Made by a program: the position numbers and the translations under genes
Notes under the pieces: model-generated
The model's database searches: none
Told to the model about the DNA's origin: nothing
Seen by the model: the letters and a program-made list of their open reading frames with translations, nothing else
Source of the DNA: Bdellovibrio sp. GT3
GTDB taxonomy: Bacteria > Bdellovibrionota > Bdellovibrionia > Bdellovibrionales > Bdellovibrionaceae
NCBI RefSeq assembly: GCF_037996765.1
Contig: NZ_JBBNAD010000004.1
Span: 682,001-746,000, forward strand
DNA length: 64,000 nucleotides
Direction of reading: 5' to 3'
Part shown: positions 1 to 64,000 of the stretch, piece by piece
Layout: every line of letters begins with the position of its first letter
How positions within the stretch are numbered: the stretch's first letter is position 1

Positions 1-71
1 GGGTTGGCCGAGAAGCTAGGCACGGCTCTGCAAAAGCCGCTAGAGCGGGGCGGTACCGCTATCCACCTCCA
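1..71 (+). tRNA. tRNA-Cys (GCA), 5' end missing, atypical T-loop
   Basis: The 3' part of a cloverleaf fills the window start. A five-pair anticodon stem CGGCT/AGCCG holds loop CTGCAAA (anticodon GCA), a T-stem AGCGG/CCGCT follows, and the acceptor strand ATCCACC plus discriminator T ends in an encoded CCA. About three acceptor bases lie before the window. The T-loop reads GGCGGTA instead of the near-universal TTCRANY, and the D-loop (GAGAAGCTA) has AG where GG is expected. The fold otherwise matches tRNA-Cys well. It may be a divergent second copy or a decaying gene. Confidence 0.8.
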
Positions 72-79
72 ATTTTAAA

Positions 80-104
80 AACCGCCTTTCCAGGCGGTTT
101 TTTT
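80..104 (+). terminator. Rho-independent terminator after tRNA-Cys
   Basis: The arms AACCGCCT (80-87) and AGGCGGTT (92-99) form an eight-pair stem with a four-base loop, running straight into a T-tract to 104. It lies nine bases past the tRNA CCA end, so it most likely ends the tRNA transcript. Confidence 0.85.
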
Positions 105-119
105 ATTTCTGCTTACAGT

Positions 120-389
120 CTATTGATGTTCTTTGATCGATCCGTCGGAATCCTTCATATCACGGGTTCCTTGCGGTGCTTTGAGTGACTCGTCAATACG
201 AGGATCTGAAGTGGCACGACGGTCTCGATTGATTTCCTGAGAGCTGGATGAGCGGGTGGGTTTCGTGCCGAATTGATCATCGTGCTCGTAAGTTGGATCG
301 CCGGGTTTCACTTCCGTCGAAGTCCGTGGTGCTGCAAAAGTCGTGATTGAGCCCAAAATAAACAAGCTGGCAAGTATAAGTGTTTTCAT
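120..389 (-). CDS. Small exported protein, unknown function
   Basis: This gene encodes 89 residues. The start at 389 is preferred over an upstream in-frame start at 419 because it has a good ribosome binding site (GGAGAT) and begins a clear signal peptide (MKTLILASLF..., cleavage near TFA-AP). The mature part of about 70 residues is very hydrophilic, rich in Ser, Asp, Arg, Glu and Lys, with no Cys or membrane segment, so it is probably disordered and periplasmic. I recognise no family. It stands alone, convergent with the tRNA-Cys unit. Confidence 0.6.
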   Translation of the reverse strand: MKTLILASLFILGSITTFAAPRTSTEVKPGDPTYEHDDQFGTKPTRSSSSQEINRDRRATSDPRIDESLKAPQGTRDMKDSDGSIKEHQ

Positions 390-480
390 AAGATCTCCTT
401 CACAAAGACATCGTAGCAATCTTTGAAAGGAGAGGACATTGGACGTTGTTGGAATACATGGATCAGACCGAGGGCAGGCC

Positions 481-1086
481 CTATCGGGTGTGGATCAGGC
501 TGTACTCTTCGTTGACCTTCAGGCAGTTCATGTCCGCAGAGTGAGCTGCTTGAATTCCCAAGACAGCGTCTTCAAAAACCAGACAGTCCGACGGCGTGAT
601 TTTCATCTGATGGGCGGCCATTAGGAAACAATCCGGTGCCGGCTTTCCTTGCGTATAGTCTTCGGCACAAACCAAGAGTTCAAAATAAGGCTGAAGCTTC
701 AGTTGATTCATGGTCAGTTCAACGATCTTTCGGCGGCTGCCAGTCACGATCGCCATCGGCAATTTACCGTGATAGTGCTCGATCACATTCATCACTGATT
801 TGATGGTGCTGACTTCGTGCAGACCTTCCAGGTAATGCACTTCTTTTTCTTTCAGGAATTGCTCAGGATTGATGGAAGACTTATGCAATTCATTCATCAT
901 CTCCACGATGCGATGAGTGGGGCGGCCCGCCCAGGACATGTGCTGTTCGCGGCTCATGGAAAGGTCGTATTTCGCGAGCGCCTTGTTCCAGGCGCTTAAG
1001 TGCGCTGGCATCGTGTCTGCCACCGTGCCGTCAAAATCAAACAACAGAGCCTTAAATTCTTGCGCGGGAAAAAACTGCTTCAACAT
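481..1086 (-). CDS. HAD-family sugar phosphatase, YqaB-like
   Basis: This 201-residue cytosolic HAD hydrolase shows all the family motifs in order: FDFDGTVADT with nucleophile Asp17 and acid/base Asp19, a helical cap inserted directly after motif I, VTGS (motif II), GKPAPD (motif III Lys), and VFEDAVLGIQAA with the Mg-binding acid. Cap placement and overall wording resemble E. coli YqaB (fructose-1-phosphatase) and the beta-phosphoglucomutase subfamily. The exact sugar phosphate cannot be told from sequence. The gene lies 17 bases after the FKBP gene on the same strand and may be co-transcribed with it. Confidence 0.88.
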   Translation of the reverse strand: MLKQFFPAQEFKALLFDFDGTVADTMPAHLSAWNKALAKYDLSMSREQHMSWAGRPTHRIVEMMNELHKSSINPEQFLKEKEVHYLEGLHEVSTIKSVMNVIEHYHGKLPMAIVTGSRRKIVELTMNQLKLQPYFELLVCAEDYTQGKPAPDCFLMAAHQMKITPSDCLVFEDAVLGIQAAHSADMNCLKVNEEYSLIHTR

Positions 1087-1103
1087 GACTGCAGTCTAGC
1101 ACA

Positions 1104-1439
1104 CTATTCGCGAGGGCGCGACTCTAATAGTTCCACCTCGAAGGTCAGATCCGAGTGAGGTGGAATCTTGCCCATGGTCCGCTCGCCATAGGCCAAGACT
1201 GCGGGGATGTGAATTTTCCGTTTGCCGCCGACCTTCATTCCCAAGACTCCCAGGCTCATGCCTTGGATGACTTTTTTGGAGCCCACCACAAATTCAAAAG
1301 GACGTCCGTGATTTAAGGAAGAGTCAAATACGGAGCCGTCGCTCAGGGTGCCGGTGTAGTGAATGAAGACCAGGGCGCCCTTGCTGGCGATTTCGCCATG
1401 GCCAAGGTTGTGATCGGTGATTTGAACTTGCGCATCCAT
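1104..1439 (-). CDS. FKBP-type peptidyl-prolyl cis-trans isomerase
   Basis: A 111-residue single-domain FKBP. Visible features are VFIHYTGTLSDGSVFDSS, the VIQGMSLGVLGMKVGG active-site strand and helix, and the LAYGERTMGKIPPHSDLTFEVELL ending typical of FKBP12-like enzymes. There is no signal peptide, so a cytosolic folding catalyst is expected. The start codon follows directly after the stop of the upstream outer-membrane protein gene (TAA-ATG), with a GAGG ribosome site inside that gene, so the two are co-translated. A folding helper coupled to an exported protein is suggestive but unproven. Confidence 0.93.
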   Translation of the reverse strand: MDAQVQITDHNLGHGEIASKGALVFIHYTGTLSDGSVFDSSLNHGRPFEFVVGSKKVIQGMSLGVLGMKVGGKRKIHIPAVLAYGERTMGKIPPHSDLTFEVELLESRPRE

Positions 1440-2402
1440 TTAGAACCTCAAATACAAGTGAAAGTTGACGCCGGGATTGCGGGTGAAAGTGTGTTCCTGT
1501 GCGAAATCAATATTGGGCTGAACTTGATAATCCAATATGTTTTCGTAGAGCACCTGCACGAAGGCCACCGACAGGTTGTAAGAGTACAGTTGGTAGTTCG
1601 GGCGATTTTTTGAAGTAAAGAAGATATTGTACGAGATACTTTCCGATTTGGTGAACCATTGTCCCAGAGCCACACCGTTGGTGACGGTATAAAGATGATC
1701 GCGATCGATATAATCTCCTTCATTGATGAAGGTCAGATTGAAATGCCGGCTCAGGTAAAAGTTGAAATTGATTGCCTGAAAAGTCCCTGTGCCTTTTTCT
1801 GCATCGGCATAAAACTGCAATTTGGGATTGATGTGATAGTCGCTGGTTCTTTCAGCGATACTTTCAAACGTCAGTGTGTGTGAAAAGCTGGGTGTCGCAG
1901 TAAAGTTGATGCGCGGTTGAAACGATGTCCTTACGTTTCCCAATTGTCGAAAAAAACCAAAAGTCGCGCCGGGGTTTCTTTCTCTGGGAGCATTACGCAC
2001 GTAGTTCTGCGCAACACCCCTTTCGGAGGTTTCGTCATAAGATGTGAATGTCACTTGCCAGTATTCTTCCAGGTTTGGAAGTCGAAAATTGAAATCCAGA
2101 TTGAGGTCATTTCTTAAACTGTCGTAGGAGTTGATATACGCGCCAACTTCGATGACAGCCGTAGTTTTATTGGCGTCCCCCGAATATTTCTGCCCTGCCA
2201 GAAACAAATCCAAACCAGTGGCGAAACTATCCAGCCAGCTTGAGATATTAATATTTCCCTGGATCAGGTCCGCTTCCAAATCGGAATCCGCGGGAGGCTT
2301 CGTTGCCGCTGTGCTGATGGATGCAAATAACATTACAAGCAGAGCCAAAAGGCAACGCTGTGTTTTGTTAGTGTATAAAGATAATGATTTTTCAAGCATC
2401 AA
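1440..2402 (-). CDS. Exported beta-rich outer-membrane-type protein
   Basis: About 320 residues. The first codon is TTG (2402) followed by ATG (2399); either could be used, with TGGAG upstream. An N-terminal signal peptide (hydrophobic core LLALLVMLFASISTA) is followed by alternating polar and aromatic strands and a C-terminal LYLRF ending in Phe, as in many outer-membrane beta-barrels. No named domain is recognised. It is translationally coupled to the FKBP gene downstream and lies head to head with another exported protein gene only about 20 bases away. Confidence 0.72.
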   Translation of the reverse strand: MMLEKSLSLYTNKTQRCLLALLVMLFASISTAATKPPADSDLEADLIQGNINISSWLDSFATGLDLFLAGQKYSGDANKTTAVIEVGAYINSYDSLRNDLNLDFNFRLPNLEEYWQVTFTSYDETSERGVAQNYVRNAPRERNPGATFGFFRQLGNVRTSFQPRINFTATPSFSHTLTFESIAERTSDYHINPKLQFYADAEKGTGTFQAINFNFYLSRHFNLTFINEGDYIDRDHLYTVTNGVALGQWFTKSESISYNIFFTSKNRPNYQLYSYNLSVAFVQVLYENILDYQVQPNIDFAQEHTFTRNPGVNFHLYLRF

Positions 2403-2418
2403 CCATTAGGCTCCAAGT

Positions 2419-3150
2419 ATGGCTTATATTAATCGCACACTTTCCCTTCTGTCTCTGAGTATCTTGCTCGTTTGTGCAGAATTTGCTTTTGCTTACGTGC
2501 CTCAGCGCGGGAATGTGATGATGTATTTGGGGCCATATACTTACAAGACAGAGTATAACGGCACGTTGTCTGATTTAAAGCAGGACACCGGTGGCGTATC
2601 CTTGATAGCTTCCGGGGATGTCAGCGATCATGGTGCCCTGGAGATGGCCGCGATCTACATGCATAAATATTATTTCCGTGATGAGTCCAACGGGCGAAGT
2701 CTTGTGCAACGAACTCAGACGATGCATATCACAGTTGCGTATCGGCGCTACTGGGCGCCTTCATTTGCAACCTCACTGGGAATTTATACGAACTACCCGA
2801 TGGGTAATATCAACACCGTTCACAACGATTTTGCCGATTCGGAAAACATAAAAACGTCGGCCTCAAAACCGTCGGAAACGGGCATCGATTTGGCATTGCA
2901 GGGGGAGTTGTGGCAATCGGGATTGTGGGCTGTGATGGCGGAGGCCCGATATTCCTATGCTTTGACCTATGAGCCGAACGAGTATTCAAATCAATATGGA
3001 TTGTTTCTGGGAGTGCGCTATTTTATTCAAAGTCGGGTTGAGAAACCAAAGACTCTGATTGAGGCGGAAAATGAAAAGCCGCCAGAAATTAAAACTCCGC
3101 AGGAGCGGAATAAGGAAAAGGCTGCTCCCGTAAAATCGAGCAGCCCTTAA
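2419..3150 (+). CDS. Exported protein, probable outer-membrane barrel
   Basis: A 243-residue product with a signal peptide ending near FAFA-Y, then glycine- and aromatic-rich strands (MMYLGPYTYKTEY, LFLGVRYFIQ) suggesting an eight-strand-like barrel. After residue 205 a charged Glu/Lys/Pro tail of about 38 residues follows, possibly a periplasmic tail. Its start codon is only 19 bases from the ATG of the divergent gene, so its promoter must overlap that gene. The last codons overlap a hairpin that looks like a terminator for the opposing gene. Confidence 0.7.
   Translation: MAYINRTLSLLSLSILLVCAEFAFAYVPQRGNVMMYLGPYTYKTEYNGTLSDLKQDTGGVSLIASGDVSDHGALEMAAIYMHKYYFRDESNGRSLVQRTQTMHITVAYRRYWAPSFATSLGIYTNYPMGNINTVHNDFADSENIKTSASKPSETGIDLALQGELWQSGLWAVMAEARYSYALTYEPNEYSNQYGLFLGVRYFIQSRVEKPKTLIEAENEKPPEIKTPQERNKEKAAPVKSSSP
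3113..3146 (-). terminator. Hairpin terminator for the DUF3817 gene
   Basis: Reading the minus strand, GGCTGCTC (3146-3139) pairs with GAGCAGCC (3127-3120) and is followed by CTTTTCC-type T residues. It sits just past the stop of the minus-strand DUF3817 gene but inside the last codons of the convergent plus-strand gene. Confidence 0.55.
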
Positions 3151-3156
3151 ACAAAA

Positions 3157-3441
3157 TTACGCTTTTTTAGCGTCCAGGTATTTTCTTTCGAACCAGAATG
3201 TTCCAAATGGCAGAACCGCCGCAAAGAAAGCCTGAATGCGCATTTTCCAAGTCCAATTCAACTCACTCGCCAAAAAATTAGCGAACAACACGTAACCGAT
3301 GAACAGGAAACCATGGATCGGACCCATGGCTTTCACCACTGCGGGATTGCCTGCCATGTATTTAATCGGCATTGCGATGAAAAGAAGAGTCAGGAAAGAT
3401 AGACCTTCGAGCCAACCTAAAACTTTAAAAGCTTGAACCAT
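3157..3441 (-). CDS. DUF3817-family integral membrane protein
   Basis: A 94-residue membrane protein matching DUF3817 in length and layout: an N-terminal helix with GWLEGLSFLTLLFIAMPIKY, the AMGPIHGFLFIGYVLF segment with the conserved Gly-Pro-His-Gly, and a third helix FFAAVLPFGTFWFERKYL. Three transmembrane helices are predicted. The family is widespread in bacteria with no established function. It stands alone, divergent from the RNase H-like gene, with a GAGGTG ribosome site before its start. Confidence 0.85.
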   Translation of the reverse strand: MVQAFKVLGWLEGLSFLTLLFIAMPIKYMAGNPAVVKAMGPIHGFLFIGYVLFANFLASELNWTWKMRIQAFFAAVLPFGTFWFERKYLDAKKA

Positions 3442-3470
3442 AATTCACCTCGTTTCTAAGTAGATGGATA

Positions 3471-3491
3471 GCGTGAACCAGGGGTTCGCGC
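3471..3491. promoter_or_regulatory. Inverted repeat between divergent genes
   Basis: GCGTGAACC (3471-3479) and GGTTCGCGC (3483-3491) form nine pairs, one of them G-T, around a three-base loop. It lies in the 121-base region between the divergent DUF3817 and RNase H-like genes and has no T-tract, so an operator or leader hairpin fits better than a terminator. Confidence 0.35.
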
Positions 3492-3562
3492 ACTGAAAAT
3501 CTTTGCGTTAATTATGCAACAAATTACTGCGCTTCGGGGAACTTTGTGGAAAGCTTTGGAGT

Positions 3563-4048
3563 ATGTATCGCATCTGGCAGTTCTTACGACGTATTTTTTC
3601 TGGAAATGTTTTTGAAATCTACACGGACGGCAGCTTTAAGCATGGCAAAGGTGCCTGGGCTTATGTGGTGTCGCGCAAGGGTGTTATCGTTTGTGAAGGC
3701 TTTGCCGCACAAAAGAAAACCTCCAGCAACCGAATGGAGTTTCAAGCCGCCATTGAAGCCATAAAATCCCTGCCCGCAAACAGTCGCGGTGTCCTTTACA
3801 CCGATTCACGAGTGATGCTGGAGGCGGTTGAAAAAAGTGAGCGCTGGGCCAGCAATGGCTGGGTGAAAAATCAAGGGCAGCCTATTCCGGAAGTGGACCT
3901 GATTCAGGAGCTTCATACTCTGGGACGGGCGCATCAGATTGAGTGGCGCTGGATTAAGGCGCACTCTGGCATCGAGTTTAACGAAAGATGTGACGAGCTT
4001 TGTATTCGTGCTAGAACCAAGTCCGGAGATCTTAAAGATGGATATTGA
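3563..4048 (+). CDS. Ribonuclease HI-like protein
   Basis: A 161-residue RNase H fold enzyme that would cleave RNA in RNA:DNA hybrids. The carboxylates are in the expected places: Asp22 in IYTDGSF, Glu59 in NRMEFQA, Asp81 in YTDSR and Asp144 in NERCDE, with His134 in the KAHSG loop. It has an N-terminal extension of about 15 basic and hydrophobic residues before the first strand. Its stop codon overlaps the start of the YheU-type gene by 11 bases, so the two form an operon. A true housekeeping RnhA or a paralogue cannot be told apart here. Confidence 0.88.
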   Translation: MYRIWQFLRRIFSGNVFEIYTDGSFKHGKGAWAYVVSRKGVIVCEGFAAQKKTSSNRMEFQAAIEAIKSLPANSRGVLYTDSRVMLEAVEKSERWASNGWVKNQGQPIPEVDLIQELHTLGRAHQIEWRWIKAHSGIEFNERCDELCIRARTKSGDLKDGY

Positions 4049-4313
4049 TTACGATCAGCAAAACGAAGAAGTAAAGCCACCCGTGGCAATTCCCGTGGAG
4101 CAGCTCAGCGCCGAGATCCTGGATGCCGTGATTGAGTCTTTTATATTGCGTGAAGGTACTGATTACGGAGTCGTGGAAATTTCACTCGAGAAAAAGAAAG
4201 AGCAGATCCATCGTCAGCTTAAGAAAAACGAAATTCGTATCGTTTATGATTTCAATACTGAATCGGTGACAATGATGGCCGATCGCGATTGGAAAAAGCT
4301 GCCGAAGTCCTAA
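4038..4313 (+). CDS. YheU / UPF0270 family protein
   Basis: A 91-residue cytosolic protein. The core IPVEQLSAEILDAVIESFILREGTDYG followed by a SLEKKKEQIHRQL helix closely follows E. coli YheU (UPF0270), including the diagnostic LREGTDYG. An N-terminal acidic stretch of about 18 residues is extra. The start at 4038 overlaps the end of the RNase H-like gene, implying coupled translation. The family function is not established. A terminator begins within its last codons. Confidence 0.87.
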   Translation: MDIDYDQQNEEVKPPVAIPVEQLSAEILDAVIESFILREGTDYGVVEISLEKKKEQIHRQLKKNEIRIVYDFNTESVTMMADRDWKKLPKS

Positions 4314-4332
4314 ACTTCGGCAGAGTTTTTTT
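4299..4332 (+). terminator. Rho-independent terminator
   Basis: Ten-pair stem CTGCCGAAGT (4299-4308) / ACTTCGGCAG (4314-4323) followed by a run of seven T residues, overlapping the stop codon of the YheU-type gene. It ends the rnh-like/yheU-like operon. Confidence 0.9.
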
Positions 4333-4335
4333 GCA

Positions 4336-4629
4336 CTATTGGCAGTTTACGTTCATCCAGGCGTTCACGAAAAAGAACGGAGGATTCGCATAAACAAAAG
4401 CCGTGCGGTATTGAAACGGTCCCACCCAGTCAGCAAACCAGGAATTAACAATCATACCATTTTGCAACTGACCCACAGCCTGACCTTGGCAGTAAACTGT
4501 GAAACCTGTTGGATTGTACATTGTGATTGCAGCTTGATAACCATTCAGCTGGTAGTTGAATGCTGGAACCCAAGCTTGAGCGGAAGCGGAAATAAACAAA
4601 GAGGCCATAGCAGCCATCAAGAAACGCAT
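4336..4629 (-). CDS. Small secreted protein, unknown
   Basis: A 97-residue product with a clear signal peptide (MRFLMAAMASLFISASAQA) and a mature domain rich in aromatic residues and Asn (VPAFNYQLNGYQ, FFFVNAWMNVNC), with two Cys residues (near VYCQGQ and at the penultimate position) that could form one disulfide. No family is recognised. It is a single-gene unit converging on the yheU-like gene, with about 150 bases of upstream sequence available for its own promoter. Confidence 0.65.
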   Translation of the reverse strand: MRFLMAAMASLFISASAQAWVPAFNYQLNGYQAAITMYNPTGFTVYCQGQAVGQLQNGMIVNSWFADWVGPFQYRTAFVYANPPFFFVNAWMNVNCQ

Positions 4630-4781
4630 AACGATCCCTTCAATGAAAAGTTATAATTAAGAAGGGGTAAATCGCGAAAAGACTCTTCAATCAATAAAAT
4701 TGCACGATTCCTTGGCAATTGAACTCTAAACGTGATTTATTTGTAAACGGACCACCAAATGGCGCAGCGCGCACCTGTAAA

Positions 4782-5291
4782 TTAGAAAAGGTCCTTCAGG
4801 AGCATCGGCCCGTACGTTAACCAAATGTAAAAACCAAAGCAGTTAAATACGAATGCCATCACCAGTCTCGTTCGCGTTAGTTGCGATAGGGGCATCTCCT
4901 TACCCAATACTCGAAATCCCAGAAGCATTGAATAGAGATTGCACACCACTGGAATCAGCACGCATCCCAGGACGGCATTGATGAGGCATCTTTTTGCCAT
5001 ATCCTGGCTCTCTTGCAGGTTCTGGTTTTTCAGCAGCAAGGTCTCGTCTTGCTCTGCGATTTTCTCGGCCTGGGAATCCTCCAGTTGCTCCAAGGATGAG
5101 GAGGCCGCCAAAAATTCATTTTCGGGAATTTCAATGATTAATTTTCCTAAAAATGTTTCCAGGTGAGGTGCCACTGAGCGGGTCATCTCATCGCGCAGAC
5201 GGGGATGGAATCCCTGAGCGACTAAAAAGGATTTAACCACCTGGGCTTCAGAGAAATTGGCCACTTCAGTTAGAAAAACGTGTGTACTCAT
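4782..5291 (-). CDS. DUF2007-like domain membrane protein
   Basis: 169 residues. The first 70 or so (FLTEVANFSEAQVVKSFLVAQGF...LIIEIPENEFLAASSSLEQLE) look like the small DUF2007 signal-transducing fold, often found in proteins that move between subunits or bind membranes. A charged linker follows, then two transmembrane segments (AVLGCVLIPVVCNLYSMLL and LVMAFVFNCFGFYIWLTYG). The topology puts the DUF2007 part in the cytosol. The family role is unknown. It is divergent from the 3D-domain lipoprotein gene. Confidence 0.65.
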   Translation of the reverse strand: MSTHVFLTEVANFSEAQVVKSFLVAQGFHPRLRDEMTRSVAPHLETFLGKLIIEIPENEFLAASSSLEQLEDSQAEKIAEQDETLLLKNQNLQESQDMAKRCLINAVLGCVLIPVVCNLYSMLLGFRVLGKEMPLSQLTRTRLVMAFVFNCFGFYIWLTYGPMLLKDLF

Positions 5292-5325
5292 GGGGATATG
5301 CTAACCATAGAAGCGGGAACTGTCT

Positions 5326-5343
5326 AATTTATTAACAGTTTTG
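5326..5343. promoter_or_regulatory. Inverted repeat AACTGT/ACAGTT
   Basis: Six-base arms AACTGT and ACAGTT are separated by an AT-rich spacer in the region between the divergent DUF2007-like gene and the lipoprotein gene. It may be an operator for either gene; the support is only the symmetry and position. Confidence 0.25.
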
Positions 5344-5483
5344 ATGAGTAGATTGCTGGCATGATAGGGGCAAAAAGTACCAATTTACGGCACGGCATTT
5401 CCAATGTTTGCAGAGTAAAAAAAGTCGTCGCGATACTGAATATAGTCTGTTAGGTTGGGCCTCGGTTTTCTTCTGGAGGGTGC

Positions 5484-6476
5484 ATGCAAACTAAGCGTTT
5501 TTTCACATTCACAATCGTTTTGGCGACGATGGCTCTTACAGCCTGTGGCAACGCTGATCAATTTGCAGCTTATAACTCCCTGGATTCTGATAATGGCCAT
5601 GTGACTCTTCAAGATCAACGTGTGCATGATATCGATTCCGATGAATGGCAGACCACGTTGCCGGTACAGCCTGCAACAGTTGGCAATCCTGAAGATTTCC
5701 CTGCACCAGCTTCAGTTCCCGAGTCCGAAGAGGATGGGGCTTTGCCAGTTCAGCCAGCAACTGTTGATCCCAAAGCCGTTCCTTCTCACGGGACCGTGAG
5801 TGCTGAACAAATCGAAAAAGATCGTCCCGCAGGCAAAGACATCGTGGGCACTTCGAAACTTAAACCGACAGTTTATTATTTCCCGATTTTTGACACTGAG
5901 AAAACAACCTGTCCGGACAGTCAAAAGGTCACGCTTTACGGTCAAGGCGGTAAAACCTTGATTCGTGTTTGTAAAAAGATTTCTGATGCCTGCGGATTGC
6001 AGGGGTCTTGTTCTATCAAGAAAAATGGCAAAATCCGTTTGCTGAATATTTTGGCTCGTATCAAAGGTCAGAATCGTTATTTTGAAATCGATCGTGAAGA
6101 GTGCAAGTATGGATACGGCGTTCGCACCGTGTGTCTGGATCCTTTCCACACCTTGGCAGCCGACCTGTCCATCTATAAATTGGGCGAGGTGATTTACGTT
6201 CCTTCCGTCATCGGTTTGATTTTGCCTGACGGTACTTTGCATGATGGTTACTTCATCATTCGCGACAAGGGAGCCGGTATCATGGGTCGTGGTCGTTTTG
6301 ATTTTTACTCAGGCTTTATGCCTTGGTATGACAAAACGAACCCATTCAACAAAATTGGTCTGGCTGATAAAAACACCGAAGTTCCATATATTCGTGTGAC
6401 AGGGTCCAAGGCCAAGGAAATCCAGGTTCGTCGCAACTATCCAAGCATCCCTAAAGACAGCATGCCCGTGCAGTAG
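5484..6476 (+). CDS. Lipoprotein with C-terminal 3D (Asp-Asp-Asp) domain
   Basis: A 330-residue lipoprotein: signal peptide with lipobox LTAC (Cys near residue 21), a low-complexity linker holding two copies of LPVQPATV, and a Cys-containing middle part. The C-terminal domain reads AADLSIYKLGEVIYVPSV, DGYFIIRDKGAGIMGRGRFDFYSG, matching the 3D double-psi barrel found in MltA lytic transglycosylases and resuscitation-type proteins. The three family Asp residues appear as AAD, IRDKG and RFDFY. A peptidoglycan-acting enzyme is likely. GGAGG precedes the start. Confidence 0.8.
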   Translation: MQTKRFFTFTIVLATMALTACGNADQFAAYNSLDSDNGHVTLQDQRVHDIDSDEWQTTLPVQPATVGNPEDFPAPASVPESEEDGALPVQPATVDPKAVPSHGTVSAEQIEKDRPAGKDIVGTSKLKPTVYYFPIFDTEKTTCPDSQKVTLYGQGGKTLIRVCKKISDACGLQGSCSIKKNGKIRLLNILARIKGQNRYFEIDREECKYGYGVRTVCLDPFHTLAADLSIYKLGEVIYVPSVIGLILPDGTLHDGYFIIRDKGAGIMGRGRFDFYSGFMPWYDKTNPFNKIGLADKNTEVPYIRVTGSKAKEIQVRRNYPSIPKDSMPVQ

Positions 6477-6483
6477 GGCTGTC

Positions 6484-6975
6484 CTATCCCGGAATGCCCA
6501 CTTGAACTAAAGTGGGCGAAAGAATTCGCAGGACTTCCTTGGGGGACATCCCCACCAAAAATCCACGTTTCCCCCCATTGATATAGATTTTATCCAATTG
6601 CAGAATCGTTTCTTCCAGGTAAACGGGCATCTTCTTTTTTGTTCCAAACGGAGAAGTGCCGCCCACCTGGTAACCGGAATGACGATCGGCCACTTCTGGT
6701 TTGCAGGGATTGATACTTTTAACTCCCAACGTGCGCGCCAAATTCTTGGTGGAGACTTGCATATCTCCATGCATAAGTACAACCAGTGGTTCTTTGTTTT
6801 CGTTTTCCATGATCAAAGTTTTAATGACGGCGTGTTCAGGCACGCCCATCTCTTTGGAAGAATGGGCTGTGCCGCCTTTTTCAAGATAAGTAAACAGGTG
6901 GTAAGTCAGTTCGACCCCGTGTTTTTCAAGCTCGCGCAAGGCCAGTGTCATGGGCGGTTTGGTGTCTTGACTCAT
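6484..6975 (-). CDS. ybaK: YbaK-type aminoacyl-tRNA deacylase
   Basis: A 163-residue YbaK/EbsC domain protein, the type that hydrolyses Cys-tRNA(Pro) mischarged by prolyl-tRNA synthetase. Family signatures visible are AVIKTLIM with the conserved Lys52, VSTKNLARTLG, and GGTSPFGTKKKMPVY (residues 105-119). Full length matches E. coli YbaK (159). It overlaps the start of the upstream antiporter gene's stop by four bases, so both are in one operon. It ends seven bases from the convergent lipoprotein gene. Confidence 0.92.
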   Translation of the reverse strand: MSQDTKPPMTLALRELEKHGVELTYHLFTYLEKGGTAHSSKEMGVPEHAVIKTLIMENENKEPLVVLMHGDMQVSTKNLARTLGVKSINPCKPEVADRHSGYQVGGTSPFGTKKKMPVYLEETILQLDKIYINGGKRGFLVGMSPKEVLRILSPTLVQVGIPG

Positions 6976-8795
6976 AATTTGGGTTCCTGGGATTTATCGG
7001 TATCGGAAGAATCAATATAGGTTTGTCTTTGATCCTCACGCAGCACCTCTGCCAATTGCTGCATACCCTGGCGGGAAATATCCAAAAACTGTTTTTGATC
7101 ATTTCGATATTTATATTGATTGGCCAGCATCAGTTCATCATGGGTGTGGAAGCGCTCGATGATGGAGCGCGCACGATCCGCCGGATAACCCAGATCGACC
7201 AGCAGTTCGCGACTTAGCAGCAGGCTGGATTCAAAAGTTTCGCGGCGAATGTGTTTCAGATCAACCCCGAGGTCCATCAGGTCAAAGACATGGGCACGGT
7301 TGCGGGCACGGGCATAGACTTTCAAGTGAGGGTGATGTTCACGCGCGAGCTCCACAATGTGCTTGGATGTTTCCACGTCGTCGACAGCCACGATCAGATA
7401 TTTCGCGGCTTTTGCACCGGCAGCATCCAGGATTTCCTGACGGGAAGCATCGCCATAGTAAACTTTATGACTGAACCTTCTTAGCAGATCAATTTGATCG
7501 GGATCATGATCGATCGCCGTAAAGCCGATGTCCTGGGCTCTTAAGATACGGCCAAAGATTTGACCGACGCGACCGAAGCCCGCGATGATGATTTCATTTT
7601 CAACGCCCTCAAAGCTGTCCCAGGCTTTGGCCGGTTTGCGCGTGGCCAGCCATGACTCGATTTTGGAATTCACAACGATCATAAAAGGACTCAGGATCAT
7701 TGAAAGGGTGACGATCACCGTTAACAATTCGGAAATTTCACCGCTGATCACCTGCGAAGTTTGTCCCACACCGAAGATCACGAAGGCGAACTCACCCCCT
7801 TGAGCCAGATAGGCGGCCATGTTGCGGGAGCTGGCACTGTTAAGTTTAAGGGCTCGGCCCACGCCGTAAAGCAGGCCTGCTTTAACTGCCATATATACGA
7901 AGGTGGCAGCGATAATAAAAATCGGATTCTTTAGAATAAGATGAATATTGACGGACATACCCACAGAGATAAAGAACAGACCCATCAACAAACCTTTGAA
8001 AGGTTCAAGGTCCGCCTCAAGTTCGTGGCGATACTCAGATTCAGACAACAGAACACCTGCCAGAAAGGCCCCCAGGGCCATGGAAATTCCCATGTGCTCC
8101 ATGAGGTAAGCGACACCCACGACGATGGTTAAAGTCACGCCTGTGAAAAGTTCACGGCTGCGCAAAGCGGCCACCTGTCGCAGAAATCGTCCCATTAAGG
8201 TGTAGTTGAAGATCAAAAGACCTAAAAATATTCCCGTGACACCCAGCCAGTTGACCTCCGTAGGAGTGGCTGCCTGCACCAGGCCCAGCGTTGGAATGAT
8301 GGCCAATGCCGGAATGGCAGTCACGTCTTGCATCAAAAGTATCGCAAACGAAGAGCGGCCGAATTCGGTGTTAAGAACTTTCTTTTCAGCCATTGCCTGA
8401 ATAGCAAAGGCCGTGGAGGAAAGACTCAGGGCGAAGCCCGCGACCCAGGCACTGTTCCAGGAAGCCCCTTGTGTTTTTACCAGCACGCCCAGAGCCAGGG
8501 TGCAGGTCAGGATTTGCAATCCACCGAAGCTGAGCAAAGTCTTCTTCATCGCCAGGAGTTTCTTGGGTTGCAGTTCCAGGCCGATCAGAAAAAGAAGAAA
8601 GACCACGCCGAATTCAGAGAGGTGTTTCACGGATTCAACATCAGTGATCAGCCCCGCTGTTTGGGGCCCAATAAGAATGCCGGCGGCAAGATAACCCAGA
8701 ATGCTTCCCAGGCCCAATTTTTGGAAAATGGGTACAAGAAGTACTGATGAACAAAGGAAAGCAAGAACTTGAAGCAAATAAGAGTGTTCGACCAT
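6972..8795 (-). CDS. KefB/KefC-type monovalent cation:proton antiporter
   Basis: A 607-residue CPA2 antiporter. The N-terminal two thirds hold about 12 transmembrane segments (LGSILGYLAAGILIGPQTAGLI, EFGVVFLLFLIGLELQPKKL). Residues from about 400 onward form a TrkA-N/RCK Rossmann domain with GFGRVGQIFGRIL, acidic AIDHDPDQ and GDASR, as in KefC. The sensor domain suggests gating by a nucleotide or glutathione adduct. It is the first gene of an operon with ybaK. A second CPA2 antiporter in this window carries a different regulatory part. Confidence 0.9.
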   Translation of the reverse strand: MVEHSYLLQVLAFLCSSVLLVPIFQKLGLGSILGYLAAGILIGPQTAGLITDVESVKHLSEFGVVFLLFLIGLELQPKKLLAMKKTLLSFGGLQILTCTLALGVLVKTQGASWNSAWVAGFALSLSSTAFAIQAMAEKKVLNTEFGRSSFAILLMQDVTAIPALAIIPTLGLVQAATPTEVNWLGVTGIFLGLLIFNYTLMGRFLRQVAALRSRELFTGVTLTIVVGVAYLMEHMGISMALGAFLAGVLLSESEYRHELEADLEPFKGLLMGLFFISVGMSVNIHLILKNPIFIIAATFVYMAVKAGLLYGVGRALKLNSASSRNMAAYLAQGGEFAFVIFGVGQTSQVISGEISELLTVIVTLSMILSPFMIVVNSKIESWLATRKPAKAWDSFEGVENEIIIAGFGRVGQIFGRILRAQDIGFTAIDHDPDQIDLLRRFSHKVYYGDASRQEILDAAGAKAAKYLIVAVDDVETSKHIVELAREHHPHLKVYARARNRAHVFDLMDLGVDLKHIRRETFESSLLLSRELLVDLGYPADRARSIIERFHTHDELMLANQYKYRNDQKQFLDISRQGMQQLAEVLREDQRQTYIDSSDTDKSQEPKL

Positions 8796-8873
8796 TTAAA
8801 AATCGTAACAAGGGGTGCTTCAGACGCCAAGGTAAATAATTTACGGTGCCCTTTGTGATTTATTTGCAGGGCG

Positions 8874-8901
8874 CTGTCCCGATTTAAAGACTGTCCCGAT
8901 T
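8874..8901. repeat. Short direct repeat CTGTCCCGATT x2
   Basis: The 11-base unit CTGTCCCGATT occurs twice, with start points 17 bases apart, in the region between the divergent antiporter and trypsin-like protease genes. A related TTGTCCCGATT lies near 44865, upstream of a small membrane protein gene. Possible protein binding sites, unproven. Confidence 0.4.
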
Positions 8902-8981
8902 AGGAAAATTTCATTTTGGCTTTTATCAAGAGCGGTGTAGAACCCACCCCGAGTTCAATATTATTTAAGGGAGTTTTCCAA

Positions 8982-9791
8982 ATGAAATCTGTTAATTTAC
9001 TTATCAAAGGTCTTCTTGTTGCAGCAGCACTTACTGCCTGCGCACCAGCAAATAAAAACGGGACAGTTGCTGCGGACGGCAGCTCACAAGTCATCGGTGG
9101 GGACGTGGTTAAGCCGGGTTCTCGTGTTATCCGTTCGACGGTGGGTCTTTATGATGCAAAGGCCGGTGCATTGTGCTCTGGTACTTTGATCGCTGAAAAT
9201 ATCGTATTGACGGCAGCACATTGCGTGGTTGGTGATCCAAAAGCATTGCAAGTTCACTTCAATAACGAAATGAAAAAATCCACGCCAGAACAAATCCGCA
9301 AAGTGGATGCTGGTTTCGTGAATACAGATTACGATCCACAACGTAAAGAAAACACCGCAGACATTGCTCTTCTTCGCTTTAAAGGCGGTTTGCCTTTGGG
9401 TTACGGCCCGGCAAAAAGATTGAAAAATTCCGGAGCCTTGGTTGAAGGCATCACTGTGCGTATCGCAGGTTATGGCTTGAACCGTTCATGGGTTATTAAA
9501 TCCGGCGCAGGCACTTTAAGAACAACAGAGCTTGTGGTTGCTGACCCTCATTTCTCTGCAACAGAAGCCATGTTGAAACAATCCTTAAAGCGTGGTGCTT
9601 GCTCGGGTGATTCCGGTGGTCCGGCCTACTTGGATATTGGTGGTGAGTTGCACCTATGGGGTGTCTTGAGTCGTGGGGATGCTTTGCCAACCCGTTTGAC
9701 TCCTGATTGCTTTATGTTGTCAGTTTACACTCGCGCTGACGTTTATGCGAAATGGATTGATGACGGTATGGCGCTACTAAGAGCTCAATAA
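8982..9791 (+). CDS. Trypsin-like serine protease lipoprotein (S1 family)
   Basis: 269 residues from the ATG at 8982, which follows AAGGGAG and starts a lipoprotein signal (lipobox LTAC, Cys20). The S1 triad is complete: His in LTAAHCV, Asp in TADIALLRF and Ser in CSGDSGGP. The mature chain begins near VIGGDVV, resembling the IVGG activation site of trypsins. It would be anchored to a membrane by lipid and act in the periplasm or on the cell surface. Proteases of this kind are plausible prey-digesting enzymes in a predator, but this is inference. It is monocistronic with its own terminator. Confidence 0.9.
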   Translation: MKSVNLLIKGLLVAAALTACAPANKNGTVAADGSSQVIGGDVVKPGSRVIRSTVGLYDAKAGALCSGTLIAENIVLTAAHCVVGDPKALQVHFNNEMKKSTPEQIRKVDAGFVNTDYDPQRKENTADIALLRFKGGLPLGYGPAKRLKNSGALVEGITVRIAGYGLNRSWVIKSGAGTLRTTELVVADPHFSATEAMLKQSLKRGACSGDSGGPAYLDIGGELHLWGVLSRGDALPTRLTPDCFMLSVYTRADVYAKWIDDGMALLRAQ

Positions 9792-9823
9792 GGACTCTTT
9801 AGTAAATGAATACTTAAATCTGA

Positions 9824-9852
9824 AGGGGAGGTCCAATGGATCTCCCTTTTTG
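9824..9852 (+). terminator. Terminator after S1 protease gene
   Basis: A GGGGAG-GTCC / GGA-TCTCCC hairpin with a short loop is followed by TTTTT. It lies about 35 bases after the protease stop and before the RND gene. Confidence 0.7.
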
Positions 9853-9912
9853 TTTGTTAAAACACCGGATGTCCCCTCATCCAAGATTCTATAGAATCGA
9901 GGGGAGGTCTGT

Positions 9913-12900
9913 ATGCGCATTTCTGACGTATCCATTCGCAATGCTGTTTTCTCCTGGATGCTGTTTGCGGCATTTATCATTTTTGGTTTTATTTCCTTCA
10001 TGCGACTGGGGGTCAGTCAATTGCCCGATGTGGACTTTCCGGTCGTGAATGTTTCTTTGACTCTTTTGGGAGCAGCTCCTGAAATCATGGAAACTTCAGT
10101 CGTGGATCCGGTCGAAGACGCCCTGTCTTCGGTGGAGGGTGTGACTCGCATCAGTTCAGTCAGTAAAACCGGGATCGCCAATATCACCATTGAATTCGAA
10201 TTGGACCGAAATATTGATGTGGCCCTGCAGGAAGTGCAAACCAAGGTGGCCCAGGCGCAACGACTCATGCCTGAAAATGTTGATCCTCCGATTATCACCA
10301 AAACCAACCCCGATGATCAGCCGATTTTATGGCTGGCTTTAATGTACGACAAAAATGATCCATATTTTTTGATGACCTACGCCAAAGACTATCTGAAGGA
10401 TCGCTTTACGATGGTTTCCGGTGTGGGGGATATTATTCTGGGTGGTTATACAGATCCCGCCATGCGTGTCTGGGTGAATGCAGATAAGCTTAAGAAAAAT
10501 GTGATCTCAGTGGGCGACGTGATGGAGTCTATCTATGCCCAGCATACGGAAGTGCCCGGTGGTTTTATCCAAAATCCCAAAAATGCCTTCAATGTCAGAA
10601 CACTGGGGGAGTTTAAGGACGCCAAGGGTTTTGATGACATGATCATAAACCGCCGCGCAGGCATGGTGATTCAGGATCCGTACAACACAATTCGTTTAAA
10701 GGATGTCGGTCATGCCGAGGAGTCCCTGGCAGAAGTGTATCGCATCTCGCGTTTTGATGGGGTGATGGCTTTGGGGCTGGGAATAAAAAAGCAAATCGGC
10801 TCCAATGCGGTGGCCGTGGCCAACGCAGTAAAGCAACAGATGGTGGATATTCAAAAAACACTGCCTGAAGGCATGAAGCTCGGAGTGAATTTTGATTCCT
10901 CCCGCTATATTGAACAAAGTATCCAGGAGATGATCAAGCATCTGGTGCTGGCAGTGATCCTGACCTCTTTGGTGTGCTGGATTTTTCTGGGAAGCTTTAC
11001 CGCGACGTTGAACGTATTGTTGGCAATTCCCACCTCCATCATGGGGGCCTTCATTGGTTTGTATTTTTTTGGATTCACTCTGAATACTTTCACTTTGCTG
11101 GGATTAACTCTGGCGATCGGGATCGTGGTGGATGATGCCATCATGGTGCTTGAGAATATATTCAGGTACAACGAACGGGGATTGCGCCCCATAGAGTCCG
11201 CCATCATCGGCGCTCGGGAAATCACCTTTGCGGCTTTGGCGGCAAGTATTGCGATCATCGCGATCTTTTTGCCGGTGGCCTTTATGAAAGGTGTTATTGG
11301 GAAATTCTTTTTACAGTACGGTATTACAATATCTCTGGCTGTGTTGCTGTCGCTGCTGGAATCTTTGACGATTACACCCATGCGCTGTTCGTCATTCGTG
11401 CATACCGGTCATCGTTCCACGCGAATTGGAAAAGCATTTGATATCTTTATGGATAAGTGGCGTGAATTTTACGCCAAATCATTGAATTGGGTTTTGTCTT
11501 TTCGTTGGACGGTGTTGTTCGCATCCGTGGCTTTTGTTGGGGTCTCATTTGTCACTGTCATGGGACTGAACCGGGAAATGACACCGATCCAGGATCAGAG
11601 TTTGTTCATCATGCGCCTGTTCTTGCCCATTGGAACATCTTTGGCGACCTCCGATCAAAAAGCGCGGGAAATCGAGAAATGGATGCGCTCACAAAGTGAA
11701 GTCAAACATCTCTATGCCAGTGTGGGTGGATTGGGATCAGGTGGCGGGAGTGATGCCAACACCGGGATGATGTTTGTGACTTTGAAAGACAAGGGTGAGC
11801 GGGGTGTGAATAAAGAACTGGGGCGCGAGTTGTCGCAGCAGGAGTTCATGAATTTTGCCCGCAAAGAACTGACTCAGGCTGTGCAAGGTGTTCAGGTGTT
11901 CATGATGGACCCATCAAGCCGGGGATTTTCAACCGGCAAAGGATATCCGATTGAATTTATTTTGCAGGGACCTGACTGGGCGAAACTTGAGGAGATCAAT
12001 AACAAATTCAAAGAAGATATGAAGCAATCAGGAATGATGGTGGATGTCGATTCAGACTATCTTGCCGGGATGCCTGAAATTCAAGTGACCCCGGCGCGGG
12101 ATAAAGCGGCTCTTCGCGGAGTCAGCGCGGAAGATATTGGTGTGACAGTGCAGGCGATGATTGGTGGCGTTAAAAATGGTCAATACACCAAAGGCGGACA
12201 CCGTTATGATGTCTACGTTCAATTGGAAAAGGCCAAGGACCCGCGAACTGAATTTAATAAACTTCTGATTGCCAATGATCGCAACAACCTGGTTCCGCTT
12301 TCACAAGTTGCACAGATTGAACAAAAAGCCAGTCTGCAACAAGTAACCCGGGTGAATCGTCAGCGCGCTATCACGATTTATGCAAATCTGGCGTCAGGGG
12401 CTTCCCAGCAAAAAGCCTTGGATTTTATTTTTAACAAAGCCAAGGATCTCCCCGAGGGATACTTCATCGATCAATCGGGGGCCGCTAAAACCTTTCGCGA
12501 ATCATTTGATAGTTTAATATTCGCTCTCGCCCTGGGCGTTTTAGTGGCCTACATGGTGCTGGCGAGTCAGTTTAATTCCTTCATGGATCCCGTGACAATT
12601 CTGATGGCATTGCCCTTCAGTATCTCCGGGGCTTTCTTTGCACTGTATCTGACGGGACAATCCATCAATATGTATTCCATGATCGGTATTCTGCTGCTGA
12701 TGGGGATTGTGAAGAAGAACTCAATTTTGTTAATTGATTTTACCAACGCTGTTCGTTCACGAAAAGAAAATACGACGGCGGATTCAGCTCTGAAAGAAGC
12801 CTGTCCAATTCGTCTGCGCCCGATCATTATGACCAGTGCCGCGACGATCACCGCGGCCTTGCCGTCAGCATTGGCGACCGGGGCCGGTTCAGAAACGTTT

Positions 12901-13560
12901 AAACCCATGGCGATCACCCTGATTGGCGGGGTGATGGTTTCAACGCTTTTAACATTGTATGTGGTGCCTGTGGTGTACTCGTTGTTAGATCGCTTTCGCA
13001 AACGGGACACAAGGCAAAAAGATGTTCGCCTGGCATTTCAAAATGTCGGAGCCGCGGTTTCAATCAACGAAAACGGCCAGCCAGTGATGAGCGACGGAGA
13101 AGGTCTGCAGGATGATGCGGGCATCAAAACTGAAATTACCAATGAAACTGAGGAGCAAGGATTAAGGCACTGGGAGGAGGAGGAAGAGATGGAGAAGGAA
13201 CATCGGGAAAAAAGAAGTTTTTTTGGATTCTTAAGAAGAAAGTATAAAAAACCGACGGGACCCAAGCCGATTTTTAGCTCGCCGTCGCCGGGCGTTCGCC
13301 GTTCCATGGGGGAAGACACAGAGAAGGCTGCGGAGCAGAGAATTGCCGAAGAAACCACCCGGATGGAAAGCCGCCATCTGCGATCCGAGGATATTGAACC
13401 TGATTTTGATCGCAATATGCCGCATGTGCAGGATGAACTGGGTGAGCAGGCCGAGAAAAATCTGGTGCGCGACGAACGCGAACGCCATCGCGAAGAAGAA
13501 CGTGTGCAAAGAATGCGAGAGCATGATCGGCGCATGCGTGGTCTTGATCGCGATCACTGA
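9913..13560 (+). CDS. RND-family efflux pump with long charged C-terminal tail
   Basis: A 1215-residue AcrB/MdtB-type inner-membrane pump, about 170 residues longer than usual. The proton relay is intact: paired Asp in GIVVDDAIMVLEN (TM4) and Lys in MGIVKKNSILLIDF (TM10). Two six-helix halves with large periplasmic loops are seen. From about residue 1035 a cytosolic tail begins (LLDRFRKRDTRQKD...) that is extremely rich in Glu, Arg and Lys and ends in repeated RER/HREE stretches, probably helical or disordered. No adaptor or TolC-like gene lies beside it, so partners must be elsewhere. Confidence 0.92.
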   Translation: MRISDVSIRNAVFSWMLFAAFIIFGFISFMRLGVSQLPDVDFPVVNVSLTLLGAAPEIMETSVVDPVEDALSSVEGVTRISSVSKTGIANITIEFELDRNIDVALQEVQTKVAQAQRLMPENVDPPIITKTNPDDQPILWLALMYDKNDPYFLMTYAKDYLKDRFTMVSGVGDIILGGYTDPAMRVWVNADKLKKNVISVGDVMESIYAQHTEVPGGFIQNPKNAFNVRTLGEFKDAKGFDDMIINRRAGMVIQDPYNTIRLKDVGHAEESLAEVYRISRFDGVMALGLGIKKQIGSNAVAVANAVKQQMVDIQKTLPEGMKLGVNFDSSRYIEQSIQEMIKHLVLAVILTSLVCWIFLGSFTATLNVLLAIPTSIMGAFIGLYFFGFTLNTFTLLGLTLAIGIVVDDAIMVLENIFRYNERGLRPIESAIIGAREITFAALAASIAIIAIFLPVAFMKGVIGKFFLQYGITISLAVLLSLLESLTITPMRCSSFVHTGHRSTRIGKAFDIFMDKWREFYAKSLNWVLSFRWTVLFASVAFVGVSFVTVMGLNREMTPIQDQSLFIMRLFLPIGTSLATSDQKAREIEKWMRSQSEVKHLYASVGGLGSGGGSDANTGMMFVTLKDKGERGVNKELGRELSQQEFMNFARKELTQAVQGVQVFMMDPSSRGFSTGKGYPIEFILQGPDWAKLEEINNKFKEDMKQSGMMVDVDSDYLAGMPEIQVTPARDKAALRGVSAEDIGVTVQAMIGGVKNGQYTKGGHRYDVYVQLEKAKDPRTEFNKLLIANDRNNLVPLSQVAQIEQKASLQQVTRVNRQRAITIYANLASGASQQKALDFIFNKAKDLPEGYFIDQSGAAKTFRESFDSLIFALALGVLVAYMVLASQFNSFMDPVTILMALPFSISGAFFALYLTGQSINMYSMIGILLLMGIVKKNSILLIDFTNAVRSRKENTTADSALKEACPIRLRPIIMTSAATITAALPSALATGAGSETFKPMAITLIGGVMVSTLLTLYVVPVVYSLLDRFRKRDTRQKDVRLAFQNVGAAVSINENGQPVMSDGEGLQDDAGIKTEITNETEEQGLRHWEEEEEMEKEHREKRSFFGFLRRKYKKPTGPKPIFSSPSPGVRRSMGEDTEKAAEQRIAEETTRMESRHLRSEDIEPDFDRNMPHVQDELGEQAEKNLVRDERERHREEERVQRMREHDRRMRGLDRDH

Positions 13561-13569
13561 GGTACGGAC

Positions 13570-14469
13570 TTACCTCTGCCAGCGAGTCTGATAACTGATG
13601 GTGATGGTTTTTGAAAGACTCGTGTTTTCAGGTGAGCCAAATAATGTTTGATCTGCATAGGACAATGTCCAGGCACTTTCCATGCTTAGCATGTAATTGG
13701 CCATCGTAGTCCATGTGATATTTTTTTGTGAAGATCCCTTGGAGGATTGGGCGCCGGAAATTTCAATGGCGTCCTCATACATGCCCGTAAAACCAGATCC
13801 CACTCGCCAGTCACCTTTGTTCCAGCCGCCACCAATGCTCCAGCTGTGCCCGATATTCGGTGTTGCCGTGATGGTGCCGCCATTAGCGGGACTGGAAAAT
13901 TCCCGGGCAAATGATTTGTGAATCTCAACGCCAGCGTTGGCATCCCAACGACCGAAAACTTTAACTAAAGCGGCGCCACCACCCACGTTGAAGAAACCTC
14001 TGCCTCGGGAGTCTGAGGCCAGGGAGTTAGTGGCATCATAAATGGAGGGCGACGTGGGAACCGCAAGTTGCAAAAAGGTCAGGCCTTTTGGTTTCCAGCG
14101 GGAATAAGACTTTTCAGGAAATGTTTCGTGGCCCAGGGTTAAAGAAATATCGCCAAGTCCAGTGCTGGTTTCATTTGTGATGGAGCGGGAAATCACGGGC
14201 ACGGAAAACCCAGTTTGCCAGGTGTCTGAAATCAGAGTGGCTGCTTCGATTTTAAATGTCTGACTGTGGTTTTCGTCCGCGCGTTTGATCCATTTCTGAT
14301 TGGGCAGAACATCGTCGGTAACCCGACCGTAACTGAGTGAACTGGTCAGTTGTGTTTTCTCATCACCCATGATCAGTGCGGGAAACGCGAATCCACCGCC
14401 ACAACAGCTCGCGGCCAGGCTCTGTGTGCCGGCTCCCAGAAGCAAGAGTGCAAGAAAGAATGACTTCAT
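13570..14469 (-). CDS. Exported protein with N-terminal CCGGG motif, outer-membrane-like
   Basis: 299 residues with a signal peptide ending near LAA-S; the mature chain starts with SCCGGG and then FAFPALIMGDE. The rest is Gly/Ser/Thr-rich beta strands ending in SYQTRWQR, like a porin or PF13557-type outer-membrane channel. The Cys pair at the mature N-terminus could bind a metal or be a redox target of the redoxin made by the same operon. It is the last gene of three, its start overlapping the preceding stop by four bases (ATGA). Exact function is unknown. Confidence 0.68.
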   Translation of the reverse strand: MKSFFLALLLLGAGTQSLAASCCGGGFAFPALIMGDEKTQLTSSLSYGRVTDDVLPNQKWIKRADENHSQTFKIEAATLISDTWQTGFSVPVISRSITNETSTGLGDISLTLGHETFPEKSYSRWKPKGLTFLQLAVPTSPSIYDATNSLASDSRGRGFFNVGGGAALVKVFGRWDANAGVEIHKSFAREFSSPANGGTITATPNIGHSWSIGGGWNKGDWRVGSGFTGMYEDAIEISGAQSSKGSSQKNITWTTMANYMLSMESAWTLSYADQTLFGSPENTSLSKTITISYQTRWQR

Positions 14470-14909
14470 AACAGTAAACTCACCGTGGCTTGATCGATCA
14501 CTGTAGTGCCGTTTTTCAAATAAATGCGAACTTCCCAGTCACCCGGCATAATGAAATAAACTCGGCGAATACGGTAAACACCCGTTTCAATTTTCTCGAT
14601 AGTGACCGGAGAGGATCCGTGTCCCATGGAGGGCATCCACAGAATAGCACTTAAAGTATTTTCAGGATCCACCAGGGTACCGGCGCTCACAGAATCAGTT
14701 TTACTCCAGAACTTCAGGATAAATTCAGACTCAGCAGGTGACTGAGGTCCCAGGGTCCATTCAAGTTTCGCGCAAAGATTTGCATGCGCCAATTGCAAGA
14801 GGCACTCATCGCCGGAATTAGTTTGTGTGCTTTCATTGAGCTTTGGATCAATATAATCCGGTCGTGCACAAGCGGAAAAAGCCAGAAATAACAGAATCAG
14901 GAATTTCAT
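14466..14909 (-). CDS. Lipoprotein with YtkA/FixH-like beta domain
   Basis: 147 residues. A short lipoprotein signal (lipobox FSAC, Cys near 14) precedes a beta-sandwich-like domain. The stretch LWMPSMGHGSSP, then GVYRIRRVYFIMPGDWEVRIYL, matches the pattern of YtkA/FixH proteins (Met-Pro-x-Met-Gly-His and a later Met-Pro-Gly-x-Trp), a family linked to copper or heme-copper oxidase assembly. Two further Cys lie near residues 37 and 46. Its start codon directly follows the redoxin stop (TAA-ATG), so it is translationally coupled. Confidence 0.7.
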   Translation of the reverse strand: MKFLILLFLAFSACARPDYIDPKLNESTQTNSGDECLLQLAHANLCAKLEWTLGPQSPAESEFILKFWSKTDSVSAGTLVDPENTLSAILWMPSMGHGSSPVTIEKIETGVYRIRRVYFIMPGDWEVRIYLKNGTTVIDQATVSLLL

Positions 14910-15464
14910 TTACGCGTCCTCGCGCGAAATGTAGCAACCCACGGCGCGGCCTTCTTTTAAGCGAACCTCTTTGCCGGATTCAATGTCTTCGAGGGCGTCT
15001 TTTAGAAAATGTTTTTTTGCTGAAGGTCCCACGTTGCTGTCAGTGACGCCACCTTGATACAAAACTTCGCCGTCAGGGGAGAGCAGGTAGGCGTGCGGAG
15101 TTTTCAAAGCACCAAAATCATTGGCAAGACGGGATTTTGAATCCTGGATAACTGGAAACGGCAAAGCCGCTGTAGTGAAGTGGCTTTTTGTCATTTCAGC
15201 GTTTTCATCCGTGTTGGAATGAACCCCCACAAAGTTAAAGTCCTTGTACCGTGTGGCTAATTCCTTCAGCAAAGCCTCGTGACTTGCAGAACAAGGGCAT
15301 TTTGCAGAAAGAAAAACGACGACTGTGCCTTTATTGGCAGATTTTGTTTCCAGATGCAGAAACTTGCTGGACAGCACATCGGTTCCATCAACAGAATTAA
15401 ACTGCTTTGCGGCCCAGAGATTCAATGAGGTCGTCAATATAAACAGGCTGATTAATAGTTTCAT
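14910..15464 (-). CDS. Exported redoxin / PRX-like thiol protein
   Basis: 184 residues with a signal peptide (MKLLISLFILTTSLNLWA). The thioredoxin-fold core shows VVVFLSAKCPCSASHEALL with Cys-Pro-Cys in the active-site position, a FPVIQD strand, and TPHAYLLSPDGEVLYQG with the conserved cis-Pro. A C-terminal VGCYI supplies another Cys, as I recall from PRX_like1-type proteins. The CPCS site differs from CxxC, so peroxidase, metallochaperone or disulfide roles are all possible. It heads an operon with the FixH-like lipoprotein and the CCGGG protein, arguing for one shared envelope pathway. Confidence 0.78.
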   Translation of the reverse strand: MKLLISLFILTTSLNLWAAKQFNSVDGTDVLSSKFLHLETKSANKGTVVVFLSAKCPCSASHEALLKELATRYKDFNFVGVHSNTDENAEMTKSHFTTAALPFPVIQDSKSRLANDFGALKTPHAYLLSPDGEVLYQGGVTDSNVGPSAKKHFLKDALEDIESGKEVRLKEGRAVGCYISREDA

Positions 15465-15574
15465 AGGACGCTTCTAACACACGGAGTCTGCCGCGACCAG
15501 ACGACAAATTGTTGCACCCATATTTTTGACGCACATTGCTTGCAGGAACTCATACTGTCGGGCAAAATTTCGAT

Positions 15575-17665
15575 ATGTTTTCGCAGCTTAAGAAGTATTT
15601 TCATCGATTTAAATTGTATAGACGCCGTGCCGACGTGCATGCCGACCTGGATGCCTTGCTGGGCTTTGCCTCCGATCAAAAAGAGCTTGAAGATCAGCTT
15701 CATTGGCTGGTCAGTCTTTTAAGATGGATTCGCTACGAGGGGCTGCTTTCTGACGGCTTTGAACATGATGCAGGCCATGTCGCTATTGCACGACTGCGCT
15801 ATGTATTGATGGTTTTGGATCGCAATCCGGAATGGAAGCGGGACGTTGCCGTCATTCTGCGTTCTGTGATTAAAAATGTCAGCGGTTTGGAACTTTATAC
15901 TGAGACAGGCCTTCCTCATGAAGTAGGTGTGATCGGGGAGTTCATGGATCGCATGATGATGAAGATCCTGCCAAGTCCCCCTTTGGATCACGAGCTGGGT
16001 TATCTGTTCTGGGAGCTGTTCCCAAGTGCGAAGGATCCGATTTGGATCGCCTCTATTGATCACGAGCTTTTTGCGAAACTAATTAATTTATTCAATTTCC
16101 ATGTCTCACCCGTGGAGTCCGATTGGAACCGCCTGGACCGTGATATGGAAGATGCCCTGATTTATCTGGGAATCCAGGTGCGTGCGATTGGTTTGTCGCC
16201 AGCCATTCGCCATCGTATGGATCGTCCTAATTTCCGGGATTCAGCGTTCTTTGGAATCGTTTCGGTTCTGGAAGAGTTCATCGAAGCCAATCAGTCAGGA
16301 CGCCCGGAAGTCTTTTTTGAAAAAGCCTCTCGCCTGCGCTTGATGGTGTGGGAGTGTCGCCGTGAACTGACTCAGGTGGATAAACACCTGGATGAGTTCG
16401 GTGTGAGTGTGAATCTGGTTTTCCAGATGACTCGCTTAAGAATTTATTTGCAACGTATCGACAGCCTTGTCGACATTCTGATCACTGACGTGCCGGATGC
16501 GCGCAAGGTGACAAGTTTCCTGGCAAGTCTGATTGAGGAAAATCATGACTTGCAAAGTGTCGGTGCGCTGCTGTCACAGAATATTAATTTGCTGGCGCAA
16601 AAAGTGGTCGAACGTGCCGCCGAAACGGGTGAGCACTATATCACGCGCACCAAGGAAGAATACCGCAGCATGGTTCAGGCCGCCGCTGGCGGTGGTTTCG
16701 TCACTGCGTTCACGGTTTATGTAAAAGCCGGAATTCTGGCGACGGGATTTTCTGAATTCATGATTGGTGTTTTGGCTTCGGCCAACTATGCGATCAGTTT
16801 CGTGGTCATTCATCTTGCCGGATTCACTCTTGGTACCAAACAGCCCGCAATGACAGGCCCGGCGTTGGCCGAGCAAATGCGGGATGTGGAAACTGAAGAG
16901 GGGATGGAGAGACTGGTTGATGAGATTGCCCATCTGATTCGCTCGCAAGTGGCGGCGGTCGGCGGGAATATTCTATTGGTGGTGCCGACCACGATGTTGA
17001 TGGACTCGATTGTGTTCCTGGCTTCCGGAAAACATATCATGGCGGAAGCCACTGCTTTGAAAGCGTTTACGTCAGTCGATATTTTTGGACCGGCGATCTT
17101 TTACGCAGCCTTCACGGGGATCTTGCTATGGGGTTCCAGCTTGTTTGCAGGGTGGGGAGACAACTGGTTTGCCTTGAACTCTTTGCGCACAACACTGGCG
17201 CGCAGCCCGACATTGATGACGATTTTTGGAAAAGTCGGTTCCCGTCGTATTGCGATGTTCTTTGAGAAAAATATTTCCGGCCTTCTGGGGAACATTTCGT
17301 TGGGTGTGTTGCTGGGACTGACTCCAGAGATTATGAAGTTCCTGGGGATCCCCTTGGATGTGCGTCACGTGACGTTGTCCTCAGGTGGGATGGGTGCTGC
17401 GATTCCAGTTCTGGGCGTGGACTTCCTGAAAACCTGGTTGTTCTGGAGAGCAGTCATTGGCGTCCTTATAATAGGTTTCTTTAACGTTTCAGTGAGTTTT
17501 GCCATGGCATTCCTGGTTGCGATTAAAGCACGTGGAGTGACTCCACCGACTCGTCGAGCGATTCGCAAGGCTGTTTTCCGCAGAGTCTTGCATCACCCGT
17601 TGAGTTTCCTTTTACCGGTAGGAAAAACGGTCCCGGAATCCTCTTCTGGCGGTCATTCGCACTGA
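15575..17665 (+). CDS. Gcr-type 'site-specific recombinase' family protein (PF10136), membrane protein
   Basis: About 696 residues from the ATG at 15575; a TTG at 15536 is an alternative. The full-length pattern (N-terminal helical region with LHWLVSLLRWIRYEGL, then DRPNFRDSAFFG) matches PF10136. The family name rests on old gonococcal work, and no tyrosine- or serine-recombinase catalytic motif is seen. Instead the second half has at least five strongly hydrophobic segments (for example FSEFMIGVLASANYAISFVV, VIGVLIIGFFNVSVSFAMAF), so it is an inner-membrane protein. It is divergent from the redoxin operon and monocistronic. Confidence 0.75.
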   Translation: MFSQLKKYFHRFKLYRRRADVHADLDALLGFASDQKELEDQLHWLVSLLRWIRYEGLLSDGFEHDAGHVAIARLRYVLMVLDRNPEWKRDVAVILRSVIKNVSGLELYTETGLPHEVGVIGEFMDRMMMKILPSPPLDHELGYLFWELFPSAKDPIWIASIDHELFAKLINLFNFHVSPVESDWNRLDRDMEDALIYLGIQVRAIGLSPAIRHRMDRPNFRDSAFFGIVSVLEEFIEANQSGRPEVFFEKASRLRLMVWECRRELTQVDKHLDEFGVSVNLVFQMTRLRIYLQRIDSLVDILITDVPDARKVTSFLASLIEENHDLQSVGALLSQNINLLAQKVVERAAETGEHYITRTKEEYRSMVQAAAGGGFVTAFTVYVKAGILATGFSEFMIGVLASANYAISFVVIHLAGFTLGTKQPAMTGPALAEQMRDVETEEGMERLVDEIAHLIRSQVAAVGGNILLVVPTTMLMDSIVFLASGKHIMAEATALKAFTSVDIFGPAIFYAAFTGILLWGSSLFAGWGDNWFALNSLRTTLARSPTLMTIFGKVGSRRIAMFFEKNISGLLGNISLGVLLGLTPEIMKFLGIPLDVRHVTLSSGGMGAAIPVLGVDFLKTWLFWRAVIGVLIIGFFNVSVSFAMAFLVAIKARGVTPPTRRAIRKAVFRRVLHHPLSFLLPVGKTVPESSSGGHSH

Positions 17666-18005
17666 TTTTCGTGCTGGTTTTTTGCTCATGAACAAACCAA
17701 AAACACCGCGGCGCATCAGTTGCGGTGTTTTAATTTTAAGCAGATATTCATACAAAAAATCATGGAATGTATAAGCAGTTCTAATACTTTCGTGCCGAGA
17801 TGTTCTATTTTTGAACTGGGGTGCCATTTTGGAACTGTCGCTGTGAGCTTAATATTTGACAGATAATTTCACTTTTTCTTCGGCAAAAAAAATTTTTAGG
17901 TGGTTCCAAAAGAGTACTTGATAAAATGTACAGCATGAAATGAACTCCCTCTCCATAAGGACTTAAAAAACTGAGTCCATGGAAAATACGGGGGGGGACC
18001 CACAC
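17666..18005. other. 340-base intergenic region before the subtilase gene
   Basis: After the terminator at 17700-17731 this stretch is AT-rich and carries no convincing ORF. Two weak sigma70-like promoters are possible near the end (TTGATA at 17918 with TGAACT at 17941, spacing 17; or TAAAAT at 17922). A GGACT/AGTCC hairpin (17959-17978) and a G8 tract (17990-17997) lie in the leader. Confidence 0.5.
17700..17731 (+). terminator. Terminator after Gcr-type gene
   Basis: AAAACACCGC and GCGGTGTTTT form a ten-pair stem with a 12-base loop; the 3' arm ends in T residues and AT-rich sequence. It lies about 35 bases after the Gcr-type gene stop. Confidence 0.75.
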
Positions 18006-19625
18006 ATGAAACTTAATTTGTTTTCATTAATATTGTCTCTGTTGGTAGCGACTTCTGCTCAAGCTGAGCGCGTGATCGTTATCATGAAAGACTCGCAATC
18101 TTTTCAAGCTGCTAACATGGCTTATAAAGTAAAAGGTTCTGGCGCTCTTAAAACTGGTCACGCTGTAGCGACGCCGGTAAACGCTGAAATCGAGCAAAGT
18201 CTTGAAAATCTGAATACATTGATCGTGAACGCGAAAGATGATTCCGAGATCGTAAAACTTCAGAACGATCCATCTGTAGCTTATGTTGAGAAGGAAGTTT
18301 TCCATCCAGCACCAGCTCCAGTTTCCGGTTGGTTGTCCACTCCAGTAAGAAACACTCCGACAGTTCCAGGTGCTAAAACTCCATGGGGTATCATGGCAGT
18401 TAAAGCTCCTCAAGCCTGGGCTAAAAACAATCAAGGTCAAGGCGCACGCGTTTTGGTTCTTGATACTGGTATTGATGCAAATCATCCATCTATCAAAGCT
18501 AACTTCGAAAGAGGTCAGGACTTCACAGGTGAATCTGATGGTTCTGATTTCACTGATACAATCGGTCACGGCACTCACTGTGCTGGAACTGTTGCCGGTG
18601 TATTGGATAACAACGGTTTCACAGGCGTAGCGCCGGGTGCAAAACTTTTGGCAGGCCGTGTTTGCTCTAAAGATGGTTGTTCCAACGCAGCTATCGCCGC
18701 TGGTATCAACTGGGGTATCTCTCAAAAAGTTGATGTTATCTCCATGTCTTTGGGTGGCGCATGGTCCACTCCGGGCGAAAGAGACGCTATTGCAAAAGCA
18801 GCTAAAGCAGGTCTTACTGTTGTAGCGGCTTCTGGTAATGACGGTAAAGGTCGTGTTTCTTACCCTGCAGCTCTTCCGACTGTTATCGCAGTTGGTGCTG
18901 TTGACAGCGATTTGAAGCGTGCTGAGTTCTCTCAATATGGTCCTGAGCTGGCAATCGTGGCTCCGGGCGTAGGTGTGGTTTCTTCTGTTCCTCAAGGTAC
19001 AGGTCGTGAGTCTTCTGTGAAAATCTCAGTTGATGGTAAAACGGCTCAAGTTAATTCCACAACTTTCCAAGGTGCACGTGAAGTATTGAAAGCTGAAACA
19101 AATGTTTTGGTTGAAGCGGGTCTTGGTAAAGCAGCTGATTTCCAAGGTAAAGACTTCAAAGGTAAGTACGCTTTGATCGGCCGTGGCGAAATCAACTTCG
19201 CTGAAAAAATCCAAAACGCTATCAAAGCGGGTGCAACTGGCGCAGTTATCTACAATAACGCTCCAGGTTTGATCCAAGGTGCTTTGACTGATGATGAAAC
19301 TGTCCTTCCAGTGGCTGTGTTCATGATCGAGCAAACTGTTGGTCAAAAAATCGTAGCTTCTTTGAAAGCCGGTACAGAAGTTAAAGCAACTCTACACACT
19401 GTTGCGACTGACTACGCTGATTTCCAAGGTACTTCCATGGCGACTCCACACGTTGCAGGTGTTGCGGCTCTAGTAAAAGCTGCAAACAAAAACCTAAACG
19501 GTGCACAAGTGAAACAAATCTTGCAAAGCACTGCAACTGCATTGGGTCCTAACTCCAACAACGAATACGGTGCGGGTGTTGTAAATGCTGAAGCCGCTGT
19601 AGCAGCTGCTCTTCAAGCAAAGTAA
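18006..19625 (+). CDS. Secreted subtilisin-family protease with I9 propeptide and PA insert
   Basis: 539 residues. A signal peptide (MKLNLFSLILSLLVATSAQA) precedes an inhibitor_I9-type propeptide (residues about 22-95) and an S8 catalytic domain with the full triad: Asp in VLDTGID, His in GHGTHCAG and Ser in GTSMATPHVAG. A protease-associated insert (YALIGRGEINFAEKI, GATGAVIYNNAPG) lies before the Ser block. Codons are strongly biased to GCT, GGT and AAA-type choices compared with neighbours, suggesting high expression. An in-frame upstream ATG at 17979 exists, but the signal peptide supports 18006. Likely an exported digestive protease. Confidence 0.93.
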   Translation: MKLNLFSLILSLLVATSAQAERVIVIMKDSQSFQAANMAYKVKGSGALKTGHAVATPVNAEIEQSLENLNTLIVNAKDDSEIVKLQNDPSVAYVEKEVFHPAPAPVSGWLSTPVRNTPTVPGAKTPWGIMAVKAPQAWAKNNQGQGARVLVLDTGIDANHPSIKANFERGQDFTGESDGSDFTDTIGHGTHCAGTVAGVLDNNGFTGVAPGAKLLAGRVCSKDGCSNAAIAAGINWGISQKVDVISMSLGGAWSTPGERDAIAKAAKAGLTVVAASGNDGKGRVSYPAALPTVIAVGAVDSDLKRAEFSQYGPELAIVAPGVGVVSSVPQGTGRESSVKISVDGKTAQVNSTTFQGAREVLKAETNVLVEAGLGKAADFQGKDFKGKYALIGRGEINFAEKIQNAIKAGATGAVIYNNAPGLIQGALTDDETVLPVAVFMIEQTVGQKIVASLKAGTEVKATLHTVATDYADFQGTSMATPHVAGVAALVKAANKNLNGAQVKQILQSTATALGPNSNNEYGAGVVNAEAAVAAALQAK

Positions 19626-19650
19626 TTAAATTTTTAAATTCAGTTACCTC

Positions 19651-19684
19651 AAAGGGCTCGCTTAATCAGCGGGCCCTTTTTTTT
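19651..19684 (+). terminator. Terminator after subtilase gene
   Basis: Eleven-pair stem AAAGGGCTCGC (19651-19661) / GCGGGCCCTTT (19669-19679) with a seven-base loop, running into TTTTTTTT. It ends the subtilase transcript about 25 bases after the stop. Confidence 0.9.
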
Positions 19685-19726
19685 CCGGGTTGCTTACCCA
19701 AACGGTACGGCGTACCATTTTAGGGT

Positions 19727-21934
19727 ATGCATAATCTTCCGGCTCTGATCAGTGATTTGGCTCTTATTCTTGGTACTGCGGGTATCGTTACACTTCTCTT
19801 TAAAAGATTGAATCAGCCGGTGGTGCTTGGATATCTGGTTGCAGGTTTTCTGATTGGCCCCAAGGTAGGGTTGGTGGGGACTGTGACCAGCACCGAAGGT
19901 GTGCAACTGTGGGCCGATATCGGTGTGATTTTTCTGTTGTTCGCTCTGGGGCTTGAGTTCAGCTTTAAAAAGTTATTCCGGGTGGGCGGATCTGCCAGTT
20001 TCACCGCACTCTTTGAAATCGGTGTCATGACCTTGATCGGATTCACCACGGGTAAACTGTTGGGCTGGGATCTGATGGACTGCCTTTTCCTGGGCGGCAT
20101 TCTGGCAATTTCTTCCACTTCCATTTCCATGCGCACCATTGAAGAGATGGGTTTCAAAAATATGAAATTCGTCAGTATCGTCATGGGCGTGCTGGTCATC
20201 GAGGATCTGGTTGCAGTATTGCTATTGGTATTCCTGACATCTATTGCTTTAACCCGTGAGTTTGCAGGAACCGACATGCTGTTGTCTTTCCTGAAACTGG
20301 CTTTCTATCTTTCACTGTGGTTTGTGGTGGGGATTTTCTGGCTGCCGACGGCCTTGAAGCGTTCGCAGAAGTTTTTGAACGAAGAGACCACGTTGGTGGT
20401 GGCAGTCGGGTTGTGTTTTGCGATGGTAGTCTTTGCCGTGAAGGTGGGATTCTCGGCAGCCCTGGGGGCCTTTATCACAGGATCAATCCTTGCTGAAACC
20501 ATCGAAGGCGAGCGTATTCATCACCTCGTCAACCCCATTAAAAACCTGTTCTCCGCCGTGTTCTTTATTTCCGTGGGGATGCTGATTGATCCGGATGTTA
20601 TTTCTTCTCACTGGCAGGTGATATTGCTGTTGTCCGTCCTTGTGATCCTGGGAAAAACCCTGGGAGTCACAGTGGGTGCATTGTTATCGGGTCAAACTTT
20701 GCGTTCCTCCTTGCAGACGGGGATGAGTCTGTCGCAAATCGGAGAGTTTTCGTTCATCATTGCGACCGTCGGTGTCGGTTTCAAAGTCGTGCGCCCGGAA
20801 TTATACCCGTTGGCGGTGTCTGTGAGTGTGGTCACGGCTTTCACGACACCTTTCATGATTCGTCTGGCTGACACTGTTTATCAGGTTCTGGAAAAGAAAA
20901 TGCCCGCTTCCATGATTGCATCACTGGACAGTTATAGCATGTTTTCCTCGGCCGTTGGCGCCCACAAAGAGAGCCGCGATCAGGTGCGTGCTTATATCTT
21001 TAAAATTTTTTTGAATGCCGTGATTGTGATCGGGGTGTTCCTGCTGATGGCGCGCGTGACCTTGCCTTATATGTTGAATCATCAGGTCGAGGAAGGTTCT
21101 GCGAAGTTCCTGACTTTGACTGCGACGTTGATTTTAAGTTCACCGTTTTTGTGGGCCTTGGCATTCGGTCGCACCAAGCAATTTGATAACCTGTTGGCCG
21201 AAGAACACCGTAAGACGTCGGATTATGTGTTCCTGATTTCCAGAATCACGGTGGCGGTGGGATTGGTGCTGGCGATGGTGGCGCAATTCGTACCATTGGG
21301 CTGGGCGCTGGGAATTACGGCGTGGATGGCGATTGTTGTCGGCTATGTGCTGTCGACAAAGCTGCGTACAGTTTATATGTGGTTTGAAAATCGTTTTCTA
21401 TCCAATCTGGCAGAAGACGCACATAAACCTGCCAGCAAAATGCAGCGGCAGGAACTCGCTCCATGGGATGCCCATTTGACCGAATTCAAAGTGCCCGCAG
21501 AGGCTACTTATGTGGGTATACCCTTGGCGTCGCTATCCATTCGCGAGCGTTTTGGTGTGACAGTGGCCTTGATTGAGCGGGGACGCTTGAAGATCATGGC
21601 TCCAGGGCGTGATGTCCTTTTGATGCCTTTTGATACGCTGTTTGTGATCGGAAATGATGATCAATTGGCGAAGTTCAAGGATTTCATTGAGCAAGTAAGC
21701 GACACTACGACAGCGGAGTCTGAACTGGAAGAGTACACCCTGGATAAGTATCTGGTCGACGATCAGTCTGAGTTTCTTAATAAGTCGATCCGTGAAAGCG
21801 GATTGCGCGAAAAAACTCACGGACTGGTGGTGGGTATCGAGCGCGAAGGTAAACGCATCCTCAACCCGGACTCTGCTGAAGTGATCAAACCCGGCGACCT
21901 TTTGTGGATCGTCGGCGACCGCCGATTAAGGTAG
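19727..21934 (+). CDS. CPA2 monovalent cation:proton antiporter with two C-terminal RCK-C domains
   Basis: A 735-residue antiporter. About 12 membrane segments of the Na/H exchanger type come first (VLGYLVAGFLIGPKVGLVG, DIGVIFLLFALGLEFSFKKL), then two more hydrophobic segments near 430-530. The cytosolic end holds two TrkA-C-like (RCK-C) modules: FKVPAEATYVGIPLASLSIRE...LFVIGNDDQL and YLVDDQSEFLNKSIRESGL...LWIVGDRR. Unlike the KefB-type protein at 6972 it has no NAD-binding RCK-N part, so regulation should differ. Its end overlaps the convergent aldehyde dehydrogenase by nine bases. Confidence 0.9.
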   Translation: MHNLPALISDLALILGTAGIVTLLFKRLNQPVVLGYLVAGFLIGPKVGLVGTVTSTEGVQLWADIGVIFLLFALGLEFSFKKLFRVGGSASFTALFEIGVMTLIGFTTGKLLGWDLMDCLFLGGILAISSTSISMRTIEEMGFKNMKFVSIVMGVLVIEDLVAVLLLVFLTSIALTREFAGTDMLLSFLKLAFYLSLWFVVGIFWLPTALKRSQKFLNEETTLVVAVGLCFAMVVFAVKVGFSAALGAFITGSILAETIEGERIHHLVNPIKNLFSAVFFISVGMLIDPDVISSHWQVILLLSVLVILGKTLGVTVGALLSGQTLRSSLQTGMSLSQIGEFSFIIATVGVGFKVVRPELYPLAVSVSVVTAFTTPFMIRLADTVYQVLEKKMPASMIASLDSYSMFSSAVGAHKESRDQVRAYIFKIFLNAVIVIGVFLLMARVTLPYMLNHQVEEGSAKFLTLTATLILSSPFLWALAFGRTKQFDNLLAEEHRKTSDYVFLISRITVAVGLVLAMVAQFVPLGWALGITAWMAIVVGYVLSTKLRTVYMWFENRFLSNLAEDAHKPASKMQRQELAPWDAHLTEFKVPAEATYVGIPLASLSIRERFGVTVALIERGRLKIMAPGRDVLLMPFDTLFVIGNDDQLAKFKDFIEQVSDTTTAESELEEYTLDKYLVDDQSEFLNKSIRESGLREKTHGLVVGIEREGKRILNPDSAEVIKPGDLLWIVGDRRLR

Positions 21935-23326
21935 CTTTAGGAGATTCTTTACCAGCTTTAATTTTCCCTCGTTGTAGGGTGGGTAAAGAAGTTTGATCGC
22001 TTTACCGCCCCAGCCTTGCTTGAAGATGGCTTTCTTGTGCGAGAAGGCCTCCATCCCGAATTCCCCGTGATAGGAACCCAGGCCGCTGGCACCCACGCCA
22101 CCAAAGGGCAGGTGGGGATTCATTAATGAAATCAGAGAGTCGTTGATTGAAAGGGAGCCTGAGCTGGTTTCCTTGGTGATCTTTTTGATGTTGAAGCTGG
22201 AATTCGAATAAAGGTAAATCATCAACGGCTTCGGGTGATAATTGACGTAGGTGACGACTTCCTGCAGATCTTTAAAAGTCAGGATTGGCAATACCGGTCC
22301 GAAAATCTCCTGACTCATGATTTCGCTTCCAGGCTCGACCTTATCCAAAAGTGTGGGTGCCACATAGCGGCTCTCCACATCCACTTCACCGCCACACAGA
22401 AGGCTTGAATTGTTGGCCAGAGCATTTTCCAAAAGCCCCTTCAGGCGCACCGTGTGTTTGGTGTTGATGATTCTTGCAAAGCTGTTTGAGGTTTTCTGTG
22501 CTTCTTTATCTTTGCCGAAACTGTTTTCGATTTCCTTTTCAAGCAGTCTGACAAAGTGATTGTGGACATCGGCTTGAACGAATAGATAGTCCGGGGCGAT
22601 GCACGTTTGCCCGGCGTTAAAGAATTTGGCCCAGACGATTTTCTTAGCGGCTTCCTGCAGGTTCGCGCTGTTGTCGACAATCGTCGGTGACTTACCACCC
22701 AGCTCCAGTGTCACCCGTGCCAGATGTTCTGAGGCTCCGCGCATAATGATTTTTCCAACGGCGGTGCTGCCCGTGAAAAACACATGGTCGAAGGGGTGTT
22801 TTAAAAGTTCCGTGGTGGTTTCCGGACCACCTTCGATCACAGAAACCTGGTTGGTCTTAAAAGTTTTAGCCAGGAGCGAGTGCAGAATGCGACTGCATTT
22901 CGGAGCAAACTCCGAGGGTTTGATGGTGATACCATTCCCTGCCGCCAGGGCTGAAACCAAAGGCGAGAGGGTCAGATAAATAGGGTAATTCCAAGGAGAA
23001 ATAATCAGGCAGGCACCCAGCGGTTCCAGGCGAGTGTAGCTGGATGAAGTCAGCAGAAGTGCGGGAGTTTTAACCCGGCGTTGTTTCATCCATTTTTTGA
23101 TATTCTTTTTGGCGAAGCGAACTTCTTTCAACAAGGGAAGGATCTCGGACAGCATCGCTTCCACTTCGGGCTTTTTGAAATCCTCATAGAGTGCCTGACA
23201 GAGCTCTGATTGATGATCCAAAATCGCCTGTTCAAGTTTTTCAATGTGTTCCAGGCGAGTGAGGGGATTGTCGTTGCGGGAGTGAGTGGCGAAGTCTTTT
23301 TGGTGCATCACGAGTTGTTCAATCAT
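21926..23326 (-). CDS. Aldehyde dehydrogenase, class 3 / coniferyl-aldehyde type
   Basis: A 466-residue NAD(P)-dependent aldehyde dehydrogenase. The catalytic Cys is in FFNAGQTCIAPDY and the general base Glu in TLELGGKSPTIV; SPWNYPIYLTLSPL and the KPSEFAPKCS strand bind the cofactor. The C-terminus (LLYPPYNEGKLKLVKNLLKL) matches the class 3 pattern of enzymes that oxidise medium and long-chain or aromatic aldehydes. It may clear lipid-derived aldehydes. Monocistronic, converging with and slightly overlapping the antiporter gene. Confidence 0.92.
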   Translation of the reverse strand: MIEQLVMHQKDFATHSRNDNPLTRLEHIEKLEQAILDHQSELCQALYEDFKKPEVEAMLSEILPLLKEVRFAKKNIKKWMKQRRVKTPALLLTSSSYTRLEPLGACLIISPWNYPIYLTLSPLVSALAAGNGITIKPSEFAPKCSRILHSLLAKTFKTNQVSVIEGGPETTTELLKHPFDHVFFTGSTAVGKIIMRGASEHLARVTLELGGKSPTIVDNSANLQEAAKKIVWAKFFNAGQTCIAPDYLFVQADVHNHFVRLLEKEIENSFGKDKEAQKTSNSFARIINTKHTVRLKGLLENALANNSSLLCGGEVDVESRYVAPTLLDKVEPGSEIMSQEIFGPVLPILTFKDLQEVVTYVNYHPKPLMIYLYSNSSFNIKKITKETSSGSLSINDSLISLMNPHLPFGGVGASGLGSYHGEFGMEAFSHKKAIFKQGWGGKAIKLLYPPYNEGKLKLVKNLLKLP

Positions 23327-23379
23327 GCTTTAAGCTTAGGGAAAGGATCTCAGTTCGTAAAGCAATGGATGTATGAAAA

Positions 23380-23409
23380 CAAAAAAAGGGGGAGCACCTG
23401 CTCCCCCTG
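23380..23409 (-). terminator. Strong terminator for the microprotein gene
   Basis: On the minus strand GGGGGAGCA and TGCTCCCCC form nine pairs around a two-base loop, followed by a run of seven T residues (complement of the A-tract at 23380-23386). It lies about 50 bases past the stop of the 36-residue ORF and points the same way. Confidence 0.85.
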
Positions 23410-23459
23410 GATCTTGAAGGGAACCACCAAACCTTCATGATCCTCAAAAAAATTTTAAA

Positions 23460-23570
23460 TTACTTTCTAGACCTCACTCGCTCTGGCCGGCGGGCCATCG
23501 TGAGCCACAGGGTGTATAAGACAACTCCTGAGTAAAAGAGGCAGAAAACTGCGACTTCTTTCAATTCCAT
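23460..23570 (-). CDS. 36-residue single-pass membrane microprotein
   Basis: A short ORF with excellent expression signals: an AAGGAGG ribosome site eight bases before the ATG and a strong terminator downstream. The product starts MELKEVAVFCLFYSGVV, continues through a hydrophobic stretch to LYTLWLTMA, and ends with seven basic residues in the last eleven (ARRPERVRSRK). That is one transmembrane helix with a basic cytosolic tail. In-frame upstream ATGs (adding 6 or 22 residues) have poorer sites. No known family is recognised. It lies alone between an aldehyde dehydrogenase and an outer-membrane gene. Confidence 0.65.
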   Translation of the reverse strand: MELKEVAVFCLFYSGVVLYTLWLTMARRPERVRSRK

Positions 23571-23990
23571 TTTTCGTACCTCCTTCATGAGATCCTTGTT
23601 TTGTGAGGGTATCAGCTGGCCTTCCTTGGCCTTCATCCCCCTCTAGAGCATCCATGCTCTGTTGTAAGTAAGACGATCTGCTCCCTGACAGGGGTTAATC
23701 GGAAAATAAAAAATTTTAAAAGTGGTTTGAGAATGCTGGTTAAGCGATTGTTTTGACTGGCAAAACCTGACTAAATATTTTTATTTGGAGGGCGTCGCGT
23801 GAATGGCAACTGAGAATTATAAGTCCCCCGAATGCAATACTGCGTGGCGGAATTTCGGCCTATTGGAATAGATTCTATTTGAGACTGGTTATTAGGGAGG
23901 TTTAGTTTATTCTCCCGTAAGCATCATCTATTTCGATGGACAGGGTCTTTAATTTTTAATAGCAAACATGACTCTAACAGAGGTGATTGC
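23571..23990. other. 420-base divergent intergenic region
   Basis: This is the space between the minus-strand microprotein gene and the plus-strand outer-membrane gene. It holds the microprotein's ribosome site, the 16-base palindrome and AT-rich sequence. Frames extending the microprotein upstream exist, but no separate gene, RNA or repeat is convincing. Confidence 0.5.
23645..23660. promoter_or_regulatory. 16-base palindrome upstream of microprotein gene
   Basis: AGAGCATCCATGCTCT: arms AGAGCAT and ATGCTCT around a two-base centre. It lies 75 bases upstream of the microprotein start, where an operator or a leader hairpin would sit. Confidence 0.4.
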
Positions 23991-25004
23991 GTGTTTGTTC
24001 AGTTATTGAAGTCGGCGGTTATATGTATTGCACTGGTTTTTTCGGAATCTGTTCTAGCCCAGACTTCTTCAGTCAAAATAAATACTAACACTTCAGTGTT
24101 AAAGGTCGACTCCGAGTCTCCAAATCAAAAAAAGGAAAAGTCCGCTGATATTGATAACAAAATCACGGATGCGCGTATGCGTGCGGAATTGGGTTCCAAA
24201 TCCAAATGGTCACTTAAAAGCCGTTTGAATTATTCCGGCGGCACCGTTGCGGAACCTTTCAGCAAGATGACCACGAACCTGCGTCGCACCGGCCAGTTGG
24301 AATCCATGTCCTCCATTTCAGGTGATTTGGGTGTGAACTATCGACTTTCGCCAAGTGACAGTCTGGGGTTTGGCACAGGGCTGACGATGGTGGCACCTTT
24401 GCAAGGGCTTTCTGATTCCGTGGAAGATCATCGTCATGGACGTGATGGCAATCAGGCACGCTACCAGTTGACGTCACCCTATGTGGATTGGAAAAAAGGC
24501 TATCGTGTTTTGGACACCATGATGATGACTTCGGTTCGCTATGTGCACGCCACGGAAAGAGACTCTGTGGATTTGATGAAAGTGTTTGGTCGCGCGATGG
24601 TGCATCAGCAGATTATGCAAAACTTTGGGGCTTCAAAGTGGACCGTCGGCGTTGGTGGTTTTATGGCCAAGATGTTTTACTCTGCAGAGATCGACGATCC
24701 CAAGCTGACGCGCGCAAAGCAAATGGGCAAGTTGCAACGCACGGACTATGTTTTGGGGGCAATGCCATTCGTGCAGTACACCTTTAATGATCGCTACTCC
24801 ACCAGAACTGAATTTGGATATTTCAGCTTTACCAAAGTGGAAGGTTCTGAGGCCTTTGAGCACGAGGATCCGTTTCAGTCCATCGGTGTGGGTATTTCGA
24901 TTACCCGGGATATTTACCTTTTCCCTAATGTGCAATTTGCAGTTAAAGAATTGCGCGCTGATCGCACCAATGTCGGTATGAACGCAAATATAAATTTGTT
25001 CTAA
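23991..25004 (+). CDS. Exported outer-membrane-type protein, GTG start
   Basis: A 337-residue product starting at GTG after an AGAGGTG ribosome site. A signal peptide ends near VLA-Q. A Lys/Ser-rich linker (about residues 25-65) follows, then beta-rich sequence with regularly spaced aromatic residues (YRLSPSDSLGFGTGLTMV, RYSTRTEFGYFSF) and a final ...NINLF ending in Phe, all suggesting an outer-membrane beta-barrel. No named domain is recognised. It is monocistronic and converges on the yaeQ-like gene two bases beyond its stop. Confidence 0.68.
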   Translation: MFVQLLKSAVICIALVFSESVLAQTSSVKINTNTSVLKVDSESPNQKKEKSADIDNKITDARMRAELGSKSKWSLKSRLNYSGGTVAEPFSKMTTNLRRTGQLESMSSISGDLGVNYRLSPSDSLGFGTGLTMVAPLQGLSDSVEDHRHGRDGNQARYQLTSPYVDWKKGYRVLDTMMMTSVRYVHATERDSVDLMKVFGRAMVHQQIMQNFGASKWTVGVGGFMAKMFYSAEIDDPKLTRAKQMGKLQRTDYVLGAMPFVQYTFNDRYSTRTEFGYFSFTKVEGSEAFEHEDPFQSIGVGISITRDIYLFPNVQFAVKELRADRTNVGMNANINLF

Positions 25005-25006
25005 AA

Positions 25007-25531
25007 TTAAAGTTTGACCGTCTTAAGCTCACTGGCCAGAGTCACATCACCAATGGTCAAATCCATCTGACCCTGTTGCACCAGCAGGGACCAGCGATTG
25101 TTTTTCTCAATCAAGTCGCCGGCAGCATCCAGGAATTTGGGATCAAAAGAATAGATCTTCAGATCCTGAGCCCGGTGTACGTCGCCATTACGAATTTCCG
25201 TAAGCAGCACTTCAGGATTTTTGTAGGTAAAGATCAGGACTTCCTTGGCTGACTTTGTCGCCTTGTGAAGCTTTCGGGCTGAGGGGTTGCCGATTTCAAT
25301 ACAAAGTTCCAACGAATTTTGCAGCCCCATTTTTCTTAGAGCGGGGGCTTCCGGATCTGCAAGTCCTCCCGGAGTGAATTCCAGTCCCTCTTGATAGGCA
25401 AGGGAGTAAGCAAGCACCCGGCTTAGCATATACGGGTATGTTTCCGAGGGATGTTGGGCTACGCGAAAATCAAGGGACTCGTAAACACCGCGATCAATGT
25501 CAGAAAGTTCGATTTGAAAGCGATATAGCAT
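25007..25531 (-). CDS. yaeQ: YaeQ family protein
   Basis: A 174-residue YaeQ protein, close to the 181 of E. coli. Typical blocks are present: FQIELSDIDRGVYESLDFRVAQHPSET at the start, RVLAYSLAYQEGLEFTPGGLADPEAPAL, and LELCIEIGNPSARKLHKATKSA. The family has a PD-(D/E)xK nuclease-like fold; its biological role is unclear. It begins 20 bases after the upstream secreted-protein gene on the same strand, so they may be co-transcribed. Confidence 0.9.
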   Translation of the reverse strand: MLYRFQIELSDIDRGVYESLDFRVAQHPSETYPYMLSRVLAYSLAYQEGLEFTPGGLADPEAPALRKMGLQNSLELCIEIGNPSARKLHKATKSAKEVLIFTYKNPEVLLTEIRNGDVHRAQDLKIYSFDPKFLDAAGDLIEKNNRWSLLVQQGQMDLTIGDVTLASELKTVKL

Positions 25532-25551
25532 TTTCCGGGCCCCCGATGAGT

Positions 25552-25962
25552 TTAATGGTTCGTCGTGATTTTCAAAGTCTGATTGTTATGAACTTCAAAA
25601 CGCACCACAGTTGCACCGGCCTGAACAGCCTCGGAAACTGTATTAAGAGTTTGTGCGCAGGACTCCATGCTGTCAACTGAGCCTGTCAGCTGCGAGGACA
25701 GAAGGTTCCCCTTGAAGAACACCATCAGCGTCGTTTTGCTAAATCCAACGTGGCATTTTAAATGAAGCCCCTGAGCTCCTGTAGGATCAAGTCGAAGATG
25801 AATGCCACCCGCAAGTTTAGAATACTCTGTTAATTCGACTTTACCGGCATGAACGGGGATTTCCAGTACGCCTTCGATACCGTCAGTACCAGGGGCCGCC
25901 TGGGCTGAAAAAGCGAAGCAGGCTGCCAAAGAAAGAATCAGAAGTTTACTCATTAGTTTCAT
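25552..25962 (-). CDS. Small exported protein, unknown
   Basis: 136 residues with a signal peptide ending near SAQA-A; the start at 25962 has CCGGAGA upstream. The mature domain is beta-rich with His, Cys98-type and Cys residues (LHLKCHVGFSKT, MESCAQTLNTV) that could form a disulfide. No family is recognised. It lies immediately upstream of yaeQ on the same strand. Confidence 0.6.
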   Translation of the reverse strand: MKLMSKLLILSLAACFAFSAQAAPGTDGIEGVLEIPVHAGKVELTEYSKLAGGIHLRLDPTGAQGLHLKCHVGFSKTTLMVFFKGNLLSSQLTGSVDSMESCAQTLNTVSEAVQAGATVVRFEVHNNQTLKITTNH

Positions 25963-26098
25963 GGGGTCTCCGGAGTTTAGTAGTTCGACTCCGGACTTGC
26001 AGGGGGTATACCAGTTTTAGGGGAATATATTGCATTTGATTGGTGGAGGGACAATTTCCGCTGGCGCAAATAGGGAGGCCGTCAACTCAGTGGTCAGT

Positions 26099-26935
26099 TC
26101 AATTTATTAAGGCTTCCAGAATGGATTTGGCTTTTTCAGGGCTGATTCCCGCAGGCACGAAGGTGTTTTTTGAAATGTCCATGCCCAGGGCATCTCTGGT
26201 CAAAATCAGCGCGGAGATATATCCACCTAATAGCGTCGCGTGACTCCAGTCCGCCCGGTAAAGTTCACTCTCACTTACGATCCCATTTTCCTGAAGCTTC
26301 AGCCACGCACGGCCCACCAATGCGAGCTTGGCATTGTGATTTTGAGTATGGAAGCGGTAGCTTTCATCGATTTGATTTTGCAGAGTATCTTTGTCGCCGC
26401 CGAACCATGTTTGGCCTTCTTTGTCGCTGCCCTCGGGGAAGCGCAAACCGGGATGGTCATCCGTGAGCATTTCATGTTGAAGACCCCAGCCCCAATTCAC
26501 ATACAGGGTCACATCGGAGTTGTTTTGAAAAACGATATCCAAAATCTTGGGCAGATAAGTCGAAAAACTTTTCACTCCTCTGTTGCCAGACCTCTCCCAC
26601 CAAGGGGTTAACTCCAGGGCTTCAATGCTGTGACCTTGCAGGATCACATGGTCGTAGGATTTCGTGATTAGAACTTTGGTCTGATCATTGTAGTAATGGC
26701 GTTCAAAACTGTATCCACCGGGAACGTTGAATTCATAGTTAATATGCAGATCCGGTTCGATGGATTTTGCGATCTCCTGGATCATACGCGGCAACGCAGG
26801 GTCCTCCGCGGTGCCGTAGCCCGGAAGATGGGTATAGCTGTTGCCCAGGAATAGAACGGAAAGCTCGCGGCTCCAGGCTGGAGACGTGAATACAGACACT
26901 AAAGCCCATGTGAATAGTATTGTGATTCTGTTCAT
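26099..26935 (-). CDS. Exported SGNH-hydrolase-like protein (DUF4886-like)
   Basis: About 278 residues from the ATG at 26935, chosen because it begins a signal peptide (ILFTWALVSVFTSPAWS); no clear ribosome site is seen at this or the upstream GTG at 26968. After cleavage comes LSVLFLGNSYTHLPG, resembling block I of SGNH/DUF4886 proteins (GNSxT, Ser nucleophile). VILQGHSIEAL is a possible block II/III, and DWSHATLLGGYISAL supplies Asp and His as block V. Esterase or deacetylase activity in the envelope is plausible, substrate unknown. Confidence 0.68.
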   Translation of the reverse strand: MNRITILFTWALVSVFTSPAWSRELSVLFLGNSYTHLPGYGTAEDPALPRMIQEIAKSIEPDLHINYEFNVPGGYSFERHYYNDQTKVLITKSYDHVILQGHSIEALELTPWWERSGNRGVKSFSTYLPKILDIVFQNNSDVTLYVNWGWGLQHEMLTDDHPGLRFPEGSDKEGQTWFGGDKDTLQNQIDESYRFHTQNHNAKLALVGRAWLKLQENGIVSESELYRADWSHATLLGGYISALILTRDALGMDISKNTFVPAGISPEKAKSILEALIN

Positions 26936-27100
26936 GGGGGGATATTCGCTGAAAGTGATATCTGACACAAATTCTTAGTTTTAAAGTGGCATTTCTACAG
27001 GGAAAATACCTATTGGTAAGCCTCTGCTGAATTTTAAACGCAATAATACACTTTGAACCTCTTTCAGGGGCTCTTCACAATGAAATGTAAGGAGACTTAA

Positions 27101-27631
27101 ATGGAAAACCTAGAGACCTCTGATATACCCCCGGATGCACTGAGTTCAGTGCAGAGTTTCTTATCATTTGTAAGCATCGATCAGACGATTCTGGTGATCG
27201 GGGCGGGCATTAATGATCTGCCGGAGAAATTCAATAAACGGGGACTCAGGATCGTAGTCGTTGAAAATCATCCGGATAGAATTGAAAAATGGAGAAGCGC
27301 TGGATATCAGGTGATTGAGGGGGCTCCTGAGGAACTGGGTGTGTTGAAGCTGCCAAAGGAAATTGGCGGCATTTGGGCCGGATCCGCTTTTGAGCATAAA
27401 TCTGATGCCGATTTGGAACACACGCTGGAGGTTTTGCATCTGATTCTGCCCAATAAGGGGGCGCTGTTTTTGTCGGTACCGAAAGGGGAGGGAGAGCAGC
27501 GCACTGGAAATCAGGTGACTCACTTCTATTCTGAAAAAGAGATTCGTACAGTCCTTGAAGAAAAGGCGTTTAACATTGTTCTACTGAATGCCCAGGCTCC
27601 CAGCTACATCACTATCGTGGTGACACGTTAG
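27101..27631 (+). CDS. Class I methyltransferase-like protein
   Basis: A 176-residue cytosolic protein with a minimal Rossmann methyltransferase layout: LVIGAGINDLPEKF (motif I), the acidic end of strand 2 in IVVVENHPDRIEKW, and GIWAGSAFEHKSDADLEHTLEVLHLILPNKGALFLSVPKGEG, which matches the post-I to motif-IV to V stretch. The last part (RTVLEEKAFNIVLL) is short, so it is smaller than most family members. Good GGAG ribosome site. Three bases separate it from the binding-protein gene, making an operon. Substrate unknown. Confidence 0.72.
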   Translation: MENLETSDIPPDALSSVQSFLSFVSIDQTILVIGAGINDLPEKFNKRGLRIVVVENHPDRIEKWRSAGYQVIEGAPEELGVLKLPKEIGGIWAGSAFEHKSDADLEHTLEVLHLILPNKGALFLSVPKGEGEQRTGNQVTHFYSEKEIRTVLEEKAFNIVLLNAQAPSYITIVVTR

Positions 27632-27634
27632 ATT

Positions 27635-28333
27635 ATGGGAAAGTTTTTGGTCATATTCTTATCTCTTCTGTCTTGTGTGGGGTATGCCAAAGTGACTTTC
27701 GTTACCTTTCCCATTCCCTTAATGGTGGAAAGTGCAGAAGTGGGATTGTTTATTGATTTGACCAAAGAAATTTCCAAGCGCACCAAAACAGACATTCTGA
27801 TTCAGGTCATGCCCACGGGAAGGGCAATTCTAAGCTTCAGTAAAGGGCAAGCCAACGCCTTCTTTCCGGCACTGGATGTTTACACTCCAACGAATGCGAT
27901 CAAAACCGTTCCGTTTTATGAAAAGATCGACTACGTTTTCTATCGGAAAGAGAAACCTTTAAAAACCATCAAGGATCTTGAAGGCAAAAAGGTCGGCTTA
28001 ACCTTTCGCTATCCCTATGCTGTCAAACTGACTGCAAATAAGAAAATTAAATTCGTCTTTTCCGAGGATGACGTTTCGAACATGAAAAAGCTGTCTGATG
28101 GAAATATTGATGCCTTTGTGGTCGAAGAGCGCTCAGGGTTACGGGCTTTGGAACTCAGTCGTGTGAATGGGATCACCTTTGACCGCCAGACACCACTCTC
28201 CAAGCAGGATGTTTACTACGCGTTCGAAGATACCGAAGAAGGGCGTCGTTTGGCCAAAGAGTTTAGTGCAGTCATAATGGCGATGAAGGCCAATGGCAGT
28301 CTGGATGAGGCTATATTACGCTCTAAAAAATAA
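27635..28333 (+). CDS. Periplasmic solute-binding-like protein (SBP_bac_3)
   Basis: 232 residues with a signal peptide ending near VGYA-K. The chain reads like a family 3 periplasmic binding protein: VGLFIDLTKEISKRT at the first lobe, a hinge near KPLKTIKDLEGKKVGLTFRYPY (the usual 'dL.GkkvGv' strand), and NIDAFVVEERSGLRAL followed by YYAFEDTEEGRRLAKEF in the second lobe. No ABC permease is adjacent, so it may be a sensor or orphan binding protein. It is co-transcribed with the methyltransferase-like gene. Confidence 0.78.
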   Translation: MGKFLVIFLSLLSCVGYAKVTFVTFPIPLMVESAEVGLFIDLTKEISKRTKTDILIQVMPTGRAILSFSKGQANAFFPALDVYTPTNAIKTVPFYEKIDYVFYRKEKPLKTIKDLEGKKVGLTFRYPYAVKLTANKKIKFVFSEDDVSNMKKLSDGNIDAFVVEERSGLRALELSRVNGITFDRQTPLSKQDVYYAFEDTEEGRRLAKEFSAVIMAMKANGSLDEAILRSKK

Positions 28334-28533
28334 GAGCCATCGTTTAATTCACTCAGGTTAAATCCGAATACTCTCACCTTAAAATCTGAAACTTCACTGT
28401 TATTAAAGTCCTTTTCAAGTTTGACCCAGAGGATGGTCCGAAATTTTTCATTTCTTCCATGATAATTGCCGCTTTGTAAGAACTCTTCGTTAGGATTTGT
28501 CGAAGAACACAAAGTCAAAATCATGGAGGATGA

Positions 28534-29319
28534 ATGACTAAAAGAACCCTACTGAACACTCTTGCTGTAACCGCTTTCCTTACTCTTGCAGCTTGTGGTC
28601 AAGGTGGCACATCAGGTGCTGCTTCCGAAACTCTGAATGACGACCAAACAACCCAAACAACGGCAGACGATACGACCGACGAACAAGCGTTCAATGCTGC
28701 TGATCAAAGCGAAAACGATGCTCCAGAAAGCATGATCGACGACACTGTTGAACAAGAAGCAGATCTATCTGTATCCAGCCGTGCTTCCATTCTTGCGAAA
28801 TATAGCTACGTGGATCCAAACCGTGTTGTACCAACAACGGCTCTTGGAAATGCCTTGGTATATTTCGAGAACAATAAATCAAAGATCAAAAACAAAAAGT
28901 ATGTTTCCGTGATCGACTACTCACAAAGTTCCAGAAAAGCACGTTTCCATATCATCGATATGGCGACGGGTAAAGTTTGGAGCATCCGCGTGGCCCATGG
29001 TAAAGGTTCTGACTCGAATCATGATGGTTATGCAGAGAAGTTCAGTAACGTGTCCGGTTCCAAAGCGACTTCGGTTGGCTACTTCCTGACAGGAAGCACT
29101 TATAATGGTTCCAACGGTCTTTCCCTAAGACTTGATGGTATGTCATCCACGAATTCAAATGCTCGTGGTCGTGCGATCGTTATTCACGGAGCTTCTTACG
29201 TTAAAGAAAGCAGCGTGATCCAAGGTCGCAGCTGGGGTTGCCCGGCGGTAGCGTCTTCTTTGAAAACGAAAGTTATCACAATGCTTAAAGGCGGAAGCTT
29301 GATCTATTCCGTAAAATAG
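28534..29319 (+). CDS. Lipoprotein murein L,D-transpeptidase (YkuD-2 type)
   Basis: 261 residues. Lipoprotein signal with lipobox LAAC (Cys near 21), then an acidic Thr/Asp/Gln linker to about residue 75. The catalytic part runs KKYVSVIDYSQSSRKARFHIIDMATG, then VIHGASYVKESSVIQGRSWGCPAV with the family's His-Gly and Ser-x-Gly-Cys-Pro nucleophile Cys (L,D-transpeptidase catalytic domain, PF13645). It would reshape peptidoglycan crosslinks from a lipid anchor. Predatory Bdellovibrio uses such enzymes on its own or prey walls; which one applies here is inferred. GGAGG precedes the ATG and a terminator follows. Confidence 0.92.
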   Translation: MTKRTLLNTLAVTAFLTLAACGQGGTSGAASETLNDDQTTQTTADDTTDEQAFNAADQSENDAPESMIDDTVEQEADLSVSSRASILAKYSYVDPNRVVPTTALGNALVYFENNKSKIKNKKYVSVIDYSQSSRKARFHIIDMATGKVWSIRVAHGKGSDSNHDGYAEKFSNVSGSKATSVGYFLTGSTYNGSNGLSLRLDGMSSTNSNARGRAIVIHGASYVKESSVIQGRSWGCPAVASSLKTKVITMLKGGSLIYSVK

Positions 29320-29650
29320 ATTCTTTCTGCTGTTCAGTATGTTTCAAAACACCAAGCCACCGCTGTTCCTTAGCGGTGGCTTTTTATTTTCCTGCGATTG
29401 CGGATGTGCTTGTTCTCTATACATTTTCTGATCTTTTCCGAGGAAAATACGTCGAATTGTTTTGCGATGTTCTGTTAATTAAAAAAATCAGAATCCGTCC
29501 GAAAAAATCCTTAAGGATACTTCAAAAAGTGTGCTTGGGTATTTTTTCCCTTCATGTGGCGCGTAGTTATGTGACTGTGTCGTCCTGACAGAGGTGCTTT
29601 TTCCAAGTGAAAACTCATTCTGAAACACAAAATACCTGTAATGAGTCCTG
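29320..29650. other. 330-base intergenic region before the kinase gene
   Basis: After the terminator this is AT-rich with no clear gene. A 70-residue plus-strand frame (29376-29588) has no ribosome site and overlaps the terminator. I see no strong promoter, RNA or repeat. Confidence 0.5.
29354..29386 (+). terminator. Terminator after L,D-transpeptidase gene
   Basis: AAGCCACCGCT (29354-29364) and AGCGGTGGCTT (29372-29382) form an 11-pair stem with a seven-base loop, followed by T residues. It ends the L,D-transpeptidase transcript. Confidence 0.9.
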
Positions 29651-31351
29651 ATGTTGGTGCCGAATAGTTATATCAAGATGAACACGCCAAAGAAAATCGG
29701 ACCCTATCAAATTATTAAACGTATCGCCGAAGGCGGTATGGCCGAAGTCTATTTAGGAAAAACGGAGTCCCGATTTGGAGTCAGTAAGCTGGCTGCCGTT
29801 AAGACGTCGTTGCAGGACGGGGATCGTGAAAAACTAAAGGAAATGTTTTTTAATGAGATTCGCATCAGTGCGAATTTAAGCCATCAGAATATCGTCAAGA
29901 TCTACGACTTTGGCGAGTTTGAAAATCGCGGCTACATGGCGATGGAATACATCAATGGTGTGACTTTACGCGAATTGATGTCCTATCTCCAGGAGCGAAA
30001 TGAAAAGCTAAGTTCCTCTTTTGTGTTGTACATCATTCATCAGGTGTCGTTGGCGCTGGCCTATGCCTATCAATCCGTCGACCCGCAGACGGGGCGTCAG
30101 CTAAAATTAATTCATCGGGACATCAGTCCGCACAATATTCTTTTGTCCTTTGAGGGCGAAGTGAAGGTGATTGATTTTGGCATCGCCAAAAAGCAAAAGG
30201 ACAATGCTCTTGAAACGGCCGGGCAGATCAAAGGTAAAGTTGCCTACATGAGTCCGGAGCAGGTGCAGGGGCAAGAGCTGGACAGTGGCTCTGATATCTT
30301 TTCATTGGGCGTGGTGTATTGGGAGCTAATCACGAACGAGCGCTTCTTTCCAGGTACGACCACGAATGATGTTAAGCAGTCGATCCTGGCCTATGCTGTC
30401 AGTGGCTTAGAGAAGGCGAAGTTTCAGAACCGCGCCGACGAGTTATGGGATGTTCTGCCCATCATGCTTCATCAGGAACCCGAAAAGCGCGCAAGTGATG
30501 CGAATGAGCTGGCAAGACTGCTGGGAACTTTGTTGTCAGCCTTGCACCCGGATTTTTCGGCGTTGGCTTTCGCGGATTATCTAAAAGATATTTTCTCAAC
30601 GACTTACAATAGCAACCTTGAGCATATCAGACAATTTGTGGATTATGCGGATCGCACCGTTGCGACAGAGGTAGATGCGGAAGGATTCTCCGAAGATGTG
30701 GGGGAGCTTGACGAATTCGACACCAAGATTTTGGAAGGGTCCTTCAGTACTGGTGTGATTTTGGAGAAGCTGGCTAGCCAGCTTGTGCCGCCGAAACCTC
30801 CGGAGCTTCCTGCGCAAAGCATTTTAACTAAGATGTTGTCAGCCTCACCAGTGCCGCCGCGACCGGTGCTAAAGGTGGATCTCCTGGCGGGATCGGTGCC
30901 TACGATCCCTTTTTATCGTCATCCTAAAAGGCCTCCTCCCAAGTCAGGGAACTTTGGCTTTTTCACACTGTGTTCGATTGCGGTGACGGCAATACTCTTT
31001 AGTGGCTTGACCGTTGGAAAGAGCGCGATCCCTTTGAAGAACACCGAGCCTGTCACGGCAGTTGTTGCAGCTACCACTCCTACTGCATTTCAAAAAGTTT
31101 CTGCGCCGGTGGTGGTTGAGGTGAAGCCTGCAACTCCAGTCGTCATGAAGAAGGCGCCGGTGCTCGGGAAAGGTAAACGATCCACGAAGGCTCGCATGGT
31201 TGCAAAAGCCCCCAAGCCTGCTAAGAGAGCGCCCGCTGGAAGGACATCCCAAGTCAAAGCGAAAGCTTTTGATATGGGGAATATTCGCAACGGTATGGCT
31301 TATCCGTCGGGAACCAAGTGTGTGAACTGTTGGACCAACGTGGGGGAGTAG
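29651..31351 (+). CDS. Membrane-anchored Ser/Thr protein kinase
   Basis: A 566-residue Hanks-type kinase. The catalytic domain (about 17-295) is complete: Gly-rich IAEGGMAEVYLG, Lys51 in AAVKT, HRDISPHN with Asp157 and Asn162, DFG at 175-177, and SPEQV. A Pro-rich linker leads to one transmembrane helix (434-455). The extracytoplasmic part is Ala/Pro/Lys-rich and ends with KCVNCWTNVGE, a CxxC pair. There are no PASTA repeats. Start could be 29651 or the ATG at 29678; neither has a strong ribosome site. The next gene downstream is a TIGR02147 regulator. Confidence 0.93.
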   Translation: MLVPNSYIKMNTPKKIGPYQIIKRIAEGGMAEVYLGKTESRFGVSKLAAVKTSLQDGDREKLKEMFFNEIRISANLSHQNIVKIYDFGEFENRGYMAMEYINGVTLRELMSYLQERNEKLSSSFVLYIIHQVSLALAYAYQSVDPQTGRQLKLIHRDISPHNILLSFEGEVKVIDFGIAKKQKDNALETAGQIKGKVAYMSPEQVQGQELDSGSDIFSLGVVYWELITNERFFPGTTTNDVKQSILAYAVSGLEKAKFQNRADELWDVLPIMLHQEPEKRASDANELARLLGTLLSALHPDFSALAFADYLKDIFSTTYNSNLEHIRQFVDYADRTVATEVDAEGFSEDVGELDEFDTKILEGSFSTGVILEKLASQLVPPKPPELPAQSILTKMLSASPVPPRPVLKVDLLAGSVPTIPFYRHPKRPPPKSGNFGFFTLCSIAVTAILFSGLTVGKSAIPLKNTEPVTAVVAATTPTAFQKVSAPVVVEVKPATPVVMKKAPVLGKGKRSTKARMVAKAPKPAKRAPAGRTSQVKAKAFDMGNIRNGMAYPSGTKCVNCWTNVGE

Positions 31352-31416
31352 ATGTATATTTTATATATGCATTGGCTGTCTTGTTAATTAATAATTCATA
31401 AAGTATATTCTAACCC

Positions 31417-32229
31417 ATGAAAGCCCTAACAGACTTTACTGACTACCGTGAATTCCTTAATTACTACGTCTCTCATCCCAGCGCCCAGCGTGGTTTGCGT
31501 GCTGAAATGGCGAAAGCTATGCAGTGCCAGGCCGCTTACTTGTCGCAAGTCTTAAATGGCAACGCCGAGTTGACAGAAGACCATGCTTTCCGCTTGGTAA
31601 ATCATCTGCAATTCAATAAAGCCGACAAAGACTACTTCATGCTTCTGGTTAGAATCAGCCGGGCATCAAGTCATGAATTGAAATCTCATTTAAAAGATCA
31701 GGCAAAAGCGATCGCCAAAGCAGTCAGCAAAATTGATGATCGAGTGACTGCAAAAAAGCTCAGTGAAGACGATGCCTTCACGAAGTTCTATTTTGGCTCG
31801 TGGATTCCCAACGCCATTCACGTGGCGCTGAGCTCACCTCACTACCAAACTCCTGCGTCCTTGGCGAAACGCCTGGGGCTGCCAGAGAAAAAAGTCTTAG
31901 AGGTCTTGCAGGCTCTCGAAGAAAATCACCTGGCTGTGCGCAAGGGGAAAGGTGAGTGGAGTTACCAGGGGGCGAACTTCCATCTGCCCAAAGCTTCGCC
32001 GCTGGAAATCAATTATCAAATCCACAACCGTCTGCAAGCAATCAAAGCGTTGCAAGCCTCCAACGAACAGGATCTTCATGTATCCGCGGTTTTCACCGTG
32101 GGGGAAGAGGACTATAAAGCCTTAAGAAAAATGTTTTTGGATGCCGTCGAAAAGGCCCACAAGAAAATTGCTGCCGGTGAAAGTGAAGAGCTTTACGGGA
32201 TGAGTTTGGATCTTTTTAGAGTCGTTTAA
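31417..32229 (+). CDS. TIGR02147 / DUF4423 family regulator (copy A)
   Basis: A 270-residue cytosolic protein. The N-terminal part (DYREFLNYYVSH, MAKAMQCQAAYLSQVLNGNAELTEDHAFRLVNHL) resembles an HTH_3-like module. It is followed by a helical region and the TIGR02147 core: a winged-helix-like LAKRLGLPEKKVLEVLQALEENHLAVRKG, then an alpha/beta stretch ending YGMSLDLFRVV. The family is abundant in Bdellovibrio and Fibrobacter and is assumed to act in transcription. It lies 65 AT-rich bases after the kinase gene and converges on a secreted DUF333-like gene. Confidence 0.88.
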   Translation: MKALTDFTDYREFLNYYVSHPSAQRGLRAEMAKAMQCQAAYLSQVLNGNAELTEDHAFRLVNHLQFNKADKDYFMLLVRISRASSHELKSHLKDQAKAIAKAVSKIDDRVTAKKLSEDDAFTKFYFGSWIPNAIHVALSSPHYQTPASLAKRLGLPEKKVLEVLQALEENHLAVRKGKGEWSYQGANFHLPKASPLEINYQIHNRLQAIKALQASNEQDLHVSAVFTVGEEDYKALRKMFLDAVEKAHKKIAAGESEELYGMSLDLFRVV

Positions 32230-32231
32230 AT

Positions 32232-32268
32232 AAAAAAAATCCCCGAAGTGAGTTTCGGGGATTTTTTT
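32232..32268. terminator. Bidirectional terminator between convergent genes
   Basis: AAAAAAATCCCCGAA and TTCGGGGATTTTTTT form a long perfect stem with a six-base loop; A- and T-tracts at both ends allow use by the TIGR02147 gene (plus) and the DUF333-like gene (minus). Confidence 0.92.
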
Positions 32269-32283
32269 AAGTCTTATTTAGTT

Positions 32284-32724
32284 TTACTGCGCTTGTAAAA
32301 GAAGCTGGATCAGCAGCTCATTTCCCCGCTCTTGGGTGCCGCCATTAAGCGTGGTCACTGCGATGACGGATGAATCTGAGAATTCGCAAAGCTGAAGGGA
32401 ATAACCCTGCTCAGACTCTTTAGCCTTGGTGATTGCTCCACCTGAAGACTTACAATCAGACGAGTTTAACAAAGCATCAATGGCTTGCTGAGGAGTTTTA
32501 TTTTTAAGTGCCCAGAACAAAGTCCACTGTTCAACCAAGGCGCCATCAATTGCGCACAGAGTGGTTTGACTGGATGCCGTTGATACAGAGATCAATGTGC
32601 CGCCCAATTTATCACACAGTTTGGCTGCTGGGTTGCCCGTGCCAGCGATGACGATCGGACCGACGCCAAAGGCCTGGCTGTGAAGTGCGAGGGACGTGAC
32701 GATAAGTAAGAATGCTTTTTTCAT
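32284..32724 (-). CDS. Secreted DUF333-like protein
   Basis: 146 residues from the ATG at 32724, which has AAGGT upstream and starts a signal peptide (MKKAFLLIVTSLALHSQAFG). The stretch GNPAAKLCDKLGGTLISV...TTLCAIDGALVEQWTLFW is a recognisable DUF333 module (NPA..C...GG......G..C....G..CEEW.LF), with the Cys pair kept. The rest, with SSDCKSSGG and LQLCEF, adds two more Cys. Function unknown. It faces TIGR02147 copy A across a shared terminator. Confidence 0.74.
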   Translation of the reverse strand: MKKAFLLIVTSLALHSQAFGVGPIVIAGTGNPAAKLCDKLGGTLISVSTASSQTTLCAIDGALVEQWTLFWALKNKTPQQAIDALLNSSDCKSSGGAITKAKESEQGYSLQLCEFSDSSVIAVTTLNGGTQERGNELLIQLLLQAQ

Positions 32725-32756
32725 AAGTACCTTGTTTAGCATGTTATAAGCAAAGG

Positions 32757-32779
32757 AGGGTGCCCTGTTGAGGCACCCT
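32757..32779 (-). terminator. Hairpin downstream of the secreted-protein gene
   Basis: AGGGTGCC (32757-32764) and GGCACCCT (32772-32779) form eight pairs with a seven-base loop. It lies about 40 bases past the stop of the minus-strand gene at 32817; the minus-strand tail (CCTTTGC) is only weakly T-rich. Confidence 0.5.
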
Positions 32780-32816
32780 GGATTTCTTTTAGGACTGTCT
32801 TAGGATTAGGCAGTTA

Positions 32817-33320
32817 TTATTGCTCAACGATTTGAACACGCGCCGTACGCTTTGGTCCTAGTTGAACCCATTTGTCACACGTCGTAACCGTCGCTCCGCC
32901 GAAGTTAGTCTTACGGCACGGAATCACTTGGATCTCGTTCACGTCAGTGTCTGAGTTTTGAAAGGCAATTTCAGAAGGGAAGGTTTGAGCTTCAGAGCCA
33001 GCAACTGTTCCAGCCAAGGCAACTTCGATACGGAAGTAATCATCACTTCTTGCACCACATTTATCAATAGTCTCAGGGACCACGACAACACTGCTGCCGT
33101 TATGTTCTTGGACTTTGGGAGACATGCTAAAAGTCTTAGGTTTTCTCATGCTATCTTCCATCGAGTAGTAGGTGCATGCGAACGAATCGCTCGTCGACAC
33201 ATAAGTTGCCATTGGCACCACGCGAGCGCCTGACGGCAGAAAAACCTGAACAGCAGCAACATAGCCATAAGAGGTGGAAGCAACGAGTGAAAGTAGTACA
33301 GATGCGATAAGCGTTTTCAT
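32817..33320 (-). CDS. Secreted protein, unknown, cysteine-containing
   Basis: 167 residues. Signal peptide MKTLIASVLLSLVASTSYG, with AAGGAG before the start. The mature part is beta-rich with five Cys residues (FACTYYSM, IDKCGARSD, VIPCRKTNFGG, VTTCDKWVQ), which would be expected to form disulfides in the periplasm or outside. No family is recognised. It lies downstream of TIGR02147 copy B on the same strand, with an AT-rich 120-base gap carrying two ATATATGTTT repeats. Confidence 0.62.
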   Translation of the reverse strand: MKTLIASVLLSLVASTSYGYVAAVQVFLPSGARVVPMATYVSTSDSFACTYYSMEDSMRKPKTFSMSPKVQEHNGSSVVVVPETIDKCGARSDDYFRIEVALAGTVAGSEAQTFPSEIAFQNSDTDVNEIQVIPCRKTNFGGATVTTCDKWVQLGPKRTARVQIVEQ

Positions 33321-33441
33321 ATTGGATTCTCCTTGAGTGAATGTGTTCTTCGAGGAGGGTTATATGCCTCTTTGATGCACTATGATATATGTTTGTTATT
33401 TAAAAAATATGCTTAATATATATGTTTTATAAATATCAACC

Positions 33442-34272
33442 CTAGCACCACTCAAAAACGTCGAAGTTTAACTGATACACATTTTCGGTCTTGGCCTCGA
33501 TGACCAACGGTTCAATCTCCGATAGAAAGGTCGAAAACCTGCGACGTATCTCTGCAATTGCTTTGGCATCGGCACCGAAAGTCACCATGAAGGACCGTTT
33601 AGCGCTCTCATCTATTTTCATCAGTTGAGCTGAGCACAACGTTCGCATTAACTGTTGATGAGCGCGCATCAAGGGGTGATCCACTGAATAGTGAATATGG
33701 GGTACCTGTAGATTGGTGACAGTGAAGCTTTCGGCATCAAAATCAATATAGCCTTGAAGTTTAAGTTTATTGATCACTTCCTTCAACTTCACCTGGGAAA
33801 ACCCCAACAAATTGCAAAGCAGTTTGGGTTTTTGTGCAAACTCCGGCACCGAGAAAGCTGCCAGTGTGACAACGGAAAAAGGATCCAGTAGGTGGTGCAT
33901 GTCACTACTGATCGAATCGACACGAGAGCCCGTTTGTTTTGCAGTAATTTTATAGTCTTGCCGAATCGTTTCGATCTTCTTTTTTAAGTGATCTTTACGA
34001 AGTTTCGATGTCGAAACCTCAAAGGCTCGTAAGAAAATCAAAAACTCGATTTCCTCTTTGCTAAGTTCCAATAGGTGACCCAATTCAAAAAGATGGTCCT
34101 CGCTGAAGTGAACGCCGTCATTGTTAAAGACACGAGAAATGTAGGTATGTTGAATTCCCACTTTCTCGGCCATTCCCCGCACTGTCAGTTTACGGCTGGA
34201 GCGCGTGGAATTGAGAAAATGCAGTTTTTCCTTCAGTGCTTTCTTATAATCGGTGGCTTCAAAGATATTCAT
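33442..34272 (-). CDS. TIGR02147 / DUF4423 family regulator (copy B)
   Basis: About 276 residues from the ATG at 34272; a GTG at 34278 is also possible and neither has a clear ribosome site. The N-terminal helix-turn-helix-like part reads LTVRGMAEKVGIQHTYISRVFNNDGVHFSEDHLFELGHLL. The later winged-helix-like and alpha/beta blocks (LGFSQVKLKEVINKLKLQGYI, SFMVTFGADAKAIAEIRRRF, VYQLNFDVFEWC) match TIGR02147. It is divergent from a secreted-protein gene with repeats in the shared region, as expected for an autoregulated transcription factor. Confidence 0.86.
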   Translation of the reverse strand: MNIFEATDYKKALKEKLHFLNSTRSSRKLTVRGMAEKVGIQHTYISRVFNNDGVHFSEDHLFELGHLLELSKEEIEFLIFLRAFEVSTSKLRKDHLKKKIETIRQDYKITAKQTGSRVDSISSDMHHLLDPFSVVTLAAFSVPEFAQKPKLLCNLLGFSQVKLKEVINKLKLQGYIDFDAESFTVTNLQVPHIHYSVDHPLMRAHQQLMRTLCSAQLMKIDESAKRSFMVTFGADAKAIAEIRRRFSTFLSEIEPLVIEAKTENVYQLNFDVFEWC

Positions 34273-34304
34273 GGTCACTTTTAGTACAATAATACCTTAT
34301 TATT

Positions 34305-34336
34305 TGCACCATTATATTGCATCAAAATGCACCATT
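34305..34336. promoter_or_regulatory. Direct repeat TGCACCATT x2, candidate operator
   Basis: TGCACCATT occurs at 34305-34313 and 34328-34336, start points 23 bases apart, enclosing a GCAT-CAAA-ATGC dyad. It lies in the 131-base region between divergent TIGR02147 copy B and a secreted-protein gene, a natural place for a regulator to bind. Confidence 0.45.
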
Positions 34337-34359
34337 GCCTCCTATATTTCATTTCAAGC

Positions 34360-34381
34360 GGATGGCCACAAGGGGCCGTCC
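34360..34381 (+). promoter_or_regulatory. Leader hairpin before secreted-protein gene
   Basis: GGATGGCC (34360-34367) and GGCCGTCC (34374-34381) form eight pairs, one G-U, with a six-base loop. It ends about ten bases before the AAGGAG ribosome site, so it could steady the leader or affect translation. Confidence 0.35.
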
Positions 34382-34403
34382 CCAATTCAAAAAGGAGTTT
34401 TTT

Positions 34404-34844
34404 ATGAATCGCTTCCTATCTATGACACTGTTAGCTTCTCTTATATCTTTTCAAGCTCACGCCGCGTGCACTGACTTCGCCGGAACTTGGAAAGGCACTT
34501 GCCAAAATAACAGCGGCGTTGTCAGACACAACACAGTGACGATCATGCAAAATCGATGCGATACGATCGTTATGGAAAACCGCATTTTCCCCATTGGCCA
34601 AATCATTGAAACTCGCGTTCCTTCTAATCCAGGCGAAAGCAATGTGGCTTACGAAGTGATGAATTTCGTCAATAATTGCGCTGACCTTAAATATCTTTAC
34701 ACTTCTATTGCCTCTAAGCCGGGTCAACCACCAGTTCGTATTGACCTTGCAACCACTTACAAACGCAACGGCAACTTCATGACTTCGGAGCTTGTGCAAT
34801 CCCAGAACAATTACCGCGAAACGTGCCAATACTTTTTGCAATAG
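34404..34844 (+). CDS. Small secreted protein, unknown
   Basis: 146 residues from the ATG at 34404 (AAGGAG upstream). Signal peptide MNRFLSMTLLASLISFQAHA; mature domain begins ACTDFAGTWKGTCQNN and shows repeated beta-strand-like segments (TVTIMQNRCDTIVMEN, PVRIDLATTYKRNG). Four to five Cys (ACTDF, GTCQN, NRCDT, NNCADL, ETCQYF) suggest disulfides. The start 'FAGTWKGTC' is reminiscent of small lipocalin-like or avidin-like folds, but I cannot assign it. It is divergent from TIGR02147 copy B. Confidence 0.66.
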   Translation: MNRFLSMTLLASLISFQAHAACTDFAGTWKGTCQNNSGVVRHNTVTIMQNRCDTIVMENRIFPIGQIIETRVPSNPGESNVAYEVMNFVNNCADLKYLYTSIASKPGQPPVRIDLATTYKRNGNFMTSELVQSQNNYRETCQYFLQ

Positions 34845-34862
34845 CTTTAAAATAGCGCTAAC

Positions 34863-34895
34863 AAAGGCTTTCGAAGACATTCGAAGGCCTTTATT
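34863..34895 (+). terminator. Hairpin between secreted-protein and metalloprotease genes
   Basis: AAAGGCTTTCGAA (34863-34875) and TTCGAAGGCCTTT (34880-34892) form 13 pairs (one G-U) with a four-base loop. The tail TTTATTACC is only partly T-rich, so it may be a partial terminator allowing some readthrough. Confidence 0.6.
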
Positions 34896-34922
34896 ACCTT
34901 GGATGGAAAGGAATTTGAGATC

Positions 34923-36125
34923 ATGAGTAAAGCTGTTTCTCTCCTCGCTCTTTTTACAAATTTACTGATCTCTGTAGCCGCCTTTGGCGGGCCTTGGATT
35001 TCTTCTGGTGGAGACCTGGTCGGTGACACCCGCAACCCGTGGTTTGTTATTAACTCGCCGGTTGTTAAATATTGTATCAAAATCGACGCAACAACTTTTT
35101 CAGCTTCATCAGCTTCTGTTAAAGCAGCTTTGGAAAAATCCTTGGGTTTTTGGCGCAATGAATTTCAAGAAAATGAAAACTATGCCAAGGGGAGCCTGAA
35201 CCATCTGCCTCTTTCTATTCCGCAATTTTTAGAAACTCCCTGCGACGCTCAAGTTGATTTGAAACTCGTTTTGGGTGAAGGCGCACTCAGCCCCCAAGAA
35301 GCACTTTATGTGCGATCGCGTGGTACCGAAGTTGTCGCACTGACGGTTCGCACGGACTATAATTTGGTCACTCTTAAAGGTCGCGGGTTTTTATATATCG
35401 CCGGTGACTTGAATAAACCAGAGTGGCTGGAGCAAGTTTGGAAAAACGAATCGCGCCTGACGACAGTTATCGCCCACGAAGTGGGACATATTTTGGGTAT
35501 TCCCCACCTTGGCGGTGACTTTGCGACGATGACAGGAATTCCTGAAAGTCCCGCTGCCCTGAATCTGATGGCAGAGTCCCTTCCGCAGGCCGCCGTTCTT
35601 AAAAATAAAATCGGCTATGGTTTTGTCCAGGGTATTGCACCGATCCTCAGCAACCTGAAAAGACATGAATCGTGCGAGATTTCAGCATCGACTCGTCATT
35701 GGTTGAAAATCTCTGAAACAGTTCACTGCTTGCGTGTAGAACTAAGCCCGCTCAATACCGAACAGGATATCGTCGCCAGCCTCTATGCAGTTGAAGCAGA
35801 CGGCAGTACTCACTTGCTGGGGCATTTTACCGTCGACATGCTTTCACGAACACTTTTGAATTATAAGTTTGATGTCATCACTCAGCTTGTTCTGAACAAA
35901 GAACAAAAGGTATTCGCTTTCGCTCCATCGAACTCCGTGGACTTTTTGGCGGGTGGAGTTCAACTTTTTGCTAGCATGAACTTGAAACTGACTTCAATCG
36001 ACCCAGCGGCTCCCGCGCGCTCGGTCATTTTAACGGTCAGCCCTTTGCAAATGGTGATTCTAGGAGGCACGGAATACGGGTTTACCACTTTGTTTTCGTC
36101 CAATCGCATCCGCCCTTTGTTCTAG
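34923..36125 (+). CDS. Secreted metzincin-type zinc metalloprotease
   Basis: 400 residues with a signal peptide ending near VAAF-G (start at 34923, GGAA upstream). The zinc site is HEVGHILGIPH: His185, Glu186, His189 and His195, the metzincin HExxHxxGxxH pattern. A Met (LNLMAE) about 30 residues later can serve as the Met-turn. N-terminal beta-rich sequence and a C-terminal beta domain (about 240-400) flank the catalytic centre. An exported protease fits a predatory lifestyle. It lies downstream of a secreted-protein gene and near TIGR02147 copy B. Confidence 0.85.
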   Translation: MSKAVSLLALFTNLLISVAAFGGPWISSGGDLVGDTRNPWFVINSPVVKYCIKIDATTFSASSASVKAALEKSLGFWRNEFQENENYAKGSLNHLPLSIPQFLETPCDAQVDLKLVLGEGALSPQEALYVRSRGTEVVALTVRTDYNLVTLKGRGFLYIAGDLNKPEWLEQVWKNESRLTTVIAHEVGHILGIPHLGGDFATMTGIPESPAALNLMAESLPQAAVLKNKIGYGFVQGIAPILSNLKRHESCEISASTRHWLKISETVHCLRVELSPLNTEQDIVASLYAVEADGSTHLLGHFTVDMLSRTLLNYKFDVITQLVLNKEQKVFAFAPSNSVDFLAGGVQLFASMNLKLTSIDPAAPARSVILTVSPLQMVILGGTEYGFTTLFSSNRIRPLF

Positions 36126-36129
36126 ATAT

Positions 36130-36693
36130 TCAGGCGAATGGTGTAATGCCATCTTCCAACATTTGGATGATTTTCAGCTTCAATTTTTCCCGTGTTTCCG
36201 CCTTCTTTGCATTATGGAGTCGGAAAGCAATAGAGAAAAGATTCGCCTTTTTCAGGGTTTTATAGAAGGCCTTGGCCTTCTTGTTTTTGTTTAAGGCTTT
36301 TAGAAAATCATCCGGGACTTCCATCGACTTTGGCGAGTTATAGGCCTTCTTCCATCGGCCATCAGCTTTCGCATCCGCAACAGCTTTTAAGCCTGCCGGC
36401 ATCATCAGTCCCGCCTTGGTGAGGCGTTGCACGTGCTGGGTATTGATCTTTGACCAGACACTTTTGGGGCGGCGGGGAGTAAAGCGATTGCAATAAGAAA
36501 TCTCGTCAACGGACTTTCTGATTCCATCAATCCAACCGAAACATAAGACTTCGTCCAGGGCTTCAGCGGGTGTAATTCCGGATTTCCCAGAAGTTTTCTT
36601 ATAAAACCCAATCCATAGCTCAGTCACTGAATCGTGATTTTTCGTAAGCCAGCGTCTTAGGTCAGATTGGGTTTTAAAGTAATGAATCTTCAT
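36130..36693 (-). CDS. YdeI/OmpD-associated family protein
   Basis: 187 residues from the ATG at 36693; the longer reading frame upstream lacks a plausible start and overlaps the opposite promoter region. The family signature is present: LRRWLTKNHDSVTELWIGFYKK, EALDEVLCFGWIDGIRKSVDE, and FTPRRPKSVWSKINTQHVQRLTKAGLM. The C-terminal part has the usual VPDDFLKALNKNKKAKAFYKTL block. The family is cytosolic, with an unclear link to antibiotic tolerance in other species. It is divergent from a small exported protein gene and four bases from the metalloprotease stop. Confidence 0.9.
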   Translation of the reverse strand: MKIHYFKTQSDLRRWLTKNHDSVTELWIGFYKKTSGKSGITPAEALDEVLCFGWIDGIRKSVDEISYCNRFTPRRPKSVWSKINTQHVQRLTKAGLMMPAGLKAVADAKADGRWKKAYNSPKSMEVPDDFLKALNKNKKAKAFYKTLKKANLFSIAFRLHNAKKAETREKLKLKIIQMLEDGITPFA

Positions 36694-36853
36694 TTTAACA
36701 GTGTACAAAGTTTTGAAACAAAAAAGCCACTGGTAATAGTTCTTAAGCCGTCTGACATTTAGACACTCGCCCCGGGCCTGGTAAGTCTGATTTGCTTCTG
36801 ATCCTGGAATGGAATTCGCAGTATGCCGGAATGACATACAGAGGGCGGCACTC

Positions 36854-37225
36854 ATGAAATATGTGACATTTATTTTTTCAATGATGGTGGGCACACAGGT
36901 GTTTGCGGCACAGAAATCCTGCATGGCGGTCTATGCGGCTGGCTTAAGTTACTTCTTGAATGAAAGCAGTGTGCAGTTGGGTGATAAGTCCGAAATCACC
37001 TTGGGTCAAAGCACTGAAGATGAGCGCTATAAGGTGACCTTAAGCAATGAAGGCACGCTGGCTCTTATCCATGTTAAAGGAAATTTCGAACTTCCTTTGT
37101 ATCAGGTCTTTAATGATGGATCGGTGACAATCTATCAAAGCGAAGATCAGTCTTTATACCCCGAGAATGTTCCCGGTGCGAGGATTGGCAATAGTCTTAT
37201 CTTCATAGGGTGTGCTCAAGACTAA
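36854..37225 (+). CDS. Small exported protein, unknown
   Basis: 123 residues from the ATG at 36854, with a signal peptide (MKYVTFIFSMMVGTQVFAA). The mature chain is short and beta-rich with two Cys (QKSCMAVY and FIGCAQD at the ends) that could close the domain by a disulfide. No family is recognised. Its last four bases overlap the end of the convergent acetyltransferase gene. Confidence 0.6.
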   Translation: MKYVTFIFSMMVGTQVFAAQKSCMAVYAAGLSYFLNESSVQLGDKSEITLGQSTEDERYKVTLSNEGTLALIHVKGNFELPLYQVFNDGSVTIYQSEDQSLYPENVPGARIGNSLIFIGCAQD

Positions 37226-37674
37226 TAGGCTTTTTCAAAAAGAGTAAATGTGGGACGGCCTTGAATGCGTGATGGAAATTTATTTCCCGTATTGATGTAA
37301 CCACATTTTAAATAAAAACCTTCGGCCGGTGGGTCGGGGAAAACTTGAATTTTTGACCAGCCATTTTCGTTGGCAAGTTGATCGATAAACTTGCTGGTGG
37401 CAGCGCCAATTCCTTGCTTTAGAGTCGATTTTTTAATCCATAGATTTTCCAGAAAAACTTCATCTTCTCTTTTCTCAAATGAAAGAAAGCCCACCAGTTC
37501 GGGATTTCTGATCTCATAGCAAATTTCAGAGTTTAGTGTTTTCTCGTCCATCGTAATTAAATGCAAAGATGCTTTGGCGTATTCTTCCGGGTAATTCCAA
37601 ACAGAGCGTGATCCCTCGATCAAAGCATTTATATCTGACAAGTTGGTGAGCTGAGCTTTTTTAAATTCGATCAT
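37222..37674 (-). CDS. GNAT-family N-acetyltransferase
   Basis: A 150-residue acetyltransferase from the ATG at 37674. GNAT features are visible: an N-terminal helix (AQLTNLSDINALIEGS), a central strand VFLENLWIKKS, the acetyl-CoA-binding QGIGAATSKFIDQL (Q/R-x-x-G-x-G/A type), and FPDPPAEGFYLKCGYINTG near the C-terminus. The acceptor cannot be told. It stands alone, convergent with a small exported protein gene. Confidence 0.88.
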   Translation of the reverse strand: MIEFKKAQLTNLSDINALIEGSRSVWNYPEEYAKASLHLITMDEKTLNSEICYEIRNPELVGFLSFEKREDEVFLENLWIKKSTLKQGIGAATSKFIDQLANENGWSKIQVFPDPPAEGFYLKCGYINTGNKFPSRIQGRPTFTLFEKAY

Positions 37675-37753
37675 GCTGTTTTTAATGACTTTAAAAGCAG
37701 TGCCTTTCAATCAAAACCGTTCGGTTCTGCGGTGCGGCCCAGAAAGGGAACTG

Positions 37754-38800
37754 TTACCTGTAAGTTCTTGTGATTCGTTCGATCAGCTTTTTATTGGCGT
37801 CGCGAACGGATGTGGGCTTCTGGTGCCAGCTGGCCAGAATGTCTTCACGCAACAGATTGTAGACTTTTATCAGATAGTCGCGCTTCTCCTGGGCATCGTA
37901 TCCCTTGATCCAGTGATGCGTATAAAGCTCGCTGCGAACCGGAGAAAACATGTAATGCGGAGTCGAGTCATTCCAATGGTCATGTGCGTGGTGGGTCGTG
38001 AAATCGCGGGCAGCGGCCTTGTAGGCTTCTTTGTCGGAGCTGCAGGGGAACTCTACGGCTTTACGCATAGCTTGTGGATCTTCGGCAAAAAGCACGGCCA
38101 CCACATCGGCAAAGAGTTCGTGGTAAGGGGCGAGTAAATTCAGGATGCGATTTTGTTCGGCGGAAAACTCGCCCGTTTCAAAATAGGCCTGGGCCAGCTG
38201 CCGTTCTATTTCCTGCTTCTTTTCCAAAAGATGCTTTAGGTGGGACGGGGTGGGGGCTGCGATAATGCGCTTTTCAATCAAAGCGCGTTGATTCGCCAGG
38301 AAGTAGACCTTTTGGTTTGCGATCATAGGTGAGGCGATGCCCTCACGGATGGATTTGAATTCGGGAATATCACGGGTCAGCCAGTCGGTAAAAATCACGT
38401 GACCATATTCGTGGGCAAAGGTCGTTAGATTGCCAGCTTCACTGCGCAGATGTTTTTCCTTACCATCGGAGTCTTCAATATACAGGAATTCTGCAGCCGA
38501 AAGCACAGCTACACCATCATAAGAGGCGCCACTGGCGGAATGCTTTAATGACAATACGACTTTCTCAGAGACGGGGGCCCATACGGAAATCGACTCGACA
38601 ACGGCGGCCAGCTTCTGCGCAAACTTGCAGGAAGAAACAGTCAGGTCATTGCTGTCTTGCCATAAATTCACAGAGGAAAAGGAAGGAACCTCGGGGCATT
38701 GATTCGCCATAAAGTCCGATTCAATACTTTGCGTCCAAGCCTGTGCTGACACTAAGAAGGCTAAGAATGGGATAAGGAATTTAAGGGTGGATGAACGCAC
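37754..38800 (-). CDS. Exported HExxH zinc metallopeptidase-like protein
   Basis: 348 residues with a signal peptide (RSSTLKFLIPFLAFLVSAQA). The zinc motif is FAHEYGHVIF with His130, Glu131 and His134; YHELFADVVAVLFAED about 90 residues later offers a third ligand Glu, the gluzincin arrangement. The C-terminal part (about 260-345) contains HDHW and SPVRSELYTHHW. No exact family is recognised. It is monocistronic and exported, adding to the window's set of envelope proteases. Confidence 0.75.
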   Translation of the reverse strand: MRSSTLKFLIPFLAFLVSAQAWTQSIESDFMANQCPEVPSFSSVNLWQDSNDLTVSSCKFAQKLAAVVESISVWAPVSEKVVLSLKHSASGASYDGVAVLSAAEFLYIEDSDGKEKHLRSEAGNLTTFAHEYGHVIFTDWLTRDIPEFKSIREGIASPMIANQKVYFLANQRALIEKRIIAAPTPSHLKHLLEKKQEIERQLAQAYFETGEFSAEQNRILNLLAPYHELFADVVAVLFAEDPQAMRKAVEFPCSSDKEAYKAAARDFTTHHAHDHWNDSTPHYMFSPVRSELYTHHWIKGYDAQEKRDYLIKVYNLLREDILASWHQKPTSVRDANKKLIERITRTYR

Positions 38801-38905
38801 AAGTGACCTCGATAGGGGACAATGTAGCAGTTGTTAAAATTTGGTTTGTTTTAAACTGTTAATATTGAAAGAAAGTCACGGCTGTCTATGGGGTCGACAT
38901 AGGTG

Positions 38906-39208
38906 TCAGGTCCTATTTAAGGGGGAGGATGGATCACATTTTTGATGACCACACATATTGAGTTCGCTACCTGTTTGTCCAAATCCTAGCTTCTTCGTAT
39001 CAACTTGAGATATGATCCAGATTACAATTGTATAAGGTTCTTGGGATCGATCATTATGGTCAGCTGGGAATCGGTCGTCTAATGCTCTGGCCGTCTCCCG
39101 TGGCGTTTGACTGATTAAAACAACCAGGAACCCATGGGACAACAAAAACAAGTGGACGATCAATGCTTCGTTCAGTACTCGCACGAAGCTGGCAAATGAA
39201 ATCAACAC
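38906..39208 (-). CDS. Doubtful membrane ORF lacking an ATG start
   Basis: A 100-residue frame with TTG as first available start and no good ribosome site. Reading upstream in the same frame gives KKIRGFAFLIVLISFASF, so the full hydrophobic segment begins before any start codon. The rest has a second hydrophobic stretch (ALIVHLFLLSHGFLVVLIS) and an Asp/Arg/Gln-rich tail. It could be a degraded gene, a gene with a non-standard start, or chance. No family is recognised. Confidence 0.25.
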   Translation of the reverse strand: MLISFASFVRVLNEALIVHLFLLSHGFLVVLISQTPRETARALDDRFPADHNDRSQEPYTIVIWIISQVDTKKLGFGQTGSELNMCGHQKCDPSSPLNRT

Positions 39209-39253
39209 TATAAGAAATGCAAAACCTCTAATTTTCTTAAAAGTCTCCTACGT

Positions 39254-39287
39254 AAAGCTGGTCGTCCCAGAGAGAACGACCAGCTTT
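39254..39287. terminator. Hairpin after small secreted-protein gene
   Basis: AAAGCTGGTCGT and ACGACCAGCTTT form a perfect 12-pair stem with a ten-base loop. It lies just past the stop of the minus-strand gene at 39294. The T-tract on that strand is short (TTTACG), so it may also serve as an RNA-protecting 3' end. Confidence 0.6.
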
Positions 39288-39293
39288 TAAACT

Positions 39294-39605
39294 CTATTCG
39301 CTAATAACTGTAGAGCTATTTAAACGAACCGTACATGAGGCATCGTGAATAACTGCAGGTTCACCATGAGGTGTTAAATATTCTGCGAAACATTTTACAT
39401 TATCTTTCGCTTTTATTAGTCTTCTGCCATCCACATATTCAATATCGCTATTCAACGCATTGAAAAGATCAATGGCAGATTTTCCTTCAATAACGACCAA
39501 TTTAGCCTCAACGATATATTTAGAAGTGCCTTCCACTTGTGTGGTAGCGAAACTGACACTTGAAAACATAGTGACTAGAGATAGCGATAAAATAGTTCTG
39601 ATCAT
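39294..39605 (-). CDS. Small secreted protein, unknown (cluster member 1)
   Basis: 103 residues, signal peptide MIRTILSLSLVTMFSSVSFA. The mature part is beta-rich with two Cys (VKCFAEYL and DASCTVRL), likely a disulfide. GGAGT-type ribosome site upstream. No family recognised. It is the last of four consecutive minus-strand genes for small exported proteins, each with its own short intergenic leader. Confidence 0.65.
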   Translation of the reverse strand: MIRTILSLSLVTMFSSVSFATTQVEGTSKYIVEAKLVVIEGKSAIDLFNALNSDIEYVDGRRLIKAKDNVKCFAEYLTPHGEPAVIHDASCTVRLNSSTVISE

Positions 39606-39657
39606 ATAAATTACTCCTTTGTTTTTAATATAAAAATTTAAAAAAATCGGACCACGA

Positions 39658-39957
39658 CTACTGGCAAGCGGCGATGTTTTCGACCTTGTAGCCGACGATC
39701 ACATCGTTGGAAAGCACGTACGTCAAGCCCACGATTGTTTGGCAGCTGTCTGATGTGATTTGAACGTCAAGATTGTCGTCGCCACCAACTTCCACCTTTT
39801 TAACAGCCTCTCCATTGATAGCAGAAATGACGCTCGCGTCAGTAAGTGCCGCATGGATCTTTCTTAGAGAGTCATTATAGCTAGAAAGACGAGAACCTGC
39901 AAAAGCGGAAGAAGCTGCCAGAGTTGTGAATAAAGAAGCTAAAATCATTTTTTTCAT
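39658..39957 (-). CDS. Small secreted protein, unknown (cluster member 2)
   Basis: 99 residues. Signal peptide MKKMILASLFTTLAASSAFA, then a compact acidic domain with two Cys (SDSCQTIVG and the penultimate Cys). AAGGAAT lies upstream of the start. No family is recognised; length and single-disulfide layout resemble cluster member 1. It lies 52 bases upstream of member 1 on the same strand. Confidence 0.66.
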   Translation of the reverse strand: MKKMILASLFTTLAASSAFAGSRLSSYNDSLRKIHAALTDASVISAINGEAVKKVEVGGDDNLDVQITSDSCQTIVGLTYVLSNDVIVGYKVENIAACQ

Positions 39958-39996
39958 AAAAATTCCTTTGTTTAAATAATTCGTTTTTCTATTCTA

Positions 39997-40383
39997 CTAT
40001 TTGCACGTGTATCTAGCCCAAACGCCCGGAGCATAGGTTTGGTCCAATGCCACAGTTGAATTTGGGTGAATGTCCGCGAAACCTTGGTTGGTGGAGAACC
40101 ACTGAACATTGTTATATGCCTGGCATCCTTGGTTGGCTTTGCTGTACGTGAAATCTGCACCGTAGTGACCATCACTGCCCATCCACTTCACTGCACCAAT
40201 ACATGTGCCAGTTGCGCCGGCACCCTTGATGGCGATCTGGTTGCCGTTGAATTGAACCAGGATTTCTGCATCCGCTTGGACCGCATCACCAACATTTTTC
40301 AGGTTGCAGATATAATATGGTTTTGCCGCGAAGGCTGTAGAACTAAGACCCAACATTAAAAGTGCACAGAATACTTGTTTCAT
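39997..40383 (-). CDS. Small secreted protein, unknown (cluster member 3)
   Basis: 128 residues with signal peptide MKQVFCALLMLGLSSTAFA. The mature chain has four Cys (YYICNLKN, GTCIGAVKW, NQGCQAYNN and RYTCK at the end) and many Gly and aromatic residues, typical of a small disulfide-bonded exported domain. AGGAG precedes the start. No family recognised. It lies 39 bases upstream of cluster member 2. Confidence 0.66.
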   Translation of the reverse strand: MKQVFCALLMLGLSSTAFAAKPYYICNLKNVGDAVQADAEILVQFNGNQIAIKGAGATGTCIGAVKWMGSDGHYGADFTYSKANQGCQAYNNVQWFSTNQGFADIHPNSTVALDQTYAPGVWARYTCK

Positions 40384-40590
40384 CGAATACTCCTATTTTT
40401 TGGTTACTTTTGTTATTGCTAACTTCAAATGCAATATACCCTCGGAAATTGACCAAAAAAAGATAGATGTTCTTAATTAGTATACGGTTTGTTCATATTT
40501 AGTGTACAACTGTCTGATCTTTGTACGGCCGCCGCCGCGATATGAATATACTTGATGGGGCCCGTGTCGGGGCATCCAAAGGTGCAAGGC

Positions 40591-40618
40591 AAAAAAAAAG
40601 GCAGGAAACTATCCTGCC
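40591..40618 (-). terminator. Terminator after DUF3011 gene
   Basis: On the minus strand GGCAGGA and TCCTGCC form seven pairs with a five-base loop, then nine T residues. It lies about 24 bases past the stop of the DUF3011 gene. Confidence 0.88.
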
Positions 40619-40641
40619 TCATTTTTAAATGCATCAGATTT

Positions 40642-40977
40642 TTATCTTTTGATTTCGAAAGTTGCTCTGCAACCTTTATCTACCCAAATTACGCTTCCTT
40701 TGAATCCGAAGCTTTTGTTTGCAACACATTCAGAGCGAGAGTTTTTACTGTATAGTCTAATAGATCGTACTCCGCGGCCATTAACCCAACACTCATTATA
40801 TTTGTTATCTTCTGAATCGCAGTCCATGTACTCCACTTCAGGCTCATCGATTTGGTCATCACAGCCGCGACGATCCATACCTGCGGGTCGGTAGTCTTCG
40901 TTATAATAACCAGCTTGTGCCTGAGCAATTTGTGTAAACGCCATAACAGATACCAGTGCGATTAAAATTCTATTCAT
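40642..40977 (-). CDS. Secreted DUF3011-domain protein (cluster member 4)
   Basis: 111 residues from the ATG at 40977; the longer frame upstream adds no sensible sequence. Signal peptide MNRILIALVSVMAFTQIAQA, then a Tyr/Asp-rich linker and a DUF3011-like domain: YNECWVNGRGVRSIRLYSKNSRSECVANKSFGFKGSVIWVDKGCRATFEI. The Cys spacing and the WVDKGCRATF ending are diagnostic. The domain is found in exported proteins of unknown binding function. It has its own terminator, so it is a separate unit from members 1-3. Confidence 0.8.
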   Translation of the reverse strand: MNRILIALVSVMAFTQIAQAQAGYYNEDYRPAGMDRRGCDDQIDEPEVEYMDCDSEDNKYNECWVNGRGVRSIRLYSKNSRSECVANKSFGFKGSVIWVDKGCRATFEIKR

Positions 40978-41106
40978 TGTTTTCCCCCGTGGTTTAAAAT
41001 TGCCACCAATTAAGCGGCAATAGGAGGTATTGCAGACGTCATGCCACGCAACCAGACGACAATTTGGCACCACAGTGCGGCCCGTGCGAGCATAATGACA
41101 GGGCAT

Positions 41107-41135
41107 AAAAAAAGCCGACTCGAAAGTCAGCTTTT
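41107..41135 (-). terminator. Terminator after tRNA-Leu
   Basis: On the minus strand AAAAGCTGACT and AGTCGGCTTT form about ten pairs with a TTCG tetraloop, followed by a T-run. It lies just past the tRNA-Leu CCA end. Confidence 0.88.
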
Positions 41136-41140
41136 TAAAT

Positions 41141-41223
41141 TGGTGCGCGGAGAGGGACTTGAACCCTCACGCTTGCGCATACGCCCCTCAAACGTACGTG
41201 TCTACCAATTCCACCATCCGCGC
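41141..41223 (-). tRNA. tRNA-Leu (GAG)
   Basis: The minus strand folds as a complete class II tRNA: acceptor GCGCGGA/TCCGCGC with discriminator A and encoded CCA, D-arm GGTGGAATTGGTAGAC, anticodon stem TACGT/GCGTA with loop TTGAGGG (anticodon GAG, reading CUC and CUU Leu codons), a long variable arm (TGCGCAAGCGT) and a canonical GGTTCAAGTCC T-arm. A terminator follows directly. 83 bases long. Confidence 0.95.
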
Positions 41224-41308
41224 GCACCGAGGATCAAGTTAACCTTGGGCTGTTGAGTCCGTCAATGATGCGCGATGCGCAAAAGATAGGTCGATAGCGC
41301 AGGTCTTT

Positions 41309-41842
41309 TTATTTCACCGAATAAACTACATCCACACAGGTGTCGCCGCGCTGATTGATTTGCTTGATCTTAAACGCAGTCTCCGTTCGGCGGGAGAAGA
41401 GCTTTTTGCCCTCGTTTAAGAACACTGCCACCGTTTGAATCTGCATCTCATCTACCAGGCCCTGGTCATGGAACAGTCCCACCAGTTCGCCACCGCCAAC
41501 CAGCCATACGTTTTTACCATTGGCCAGTCGGACTAACTCCTTGTGGAGAGGTCCCACATCACCCTGAACGAAGCGAATGTCTGCTCCTTCAACGGGGTTC
41601 AGTTTTCGATGAGTAAAAACCAGGCAGGGGATTTGGTACGGCCAAGGCTCATTATTTTTACTATTATAGTTCAGGAGCCACTCATAGGTTGCAGCCCCCA
41701 TTGCCAGAGCACCAATGCCGTCCATGAAGCTTTTGATGAAACTTAAATCAGAAGGGCCGTTTTTAAACAGCCACTCCAGGGAATCATTTTTATCGGCAAT
41801 GTATCCATCCAGGCTCGCGGCAGCAAAATAGATTGTTTTCAT
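41309..41842 (-). CDS. Dihydrofolate reductase / RibD C-terminal-like protein
   Basis: A 177-residue cytosolic protein of the RibD_C/DHFR-like superfamily. Motifs: IYFAAASLDGYIADKNDSLEWL at the start, IGALAMGAATYEWL, CLVFTHRKL, NVWLVGGGELVGLFHDQGLVDEMQIQTVAVFLNEGKKLF, including the Gly-rich NADPH-binding turn. Members are often annotated YyaP/YwjB-like reductases of unknown substrate; it is too short and too divergent to be called FolA. Monocistronic. Confidence 0.88.
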   Translation of the reverse strand: MKTIYFAAASLDGYIADKNDSLEWLFKNGPSDLSFIKSFMDGIGALAMGAATYEWLLNYNSKNNEPWPYQIPCLVFTHRKLNPVEGADIRFVQGDVGPLHKELVRLANGKNVWLVGGGELVGLFHDQGLVDEMQIQTVAVFLNEGKKLFSRRTETAFKIKQINQRGDTCVDVVYSVK

Positions 41843-41877
41843 TTATCTAGGATGGAATTGAATCGGACTTCAGTCAA

Positions 41878-42300
41878 TTAAGGTCGTTTGCCTTTGCTGG
41901 CTGCCGGGACTCTTTCGGCCAGGCCTTCCAGTTTCTTTCGTTGCTCCGGGCTCCAGGTTTTTAAAAAGCCTTCCGGATCTTTTTGCGCTTGTTTAATGAC
42001 TTGCTCCAGTTGCTCTGAAGTCAGTCCCTTCATATTGCCTAAAACATCCGCTGCAAGATTGTAAAGTTCTTGCTCGTTGGCAGAGTTTCCAGTGATGGAT
42101 TTAACATGCTCAGAAACCTTGCTGGCTTCTTTGGAGCTGTTGACCATGCTTTGGCGGCTTTGTGCATTTCTTAGATCCTGCTGCGTTTTTTCAATCGCAC
42201 TGATCGTATCCTCTTCGTCGCTTGCAAAAGCGTAAGCACTGCAAAACAAGGATGCTATAACGATGACCACAGCGATTGATTTACTGATAATCCCCAACAT
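41878..42300 (-). CDS. Exported helical protein, unknown
   Basis: 140 residues with a signal peptide (SIAVVIVIASLFCSAYAFA). The mature part is almost entirely charged and helical (TISAIEKTQQDLRNAQSRQS, LTSEQLEQVIKQAQKDPEGFLKTWSPEQRKKLEGL), suggesting a coiled coil or helical bundle, and lacks Cys. No family is recognised. It lies downstream of the second subtilase gene on the same strand, 94 bases away. Confidence 0.62.
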   Translation of the reverse strand: MLGIISKSIAVVIVIASLFCSAYAFASDEEDTISAIEKTQQDLRNAQSRQSMVNSSKEASKVSEHVKSITGNSANEQELYNLAADVLGNMKGLTSEQLEQVIKQAQKDPEGFLKTWSPEQRKKLEGLAERVPAASKGKRP

Positions 42301-42394
42301 ACTGAAACTTTCTCCTGGATTTGCAATAGGATAAAGGGGCGCGGGTTGGGGGAAAAGTTAAATGTAAGACACGTCTCAAGATGAGATCGCGAAT

Positions 42395-43825
42395 TTATTT
42401 TGCTTGGCGACCTAGTTTGATGGCTTGCACTTGTTTTAGACGCTCCAGGTATTGCTCGACATTGTAACTAGGCATGCCTGTTTGCGTTTGCAAGGCCTGT
42501 TGAAGGGCTTGGGTGAAGGACTCATCCAAGAGTTCAAGGTCTCTCAACGCGGAGCTGTTGGTGTAGTCATGGGTGACCGCTTGAATAGCCTGCTTTTGGA
42601 TTTTCAGCTGCACCATTTCGGGATGGGAGGAGATTAAACTCTGTGTATCGTAATAATCGGAGTTGATGGAGTATCCCTCGTTACGATAAGCGCAGGATAG
42701 CAACTTGGCGAAACGGGTGTCCTGAGGATTTAGGAAAAAGTTTTTGCGCAAAGTCTGCATGTCGTCTTTAGCAAGCTTCAGGGAGCTGTCTGTGCACACC
42801 TGCAATGTCAGTGGGCTCATTGCGACTTCCGCAAATCTGTAATTCAGCTTGTTATCGATTTCCTTGCGAACACATTCCGCATCGCTGTGACACGCAAGAC
42901 GAATGCGCATCGCAACCTGCACGGCCTTGTAGGAATTTAGCAGGCCCGTTTTATTGGTCTTTGAGTAAAGCTGGTGAAACGAGCGCAGCGCCGTTCTTTT
43001 AAGGAGCAGTTCTGCTTGTTGGCGATTCAAAGTGGGAAGCAGGGCTTTAAGATTGGCAATTGTGCCCGCAACCATTGGTGTGGCACCACTGGTTGCACCA
43101 AATAGTCCTTGCTCACCACGCCCATTGATTGAGGCCTGGTAGTCATCAGCAGGTGCCAGGATATCCAGTTCAATGGATTCCTGAGAGTAAACAGTTTGAA
43201 GGCCACGCGGGGAGTAAGAGCCCACGGATATCACCGCAGACGTTCGTTCAAAGTCGTCGATCGCTTCGGGGTGATCGTTGCCAGCGGCAAACACCCAGAT
43301 GATGCCCTTGGCATCCATCTCTTTCGCCATTTCCGTGATGCGCCCGTCGGGCCAGCCCATGGAGTTTGAGATCACTTGTGGTGGTGTTGGCAGAGTGCTG
43401 ATTTCATTGATGGCGTTGATGTAGAAGGCACCGGGATAAACTTTGCGAAGCTGAACATAGTCCACCAGCTCCGACATGGAAATCATGCCTGGGCCATTGA
43501 TGATGTTGGCAACGTTGGTACCATGATTGGCAGTTAGCTTGCGGCCACGATCGGCTTCAATATCGAAAGAGATTTCGCGAGTCAGGTTGATGTGCTGTTT
43601 TTCAAAGCCATTATCCAGAATTGAAAACGGCACTGCTTGCAGGCCGGGAATTTTTCGAAGATCTTCCTTCACCAGGTCAGCGCCGACATATTCCTGCGCC
43701 CAGAAAGGGGAAAGGATGCCGCCTTCAACTTCCAAAGGTTGGCGTGCCTCCAGCTCCACAAAGGCATGGGCCCAAGTGGTGGTGAATACAGTCAAAGTCA
43801 GTAGAAGTTTGCGAAGGTTTCTCAT
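42395..43825 (-). CDS. Exported subtilase-family (S8) protease
   Basis: About 476 residues from the ATG at 43825, chosen because it starts the signal peptide (LRKLLLTLTVFTTTWAHA); no clear ribosome site is seen. The S8 triad is present in divergent form: Asp in FSILDNGFE, His in NHGTNVANII and Ser in GATSGATPMVAG, with the oxyanion Asn in VISNSMGWP. A C-terminal helical region of about 180 residues with several Cys has no named domain. It is much less like classical subtilisins than the protease at 18006. Confidence 0.88.
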   Translation of the reverse strand: MRNLRKLLLTLTVFTTTWAHAFVELEARQPLEVEGGILSPFWAQEYVGADLVKEDLRKIPGLQAVPFSILDNGFEKQHINLTREISFDIEADRGRKLTANHGTNVANIINGPGMISMSELVDYVQLRKVYPGAFYINAINEISTLPTPPQVISNSMGWPDGRITEMAKEMDAKGIIWVFAAGNDHPEAIDDFERTSAVISVGSYSPRGLQTVYSQESIELDILAPADDYQASINGRGEQGLFGATSGATPMVAGTIANLKALLPTLNRQQAELLLKRTALRSFHQLYSKTNKTGLLNSYKAVQVAMRIRLACHSDAECVRKEIDNKLNYRFAEVAMSPLTLQVCTDSSLKLAKDDMQTLRKNFFLNPQDTRFAKLLSCAYRNEGYSINSDYYDTQSLISSHPEMVQLKIQKQAIQAVTHDYTNSSALRDLELLDESFTQALQQALQTQTGMPSYNVEQYLERLKQVQAIKLGRQAK

Positions 43826-43890
43826 TAGGTTATAGCTATGCGATTCCCGGGCCATGAGAGTGGGCTTTCAGATCTGGTATAAGCGAGTTG

Positions 43891-43920
43891 GAGCTTTGGA
43901 TGTATACCAAAAGCTCCAGA
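43891..43920 (-). terminator. Hairpin after SDR gene
   Basis: TGGAGCTTT and AAAGCTCCA form a nine-pair stem with a 12-base loop in the gap between the SDR gene and the subtilase gene. There is no T-tract, so termination is uncertain. Confidence 0.35.
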
Positions 43921-43961
43921 ACGCCATCGCTGTTCAATTTCTTTACAAGTGTTCCAGGCGG

Positions 43962-44711
43962 TTATTTTTTGAAAACCAGAAATCCATCGTCGACAGGAAC
44001 GGTGGTTCCGTTGATGGCCTGGGCGGCGTCGGTAAACAAGAAGGCCACAACGCTGGCTACCTTTTCAGGTTCAATCAGGCGATTGTGCATGTGCTGTTTT
44101 GCCAAAGAGTCTTTCACTTCTTTGTTGTCACCCAGTATCGGGGTATTGATAAATCCCGGGGCCACGCCCACCACACGAATGCCATGGCTGGCAAGTTCAA
44201 GGGCGGCCGTTTTACTCATCATCACGACGGCGGCTTTCGCAGCATTGTAGTTAAAGCTTCCCTCTGAAGCCATGGTCCCATAAATGGAGGCGGTGTTGAC
44301 AAAGGTTCCTTTGCTTCCAAGTTGAACCATTTTTTTTGCAGCGTAGTACATGCCGTAGTAGACACTGTGTTGATCGACTTCGATCACTTTCAAATACGAA
44401 GCTGGATCCATTTCCAGAAAAGGTTTCACCAGGCCAATGCCCGCATTATTGAAAATTCCATTTAAGGTGCCGAATTTCTCAACGGCAAAATCAACCATGG
44501 CCTTCACCTGGTCAGCTTTGGAAACATCCACTTTGAATGAATGAGAGAGGACACCGATTTCACGCAGTTCTTCGGCGGTTTTTTCCGCCCCCTGGTCGTT
44601 AAAGTCGGCGCATAAAATCTTTGCGCCCTTCTTGGCAAGCACAACTGCGGCCTCCCGGCCAATGCCACTTGCGGCGCCGGTCACGATGATGACATGATCC
44701 TTTAATTCCAC
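43962..44711 (-). CDS. Short-chain dehydrogenase/reductase
   Basis: 249 residues starting at GTG 44711, chosen because GGGAGG lies five bases upstream. Classical SDR features: TGAASGIG nucleotide site, Asp after strand 2 (LCADFND, favouring NAD), FNNAGIG, and the catalytic Ser-Tyr-Lys as NTASIYG with NYNAAKAA. The ending VNGTTVPVDDGFLVFKK (read as INGTTVPVDDGFLV) is standard for SDRs of the FabG/3-ketoacyl type, but the substrate is not defined. Monocistronic. Confidence 0.92.
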   Translation of the reverse strand: MELKDHVIIVTGAASGIGREAAVVLAKKGAKILCADFNDQGAEKTAEELREIGVLSHSFKVDVSKADQVKAMVDFAVEKFGTLNGIFNNAGIGLVKPFLEMDPASYLKVIEVDQHSVYYGMYYAAKKMVQLGSKGTFVNTASIYGTMASEGSFNYNAAKAAVVMMSKTAALELASHGIRVVGVAPGFINTPILGDNKEVKDSLAKQHMHNRLIEPEKVASVVAFLFTDAAQAINGTTVPVDDGFLVFKK

Positions 44712-44909
44712 GGGGACCTCCCTCGGTAATATCATTGTAAAAGTGAGCGGGGGAAGTCACCGAAGAGTCGTGGAAATATGGCGAATAACAGAGTGGGACT
44801 GTGTTGGATTAGAGGAGGGGAATTGTAGAAAATATCTGACAAGTTTTGGACAGTTGTGAATTATTTGTCCCGATTTGAGAACGTGATTTCGGGGGCATTT
44901 GAACCTCGC

Positions 44910-44915
44910 TATACT
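44910..44915 (+). promoter_or_regulatory. Possible -10 element (TATACT) right before a small ORF
   Basis: TATACT (5 of 6 to TATAAT) ends eight bases before the ATG at 44923, so transcription would begin at or next to the start codon. No good -35 is seen at 17 bases. Confidence 0.35.
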
Positions 44916-44922
44916 GAGAGGC

Positions 44923-45084
44923 ATGAAAACACCGAAAGTCATTAGTCTGAGTCTTCTGGTAATTATGGTACTTGGCGGTTATGCGCTCATCTCGGTTTCC
45001 GCTGAATACAGAGCTCAACAAGATTCCAAATCAATTGTTGTTCAAGTGAGCTCCAGCTCGTCAACACTGGTATCTGTCGAATAA
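44923..45084 (+). CDS. Small single-pass membrane or exported protein
   Basis: A 53-residue product with one hydrophobic segment (ISLSLLVIMVLGGYALISVSA) after a short basic start, then a Gln/Ser/Val-rich tail of about 25 residues. It is either a one-helix membrane protein or a very short secreted peptide. GAGAGG lies almost against the ATG. An in-frame TTG at 44899 adds eight residues. No family is recognised. It converges on the OsmC gene with a GATCAGGC/GCCTGATC hairpin between. Confidence 0.5.
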   Translation: MKTPKVISLSLLVIMVLGGYALISVSAEYRAQQDSKSIVVQVSSSSSTLVSVE

Positions 45085-45088
45085 CCGA

Positions 45089-45529
45089 TCAGGCAAATTG
45101 CGCCTGATCATTGGCAATCGTCTCTCCATTTACTTGCACAGAATAGAATATCGGCACCGCTTTGGACAGCATTGCGGCCGTCCCACTGTATTGGTGGGTG
45201 GATCTTTTTGCCGCTTCAACCACCTGGGCGCCATCCACATTTGGGCCTTTGACGGAATAAGTTAAATCAATGCGCGTAAAGATTTTGGGATGCTTATCGG
45301 TGAGTCCCGCACGTGCTTCCAAATCAAAACTTTCATACTGAACCTGAAACTTTGCCATCAAGTCCACAACATCGGTTCCTGTGCAGCCGCACAGTGCTGC
45401 CAGAACCAGCTCTTTAGGGCTGGGACCTTCAGACTTTGCATCAGACAGAGCGACGTCCAGATCTCCTTGCATGCCGCGAACCTCAAATTTAAAATGGTGA
45501 CCGTCTATTCTGTGAACTTTTGCTCTCAT
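45089..45529 (-). CDS. OsmC-family protein with one catalytic Cys missing
   Basis: A 146-residue OsmC/Ohr-superfamily protein: GPSPKELVLAALCGCTGTDVVDLMAK carries the first conserved Cys. The second conserved site, usually ...YC.V..ML, reads STHQYSGTAAML with Ser in place of Cys. Thus a normal two-Cys peroxidase cycle looks impossible, although the fold is intact. The family removes organic hydroperoxides. It is divergent from the GapN-like gene. Confidence 0.86.
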   Translation of the reverse strand: MRAKVHRIDGHHFKFEVRGMQGDLDVALSDAKSEGPSPKELVLAALCGCTGTDVVDLMAKFQVQYESFDLEARAGLTDKHPKIFTRIDLTYSVKGPNVDGAQVVEAAKRSTHQYSGTAAMLSKAVPIFYSVQVNGETIANDQAQFA

Positions 45530-45623
45530 AGGTGTCCTTTTTGTATTTCAAAATCCTATCCAAGATTTTCTGTCATTTCAAACATATGATTGTCAGGCTG
45601 AGATCATTTGGAGAGGAAATCAA

Positions 45624-47198
45624 ATGGCACAGGTACTACCAGCTTTCCCAGGCATTCCCGAAATCAATGGTCGCATTCTGATCAACGGCGAATTACGAAG
45701 TCAGGGATTTGAGACCATTCCCGTCCACTCGACCTGCACCACTGAGCCCGAGCTTAAGAAGATCGGCACGACACCTCACGTGAGTGTAGAAATTCTAAGA
45801 GAGGCCGTGCAGGCCGCCTCTGCAGCATGGGGCAAGGGACTGGGGGAGTGGGCCACGGCGAAAATGGAGGAACGAATAAATGCTGTTATGAAGTTTCGCA
45901 ACGGCATGGTTCAGCAACGCGAACTTATCTGTCGCTTGCTAATGTGGGAGATTGGAAAAACCTGGATTGATTCTCAAGCGGAGTTTGATCGCACCATTCA
46001 ATACATCGATGACACGGTTGATGAAGTTAAAAACATGGAACGTGAAGCCGGTCGCTTTCATTTTTCCGGTGGTGTCATGGCGCAAATTCGCCGGGCCCCC
46101 TTGGGTGTGACACTTTGTATGGGGCCTTTTAATTATCCTTTGAATGAAACTTTCACGACGTTGATTCCGGCTTTGATTATGGGGAATACCGCCATCGTTA
46201 AGGTCGCTCGCTATGGGCAATTGCTGTGGGATCCGTTGCTGGAGGTCTTTCGGGACGCTTTTCCAAAGGGTGTGGTGAATGTTATCAATGGATTGGGGCG
46301 CGAAATCGTCAATCCCGTCGTCCGTGATGGCAAAATTGATGTCCTGGCTTTCATTGGCACCAGCAAGGTCGCCAGTCAGATCAAGATTGCGCATCCTCAG
46401 CCCTTTCGTTTTCGCAGTATTCTAAGTCTGGAAGCAAAGAACCCTGCGATCATCATGGAAGATGCGGACCTGGATAATGCGGTCAGTGAGTGCGCGAAAG
46501 GAGCTCTTTCGTTTAATGGACAAAGGTGTACGGCATTGAAAATGATTTTTGTGCATAAAAAAGTGGCCAGTGAGTTTACCAAGCGCCTGGTGCAAAAAAT
46601 CGATTCCATGAAACCCGGTATGCCTTGGGATGAAGGAGTGGCGATCACTCCGCTTCCGGACCCCAAAAAATCCGAGTACCTGAATAGTCTGATCAATGAT
46701 GCTGTTGCGAAAGGCGCTGAACTGGCCAATAAAGAAAAAGGTGGAAAAATTCACGACGGTATTTACTTTCCTGCGGTGCTGGCTCGGGTCCCGTTGAATT
46801 CAAGAATCGCGATTGAGGAACAATTCGGACCCGTGGTTCCGATTGCAGAGTTTGAAGACTATAAGGAGATTGAAGATTATATTTTAAATTCTCCCTATGG
46901 AAATCAAGCCAGTGTGTTTGGTCAGGATGCACAAATGTTAGGAGTTATGATTGATCGACTGAGCAACCAAGTGTGTCGTATCAATATCAACAGTCAGTGC
47001 CAGCGCGGACCCGATGTGTATCCGTTCACAGGAAGAAAGAATTCAGCAGAAGGTACATTGAGTGTCTATGATGCACTTCGATCATTCAGTATCCGCTGTA
47101 TGGTGGCAGCTAAGCAGGATCAGGCTTCTCGTCAGGTGATACAGGGCGTGCTTCATCAGGACAGTTCCAATTTTCTTTCCATGAACGTGGTGTTGTAG
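45624..47198 (+). CDS. GapN-like aldehyde dehydrogenase (ALDH family 11-like)
   Basis: A 524-residue dehydrogenase. The active site has Cys in SFNGQRCTALKMIF and Glu in LSLEAKNPAIIMEDADL. PFNYPLNETFTTLIPALIMGN and the substrate-binding RININSQCQRGPDVYPFTGRKNSAEG block resemble non-phosphorylating NADP-dependent glyceraldehyde-3-phosphate dehydrogenases rather than general ALDHs. It is 30-50 residues longer than typical GapN. GAGAGG precedes the ATG. If it is GapN it would yield NADPH while bypassing GAPDH and PGK. Substrate remains inferred. Confidence 0.85.
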   Translation: MAQVLPAFPGIPEINGRILINGELRSQGFETIPVHSTCTTEPELKKIGTTPHVSVEILREAVQAASAAWGKGLGEWATAKMEERINAVMKFRNGMVQQRELICRLLMWEIGKTWIDSQAEFDRTIQYIDDTVDEVKNMEREAGRFHFSGGVMAQIRRAPLGVTLCMGPFNYPLNETFTTLIPALIMGNTAIVKVARYGQLLWDPLLEVFRDAFPKGVVNVINGLGREIVNPVVRDGKIDVLAFIGTSKVASQIKIAHPQPFRFRSILSLEAKNPAIIMEDADLDNAVSECAKGALSFNGQRCTALKMIFVHKKVASEFTKRLVQKIDSMKPGMPWDEGVAITPLPDPKKSEYLNSLINDAVAKGAELANKEKGGKIHDGIYFPAVLARVPLNSRIAIEEQFGPVVPIAEFEDYKEIEDYILNSPYGNQASVFGQDAQMLGVMIDRLSNQVCRININSQCQRGPDVYPFTGRKNSAEGTLSVYDALRSFSIRCMVAAKQDQASRQVIQGVLHQDSSNFLSMNVVL

Positions 47199-47209
47199 TG
47201 AAGTAATTC

Positions 47210-47240
47210 TTGACAGATAGAACTGCTTTCTTGGAAATAC
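47210..47240 (+). promoter_or_regulatory. Possible sigma70 promoter for Ca2+/H+ antiporter
   Basis: A perfect -35 TTGACA (47210-47215) lies just after the GapN-like gene, with weak -10 candidates (GGAAAT at 17 bases, AAATAC at 19). Supports separate transcription of the antiporter gene. Confidence 0.35.
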
Positions 47241-47270
47241 AAAAATGAATTTCACGGCAGGAGAACAGTT

Positions 47271-48377
47271 ATGATGAATCGTTCTAATTTACGTTTGCTG
47301 ACATCATGGACAACTGTTCTTGTGTATTTTCTGGCTTTGTCGACTTGGATGGCCACGGTGACCTCTCCAATTATGTTGGGGGTTCTGTTCGTCGCATTTT
47401 TTGCGGTGGTTTTGTGGGCGGCTTTTGGAGTTGTTCATGAGGCCGAAGTATTGGCGGAAGTTTTAGGGGAGCCCTATGGCACACTGATCCTCACGTTGTC
47501 GATCGTGATCATCGAGGTGGCTCTGGTGGGTGCTGTGATGCTGGGATCGGGAGCTGCTCCAACCATGGGACGCGATACGATGTTCGCGGTACTCATGATC
47601 GTGATGAATGGTGTCGTGGGCTTGGGACTTTTTATCGGAGGTCTAAAGCATCGCGAACAGTCCTACAATCTTCAAGGTGCAGCGTCTTATCTTTCTGTTT
47701 TGATTCCCCTGACCTGTATTGCTCTGATACTTCCAAACTTCACGACGTCAACGGCAGAAGGCACTTTGTCGTTTTGGCAGTCCACGTATTTTTCTGTTTT
47801 CTCCATTGCATTGTATGGGGTCTTTCTGATCACACAGACGGGACGTCACCGGGCATTTTATGTGCATCAAATTGAGGGCAAGGTTGACGAGGATGTCGAT
47901 GCTCCTCGTGCACCTATTAACTGGAAGGAGATGCGCAAGCACGTGTTTTTGCTTTTGGCGAATATTCTGCCAATCGTGCTTTTATCCAAGGGTCTCGCAA
48001 AAATTCTGGATGCGGAAATCAAAGCTCTGGATTTGCCGCTGGCTCTGGGTGGTGTTGTTGTTGCGGCCGTGGTTTTTGCTCCAGAGGGGATCAGTGCATT
48101 GCGTGCGGTTGCGCGCAATGATCTGCAAAGAACAATCAATCTATGTCTGGGGGCCGCAACCTCCACGGTGGGTTTGACCGTTCCGGTAATTTTGGCAATT
48201 GGTACGATCACAGGCCAAACAGTTATTTTAGGGCTCGCGCCTCGCGAAGTGACTCTACTGGGAATGACCTTGATCCTAAGCACTTTGACGTTCTCAAATA
48301 GACGAACCACAATGCTCGAGGGAACTGTGCATTTGATTTTGTTCCTCGTGTATCTGGTTTTGGTATTCAATCCGTAA
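47271..48377 (+). CDS. CaCA-family Ca2+/H+ antiporter, ChaA-like
   Basis: A 368-residue inner-membrane exchanger of about 11 helices. Both alpha-repeat signatures are present: EPYGTLILTLSIVIIEVALV with the ion-binding Glu, and VVFAPEGISALRAVARND...CLGAATSTVGLTVPVILAIG with FAPEG. This matches ChaA-type calcium or sodium/proton antiporters. A strong AGGAGA site precedes the ATG-ATG start. Monocistronic or in a loose unit with the GapN-like gene. Confidence 0.91.
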   Translation: MMNRSNLRLLTSWTTVLVYFLALSTWMATVTSPIMLGVLFVAFFAVVLWAAFGVVHEAEVLAEVLGEPYGTLILTLSIVIIEVALVGAVMLGSGAAPTMGRDTMFAVLMIVMNGVVGLGLFIGGLKHREQSYNLQGAASYLSVLIPLTCIALILPNFTTSTAEGTLSFWQSTYFSVFSIALYGVFLITQTGRHRAFYVHQIEGKVDEDVDAPRAPINWKEMRKHVFLLLANILPIVLLSKGLAKILDAEIKALDLPLALGGVVVAAVVFAPEGISALRAVARNDLQRTINLCLGAATSTVGLTVPVILAIGTITGQTVILGLAPREVTLLGMTLILSTLTFSNRRTTMLEGTVHLILFLVYLVLVFNP

Positions 48378-48439
48378 TACAGTTATTAGTTGCTGGGTCA
48401 CAGCAATGTCATCAAACCATTGACCCCTAGTTCGGATGG

Positions 48440-49828
48440 GTGAAACTGGGACGGATGGTTGAATTCATCCGTTTTTTTAAGAAAATATTGAAGGCATTTG
48501 CATCATTGCGATTGGCGGTGATGTTGCTTTTGATTCTTTCTATTCTGATCTGTATCGGCACGATTGTGGAAAGTCGTCTTGATGCCCAGGCTGCCAAAGT
48601 TTTTGTTTACGGATCAGTTTGGATGCAACTGACCATGGGGCTTCTTGTAATCAGTCTTATTGCGGTGATTGCAGATCGTTGGCCCTGGCAAAGAAAGCAC
48701 GCCGCATTCATATTGGCTCATATCGGCGTAATTATGATTGTGGTGGGATCCATCATCACTCAGCAAAAAGGTATTGATGGGACAATCCGTCTGGTGCCCG
48801 GGGAGAAAAGCGCTGCCGTAACGGTGCCTGAGACAGAGTTGATTTTGTACCGCTCCAAAGACGGAGCCAGTTACGATATAGTTTATTCAGAACCCGTTCA
48901 ATTTTTAAAGCATCCCATACTTCCAGAAAAACCCTTTCTGATTAAAACCAAAGAATCGGAAATTGAAATTGTAGAGTCTGTTCCTTACGGAGTTCCCAAG
49001 CGCAATGTGCAAAACTCATTGATCGCGCAAAGCGGGGCGGGGCTTCGATTCCAGATGATGAATGACCGAATCCAGACATTAGAGTGGCTGGTGCAAAGAA
49101 ATGTTTTTGAAAAAATCAATTTCGATATGGGACCGGTGCTGGTTTCAATGGGTGGATTGTGGCAAAGAAATCTGGAACGACATGAGATTCGTCTGGTGCC
49201 GCAGCCGACAGGAGCCCAATATAGTTTTTATCAGAAAAACCAAGCAGATCCCACTGCCAAGGGGGAGCTTGTTGAGGGCGACAAGGTCCATACTCCGTGG
49301 ATGGGGCTGGAGTTCCGCATGCTCCGTTACTTTCCAAAGGCCGAACTAAAATGGGATCTGCAAAAATTAGATCATCCGACCCCGCAAAGCACGGCAGCAC
49401 TTTTAGTTCGTCAGGGCGGACATGAGAACTGGCTGTTTTTGAATGACTATCTTAAGATTTTTACGGAATCCCACGTTTACTTATTGAGCTACCGAAACCG
49501 TCAGGTGGATTTGGGGTTTCCGTTGGAACTTAAGGAATTCAGAAAGACCAAGTATCCCGGCAGCAGCAAAGCCATGGCTTATGAAAGCACCGTTGGTTAT
49601 GCTGATGGAAAAGATGTCGTGATCTCCATGAACGAGCCGTTGCAATACGAAGGCTTCAGTATTTATCAGGCGGGGTTTGATCCGCTACCGAACTCCTCGC
49701 AGTTTGCCAGTATCTTGTCAGTCAATCGCGACCCGGGAAGACCTTTGAAATACCTGGGGTCGCTTATTATGACTCTGGGGATTTTGCTTTTGTTTTACTT
49801 TAGAAAACAATATCGCCAAAAACCCTAG
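48440..49828 (+). CDS. ResB-like cytochrome c biogenesis protein
   Basis: A 462-residue membrane protein. N-terminal helices (SLRLAVMLLLILSILICIGTIVESR, VWMQLTMGLLVISLIAVIADR, AAFILAHIGVIMIVVGSII) precede a large periplasmic domain and a final helix (YLGSLIMTLGILLLFYF). The order and the EPLQYEGFSIYQAGFDP block match ResB/Ccs1 of system II heme attachment. Start is GTG 48440 or ATG 48455; neither has a clear ribosome site. The partner ResC/CcsA is not in the window. It is near nrfHA, which needs c-heme attachment, though on the opposite strand. Confidence 0.87.
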   Translation: MKLGRMVEFIRFFKKILKAFASLRLAVMLLLILSILICIGTIVESRLDAQAAKVFVYGSVWMQLTMGLLVISLIAVIADRWPWQRKHAAFILAHIGVIMIVVGSIITQQKGIDGTIRLVPGEKSAAVTVPETELILYRSKDGASYDIVYSEPVQFLKHPILPEKPFLIKTKESEIEIVESVPYGVPKRNVQNSLIAQSGAGLRFQMMNDRIQTLEWLVQRNVFEKINFDMGPVLVSMGGLWQRNLERHEIRLVPQPTGAQYSFYQKNQADPTAKGELVEGDKVHTPWMGLEFRMLRYFPKAELKWDLQKLDHPTPQSTAALLVRQGGHENWLFLNDYLKIFTESHVYLLSYRNRQVDLGFPLELKEFRKTKYPGSSKAMAYESTVGYADGKDVVISMNEPLQYEGFSIYQAGFDPLPNSSQFASILSVNRDPGRPLKYLGSLIMTLGILLLFYFRKQYRQKP

Positions 49829-51081
49829 CCGCGGGTCTGTCCGCTGCCATCAACCAGCCATCGCGCATTGGTCAGTTCGCGCAGGCCCACCGGACCACGC
49901 ACATGAAGCTTTTGCGTGCTGATGCCCAGCTCGCCCCCCAGACCAAATTCAAAACCGTCGGTGAATCGGGTGGAGGCATTCCAATACACAGCTGCCGCAT
50001 CGATGTCCTGTTGAAATATGCGTGCTTTTTCCTCGGACTTGGTCACGATGGCTTCGGAATGTTTACTGCCATGTTTTTCAATATGATTAATGGCTTCGTC
50101 CAGATCATTCACGATCCGGCAATTCATGATCAAATCCAGATACTCAGTGTCCCAGTCCTGCGGATTCGCTAGGGTCACGCGCTCGTGATTTTTAAGAATG
50201 TCCAGCGAACCTGAATCAACATGCCATTGCAGTTTTTTGGTTTCAGTTTCTTTGTAAAGCAAAGGCAGGAACTGATTGGCAACTTTCGCGTTTACCAGAA
50301 CTGTTTCCAGGGCATTGCAAACCCCGGGGCGCTGGGTTTTGGCATTGGCCACTATTTTTGCGGCCATGACCAGGTCAGCGTCTTCAGCAACATAAGTGTG
50401 GCACATGCCGCGATCATTTTTAATGATCGGCATCAGGGCTGTGCGCTGAACGAAGTCAATCAGCTTATCACCGCCTCTTGGGACGACGATGTCGATCACA
50501 TCTTTTCGTTTTAGAAGTTGTTCGACCAAGGAGCGGTCGTAATTTTCAACTCCCAAAAAAGGCAGCTGAGCAAAGCCGCACTCCTGCAGACTTTCGCGCA
50601 TCAGACGGTAGATAATGGCGCTGCTGTGTTTGGATTCTGATCCCCCACGCAACAAGATGACGTTGCCGGATTTAAAGGCCAACGAGAAAGCCTCCAGAAT
50701 CACATTCGGGCGGGATTCGAAAATCATAAAGATCACACCCAAAGGGGCGCGGATTTTTTTTAACAGCAAGCCATTTTTCAAAGTGGATTGCTCGATCACT
50801 TCGCCCACAGGGTCCGGAAGACCTGCCACCTGTTTCAGACTTTCGATCATGCCGTCGATGCGTTCTGCATTTAAAGTCAAACGATCACGAAATGCGCTGG
50901 CTGTGTCGGCGGGGAGGGCGGCAAGATCTTTTTTATTCTCTTCAATGATTTCGTTGGAAGCGGTCGCAAGTCGGCCGGCAATGGCCAACAACGCCTGATT
51001 TTTGTTTCCCGTTGAAAGTTTGCGTTGAATGCGGGCTGCAGCACGCAGATCCTGCAAGGCCTGTTCATTAAGCGAGTTCAT
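49825..51081 (-). CDS. proA: Gamma-glutamyl phosphate reductase
   Basis: 418 residues from the ATG at 51081. Second enzyme of proline synthesis: reduces gamma-glutamyl phosphate to glutamate semialdehyde with NADPH. Visible: RKLSTGNKNQALLAIAG, IKKIRAPLGVIFMIFESRPNV, GNVILLRGGSES, the active-site Cys in TQRPGVCNALETVLV, and FGLGGELGISTQKLHVRGPVG. Length matches E. coli ProA (417). It overlaps the end of proB by 14 bases, so translation is coupled. Its last four bases overlap the convergent ResB gene. Confidence 0.96.
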   Translation of the reverse strand: MNSLNEQALQDLRAAARIQRKLSTGNKNQALLAIAGRLATASNEIIEENKKDLAALPADTASAFRDRLTLNAERIDGMIESLKQVAGLPDPVGEVIEQSTLKNGLLLKKIRAPLGVIFMIFESRPNVILEAFSLAFKSGNVILLRGGSESKHSSAIIYRLMRESLQECGFAQLPFLGVENYDRSLVEQLLKRKDVIDIVVPRGGDKLIDFVQRTALMPIIKNDRGMCHTYVAEDADLVMAAKIVANAKTQRPGVCNALETVLVNAKVANQFLPLLYKETETKKLQWHVDSGSLDILKNHERVTLANPQDWDTEYLDLIMNCRIVNDLDEAINHIEKHGSKHSEAIVTKSEEKARIFQQDIDAAAVYWNASTRFTDGFEFGLGGELGISTQKLHVRGPVGLRELTNARWLVDGSGQTRG

Positions 51082-51850
51082 GGCGTCCCCCGAACTGTGT
51101 TCCGATGCTTTCCCCTTTGGCGATATGCAAAAGGTTATTGGGGATATCGCCGCGAACAAGATGGGTGATGATCTTGTTTTTACCGGCTGTTTCCGCCGCC
51201 AGAAGTTTTGAGTACATGCCTCCGGTACCGACTTTGGAGACGGCTTTGCGGTCGGCTAGATTGAATTCCGCTTTTGTGACTTTCGGTCGATAGCGGACTA
51301 AAGTGGCGTCGGGATTTTTGTTCGGATCAGAATCAAACAAACCATCCACGTCAGTCATCAGAATAACTCGTTCGGCTTTCATCATGACTGCGACTTTCGC
51401 TGCCAGGGAGTCGTTGTCGCCGAACTTGATTTCCTCGGTCGCCACGGCGTCATTTTCGTTTAAGATCGGAAGGACTTTCCACTTCAGAAGTTCAGTCAAA
51501 GTGTTCTGCAGGTTCTTGCGACGAGCAGGGTCTTTCATGTCCCCGGCGGTCAGGAGCACCTGGGATCCCAATAGATTTGCAGATTGTAAAGCCAGATTGT
51601 ATTGATCCATCACCAACGGTTGACCAATGGCGCTTAGGGCTTGCTTTTGTGGAAGAGTTCTTTTGGCAGATTTAAAGTTGGTGCGGGCAACTGCCCAGGC
51701 GATGGCTCCGGAGGTCACCCAGATGATTTCGATGCCGTGTTTCTTTTTTAGCTGTGCCACTTGCAGCATCCACGCACGCATTAATAATGGACCGCCGTCG
51801 CAAACCATTTTGCTGCCAGCTTTTATCACCCAACGTCTGTTTTTCGCCAT
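51068..51850 (-). CDS. proB: Glutamate 5-kinase, short form
   Basis: A 260-residue amino-acid kinase (first step of proline synthesis, feedback-regulated in other bacteria). Motifs: VIKAGSKMV, VTSGAIAWAVA, LPILNENDAVATEEIKFGDNDSLAAKVAVMM and MTDVDGLFDSDPNKNP. It ends after the kinase domain and lacks the C-terminal PUA domain of E. coli ProB (367 residues), a known variation. The start codon is immediately preceded by an AGGGAAGAGTC arm of an 11-pair inverted repeat that also carries its ribosome site. Operon with proA. Confidence 0.95.
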   Translation of the reverse strand: MAKNRRWVIKAGSKMVCDGGPLLMRAWMLQVAQLKKKHGIEIIWVTSGAIAWAVARTNFKSAKRTLPQKQALSAIGQPLVMDQYNLALQSANLLGSQVLLTAGDMKDPARRKNLQNTLTELLKWKVLPILNENDAVATEEIKFGDNDSLAAKVAVMMKAERVILMTDVDGLFDSDPNKNPDATLVRYRPKVTKAEFNLADRKAVSKVGTGGMYSKLLAAETAGKNKIITHLVRGDIPNNLLHIAKGESIGTQFGGRHELA

Positions 51851-51906
51851 GACTCTTCCCTTTGATTTTACAAAAACCCCTTTAAGTCTAGGGGCAGGGA
51901 AGAGTC
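51851..51906 (-). promoter_or_regulatory. Nested hairpin: nrfA terminator within proB ribosome-site stem
   Basis: On the minus strand an outer perfect 11-pair stem, GACTCTTCCCT (51906-51896) with AGGGAAGAGTC (51861-51851), ends exactly at the proB ATG and buries its ribosome binding site. Inside it CCCCT-AGACTTA-AGGGG followed by TTTTTG looks like an intrinsic terminator for the nrf operon. The two structures are compatible with each other. Confidence 0.7.
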
Positions 51907-51915
51907 CTCAGCAAT

Positions 51916-53298
51916 CTATTTTTTCAATGAATCCTTGTAGCGATTGACCGCCATGATGCCTTTGCGCGAGTTATCGATGGAATCCCCGAAGATGCGCGCA
52001 CTCTCCTGAGGGGCATGGAAGCCCGTGGAGTTTTCAGCTTCCACAAAGTCAAACATGAACTGCGCATGGCGCTGGAAGTTTCGGGCCGCTTCCAGGTCCT
52101 TGTTCGGATTTTTTACCAGGTCGACATCTTTATACGGTTTCAAGGCATTGATAAGATCAATTAAGGCATCGAAGGCGGTGTCACGCAATTTGTGATGACG
52201 ATCCTGAATAGTTGTTGCGCGATCGAAGAGTTCTTTTTCAGAAACATTGTGGCACGTCTGGCAGGCGCGGTTGATATTCAAGAGGGGGCTGCGCACCCAG
52301 TGGTCGGTGACTTTCATGGCTCCGACTCTTTGGTACGGCATGTGGCAATCGGTACATGCCACACCAGCGCGGGCATGGGTTCCCTGCGAGAACAGTTCAA
52401 ATTCGGGATGCTGCGCTTTCAGGACATTGGCGCCCGTGTCCTTATGAATCCAGTCCTTGAATTTGATTTCGTCATAATAGGCCAGCATGTTTTCAACTTT
52501 GATGCCCTTGGCCCATGGGTAAGTCAGCGTCTTGCCGTCACCTTTGAAGTAGTACTCCACGTGACATTGGGCGCAGACGTAAGTGCGCATTTCCTGGCGC
52601 GATGCCATTTTGTTCACATCATACTCGGTGATGCCCTGAGTGGCCTTGAAGGCTTTGATCCCTTCGATAAATGCCGGGCGTGTGACTCGCAGGGACATAT
52701 CTTTGGCATCATGACAGTCGATGCAGGAGACTGGATGCTTGGCCATTTGGACGACTTCTTTATAGGGGATTTTGTTCATTTCATGGAACCCCTTGGTTAG
52801 ATCACCGTCGCCCAATTTTTTGTAAAGCAAATAAGTGGAGGCATGGCAATTCAGGCAAGCGCCGGGTTGTTTCACCACTTCCTGGCGTTCAGTCAACTCT
52901 TGATCCAGTAACATATATGCGTGCCCGCGCTCTTCGCGGAAGTCTTTTGAAAAGGCATATCCATTCCACATGATGCGAAGTCTTGGATCTTGATCCAACT
53001 TTTGTACCGAGGTGACTGTGCGCGGATCTTTGCTGGTTGGTACGTGGGGGAAGGCTTCCGAGCCGCCATACTTGGTGCGGGTCATATCGGAGGATTTTAA
53101 ATACGACTCGTATTGATAGGGAAAGTTTTTTCCCCAGATCGCGGGATCTTCAATTTCATCCGTGATTTCGACAACACGGTAGAAGGCTTGTTTTCCCTCT
53201 TGTTTGCGTTCGAAGATATTGACCAGAAGTGCCGCCGCAGCAACAGTCAGGACAATGGCTCCAGCCAGGATAATAAGATTTCGTTTCATGGGCGTCAT
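51916..53298 (-). CDS. nrfA: Pentaheme cytochrome c nitrite reductase
   Basis: 460 residues; AGGAGA before the ATG at 53298. Ammonia-forming nitrite reductase, periplasmic. Five heme sites: CLNCH (148-152), CIDCH (192-196), CAQCH (242-246), CTDCH (315-319), CQTCH (346-350). The first, which by order is the catalytic heme, has CxxCH, not the CxxCK of E. coli NrfA; CxxCH forms are known in some bacteria. The active-site blocks CAQCHVEYYF and QHPEFELFSQGTHARAGVACTDCHMP are kept. An uncleaved or cleaved N-terminal signal helix is present. Downstream of nrfH in one operon. Confidence 0.95.
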   Translation of the reverse strand: MTPMKRNLIILAGAIVLTVAAAALLVNIFERKQEGKQAFYRVVEITDEIEDPAIWGKNFPYQYESYLKSSDMTRTKYGGSEAFPHVPTSKDPRTVTSVQKLDQDPRLRIMWNGYAFSKDFREERGHAYMLLDQELTERQEVVKQPGACLNCHASTYLLYKKLGDGDLTKGFHEMNKIPYKEVVQMAKHPVSCIDCHDAKDMSLRVTRPAFIEGIKAFKATQGITEYDVNKMASRQEMRTYVCAQCHVEYYFKGDGKTLTYPWAKGIKVENMLAYYDEIKFKDWIHKDTGANVLKAQHPEFELFSQGTHARAGVACTDCHMPYQRVGAMKVTDHWVRSPLLNINRACQTCHNVSEKELFDRATTIQDRHHKLRDTAFDALIDLINALKPYKDVDLVKNPNKDLEAARNFQRHAQFMFDFVEAENSTGFHAPQESARIFGDSIDNSRKGIMAVNRYKDSLKK

Positions 53299-53307
53299 GG
53301 ATGTCTC

Positions 53308-53772
53308 CTATTGTCCGTGACCCACACCGCGGTGGCAGTGCAGGCAATTCTTAACGTCGTCTTCAGTGCCCTTGTGCGCACCAATGTCCATGGCTTGAAC
53401 CATGGGTTGGTGGCAGTTCAGGCAACTCTGTAGCGCAACCTTGCGATTAAGATCCTTGATTTGAATCGGCTCGTGAAAGTTCTGAAAAGTAAATGCCCAA
53501 CCGTGATTAAAACCGTTCAATGCTTTAACCGCGTATTTAGCTGCGATGTTCCCGTGGGGTAAGTGGCAGTCATTACATTTTGCCACGTACTGATGGCCTG
53601 ATTTGCTCCAGGAATCGTAGTTCGCCTGCATGATATGGCAGTTGATACAGGCCTTGGGATCGTCAGAGAGGTAGGAGTAACCCTTGGCGTAAATAAAGGA
53701 ATAAGCACCCAGTCCAATCAGTATACCGATTAGAATGATGACAACTATTCCGGGCGCATTTTTCAGGTTCAT
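53308..53772 (-). CDS. nrfH: Tetraheme quinol dehydrogenase subunit NrfH
   Basis: A 154-residue NapC/NirT-family cytochrome that passes electrons from menaquinol to NrfA. One N-terminal membrane anchor (GIVVIILIGILIGLGAYSFI) and four CxxCH heme sites: CINCH (42-46), CNDCH (66-70), CLNCH (117-121), CLHCH (143-147). The HIMQANYDSW segment carries the Met/His region of NrfH. It precedes nrfA by nine bases in the usual nrfHA order. No FNR site was found upstream. Confidence 0.95.
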   Translation of the reverse strand: MNLKNAPGIVVIILIGILIGLGAYSFIYAKGYSYLSDDPKACINCHIMQANYDSWSKSGHQYVAKCNDCHLPHGNIAAKYAVKALNGFNHGWAFTFQNFHEPIQIKDLNRKVALQSCLNCHQPMVQAMDIGAHKGTEDDVKNCLHCHRGVGHGQ

Positions 53773-53960
53773 GGGTAAACTGTAAATGAAAGTCTATTGA
53801 TATGGCAAACAGTCGATCTACAGCTAAGGTGCGTCCTTTTTCATAAGGTCGAATATAGCAATTTTTAATTCGAATAGGTTCGTTAATAGCAGGGCTATAG
53901 GGAAACACGCTCTAAGAAACTCTATTTTAGTCTCAGTTTGAAAGATTGCGTCTCCAGTAC

Positions 53961-53989
53961 TTTACCTACCAAACGACAATTTGTTAAAT
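53961..53989 (+). promoter_or_regulatory. Possible promoter of Cys-module lipoprotein gene
   Basis: TTTACC (53961-53966) and TTAAAT (53984-53989) are 17 bases apart, each matching 4 of 6 consensus bases. Transcription from here would give a leader of about 23 bases before the TTG start at 54019. Confidence 0.4.
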
Positions 53990-54018
53990 TGAATGTCAGA
54001 CACCTAAAGGGGAATCCA

Positions 54019-54786
54019 TTGAAAAAGCACGTTGTTGTACTATTGGCCCTTGTTGCTGTGGGCTGCGCGCAAAAGCCCGTTGTCAAAGAACCTGAAATCG
54101 TTGCCAGCTGTTTTGCCGATGGCGAAAAGCAGGAAATGTGCAAAGCCGAGCGCACCAATGACGATGGAAAAATCGTGATCACTCGTTGCATTGGCACGAC
54201 CAATCGCAATGCCCTGGCAAGTCTGCGTGGAAAATGCGTGGAAAGAATCTGCATCAAAGGTTCCAACAATGATTGTCAGATTCGCGGAGAGATTGGTGTT
54301 TTGGATCAGTACTCAGAGTTAGTTCGTCATAAGTTCTTTGCGGAAGACGAAGAAGAGACAGCAGTAGCTCCTAAAAAAATCTCTAAAATAAAAAGGAAAA
54401 AAGGCAAAGGGACGGTGAAGGCGGTCGAGCAGGAGTTGGATGTCGATCCAATGGCTGAGCTGCCAAAGATGCCGGAAAAGCCAGAGCCCGTGGTTAAGAA
54501 AGCGGCGCCAAAGCCAGTGTCTCAGGAACCGGCAGAGCCTGCAGCTATCAACGTTACTTTAAAGGCCGATTCATCGTCTTATAAAGTTAGCACTTCCAAA
54601 CCTCGTAAGCCGGCGTCTTCTGTTGCTACAAACGAAGGATTTAAAAAAGTTTGTGTCGCTAAAACAGATGCAAATGCTCCGGAAGTGTTGCGTGGCAAAT
54701 GCGCCACTCGCAACTGCAATGATGGCAAGTGCACCTATGGTGGCCGCAAAGAGATGTTTGATTATGTCACTCGTTCGGGGACGTAG
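54019..54786 (+). CDS. Lipoprotein with duplicated Cys-rich module, TTG start
   Basis: 255 residues starting at TTG 54019, supported by AGGGGA upstream and an immediate lipoprotein signal (lipobox AVGC). Two copies of a Cys module flank a Lys/Pro/Glu-rich linker: near residues 55-100 (RCIGTTNRNALASLRGKCVERICIKG...CQIRG) and near 210-250 (VCVAKTDANAPEVLRGKCATRNCNDGKCTYGG). Both share C, then LRGKC, C, C, then Gly-Arg-x-Glu/x. No named family. The charged linker, with KRKKGKGTVK, could span or bind peptidoglycan. Confidence 0.72.
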   Translation: MKKHVVVLLALVAVGCAQKPVVKEPEIVASCFADGEKQEMCKAERTNDDGKIVITRCIGTTNRNALASLRGKCVERICIKGSNNDCQIRGEIGVLDQYSELVRHKFFAEDEEETAVAPKKISKIKRKKGKGTVKAVEQELDVDPMAELPKMPEKPEPVVKKAAPKPVSQEPAEPAAINVTLKADSSSYKVSTSKPRKPASSVATNEGFKKVCVAKTDANAPEVLRGKCATRNCNDGKCTYGGRKEMFDYVTRSGT

Positions 54787-54794
54787 TCTTCAGG

Positions 54795-54844
54795 TGGGGC
54801 CCTATTGAATCTGACGCAACGCTAAGCGTTAGTTGCGAGCCCCA
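54795..54844 (+). promoter_or_regulatory. Nested inverted repeats before carbonic anhydrase gene
   Basis: Outer arms TGGGGC (54795-54800) and GCCCCA (54839-54844) enclose CGCAAC (54815-54820) / GTTGCG (54832-54837), and inside these AACGCT-A-AGCGTT (54818-54830) offers a competing fold. There is no T-tract. It sits between the lipoprotein stop and the carbonic anhydrase start. Confidence 0.5.
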
Positions 54845-54881
54845 AATTGTACATTCGCTTCTTAGGGATTAAGCATGTCCC

Positions 54882-55556
54882 ATGACTCAAGAATCACTTC
54901 TGACTAAAAAAGAAATCCTAAAAATGATGGTGGGATTCCGCCGGTTTCGTGAGCGCTTTTTTAAGGGCGAGCATTCCGTTTACGAGGATCTTTCCACTGG
55001 CCAAAGCCCTAAAACTTTGATGATTGCCTGCAGTGATTCCCGCGTGGATCCGGCAATTTTGTTTTCTTCATCTCCAGGTGAAATCTTTGTGGTTCGAAAC
55101 GTGGCAAATCTGGTGCCTCCATTTGAATCCAACATGGGTTTTCACGGGGTGTCTGCGGCAATTGAATTTGCCGTGGTGAACTTGGAAGTCGAGAACATTG
55201 TGATTCTTGGGCACCGTCAATGTGGCGGTATTCGCTCCTTGTTTCAGCCGGAAGCCATTAAAAAAGGTGGGTTCGTGCAGCAATGGATGAGTATCGCTGA
55301 GGAAGCAAAAAACAAAGTTTTGCAGGCGCATCCCCACAGTGATCTGGATCAAAAATGTCGCGAGTGTGAGAAAACTTCTATCGTGACCTCGCTTGAGAAT
55401 CTTAGAACATTCCCGTTTATTGACTCTGCTGTGAAAGATCGCGGCTTGCAGCTATTGGGCGTTTACTTCGATCTTGAGAATGGCCACCTGTCCTTCTTTG
55501 ACGATGTGACACAAAACTTTAGAGAGCTGGAAATCTCGAAAGTTCACAACACTTAG
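54882..55556 (+). CDS. Beta-class carbonic anhydrase
   Basis: A 224-residue zinc enzyme for CO2/bicarbonate interconversion. Zinc ligands and catalytic dyad are in place: Cys50, Asp52 and Arg54 in CSDSRVDP, His111 and Cys114 in GHRQCGGI. RNVANLVPPFE and HGVSAAIEFAV complete the signature. No signal peptide, so cytosolic. The leader before it carries a nested inverted repeat. Confidence 0.96.
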   Translation: MTQESLLTKKEILKMMVGFRRFRERFFKGEHSVYEDLSTGQSPKTLMIACSDSRVDPAILFSSSPGEIFVVRNVANLVPPFESNMGFHGVSAAIEFAVVNLEVENIVILGHRQCGGIRSLFQPEAIKKGGFVQQWMSIAEEAKNKVLQAHPHSDLDQKCRECEKTSIVTSLENLRTFPFIDSAVKDRGLQLLGVYFDLENGHLSFFDDVTQNFRELEISKVHNT

Positions 55557-55627
55557 TAATGATTTTTGGACGCCTTGGAGAACGTGAGGAACGGTGATTC
55601 CAAGGCAGATAAGTACCCATCAAGATA

Positions 55628-55656
55628 TTGACATCAAGCTCCAACCTCTAGATATT
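55628..55656 (+). promoter_or_regulatory. Sigma70-type promoter before TIGR02147 copy C
   Basis: TTGACA (55628-55633, 6 of 6) and GATATT (55651-55656, 4 of 6) with 17 bases between. Transcription would start near 55663, giving a leader of about 125 bases to the ATG at 55789 that includes a perfect dyad. Confidence 0.6.
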
Positions 55657-55702
55657 CCACCACATTCCATGAGTGCTTATACGAGAACGCTTTTTAATTT
55701 GC

Positions 55703-55717
55703 GACTCCATTGGAGTC
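55703..55717. promoter_or_regulatory. Dyad GACTCCA-T-TGGAGTC
   Basis: Seven-base perfect arms around one base, downstream of the TTGACA promoter and upstream of the TIGR02147 copy C gene. The one-base centre favours a protein-binding operator over an RNA hairpin. A further CCTTGGA/TCCAAGG pair lies at about 55573-55605. Confidence 0.45.
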
Positions 55718-55788
55718 AGAGCACCACGGCAAGGGCATTGCGCCGATTACTTTTGTGAAATAGTTTTTCCGCCATGGGGAATACGTCT

Positions 55789-56541
55789 ATGAAAAAAACA
55801 TCCGAGTTATCGAATTTTTTTAATGAGATTTTTTTGGCGCGCCGTCGGAAAAATCCCAAGTACTCAATGCGTGCGTTCGCACGTGATCTTTCACTGACTC
55901 AAGGTCGTTTGTGGGAATTGATTCATGGTCGCTATATTCCAGGATCAAAAGTAACTGAGCGTATTGCGGAGTTACTGAAGTTGGCGCCGGAAGACAAAGA
56001 GCGCATGCAGTCTTTGATTGCCATTGCCAAAGCACAACCGGTCTCCACGCTGCGTTCGATTTCCAAAGATGAATTCGCGATTATCTCTGATTGGGAGCAC
56101 ATGGCGATCTTCAATTTGATTTCGACCAAAGGTTTCGATCACACGATCAACAGCATCGTGAGTCGTCTGGAGATCTCCATGTTGCAGGCTGAGGGGGCTT
56201 TAAGTCGTCTGGTTGAAGCCGGCCTGGTTGTTGATGATGGCGGCAAATTCCTCCCGGCATTCACCAATGTCAGTGCGCCCACAGAGGTGCCTTCAGAAGT
56301 GATGCGTGAGTTTCATCGCCAGATGATTGGTCGCTCGGTAACATCCCTGCATCGCGATCCGGTTGAATCTCGCAGTATTACCAGTATGGTTTTTCCTGCG
56401 AACGTTAAGAATCTGGCGAAGGCCAAAAAAATCATTCTCGATTTCAATGTTCGTATGGCAGAGCTTATGGATAAAGGTGACACAACGGAAGTGTACAGCC
56501 TGGCAGTTCAATTGGTGCCAGTCACAGTAGCAGGAAGGTAG
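55789..56541 (+). CDS. TIGR02147 / DUF4423 family regulator (copy C)
   Basis: About 250 residues from the ATG at 55789 (GGGGA eight bases upstream); an in-frame ATG at 55774 has no ribosome site. N-terminal HTH-like part: YSMRAFARDLSLTQGRLWELIHGRYIPGSKVTERIAELL. The winged-helix-like and alpha/beta blocks (RLEISMLQAEGALSRLVEAGLVVDD, ITSMVFPANVKNLAKAKKIILDF, EVYSLAVQLVPV) fit TIGR02147. Six bases separate it from a secreted-protein gene, so regulator and exported protein form an operon. Confidence 0.87.
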   Translation: MKKTSELSNFFNEIFLARRRKNPKYSMRAFARDLSLTQGRLWELIHGRYIPGSKVTERIAELLKLAPEDKERMQSLIAIAKAQPVSTLRSISKDEFAIISDWEHMAIFNLISTKGFDHTINSIVSRLEISMLQAEGALSRLVEAGLVVDDGGKFLPAFTNVSAPTEVPSEVMREFHRQMIGRSVTSLHRDPVESRSITSMVFPANVKNLAKAKKIILDFNVRMAELMDKGDTTEVYSLAVQLVPVTVAGR

Positions 56542-56547
56542 GAAGAG

Positions 56548-57225
56548 ATGAATAACTTAATGAAGAGTATTTTGCTTGCGGGTTTGTTGGTATTTCCAGC
56601 GATGGGTCATGCTTGGACATTTGTGGGTAACGCCGGGAACGTGGTTATTTGCAAAGGTCAGGTGGTTGGTTTCTATGATCGCTTTGAATTGGATTTGCGT
56701 TACAACTGGACGTGGGATCTGGCACAAATTGAATTTCCAAACACGACAGGCACTCCGGATGAAGTCATTTTGGCTCAAGCCTATTTGCAAAGAATTGAAA
56801 AGCTTCACCCGATGTTGTTTGCAACATTGAAAGGCTACGTGGATTCCTTCTATAGCGAAGTGAATTTCGTAAAAGGCTATCTGCCAAATGTTCTGGACGA
56901 TGCTGGTGTGGTGGTTTTGCCGGGCAAGCATTGCAATCTGGAGCTTTTGGTTGTGCAGAAGCCGATTCAGTATCCTAAAAAGTCCCTGTACACGGTGAAT
57001 CAGTTCTATTGGAAGTCATTGAACTCCCAGGACCGTGCCGTGGCAATCCTGCATGAAGTGATCTACCGTGTGGCTTTGACTCGTGGTAAGGCGCCTCGCT
57101 CGTCTGAAGGCATTCGTCTTTTGAACGAAGTGATTCTGTCCAACGAAGTGAAGAGCATGTCAGTGGTGGAGTTTGCTAATCTGACCCGATTGGTGTTTAC
57201 ACCCCAATCCAGTGATCAAAAGTAA
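56548..57225 (+). CDS. Secreted protein with HExIYR motif
   Basis: 225 residues; signal peptide ending near MGHA-W, GGAAGAG ribosome site. The mature chain has conserved-looking VVICKGQVVGFYDRFE at the start and a C-terminal AVAILHEVIYRVALTRGKAPRSSEGIRLLNEVILS. HEVIYR resembles, but does not match, HExxH (the last His is replaced), so zinc-protease activity is doubtful. From memory, similar 'LHExIYR' exported proteins recur in Bdellovibrio genomes. It is co-transcribed with TIGR02147 copy C and ends in a strong terminator. Confidence 0.74.
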   Translation: MNNLMKSILLAGLLVFPAMGHAWTFVGNAGNVVICKGQVVGFYDRFELDLRYNWTWDLAQIEFPNTTGTPDEVILAQAYLQRIEKLHPMLFATLKGYVDSFYSEVNFVKGYLPNVLDDAGVVVLPGKHCNLELLVVQKPIQYPKKSLYTVNQFYWKSLNSQDRAVAILHEVIYRVALTRGKAPRSSEGIRLLNEVILSNEVKSMSVVEFANLTRLVFTPQSSDQK

Positions 57226-57231
57226 ATAATG

Positions 57232-57258
57232 AAAAAAGGCCCCGATGGGGCCTTTTTT
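57232..57258. terminator. Bidirectional terminator
   Basis: AAAAAAGGCCCC and GGGGCCTTTTTT form a 12-pair stem with a three-base loop and A/T tracts at both ends, between the convergent HExIYR-protein and MFS genes. It can serve both strands. Confidence 0.93.
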
Positions 57259-58522
57259 ATTTTCTTCTAAAACCGGTGATCCACTCGGTTAAAAAATAAA
57301 CCAGTGCGACGGCCGGAAACAAGGCGCCGATTTTTGTCGTCAGATCCCAGCCGCCATGAGAGTAAGCCCACGCTCCCGCATAGGAGCCAATCGAACCACC
57401 GACGAAGATAATCGCGACATAAAGACCATTCAAGCGTCCGCGATATTCCGGTTTTAAGGAAAAGATCGCCCTTTGTCCTAAAACCAAAGTGGCGGTGATT
57501 CCCGCATCCAGTAGAATCGCTGAAAAAACCAGAACACCCAAGGCTGTCAAAGATCCCGGTTCCAGCAAATGAGTCACACCAAATGAAGCGATCGCTGAGA
57601 GCATGGCGATGATCGTCGCAGGTGTCGTCAGTCCTCGATCCGCAAGCTTTCCAGCATAGGGGGCGGAGATCGCTCCGGCCACACCGGCAAAAGCAAACAA
57701 CGCAATCGCGGATTGGGATAGGTGATAGGTGGGGCTTAGCAGATACAAGGGCACTGCGGTCCAAAACAAACTGAAGGCGCCAAACATACAGGCCTGATAA
57801 ACACCGCGACGGCGCAGTACCGGGGTGGAAATCAAAAGTTTTCCCATGGATGCCAGAAGTCTGCCGTAGTGCAGGTTTTGTGATTCGGGCTTGCGCGGGG
57901 GAAGAAATTTAAAAAGAACGAAGGCCATGACCAGCATCAGGGACGCTGACAGGAAAAACACCGCATGCCATGAAAACATGTCGGTCAGTAAGCTCGAGAT
58001 CGGGCGGCTTAGCATAATCCCCAACATCAAACCACTCATCAGTCCGCCGACCACGCGGCCCCTGTGTGATTCAGCAGTCATGTGGGCAGCATAGGGGACG
58101 ACAATTTGTACAGCCGAGGTTCCAACTCCCAAAAGTAGGGCGGCTGCAAAATAAGGGACGACGAGTGTTGCCACTCCCAAACCCAACAGGGCTAGAATCG
58201 TGAGGCCCATCAATGCGAGAATTAGTTTTTTGTTTTCCACCAAGTCACCCAGCGGAACCAGGAACAAGACTCCCAGGCCATAACCAATTTGAGTGAGTGT
58301 CACAACCAGTCCCGCAGAAGATGTTTGAATTCCCAGGGACTCGCTGATCAAGGCCACCAACGGCTGGGCGTAATAAAGATTCGCTGCAATCACACCGACC
58401 GTAAGGCCTAAAAGCAGAGTGATTGTACGAGCGGGAACAGTCGGAGAAGTCGTGTCTTGAGGTTGCATTTCTTGGTTATACTCCTGTTCCTGTTCAGAAA
58501 AGACCTTTGATGCATAGCGCAT
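57257..58522 (-). CDS. Major facilitator superfamily transporter
   Basis: A 421-residue, 12-helix MFS permease. The first half (ITLLLGLTVGVIAANLYYAQPLV, GYGLGVLFLVPLGDLVENKKLIL with the loop 2-3 motif GxLxD/ExxxxK-like) and second half (YRGRLNGLYVAIIFVGGSIGSYAGAWAY) match the YdhP/arabinose-efflux-like drug permeases. The start may be 58522 (AAAGGA nearby) or ATG 58468. The substrate is unknown. It is divergent from ileS across about 65 bases. Confidence 0.88.
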   Translation of the reverse strand: MRYASKVFSEQEQEYNQEMQPQDTTSPTVPARTITLLLGLTVGVIAANLYYAQPLVALISESLGIQTSSAGLVVTLTQIGYGLGVLFLVPLGDLVENKKLILALMGLTILALLGLGVATLVVPYFAAALLLGVGTSAVQIVVPYAAHMTAESHRGRVVGGLMSGLMLGIMLSRPISSLLTDMFSWHAVFFLSASLMLVMAFVLFKFLPPRKPESQNLHYGRLLASMGKLLISTPVLRRRGVYQACMFGAFSLFWTAVPLYLLSPTYHLSQSAIALFAFAGVAGAISAPYAGKLADRGLTTPATIIAMLSAIASFGVTHLLEPGSLTALGVLVFSAILLDAGITATLVLGQRAIFSLKPEYRGRLNGLYVAIIFVGGSIGSYAGAWAYSHGGWDLTTKIGALFPAVALVYFLTEWITGFRRK

Positions 58523-58586
58523 TTGTCCTTTCTGAGGTCCTGAAAGGATGCATGATTGGTGAAAACCTGATAAATCTTAAGGACCT

Positions 58587-61500
58587 ATGACGAATGCAAA
58601 CACTCCAAAATCGACTCCATATAGTGCAGTAAAACCTGATGTCCAACTTGCCAAGCAAGAAGAGGGCATTCTTGATTTCTGGGATCAGCAAAAAATTTTC
58701 GAGCAAACTCTAGATCCTAAGGGTAAAAAAACTTACAGCTTCTATGACGGTCCTCCGTTTGCGACGGGTCTTCCGCATTACGGGCATTTGCTTGCCGGTG
58801 TTTTGAAGGACGTCGTGCCTCGTTACTGGACGATGAAGGGCTACACAGTGCCTCGTCGTTTCGGTTGGGACTGCCACGGTCTTCCAGTTGAGTATGAAAT
58901 CAACAAGACTCATAAAATTGAATCCCGTAAAGACGTTTTCAAAATGGGTGTGGCTGAATACAACGACGCTTGTCGCTCGATTGTTAAACGTTACTCCACT
59001 GAGTGGAAAACTACTGTACGCCGCGTAGGTCGTTGGGTGGATATGGAAAATCCATACTTCACGATGGACGTTTCTTTCATGCAGTCTGTATGGTGGGTGT
59101 TCCAGGAGCTTTTCAAAAAAGGTCTTATCTATGAAGGCTATAAAGTTGTTCCTTACTCTGTAGGGATCTCGACATCGCTTTCAAACTTTGAAGCGAATCA
59201 AAACTATAAAATGGTTCAGGACCCTGCGATCACGGTGATGTTTAAACTCATCAACCAACCAGATACAGCAGTGATGGCTTGGACGACGACTCCTTGGACA
59301 TTGCCTTCCAATATGGCGTTGGCTGTTGGTTTGGAAATGGACTACGTGAAGGTTCAAGAAAAAGCGACAGGTCGTAAACTGATCCTGGCGCAAGCATTGC
59401 TTCCATCCGTGTTCAAAAAACCAGATGAAGAAGTTGAAGTTCTGCAAATGATGAAGGGCACAGAGCTTGTAGGTCTGACTTACGAACCTTTGTTCCCATA
59501 CTTTGGTGATCGCGCTGAAAAAGGTGCGTTCCGTATTATTTCTTCTGATCACGTAACGACTGAATCCGGTACGGGTGTTGTTCATATGGCCCCGGCGTTC
59601 GGTGAGGAAGACTACTATGCTTGTGCTAAAGCGGGCATTCCTCTTGTGAATCCTGTCGACGACGACGGTATGTTCACAGCAGAAGTTCCTGACTATCAAG
59701 GTAAGCGCGTTAAAGAAGCTGATAAAGACATCATCGCGGCTTTAAAAGCTAAAGGGAACTTGTTCAAACAAGATACCATCCAACATAGTTACCCATTCTG
59801 TTATCGTTCCGACACGCCGCTGATCTATCGTGCGGTTTCTTCTTGGTTTGTTTCTGTTGAAAAAATCAAAGAACAACTGATTGCGAACAACAAGCAAACT
59901 CAATGGGTTCCAGATCATCTTCGTGATGGTCGTTTCGGTAACTGGTTGGAAGGCGCTCGTGACTGGGCGATTTCTCGTAACCGTTTCTGGGGTACGCCGC
60001 TTCCGATCTGGAGAAATACAGAAGGCGAAGTGATGTGTATCGGTTCCCGTGCGGAACTGGAAAAACTTTCTGGTCAAAAAGTTGATGATTTGCACATTGA
60101 ATTTGTGGATAAGATCACGATCCCGTCTCCAACTGGCAAGTCTGCGCTTAAACGCGTGGATGGCGTTTTGGACTGCTGGTTTGAGTCTGGTTCTATGCCG
60201 TACGCGCAGTGGGGTTTCCCAGATGCGAACGTGGAAGAATTCAAAAAAGCATTCCCAGCGGATTTCATCGCTGAAGGTTTGGATCAAACTCGTGGTTGGT
60301 TCTATACTTTGTCGATCATCGGAACTGCTTTGTTCAACCAAGCTCCATTCAAAAACGTTGTTGTGAATGGTCTGGTGTTGGCTGAAGACGGTCGTAAGAT
60401 GTCGAAGTCTTTGAAAAACTATCCTGATCCAATGGAAGTTCTAAACCAACATGGCGCGGATGCATTGCGCTTGTACTTGATCGATTCACCAGTGGTGAAG
60501 GCTCAAGAATTGAAATTCTCTGAAAAAGGTGTTTACGATATCGTTCGTAAAATCCTGTTGAGATGGTGGAACTCGTATTCGTTCTTTGCGAACTATGCGA
60601 ACATCGATGGCTTCGTTCCAAAGGGCGATGCTAAGAAATCTCCAAACATCCTGGATCAATGGGTTCTTTCTCGTTTGAATGGTTTGATCGCGAACACTCA
60701 CAAAGAGATGGACGCTTATCGCTTGTACAACGTTGTTCCTCACTTGCTTTCATTCATTGAAGATTTGACGAACACGTACATCCGTTTCAACCGTTCTTTG
60801 TTCTGGCAAGAAGGCATGCCTGAAACAAAACGTTTCGCTTACGAGACTTTGCATGAAGTTCTTGTGACGTTGTCACGTTTGATGGCGCCATTTGCTCCGT
60901 TCATGTCGGAAGTAACTTATAAAAACTTGTCACAGGTTTTGCCGAATAAAAAAGACTCGGTTCACTTGGAAAGTTTCCCACCGGAAGATCTTTCTATGCT
61001 TCGCCCAGAGCTTGAAGAAGCTGTGAAGGCGATGGACACGTTGGTAACGCTGGGTCGTAACCACCGTGAGAAAATCGGTGTGAAGGCGAAAATCCCACTG
61101 AACGAAATCAAAATCATCCACAGAAGTGCGGCGTTGCTTGAAACTTTGAAAAAGTTCGAGCCGTTCTTCGTGGACGAATTGAATTTCCGCAAAGTTGTTT
61201 ACAACTCCAACGAAGACCAATTCGTTCAAGTCACTGCCAAGGCCAACTTCCCAGTATTGGGTAAGCGCTTGGGTCCTAAGATGAAATCTGTGGGTGCAGG
61301 CATCATGGCTTTGCCTCTTGAAAGCATCTTGAAACTTGAAACGGGTGGTTCAGTCACTGTTGACGGTGAAGAAATCACATTGGCTGACGTTGAGATCCGC
61401 AGAGCCCCTAAAGGTGGCAACGCGAACTTGTCAGTTCACCAAGTGGTATCTATCGAAGTGGATCCAACAGTGACGCCAGAGCAAGAACGTGAAGGTTTGG

Positions 61501-61751
61501 CTCGCGAAATCATGCGTAAGATCCAAGTTGCTCGTAAAACAGCGGACTTCAAGCTTGATGATAAAATCACTCTTGAAATCGCTTGTGACGGCGCTTTGCT
61601 TGACGCTTTGAACGCGCACAAGGACATGATCACGTCTGAAACTTTGACTCACACGTTAAACATCCTGCCAATGTCTGCAACGCCAAAGGGCGCTCACGTA
61701 GACGACAGCGATATTGACGGCGAGAAAATCAAAATCGGCGTACAGAACTAG
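58587..61751 (+). CDS. ileS: Isoleucyl-tRNA synthetase, type 2 (IleS2-like)
   Basis: A 1054-residue class I synthetase with CP1 editing domain. The HIGH motif is in PPFATGLPHYGHLLAG (HYGH 64-67), and KMSKS is in DGRKMSKSLKNYPDP. GLPHYGH with WDCHGLPVEYEINK is the pattern of eukaryote-like IleRS2 rather than E. coli-type IleRS1 (PPYANGxIHIGH). IleRS2 enzymes are typically resistant to mupirocin. It uses codons typical of highly expressed genes. It lies one base before trmO on the same strand, forming an operon. No T-box leader is seen. Confidence 0.96.
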   Translation: MTNANTPKSTPYSAVKPDVQLAKQEEGILDFWDQQKIFEQTLDPKGKKTYSFYDGPPFATGLPHYGHLLAGVLKDVVPRYWTMKGYTVPRRFGWDCHGLPVEYEINKTHKIESRKDVFKMGVAEYNDACRSIVKRYSTEWKTTVRRVGRWVDMENPYFTMDVSFMQSVWWVFQELFKKGLIYEGYKVVPYSVGISTSLSNFEANQNYKMVQDPAITVMFKLINQPDTAVMAWTTTPWTLPSNMALAVGLEMDYVKVQEKATGRKLILAQALLPSVFKKPDEEVEVLQMMKGTELVGLTYEPLFPYFGDRAEKGAFRIISSDHVTTESGTGVVHMAPAFGEEDYYACAKAGIPLVNPVDDDGMFTAEVPDYQGKRVKEADKDIIAALKAKGNLFKQDTIQHSYPFCYRSDTPLIYRAVSSWFVSVEKIKEQLIANNKQTQWVPDHLRDGRFGNWLEGARDWAISRNRFWGTPLPIWRNTEGEVMCIGSRAELEKLSGQKVDDLHIEFVDKITIPSPTGKSALKRVDGVLDCWFESGSMPYAQWGFPDANVEEFKKAFPADFIAEGLDQTRGWFYTLSIIGTALFNQAPFKNVVVNGLVLAEDGRKMSKSLKNYPDPMEVLNQHGADALRLYLIDSPVVKAQELKFSEKGVYDIVRKILLRWWNSYSFFANYANIDGFVPKGDAKKSPNILDQWVLSRLNGLIANTHKEMDAYRLYNVVPHLLSFIEDLTNTYIRFNRSLFWQEGMPETKRFAYETLHEVLVTLSRLMAPFAPFMSEVTYKNLSQVLPNKKDSVHLESFPPEDLSMLRPELEEAVKAMDTLVTLGRNHREKIGVKAKIPLNEIKIIHRSAALLETLKKFEPFFVDELNFRKVVYNSNEDQFVQVTAKANFPVLGKRLGPKMKSVGAGIMALPLESILKLETGGSVTVDGEEITLADVEIRRAPKGGNANLSVHQVVSIEVDPTVTPEQEREGLAREIMRKIQVARKTADFKLDDKITLEIACDGALLDALNAHKDMITSETLTHTLNILPMSATPKGAHVDDSDIDGEKIKIGVQN

Positions 61752-61752
61752 T

Positions 61753-62499
61753 ATGCAAAAGCATGGCGAGAGTTTTGAGTTTTCAGCGATAGGGCATGTG
61801 CAAACGCCCTTTCATGATAAGTTTGGAATTCCTCGCCAGCCGGGCCTGGCAAATCCTGCCAAGGGCATTATCAAAATACTTCCTGATCCTGATTTACTGA
61901 CGGCTCTTCGCTCGCTCGAAGAGTTCACTCATTTGTGGATTGTCTTCGTTTTCCACGAACACGGTGGCAAGAACTGGAAGCCCAGCATTCGTCCACCGCG
62001 TTTGGGTGGCAATCGCAAGGTGGGTGTCTTGGCTTCGCGCTCTCCGCACCGGCCGAATCCGATTGGGATGTCTGCGGTAAAAATTGAAAAAATTGATTTC
62101 GATGCCAAAAGCGGTCCTGAGATTCACGTTCACGGCGTGGATTTGCTGGATGGGACTCCGGTGCTTGATATTAAGCCCTATATTCCGTACGCAGACTCGA
62201 TTCCTGAGGCGAACGCAGGGTGGGCCAGTGATCCCATCGAGCGCACAGATGTGGTGTTTTCTGATGAGGCTGAGTCTGAAATCAAAAAACGCGATCCGAA
62301 GAATGAAAACAATCTTCGTAATCTGATCATCAGCATTTTGGAGTTGGACCCTCGTCCAGCTTTTCAAAAACGTCAGGATCCGATTTCGGATTCCAAGAGC
62401 TGGGGACAGCGCTACGGGTTTGATATTCTGGGATGTGATGTAAAGTATGAGCTTCGCGAAGGTCACTTCTATGTTCATGCAATTATGGACTTGAAATAG
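61753..62499 (+). CDS. trmO: TrmO-type tRNA (adenine-N6)-methyltransferase
   Basis: 248 residues from the ATG at 61753, one base after ileS. The TsaA/TrmO beta-barrel is evident: FSAIGHVQTPFHDKFGIPRQPGL, FTHLWIVFVFHEH, and the SAM-binding LASRSPHRPNPIGMSAVKIEKI block. A C-terminal domain (residues 150-248, RNLIISILELDPRPAFQK) is as in E. coli TrmO, which completes m6t6A37 of tRNA-Thr(GGU). Pairing with ileS keeps tRNA functions together. It is upstream of a phosphatase gene with its own TTG start. Confidence 0.93.
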   Translation: MQKHGESFEFSAIGHVQTPFHDKFGIPRQPGLANPAKGIIKILPDPDLLTALRSLEEFTHLWIVFVFHEHGGKNWKPSIRPPRLGGNRKVGVLASRSPHRPNPIGMSAVKIEKIDFDAKSGPEIHVHGVDLLDGTPVLDIKPYIPYADSIPEANAGWASDPIERTDVVFSDEAESEIKKRDPKNENNLRNLIISILELDPRPAFQKRQDPISDSKSWGQRYGFDILGCDVKYELREGHFYVHAIMDLK

Positions 62500-62550
62500 G
62501 TCCCAGGACGTCAGCAAAATAGAATTTCATCTGTAAACAAGGAGGCTCCT

Positions 62551-63300
62551 TTGAATTTGAAGGGCGCTATCAATTTCCGCGATCTGGGCGGTCATGTTTC
62601 CGTACAAGGTCATAAACTAAAACCCGGTCAATTTTATCGTTCCGGGGCTTTGAATAAGCTGACAAACGAAGATGTGGTGTTATTGCAAACCACAATCGGA
62701 CACGTCATTGACTTCCGTGATCCCTCTGAGGCCGCTCATGACAAAGATGTCTTGTGGGATGGAGTGGTGTATGAGAACTGCCCGGCAAATCCTGTAGCCT
62801 ATCGCATGAGCGCGAATCTGGGTTCATTTTTCACCAAAGAACATCTGGAAAATATTCCGCCACATTACATGGAAAAACTTTATCGAACTCTGCCATTTGA
62901 TAACTCAGCCTATCACCGCATGTTTGCTGTGATGGACGAGATGTCAGGCAAAGGCATGCTTCAGCACTGTGCTGTAGGCAAAGACCGCACCGGGGTTGGT
63001 ACGGCTTTGATGTTGTTGGGATTGGGTGTGGATGAGGGGCACGTCATGCAGGATTACCTGCAAACGCAGACGGGCCTGGCACCTTTCCGTAACAATCTGA
63101 TGACCCAGTTTCAGGGGATTTTGTCAGGTAAAGCCATGGAAGGATTTCAGTACATGATGGGGGCTCACGAGAGCTTCTTAAGTGCCGCTTTGGAGGAAAT
63201 GAAATCCAAGGCCGGTACCGTACAGAAATTTTTACTTAGCGAGTATGGCGTAACCGACCAGCGCCGGGCTCTGTGGCAGCAAAAGTTCTTTGAATCCTAA
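62551..63300 (+). CDS. Tyrosine/serine phosphatase family protein, TTG start
   Basis: 249 residues starting at TTG 62551, supported by AAGGAGG five bases upstream. Phosphatase signature: INFRDLGG near the N-terminus, VIDFRDPSE, and HCAVGKDRTGVG with nucleophile Cys140 and Arg146 (HCx5R), as in Y_phosphatase3-type protein-tyrosine phosphatases such as LipA/MptpB. The C-terminal helical part is unremarkable. No signal peptide, so cytosolic. Substrate could be phosphoprotein or phosphoinositide. Confidence 0.9.
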   Translation: MNLKGAINFRDLGGHVSVQGHKLKPGQFYRSGALNKLTNEDVVLLQTTIGHVIDFRDPSEAAHDKDVLWDGVVYENCPANPVAYRMSANLGSFFTKEHLENIPPHYMEKLYRTLPFDNSAYHRMFAVMDEMSGKGMLQHCAVGKDRTGVGTALMLLGLGVDEGHVMQDYLQTQTGLAPFRNNLMTQFQGILSGKAMEGFQYMMGAHESFLSAALEEMKSKAGTVQKFLLSEYGVTDQRRALWQQKFFES

Positions 63301-63361
63301 AGACCTTTGAATCATAGGCGCCGATATGGGATAACCTTGCCATTAAAAACGAGGTTTTCCC

Positions 63362-64000
63362 ATGGCGTCTTTGTCTGATTATATCGACACGGCTTTTGAT
63401 CTTAGCTATCTGAATTTTCAAAAATTTCCCACAACAGAAATCAAATCCATCGGCATTCTGGGCGGCGGGACGGCTGGTTACCTTGCGGCCTTGGCGCTTA
63501 AAAAAATGCACCCTAAAATCCAAACTTCGGTGATTGAATCCAGCAAGATTCCGGTGATTGGCGTGGGCGAAAGCACCACCACAGAAATCGTTCCCTTTTT
63601 GCATAGAACTTTGGGGATTGATCCTCAGGAATTTTTCCGGGAAGTACAGCCGACATTGAAACTGGGCATTCGCTTTGATTGGGGCTGCCCGGGGGACTAT
63701 CACTTTAACTTTAACTTCTTTGCCGGTCACCAGCAGGAAAGTCATTACTACGAGGACTCTATCAACAATGCCAACTGGGCATCGGTGTTGATGGATAATA
63801 ACAAAATCCCAGTGGTGCGTGAAAAAAGCGGGGAGATGGTGTCCTTGCTTCAAAGCATTCCATTTTCTTACCACATCGATAATAAGAACCTGATCCGCTT
63901 CCTGAACAAGACACTTAAACAGCGCCAGATTCCTATCGTGGATGCGGTGGTTGAAAAAGTTCACCTTGATGACAATGAGTTTGTGACTTCGTTGGAAACA
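63362..64000 (+). CDS. Flavin-dependent tryptophan-halogenase-like protein, 3' end beyond window
   Basis: At least 213 residues; the frame is open to the window end. An ACGAGG site lies before the ATG at 63362. FAD-binding GILGGGTAGYLAALALKK (Gly34-Gly39), PVIGVGESTTTEIVPFLHRTLGI and KLGIRFDWG match tryptophan 7-halogenase-like proteins (PF04820). The WxWxIP motif expected near residue 270 is outside the window, so halogenase versus monooxygenase cannot be settled. An antisense frame at 63236-63964 is a shadow of this gene. Neighbours give no biosynthetic cluster here. Confidence 0.85.
   Translation, partial: MASLSDYIDTAFDLSYLNFQKFPTTEIKSIGILGGGTAGYLAALALKKMHPKIQTSVIESSKIPVIGVGESTTTEIVPFLHRTLGIDPQEFFREVQPTLKLGIRFDWGCPGDYHFNFNFFAGHQQESHYYEDSINNANWASVLMDNNKIPVVREKSGEMVSLLQSIPFSYHIDNKNLIRFLNKTLKQRQIPIVDAVVEKVHLDDNEFVTSLET

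Follow-up and report, generated by a model that had tools for sequence, protein, structure and literature searches.

Apart from TonB-dependent uptake, the route by which copper destined for oxidases passes the outer membrane is, to our knowledge, poorly known. In Bacillus subtilis, CtaK, a YtkA protein, has been postulated to act together with Sco when CuA is assembled, and mutation of ctaK causes a loss of oxidase activity that copper restores (available portions of PMC13344008 and PMC9145763). In the same portion of the second of these sources, TlpA is described as holding the thiols of CuA and Sco in the reduced state (PMC9145763). CrdA of Helicobacter pylori is a copper resistance determinant and is devoid of His and Cys, as far as the accessible part of PMC9182242 goes. 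At the outer membrane, the FapF barrel is almost closed by a helical plug (PMC5557850, in excerpt), while in the COG4313 channels, which have been linked to hydrophobic substrates, the N-terminus lies inside the barrel and almost closes the pore (PMC4493636, in excerpt).

The locus described here shares features with each of these systems. It lies in a window of 64,000 nucleotides (the whole stretch of DNA that was analysed) from Bdellovibrio sp. GT3; many of the bacteria that carry it are predators of other bacteria. Our own handles for loci and genomes begin with L and G, respectively. The features of the locus are:

15501..15515, minus strand: operator-like element GCAACAATTTGTCGT upstream of RED, with two mismatches to the palindrome GCAACANNNTGTTGC
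15472..15480, minus strand: GTGTTAGAA, some 7-9 nt ahead of the start of RED, recurring with small changes in same-genus loci
15464-14910, minus strand: RED, an exported thioredoxin/peroxiredoxin-like protein of 184 residues with CPCS, KTPH and a C-terminal GC
15291..15299, minus strand: codons of RED C56-P57-C58 (C56 45/45, P57 45/45, C58 44/45)
14934..14936, minus strand: codon of RED C177, in the GC near the C-terminus (45/45)
14909-14466, minus strand: YTK, a predicted lipoprotein of 147 residues with a YtkA domain
14619..14636, minus strand: codons of the YTK Met/His motif MPSMGH (M92-H97; window sequence and alignment)
14469-13570, minus strand: OMP, an outer-membrane beta-barrel (model) of 299 residues with an N-terminal Cys-Cys
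14401..14406, minus strand: codons of OMP C22-C23 near the mature N-terminus (50/50 each)

An operon for three exported proteins

RED, YTK and OMP are exported proteins encoded in a gapless three-gene set. The TAA stop codon of RED (14912-14910) abuts the ATG of YTK (14909) with zero gap, and the TGA stop of YTK overlaps the start of OMP within an ATGA (14469-14466). The open reading frames come from a simple custom caller, which places starts only approximately and overlooked some genes. The two junctions and the exported calls bear out a preliminary description of this DNA, in which three envelope proteins were said to be translationally coupled through TAA-ATG and ATGA. No description of the three-gene set was found in the literature, among the matches listed. 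A scan for sigma-70 promoters and terminators gave matches no more numerous than in shuffled sequences. Facing the operon is a convergent gene for an RND-type pump (window 9913-13560); its product bears a long charged C-terminal tail, the transporter domain ending at residue 1025 of 1215.

The same genes are found together far beyond the window. OMP relatives occur in 59 of the 98 genomes of the order; a profile search finds them in 154 of the 290 genomes of the phylum. Within the order, RED matches are of two kinds, an operon type of at least 153 bits and paralogues of at most 80 bits. The operon type is present in 58 of the 98 genomes, 55 of which also carry OMP (Fisher P 8.5e-19, uncorrected for kinship). 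Among the 76 genomes of at least 2.6 Mb, 53 have both genes, one has OMP only, one RED only and 21 neither. According to genome coordinates, RED lies upstream of OMP, adjacent and on the same strand, in 52 of the 55 genomes with both, and 421 to 1006 nt (median about 467) separate the two matched stretches, a distance that suits one small gene. As judged from ORF labels, YTK stands immediately before OMP in at least 48 of 53 fetched loci and the complete set is intact in at least 43 of these, counts that are not of independent events, the loci being phylogenetically redundant. The preliminary description would have been contradicted had the genes stood apart in most relatives; instead, the gene order that it singled out is kept in other genomes. 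Chance is excluded as the source of the gene set, since RED and OMP co-occur, stay adjacent in 52 of 55 genomes, and have near-invariant Cys-Cys and Cys-Pro-Cys motifs, together with the Met/His motif of YTK (see below).

Two or more YtkA-type genes are present in the fetched stretch of 27 of the 53 loci, and L075, L175, L180 and L184 have a tandem pair of them between RED and OMP. Among the best 80 of 133 RED relatives found in genome contigs, which were those examined, most are labelled as Bdellovibrio-like groups (Bdellovibrionales, Oligoflexia and Bacteriovoracaceae among others). The combination of RED, a YtkA-type gene and OMP is also present under the labels Streptomyces griseus (L150), Nitrosovibrio (L168), Epsilonproteobacteria (L180), Deltaproteobacteria (L127, L141) and Proteobacteria (L157, L173), all of which may be mislabelled bins. 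In contigs L187-L198, which come from Armatimonadota, Bacteroidota groups and Ignavibacteria, two of them being without a group name, neither YTK nor OMP was labelled. Seven RED relatives of this group were read, of which five have CxxCP and two, both from Armatimonadota (L187, L190), have CPCS; in these two the motif sits in the second part of a two-part thioredoxin-like protein, with no labelled YTK or OMP neighbours. A tblastn search with OMP gave no match at E<=0.01 in 72,556 plasmid records.

RED, a redoxin with a Cys-Pro-Cys site

RED contains the sequence SAKCPCSASH, as well as a GC near its C-terminus, and scores above the Pfam cut-offs of DUF6436, Thioredoxin_8, AhpC-TSA and Redoxin. 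It was modelled with a thioredoxin fold (pLDDT 94.3), the nearest structures being 2ywi, 2cvb and 3u5r, followed by ResA and others. In an alignment of 45 of 46 sequences (L051, which has stops, was omitted), residues S53, C56, P57, S59, H62, T122, P123 and C177 are invariant, while C58 and H124 are kept in 44 and 43 sequences, respectively. When the profile is set against the PRX-like structures, C56 corresponds to the second Cys of CxxC, S53 takes the position of the first and C58 is extra. The CxxC active site of the TlpA/ResA type is absent from RED, which reads Ser53-x-x-Cys56-Pro57-Cys58: CPCS is not a CxxC site because an invariant Ser replaces the first Cys. The Cys-Pro-Cys redoxin site announced in the preliminary description is therefore real as a motif, with one exception in 45 sequences, but it is not a CxxC site. 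RED had no match to the Sco profile (PF02630) at E<=1, and the CxxxC of the Sco type is absent from its alignment.

YTK, a predicted YtkA-domain lipoprotein with a Met/His motif

YTK scores 32.0 bits against YtkA (PF13115; cut-off 25.9), a family matched by 35 of 47 YTK relatives at E<=0.01. FixH (PF05751) has no match in the YTK of the window at E<=1 and is matched by one of the 47 relatives (E 0.0007), so that of the YtkA/FixH-like lipoprotein first proposed, the YtkA half holds and the FixH half is given up. The sequence displays a lipobox-like FSAC, WMPSMGHGS and MPGDW. In the alignment (47 of 48 sequences, L046 being left out), C14, M92, H97, M121 and G123 are invariant and M95 is present in 45 of 47; the Met/His motif that had been noticed in the second protein is thus MPSMGH, with M92, H97 and M121 each found in all 47 sequences. 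In E. coli, a lipoprotein whose residue +2 is not Asp is retained at the outer membrane. Since residue +2 of YTK is not Asp, this predicted lipoprotein is likely held at the outer membrane as well. Its profile also gives a weak match (E 0.0041) to 9ll2, a solved copper resistance protein, the printed sequence of which fits the CrdA motif given in the accessible part of PMC9182242.

OMP, a barrel with an N-terminal Cys-Cys

The sequence AASCCGGG follows the signal peptide of OMP. In an alignment of 50 of 53 sequences (L090, L093 and L094 were omitted as partial), C22, C23, E115, P138 and G165 are invariant. The Cys-Cys described earlier at the mature N-terminus of an outer-membrane protein is thus found in 50 of 50 sequences, and the barrel was modelled, with a pLDDT of 91.5 and 12 strands by our own count of the listed elements. 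FapF is both the top structural match (5o65, Z 27.4 over 255 residues) and the top profile match (E 5.2e-12), and the COG4313 channel 4rl8 also aligns well (Z 25.9 over 251 residues). The range of OMP covered by the structural alignment begins at residue 22, which places the Cys-Cys at the start of the plug, in a segment (residues 15-26) with pLDDT below 50. The N-terminal coiled coil of FapF finds no room in OMP, where about 15 residues separate the Cys-Cys (22-23) from strand 1, which begins at residue 37. No Pfam family scores above cut-off on OMP; PF13557 has no match in the OMP of the window and matches 2 of 50 relatives (best E 1.6e-6). Assignment to FilC (E 7.5e-6) or TraF (0.013) was rejected, both NCBIfam matches being far under cut-off.

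The residue preceding the first Cys-Cys is Ser in 27 of 53 sequences, Ala in 23, and Thr, Val and Phe in one each. In L079, the pair preceded by Phe falls inside the called signal region and the mature pair follows a Pro. What precedes the Cys-Cys could therefore suit a lipobox in 50 of the 53 sequences (Ser or Ala) and does not in three (Thr, Val, Pro). Judging from these residues, OMP might be lipidated at C22, but we lean towards cleavage after Ala-x-Ala. At least nine OMP matches among those listed (L007, L104 and seven more) contain one in-frame stop each and are either decaying copies or assembly errors.

Copper genes in the neighbourhood

In three loci, L058 (G080), L063 (G060) and L065 (G088), OMP has near it a second YtkA gene (YTK2), Sco and PCuAC. 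Pfam verified Sco in L058 and PCuAC in L058 and L065, and genome searches place both genes near OMP in all three. Sco and PCuAC are thus at most 6 kb from OMP in three genomes of two genera, where about 0.06 would be expected among the 18 genomes having PCuAC and OMP. This nevertheless represents only 3 of the 59 OMP genomes; two of the three are congeneric, and G060 has its RED at another site in the genome.

Gene content across the order has little to add. COX2 and Sco, found in 92 and 90 of the 98 genomes, do not discriminate because they are nearly universal. A dependence on oxidase type, suggested by the cbb3 gene ccoN in 49 of 59 OMP genomes against 19 of the other 39, disappeared in genomes of at least 2.6 Mb (46/54 against 17/22, P 0.50), as did an association with PCuAC (18/59 against 5/39, P 0.05). 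Zinc, which the preliminary description had put beside copper, is hardly indicated: a single ZrgA neighbour (Pfam, L071) was seen, and zinc was set aside as the metal.

A palindrome shared with Sco-PCuAC operons

The motif GCAACANNNTGTTGC is the full palindrome from L058 and L065, two loci of another genus than that of the window. It is common to a minority of RED operons, Sco-PCuAC operons and RegB/RegA-like regulators, and is newly found here. Using 59 permuted palindromes as the control, sites with at most one mismatch were present in 6 of 91 regions upstream of RED (permuted mean 0.05, maximum 1) and missing from the other 85; without the motif sources L058 and L065, which sit in this set, the figure is 4 of 89. 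When two mismatches were allowed, 19 of the 91 had a site (permuted mean 1.14, maximum 7). At one mismatch or fewer, the element was also found upstream of 7 of 23 Sco operons (permuted mean 0.02, maximum 1) and of 6 of 30 YTK2 genes (mean 0.05, maximum 1), a set in which the contigs of L058 and L065 recur as L160 and L170; L175 is in both the RED and the YTK2 sets. The RED set omits L082, L233 and L187-L198, and identical upstream regions were merged; an exact site before Sco in L236, missed by the operon rule, is uncounted. Of 14 Sco regions fetched after the motif had been fixed, three (L252, L254, L255) have a site at up to one mismatch and 11 have none.

In 16 chosen genomes there are 20 exact sites against one for the reversed control, two of the 20 being from one duplicated stretch of G060. 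By our reading of the maps, twelve accompany the RED operon, YTK2, Sco/PCuAC, RegB/RegA-like pairs or a cytochrome-domain gene, or else genes recurring beside these; the remaining eight are at other genes. An exact site stands upstream of YTK2-Sco-PCuAC in L063, and another, in L270, upstream of a gene for an HMA-domain metal ATPase, after a Crp/FNR-like gene and before ccoN.

In the genome of the window, sites with two mismatches occur at RED (15501-15515) and just upstream of the Sco gene, and a site with one mismatch precedes its second YtkA gene (L081). A single site in this genome proves little, because 19 sites with at most one mismatch were counted genome-wide against 9 for the control. 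GCAAC with a degenerate second arm was seen before RED in 11 same-genus loci that were read; among the 13 same-genus loci, nine have the two-mismatch site, L041, L042 and L049 have the GCAAC arm only, and L079 has none. GTGTTAGAA is a possible -10 region.

A family of about 325 residues without a Pfam domain above cut-off (L058:9476-10462, L071:3977-4945, L246:4372-5352) recurs with YtkA, Sco and PCuAC genes, and the L246 member has an exact palindrome just upstream. Two exported proteins of 209-210 residues without Pfam or NCBIfam match (L231:1171-1803, L238:4148-4777) have an exact GCAACANNNTGTTGC within the first bases of their reading frames, so that their true starts are probably further in. 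They lie beside Sco-PCuAC-YTK2 or HK-RR genes and are possible further members of the regulon.

In Rhodobacter, Sco sits with PrrB/PrrA. Here, Sco-PCuAC of L235 is preceded by a RegB/RegA-like pair, and such a pair also heads Sco-PCuAC-YTK2 in L058, where it is divergent to RED. The kinase/regulator pairs adjacent to the sites in L058, L235 and L232 are nearest to ActS/PrrB/RegB and ActR/PrrA/RegA, with NF033792 and NF033791 as best matches that stay below the curated NCBIfam cut-offs (for example 131.8 against 350 and 131.2 against 250 bits), and their regulators carry a Fis-type HTH_8. The kinase and regulator genes beside the site of L246 are of another type, with a PhoB-like regulator. No RegA-like protein was found in the parts of the window genome that were read; L081 gave weak matches only. 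The RegR box GNGRCRTTNNGNCGC is 15 bp long with 5-bp arms spaced by 5, and the boxes of RegA, PrrA and RegR are called degenerate and dissimilar in the part of PMC5506826 available. GCAACANNNTGTTGC matches the RegR box GNGRCRTTNNGNCGC in length and in the spacing of its arms and differs from it at one position per arm. A RegA-like protein may bind the palindrome.

A proposed role for the operon

The preliminary description had proposed a metal or thiol handling pathway across the envelope. That idea is supported in part: such a pathway fits, with zinc hardly indicated and FixH given up. The metal can be narrowed to copper, with a link to respiration, by the YtkA homology, the weak match to 9ll2, the Sco/PCuAC neighbours in three genomes and the palindrome in common with Sco-PCuAC. 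That the operon is involved with copper seems to us likely. Somewhat less firmly, we favour RED-YTK-OMP as an envelope copper-handling module that helps respiratory oxidases to acquire their copper centres; of its exact mechanism we are much less sure. Several observations weigh against this reading: Sco and PCuAC lie near OMP in few genomes, gene content across the order does not discriminate, most upstream regions of RED and most of the later Sco regions lack the palindrome, COG4313 channels have been linked to hydrophobic substrates (PMC4493636), the Cys-Cys segment of the OMP model is of low confidence, and OMP might be lipidated at C22.

In such a module, YTK would bind Cu(I) through its Met/His loop, as proteins of the CrdA and CtaK types are thought to do. 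RED, in the periplasm, with its Cys-Pro-Cys and third Cys, may keep copper-binding thiols reduced or pass on Cu(I), like TlpA/Sco. OMP would be a 12-stranded channel of the FapF/COG4313 type with the Cys-Cys on an N-terminal segment at the plug position, where the pair could bind Cu(I) or serve as a redox gate; RED probably acts on this pair, with YTK as its likely partner. In some genera at least, the shared palindrome would tie expression to Sco-PCuAC and RegB/RegA-like redox regulators, and copper supply would therefore follow respiratory demand. The fully specified version, an outer-membrane arm of respiratory copper supply in which the plug barrel gates on Cu(I) or redox state and is reset by the CPC redoxin, and copper passes to the YtkA lipoprotein and on to Sco/PCuAC under redox control of the RegA type, is less likely than not.

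Copper could instead be handled for detoxification, surplus periplasmic copper being sequestered or exported with OMP as the exit channel rather than supplied to oxidases. The closest solved YtkA-like chain appears to be CrdA, a resistance determinant (PMC9182242, accessible part), L063 has genes for a metal P-type ATPase and a MerR protein at a distance of a few kb from OMP, and the convergent RND pump gene of the window is on that side of the operon in 5 of 13 same-genus loci. Yet among the 40 other OMP loci just two (L052, L060) have a member of the RND family near the operon, and the shared element is seen at Sco-PCuAC and at redox regulators, so that we regard detoxification as unlikely. 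Slightly less probable still is a role in thiol chemistry only, RED and the OMP Cys-Cys forming a thiol relay or redox gate for a channel for hydrophobic or other solutes, with YTK as a mere assembly helper: the barrel does share its modelled fold with the COG4313 channels, and RED is thioredoxin-like with three conserved Cys, but both the invariant Met/His of YTK and the element common to Sco-PCuAC would be left unexplained. Export of a polypeptide by OMP in the manner of FapF, its best structural and profile match, with RED and YTK as periplasmic helpers, is very improbable, as the FapF coiled coil has no room and across genera no additional gene except YtkA paralogues recurs beside the operon.

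If the copper-handling module is the correct reading, an operon so strictly conserved, in which a non-TonB Cys-Cys barrel is tied to CuA-assembly genes, would offer a testable candidate for the outer-membrane step of copper passage.

Comparison with known systems

Like CtaK, YTK is a YtkA-domain lipoprotein with a Met/His motif and a link to Sco, and some YTK2 paralogues also have His-rich C-terminal tails. It differs in that its operon also encodes an outer-membrane barrel and a CPC redoxin, in that the cell has two membranes, and in that its role is a putative one. Its profile reaches 9ll2, the chain called a copper resistance protein, but YTK carries an invariant His and a lipid-anchor Cys, whereas the H. 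pylori CrdA has neither His nor Cys (PMC9182242, accessible part). RED has the thioredoxin fold of the TlpA/Sco/PCuAC pathway but is neither TlpA nor Sco, since it has no CxxC and no CxxxC, and most genomes have Sco and PCuAC at other sites than RED-YTK-OMP. The PRX-like thioredoxins 2ywi, 2cvb and 3u5r have in common with RED the fold and the C-terminal GC-I motif; in comparison, RED has Ser53 (45/45) for the first Cys of CxxC and gains Cys58 (44/45) and His124 (43/45). A RegB/RegA-like pair stands beside Sco in some genera here too, as in the loci where RegB/RegA (PrrB/PrrA) accompany Sco. Finally, OMP shares the 12-stranded fold of the FapF and COG4313 barrels, as modelled, but is distinguished by its invariant N-terminal Cys-Cys, by the lack of the FapF coiled coil and by the operon to which it belongs.

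What the first reader, a model, noticed from the sequence alone, without database searches (positions are those of the whole stretch)
31417..57225. Three TIGR02147 regulators each sit beside exported-protein genes
Copy A faces a secreted DUF333-like gene. Copy B is divergent from a secreted gene and near a metzincin and another secreted gene. Copy C is in an operon with a secreted HExIYR protein. The repeated pairing in one 26 kb stretch suggests regulators that control particular exported effectors, perhaps at stages of predation, and fits a system not yet described.
Basis: partly seen in the sequence, partly recalled or inferred. Interest (0 to 1): 0.6.

Follow-up and report, generated by a model that had tools for sequence, protein, structure and literature searches.

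The report
Regulator genes paired with exported-protein genes
A large, unstudied family of gene regulators in Bdellovibrio-type bacteria is inherited together with genes for exported, possibly metal-enzyme-like proteins, often as overlapping two-gene units, so each regulator probably switches its own exported product; one of the three copies in this window is a clear case.

Summary
The three DUF4423/TIGR02147-type regulators and their exported neighbours are real. As stated, the pattern proves little: 19 of 31 genes in the span are predicted exported, three of 28 copies within 25 kb is expected by chance (P about 0.33), and genome-wide 24/28 copies have an exported neighbour against 52% of cytoplasmic controls but 12/20 LysR/TetR genes. 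What is decisive is homology. Copy C (55789-56541) and the exported protein behind it (56548-57225) belong to a conserved two-gene module. Its partner has a GNGG motif after the signal peptide and an invariant His-Glu pair, and no Pfam family. In other genomes, 63 of 63 checked partner loci lie beside a TIGR02147 gene; 52 directly follow one, 21 by the exact 4-base overlap. The module reaches Bacteriovorax and about half of 291 sampled genomes of the phylum. Regulator and partner distances co-vary. A perfect palindrome before copy C occurs once in the genome and keeps both arms in every genome with a close orthologue. Copies A and B keep exported partners (DUF333; matrixin-like metzincin) in orthologues, in changing orientations. 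Most likely these are dedicated local regulators of single exported proteins. Control by predation stage is untested and unsupported.

The parts
55628..55656 (+). Promoter-like site TTGACA-17-GATATT of module C
   Evidence: Consensus scan, no more than chance by number; the TAGATATTCCAC block is kept in three close orthologues.
55703..55717 (.). Perfect palindrome GACTCCATTGGAGTC; candidate private operator of regulator C (or a 5'-UTR hairpin)
   Evidence: Single occurrence in the genome; both 7-bp arms kept in all six genomes with the C orthologue, spacer 1 or 10 bp.
55789..56541 (+). Copy C: regulator with XRE-like HTH plus DUF4423/TIGR02147 (alternative start 55774)
   Evidence: TIGR02147 81.0 bits, PF14394 131 bits; model shows N-terminal helices then a winged-helix domain.
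56548..57225 (+). Exported partner of C: signal peptide, GNAG/GNGG motif, invariant C35, D44, E47, C129, W155, H169-E170, S186, R190
   Evidence: Alignment A4; 37/37 family-2 loci in other genomes lie beside TIGR02147 genes.
57232..57258 (.). Bidirectional terminator-like hairpin that closes module C
   Evidence: 12-pair stem with A/T runs on both sides.
31417..32229 (+). Copy A: TIGR02147/DUF4423 regulator
   Evidence: 68.9 bits; orthologues at 82% and 65% in two genomes.
32284..32742 (-). Exported DUF333 protein, convergent with A
   Evidence: PF03891 43 bits; homologue beside A in G010 (convergent) and G009 (divergent).
32817..33320 (-). Small exported protein between A and B, no family
   Evidence: not kept beside B in G010.
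33442..34272 (-). Copy B: divergent DUF4423 regulator, below the TIGR02147 cut-off
   Evidence: PF14394 41.6 bits; TIGR02147 42.9 of 50; 95% orthologue in G010.
34404..34844 (+). Small exported protein, divergent from B
   Evidence: 73% homologue in the same place beside B in G010.
34923..36125 (+). Exported matrixin-like metzincin (HEVGHILGIPH)
   Evidence: PF00413 matches 9/10 family members; TIGR02147 gene within the 1.5-kb flanks at 7 of 11 homologous places.

Best explanation
TIGR02147/DUF4423 proteins in Bdellovibrionota act as dedicated local transcription regulators, each paired with one or two genes for exported proteins. In the commonest form (copy C) the regulator gene comes first and the partner gene starts within a few bases of its stop codon, so both are probably co-transcribed and often translationally coupled. 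The regulator probably binds a private operator in front of its own operon and so sets the level of its own partner. The partner is secreted and probably has a zincin-like fold keeping only the His-Glu pair of the HExxH site. Copies B and A pair with a true metzincin and with a DUF333 protein. Shown: the families, signal peptides by heuristic, gene order, phylum-wide linkage, co-divergence, and the conserved palindrome before C. Inferred: DNA binding to that palindrome, autoregulation, the zincin fold, and action of the partner outside the cell.
For: Linkage: all 63 non-redundant partner loci outside this genome (26 family 1, 37 family 2) have a TIGR02147-type gene in the flanks; 52 are regulator-then-partner operons, 21 with the exact -4 overlap, and 6 are divergent. 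With about 25 regulator genes in 3.6 Mb, chance linkage within such flanks is a few per cent per locus (inference). The same overlapping pair is in Bacteriovorax sp. BSW11_IV, another class of the phylum. 144 of 291 phylum genomes hold family 2. Families 1 and 2 are homologous (hhalign 96%, E 1.4e-9; one member hits both profiles). Regulator and partner distances correlate: r 0.62, P 0.007 for seven paralogous pairs of this genome; r 0.75, 0 of 5000 permutations for 34 pairs. Palindrome before C: one site in 3.58 Mb, both arms kept in six of six genomes with the orthologue. Regulator model: HTH plus MarR/ArsR-like winged helix, weak matches. Zincin hint: VIA rows mostly zincins, best Z 4.1; PF18894 PhageMetallopep weakly in 6 of 24 members. 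A and B orthologues keep their exported partners.
Against: No DNA-binding or expression data. Inverted repeats are not enriched before TIGR02147 genes in general (P 0.36), so private operators are shown for one lineage only. The spacer change 1 to 10 bp in the palindrome suits an RNA hairpin as well as a protein operator. One family-2 partner in this genome (C1:81525-82193) has no regulator within about 7 kb. Four of 11 metzincin places lack a regulator in their flanks. The zincin match is weak (Z below 5, model pLDDT 64, no Foldseek hit at E 0.001), and profile comparison did not link the partner to the metzincin. For A, convergence with a terminator-like hairpin between the genes argues against simple co-transcription.
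Confidence: 0.68

Rival explanations
1. Neighbourhood by chance: exported genes are so common in this genome that any regulator sits beside one.
For: 37% of control genes are predicted exported and 19/31 in the span; LysR/TetR genes have an exported neighbour in 12/20 cases, divergent exported in 6/20 against 13/28 for TIGR02147 (P 0.2).
Against: Cannot give 63/63 linkage of two homologous partner families in other genomes, co-divergence, or the overlap geometry. It remains possible for some copies (e.g. 14, 19, 24, 25) and in part for A.
Confidence: 0.1
2. Feedback sensing: the exported partner is part of the signal path, for example a periplasmic (pseudo)protease that makes a peptide or senses the wall, and the cytoplasmic regulator reads the result.
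For: Strict one-to-one pairing and co-divergence fit a matched sensor and regulator as well as a regulator and its target. Copy B's HTH weakly resembles the phage peptide-receptor AimR (E 0.0023).
Against: No membrane or peptide-binding TPR domain is seen in the regulator; the AimR match covers only the HTH and is far below its cut-off (17 of 70 bits).
Confidence: 0.15
3. A selfish or antitoxin-like two-gene unit, with the HTH protein first and an overlapping toxic gene second.
For: Gene order and 4-base overlap resemble toxin-antitoxin operons; copy A weakly matches HigA antitoxin (23.1 of 47.7 bits).
Against: The second protein is exported; regulators of 250-290 aa with two DNA-binding domains are unlike antitoxins; partners also occur divergent and with an intervening gene.
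Confidence: 0.05

Closest known systems
TIGR02147 (Fsuc_second) / DUF4423 (PF14394) protein family
   Same: Copies A and C exceed the curated scores of both models; B exceeds Pfam's only. 28 members in this genome, the largest of the regulator families counted (LysR 13, TetR 7).
   Different: The family is defined as a paralogous family without function; its link to exported partners is not part of any description found.
MarR/ArsR winged-helix and XRE regulators beside their targets
   Same: Two DNA-binding-type domains predicted, genes next to or overlapping the presumed target, a palindrome before the operon.
   Different: Each has an HTH plus a DUF4423 winged helix; one partner family of exported proteins recurs across a phylum and dozens of divergent paralogues.
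Aspzincin (M35) and other zincin metallopeptidases
   Same: The partner model's best structural rows are zincins, 1g12 and AsaP1 (Z 4.1); invariant HE in a helix after a beta-hairpin.
   Different: No HExxH: the pattern is HExIYR in family 2 and HExLG...D..Y..S in family 1; no Pfam peptidase match above cut-off.
Matrixin-like metzincins (PF00413)
   Same: The exported protein next to copy B has HEVGHILGIPH, and 9 of 10 family members match Matrixin.
   Different: Linked to a DUF4423 regulator at 7 of 11 places; not detectably homologous to the HE partners.

Membership tests
TIGR02147 / DUF4423 regulators | Score above the curated cut-offs | tested here: met
   A 68.9 and C 81.0 of 50 bits; B 42.9, below TIGR02147, but 41.6 of 30 for PF14394.
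TIGR02147 / DUF4423 regulators | N-terminal HTH plus C-terminal winged helix | tested here: inconclusive
   Model of C shows both, at pLDDT 66 with no Foldseek match at E 0.001.
Autoregulating DNA-binding regulator | Binds an operator before its own operon | not testable with these tools
   Only a conserved palindrome before C.
Zincin metallopeptidase (HE partner) | Complete HExxH zinc site | tested here: not met
   HExIY in nearly all family-2 and HExLG/HExLP in nearly all family-1 members; one outlying partner has HEFGHH.
Zincin metallopeptidase (HE partner) | Zincin fold | tested here: inconclusive
   Z 4.1 to 1g12 and AsaP1 from a low-confidence model.
Metzincin (34923-36125) | HExxHxxGxxH motif and Met-turn family profile | tested here: met
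   HEVGHILGIPH; PF00413 in 9/10 members, best E 3e-7, the window protein itself 21.4 of 24 bits.
RRNPP/AimR peptide-sensing regulators | Family score above cut-off | tested here: not met
   Copy B 17 of 70 bits to AimR, HTH only.
Toxin-antitoxin (HigA) | Antitoxin profile above cut-off | tested here: not met
   Copy A 23.1 of 47.7 bits.

The most novel reading that the evidence does not exclude
Bdellovibrionota carry a phylum-wide, lineage-variable repertoire of regulator-effector cassettes in which each DUF4423 regulator controls, through a private operator, one secreted zincin-derived protein; the repertoire tunes which secreted proteins a predator deploys on its prey.
Probability: 0.3. Interest if true: 0.8.

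Novelty: new variant of a known kind. Interest (0 to 1): 0.6.

Why it matters
How predatory bacteria control their many secreted proteins is largely unknown beyond a FliA-driven attack programme (PMC3627812). A family with 2 to about 48 matches per genome in related species, physically tied to exported proteins of a new family, gives dozens of testable regulator-target pairs and a name-worthy exported protein family without a Pfam entry. It also suggests a function for the orphan families TIGR02147 and DUF4423.

Tried and rejected
Plain neighbour statistics as proof: too weak against LysR/TetR controls. Clustering of three copies as remarkable: chance P 0.33, and another triple exists in the genome. 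General enrichment of inverted repeats before TIGR02147 genes: none. FliA-like attack-phase promoters: 11 sites at two mismatches against 12 expected. Viral copies of module C: none. Solved relatives by sequence: none meaningful. Foldseek on the partner model: nothing at E 0.001. Homology of the HE partners with the metzincin: not shown. Profile A4 and A2 were too divergent for back-translated scans.

Full report
Setting. The window is G000:C4:682001-746000 of a 3.58-Mb, six-contig genome. The nearest named record with the C module is a Bdellovibrio MAG, with the same MFS and ileS genes downstream, so the genome is Bdellovibrio-like.

Check of the three cases. All three regulators and their exported neighbours are present. 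B falls below the TIGR02147 cut-off but is a DUF4423 protein. A is convergent with its DUF333 neighbour, with a terminator-like hairpin between (sequence). C is 6 bp before its partner.

Is the pattern more than chance? The genome has about 28 copies, against 13 LysR and 7 TetR genes. I called genes in 1.1 Mb (58 stretches) with a hexamer model and a signal-peptide heuristic. TIGR02147 genes had an exported neighbour in 24/28 cases against 144/278 cytoplasmic controls (P 3e-4), and on both sides in 13/28 against 26/278 (P 3e-6). Against LysR/TetR genes the difference is small: 24/28 and 12/20, P 0.046; divergent exported 13/28 and 6/20, P 0.2. In the span itself 19 of 31 genes are predicted exported, and three copies within 25 kb has P 0.33. 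The three local cases alone prove little.

The homologous partner. Listing neighbours showed that many copies are followed by homologous exported proteins with GNGG after the signal peptide and an invariant His-Glu. A profile of seven (family 1) was then used on 24 relatives: 26 non-redundant loci in other genomes, all beside a TIGR02147 gene, 21 as regulator-then-partner operons and 5 divergent. The partner of copy C defines family 2; 37 loci in other genomes are all linked, 31 as regulator-then-partner operons. 21 of 52 operons have the exact 4-base overlap. These tests are not circular, since the regulators played no part in finding the loci. The two families are homologous. Family 2 occurs in 144 of 291 genomes of the phylum and, as an overlapping pair, in Bacteriovorax. 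An orphan family-2 gene exists in this genome.

Co-inheritance. Regulator and partner distances correlate among seven paralogous pairs of this genome (r 0.62, P 0.007) and among 34 pairs (r 0.75). With the eleven most divergent pairs of this genome together the correlation is not significant (r 0.18, P 0.18). In the regulator tree the HE-partner label is clustered (5 changes against 8.3 in shuffles, 6 of 500 as low), and copies with and without HE partners are interspersed, so partners have been swapped at times.

Copies A and B. Orthologues of A at 82% and 65% keep a DUF333-type exported gene beside them, convergent in one and divergent in the other. The B orthologue at 95% keeps both the small exported gene and the metzincin; distant B relatives in two other families of the order overlap the metzincin gene. 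Metzincin homologues have a TIGR02147 gene in their flanks at 7 of 11 places. So A and B are real pairs too, on fewer genomes.

Operator candidate. Before C lies GACTCCATTGGAGTC at 55703-55717. It occurs once in the genome, and once at the same place in G011, G029 and G030; G010 and G027 keep both arms with a 10-bp spacer. The arms are 14/14 identical in the four orthologues compared, where the rest of the leader is 58-69% identical. It lies downstream of a promoter-like site, so it may be an operator or a leader hairpin. Such repeats are not enriched before the other copies.

Structure. The partner model is of modest quality (pLDDT 64, three sequences). Its best aligned rows are mostly zincins, with aspzincins first at Z 4.1, below the level that proves a fold. 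The regulator model has an HTH-like N-terminal helical domain and a winged helix.

Literature. In the held library one paper mentions DUF4423: Bd3700 of B. bacteriovorus, listed as raised 2.67 during growth in prey (PMC12546842). No paper mentions TIGR02147. The known attack-phase regulator is FliA (PMC3627812); its sites are not above chance here.

Verdict.

Noticed in passing
window 29651-31351; L022 (C1:70575-72071): A Ser/Thr kinase gene lies 65 bp before copy A, and a near-paralogue of it (start MKTPKRIGPYQIIHRIAEGGMAEVHLGKSESRFGVSKL) is divergent from the tandem regulator copies 19 and 14; a kinase-regulator link may exist.
   Followed up: no
L017, L018, L019 (regulator copies 8, 9, 20): A second recurring neighbour: small exported proteins of about 140-150 aa that are homologous to each other (52% between copies 8 and 20), mostly divergent from the regulator.
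   Followed up: partly
window 39997-40383; L023 (C5:1501350-1501745): The exported protein at 39997 has a close-looking paralogue directly divergent from regulator copy 17, far away in the genome.
   Followed up: no
window 36854-43855: A dense run of small exported-protein genes with a subtilase-like protein at 42395-43855 and an HEYGH metalloprotease-like protein at 37754-38800.
   Followed up: no
G000:C1:81525-82193 (L192): Orphan family-2 HE partner with no TIGR02147 gene within about 7 kb, at the end of a run of very large exported fibre-like proteins that starts behind regulator copies 19 and 14.
   Followed up: partly
window 34273-34403: The intergenic stretch between B and its divergent exported gene holds repeated TGGTGCA elements and an AATAATAAGGTATTATT inverted repeat, mostly kept in the G010 orthologue.
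   Followed up: partly
window 51916-53772: Two adjacent exported multihaem cytochrome genes that look like nitrite reductase NrfA and NrfH (by eye from CxxCH motifs).
   Followed up: no
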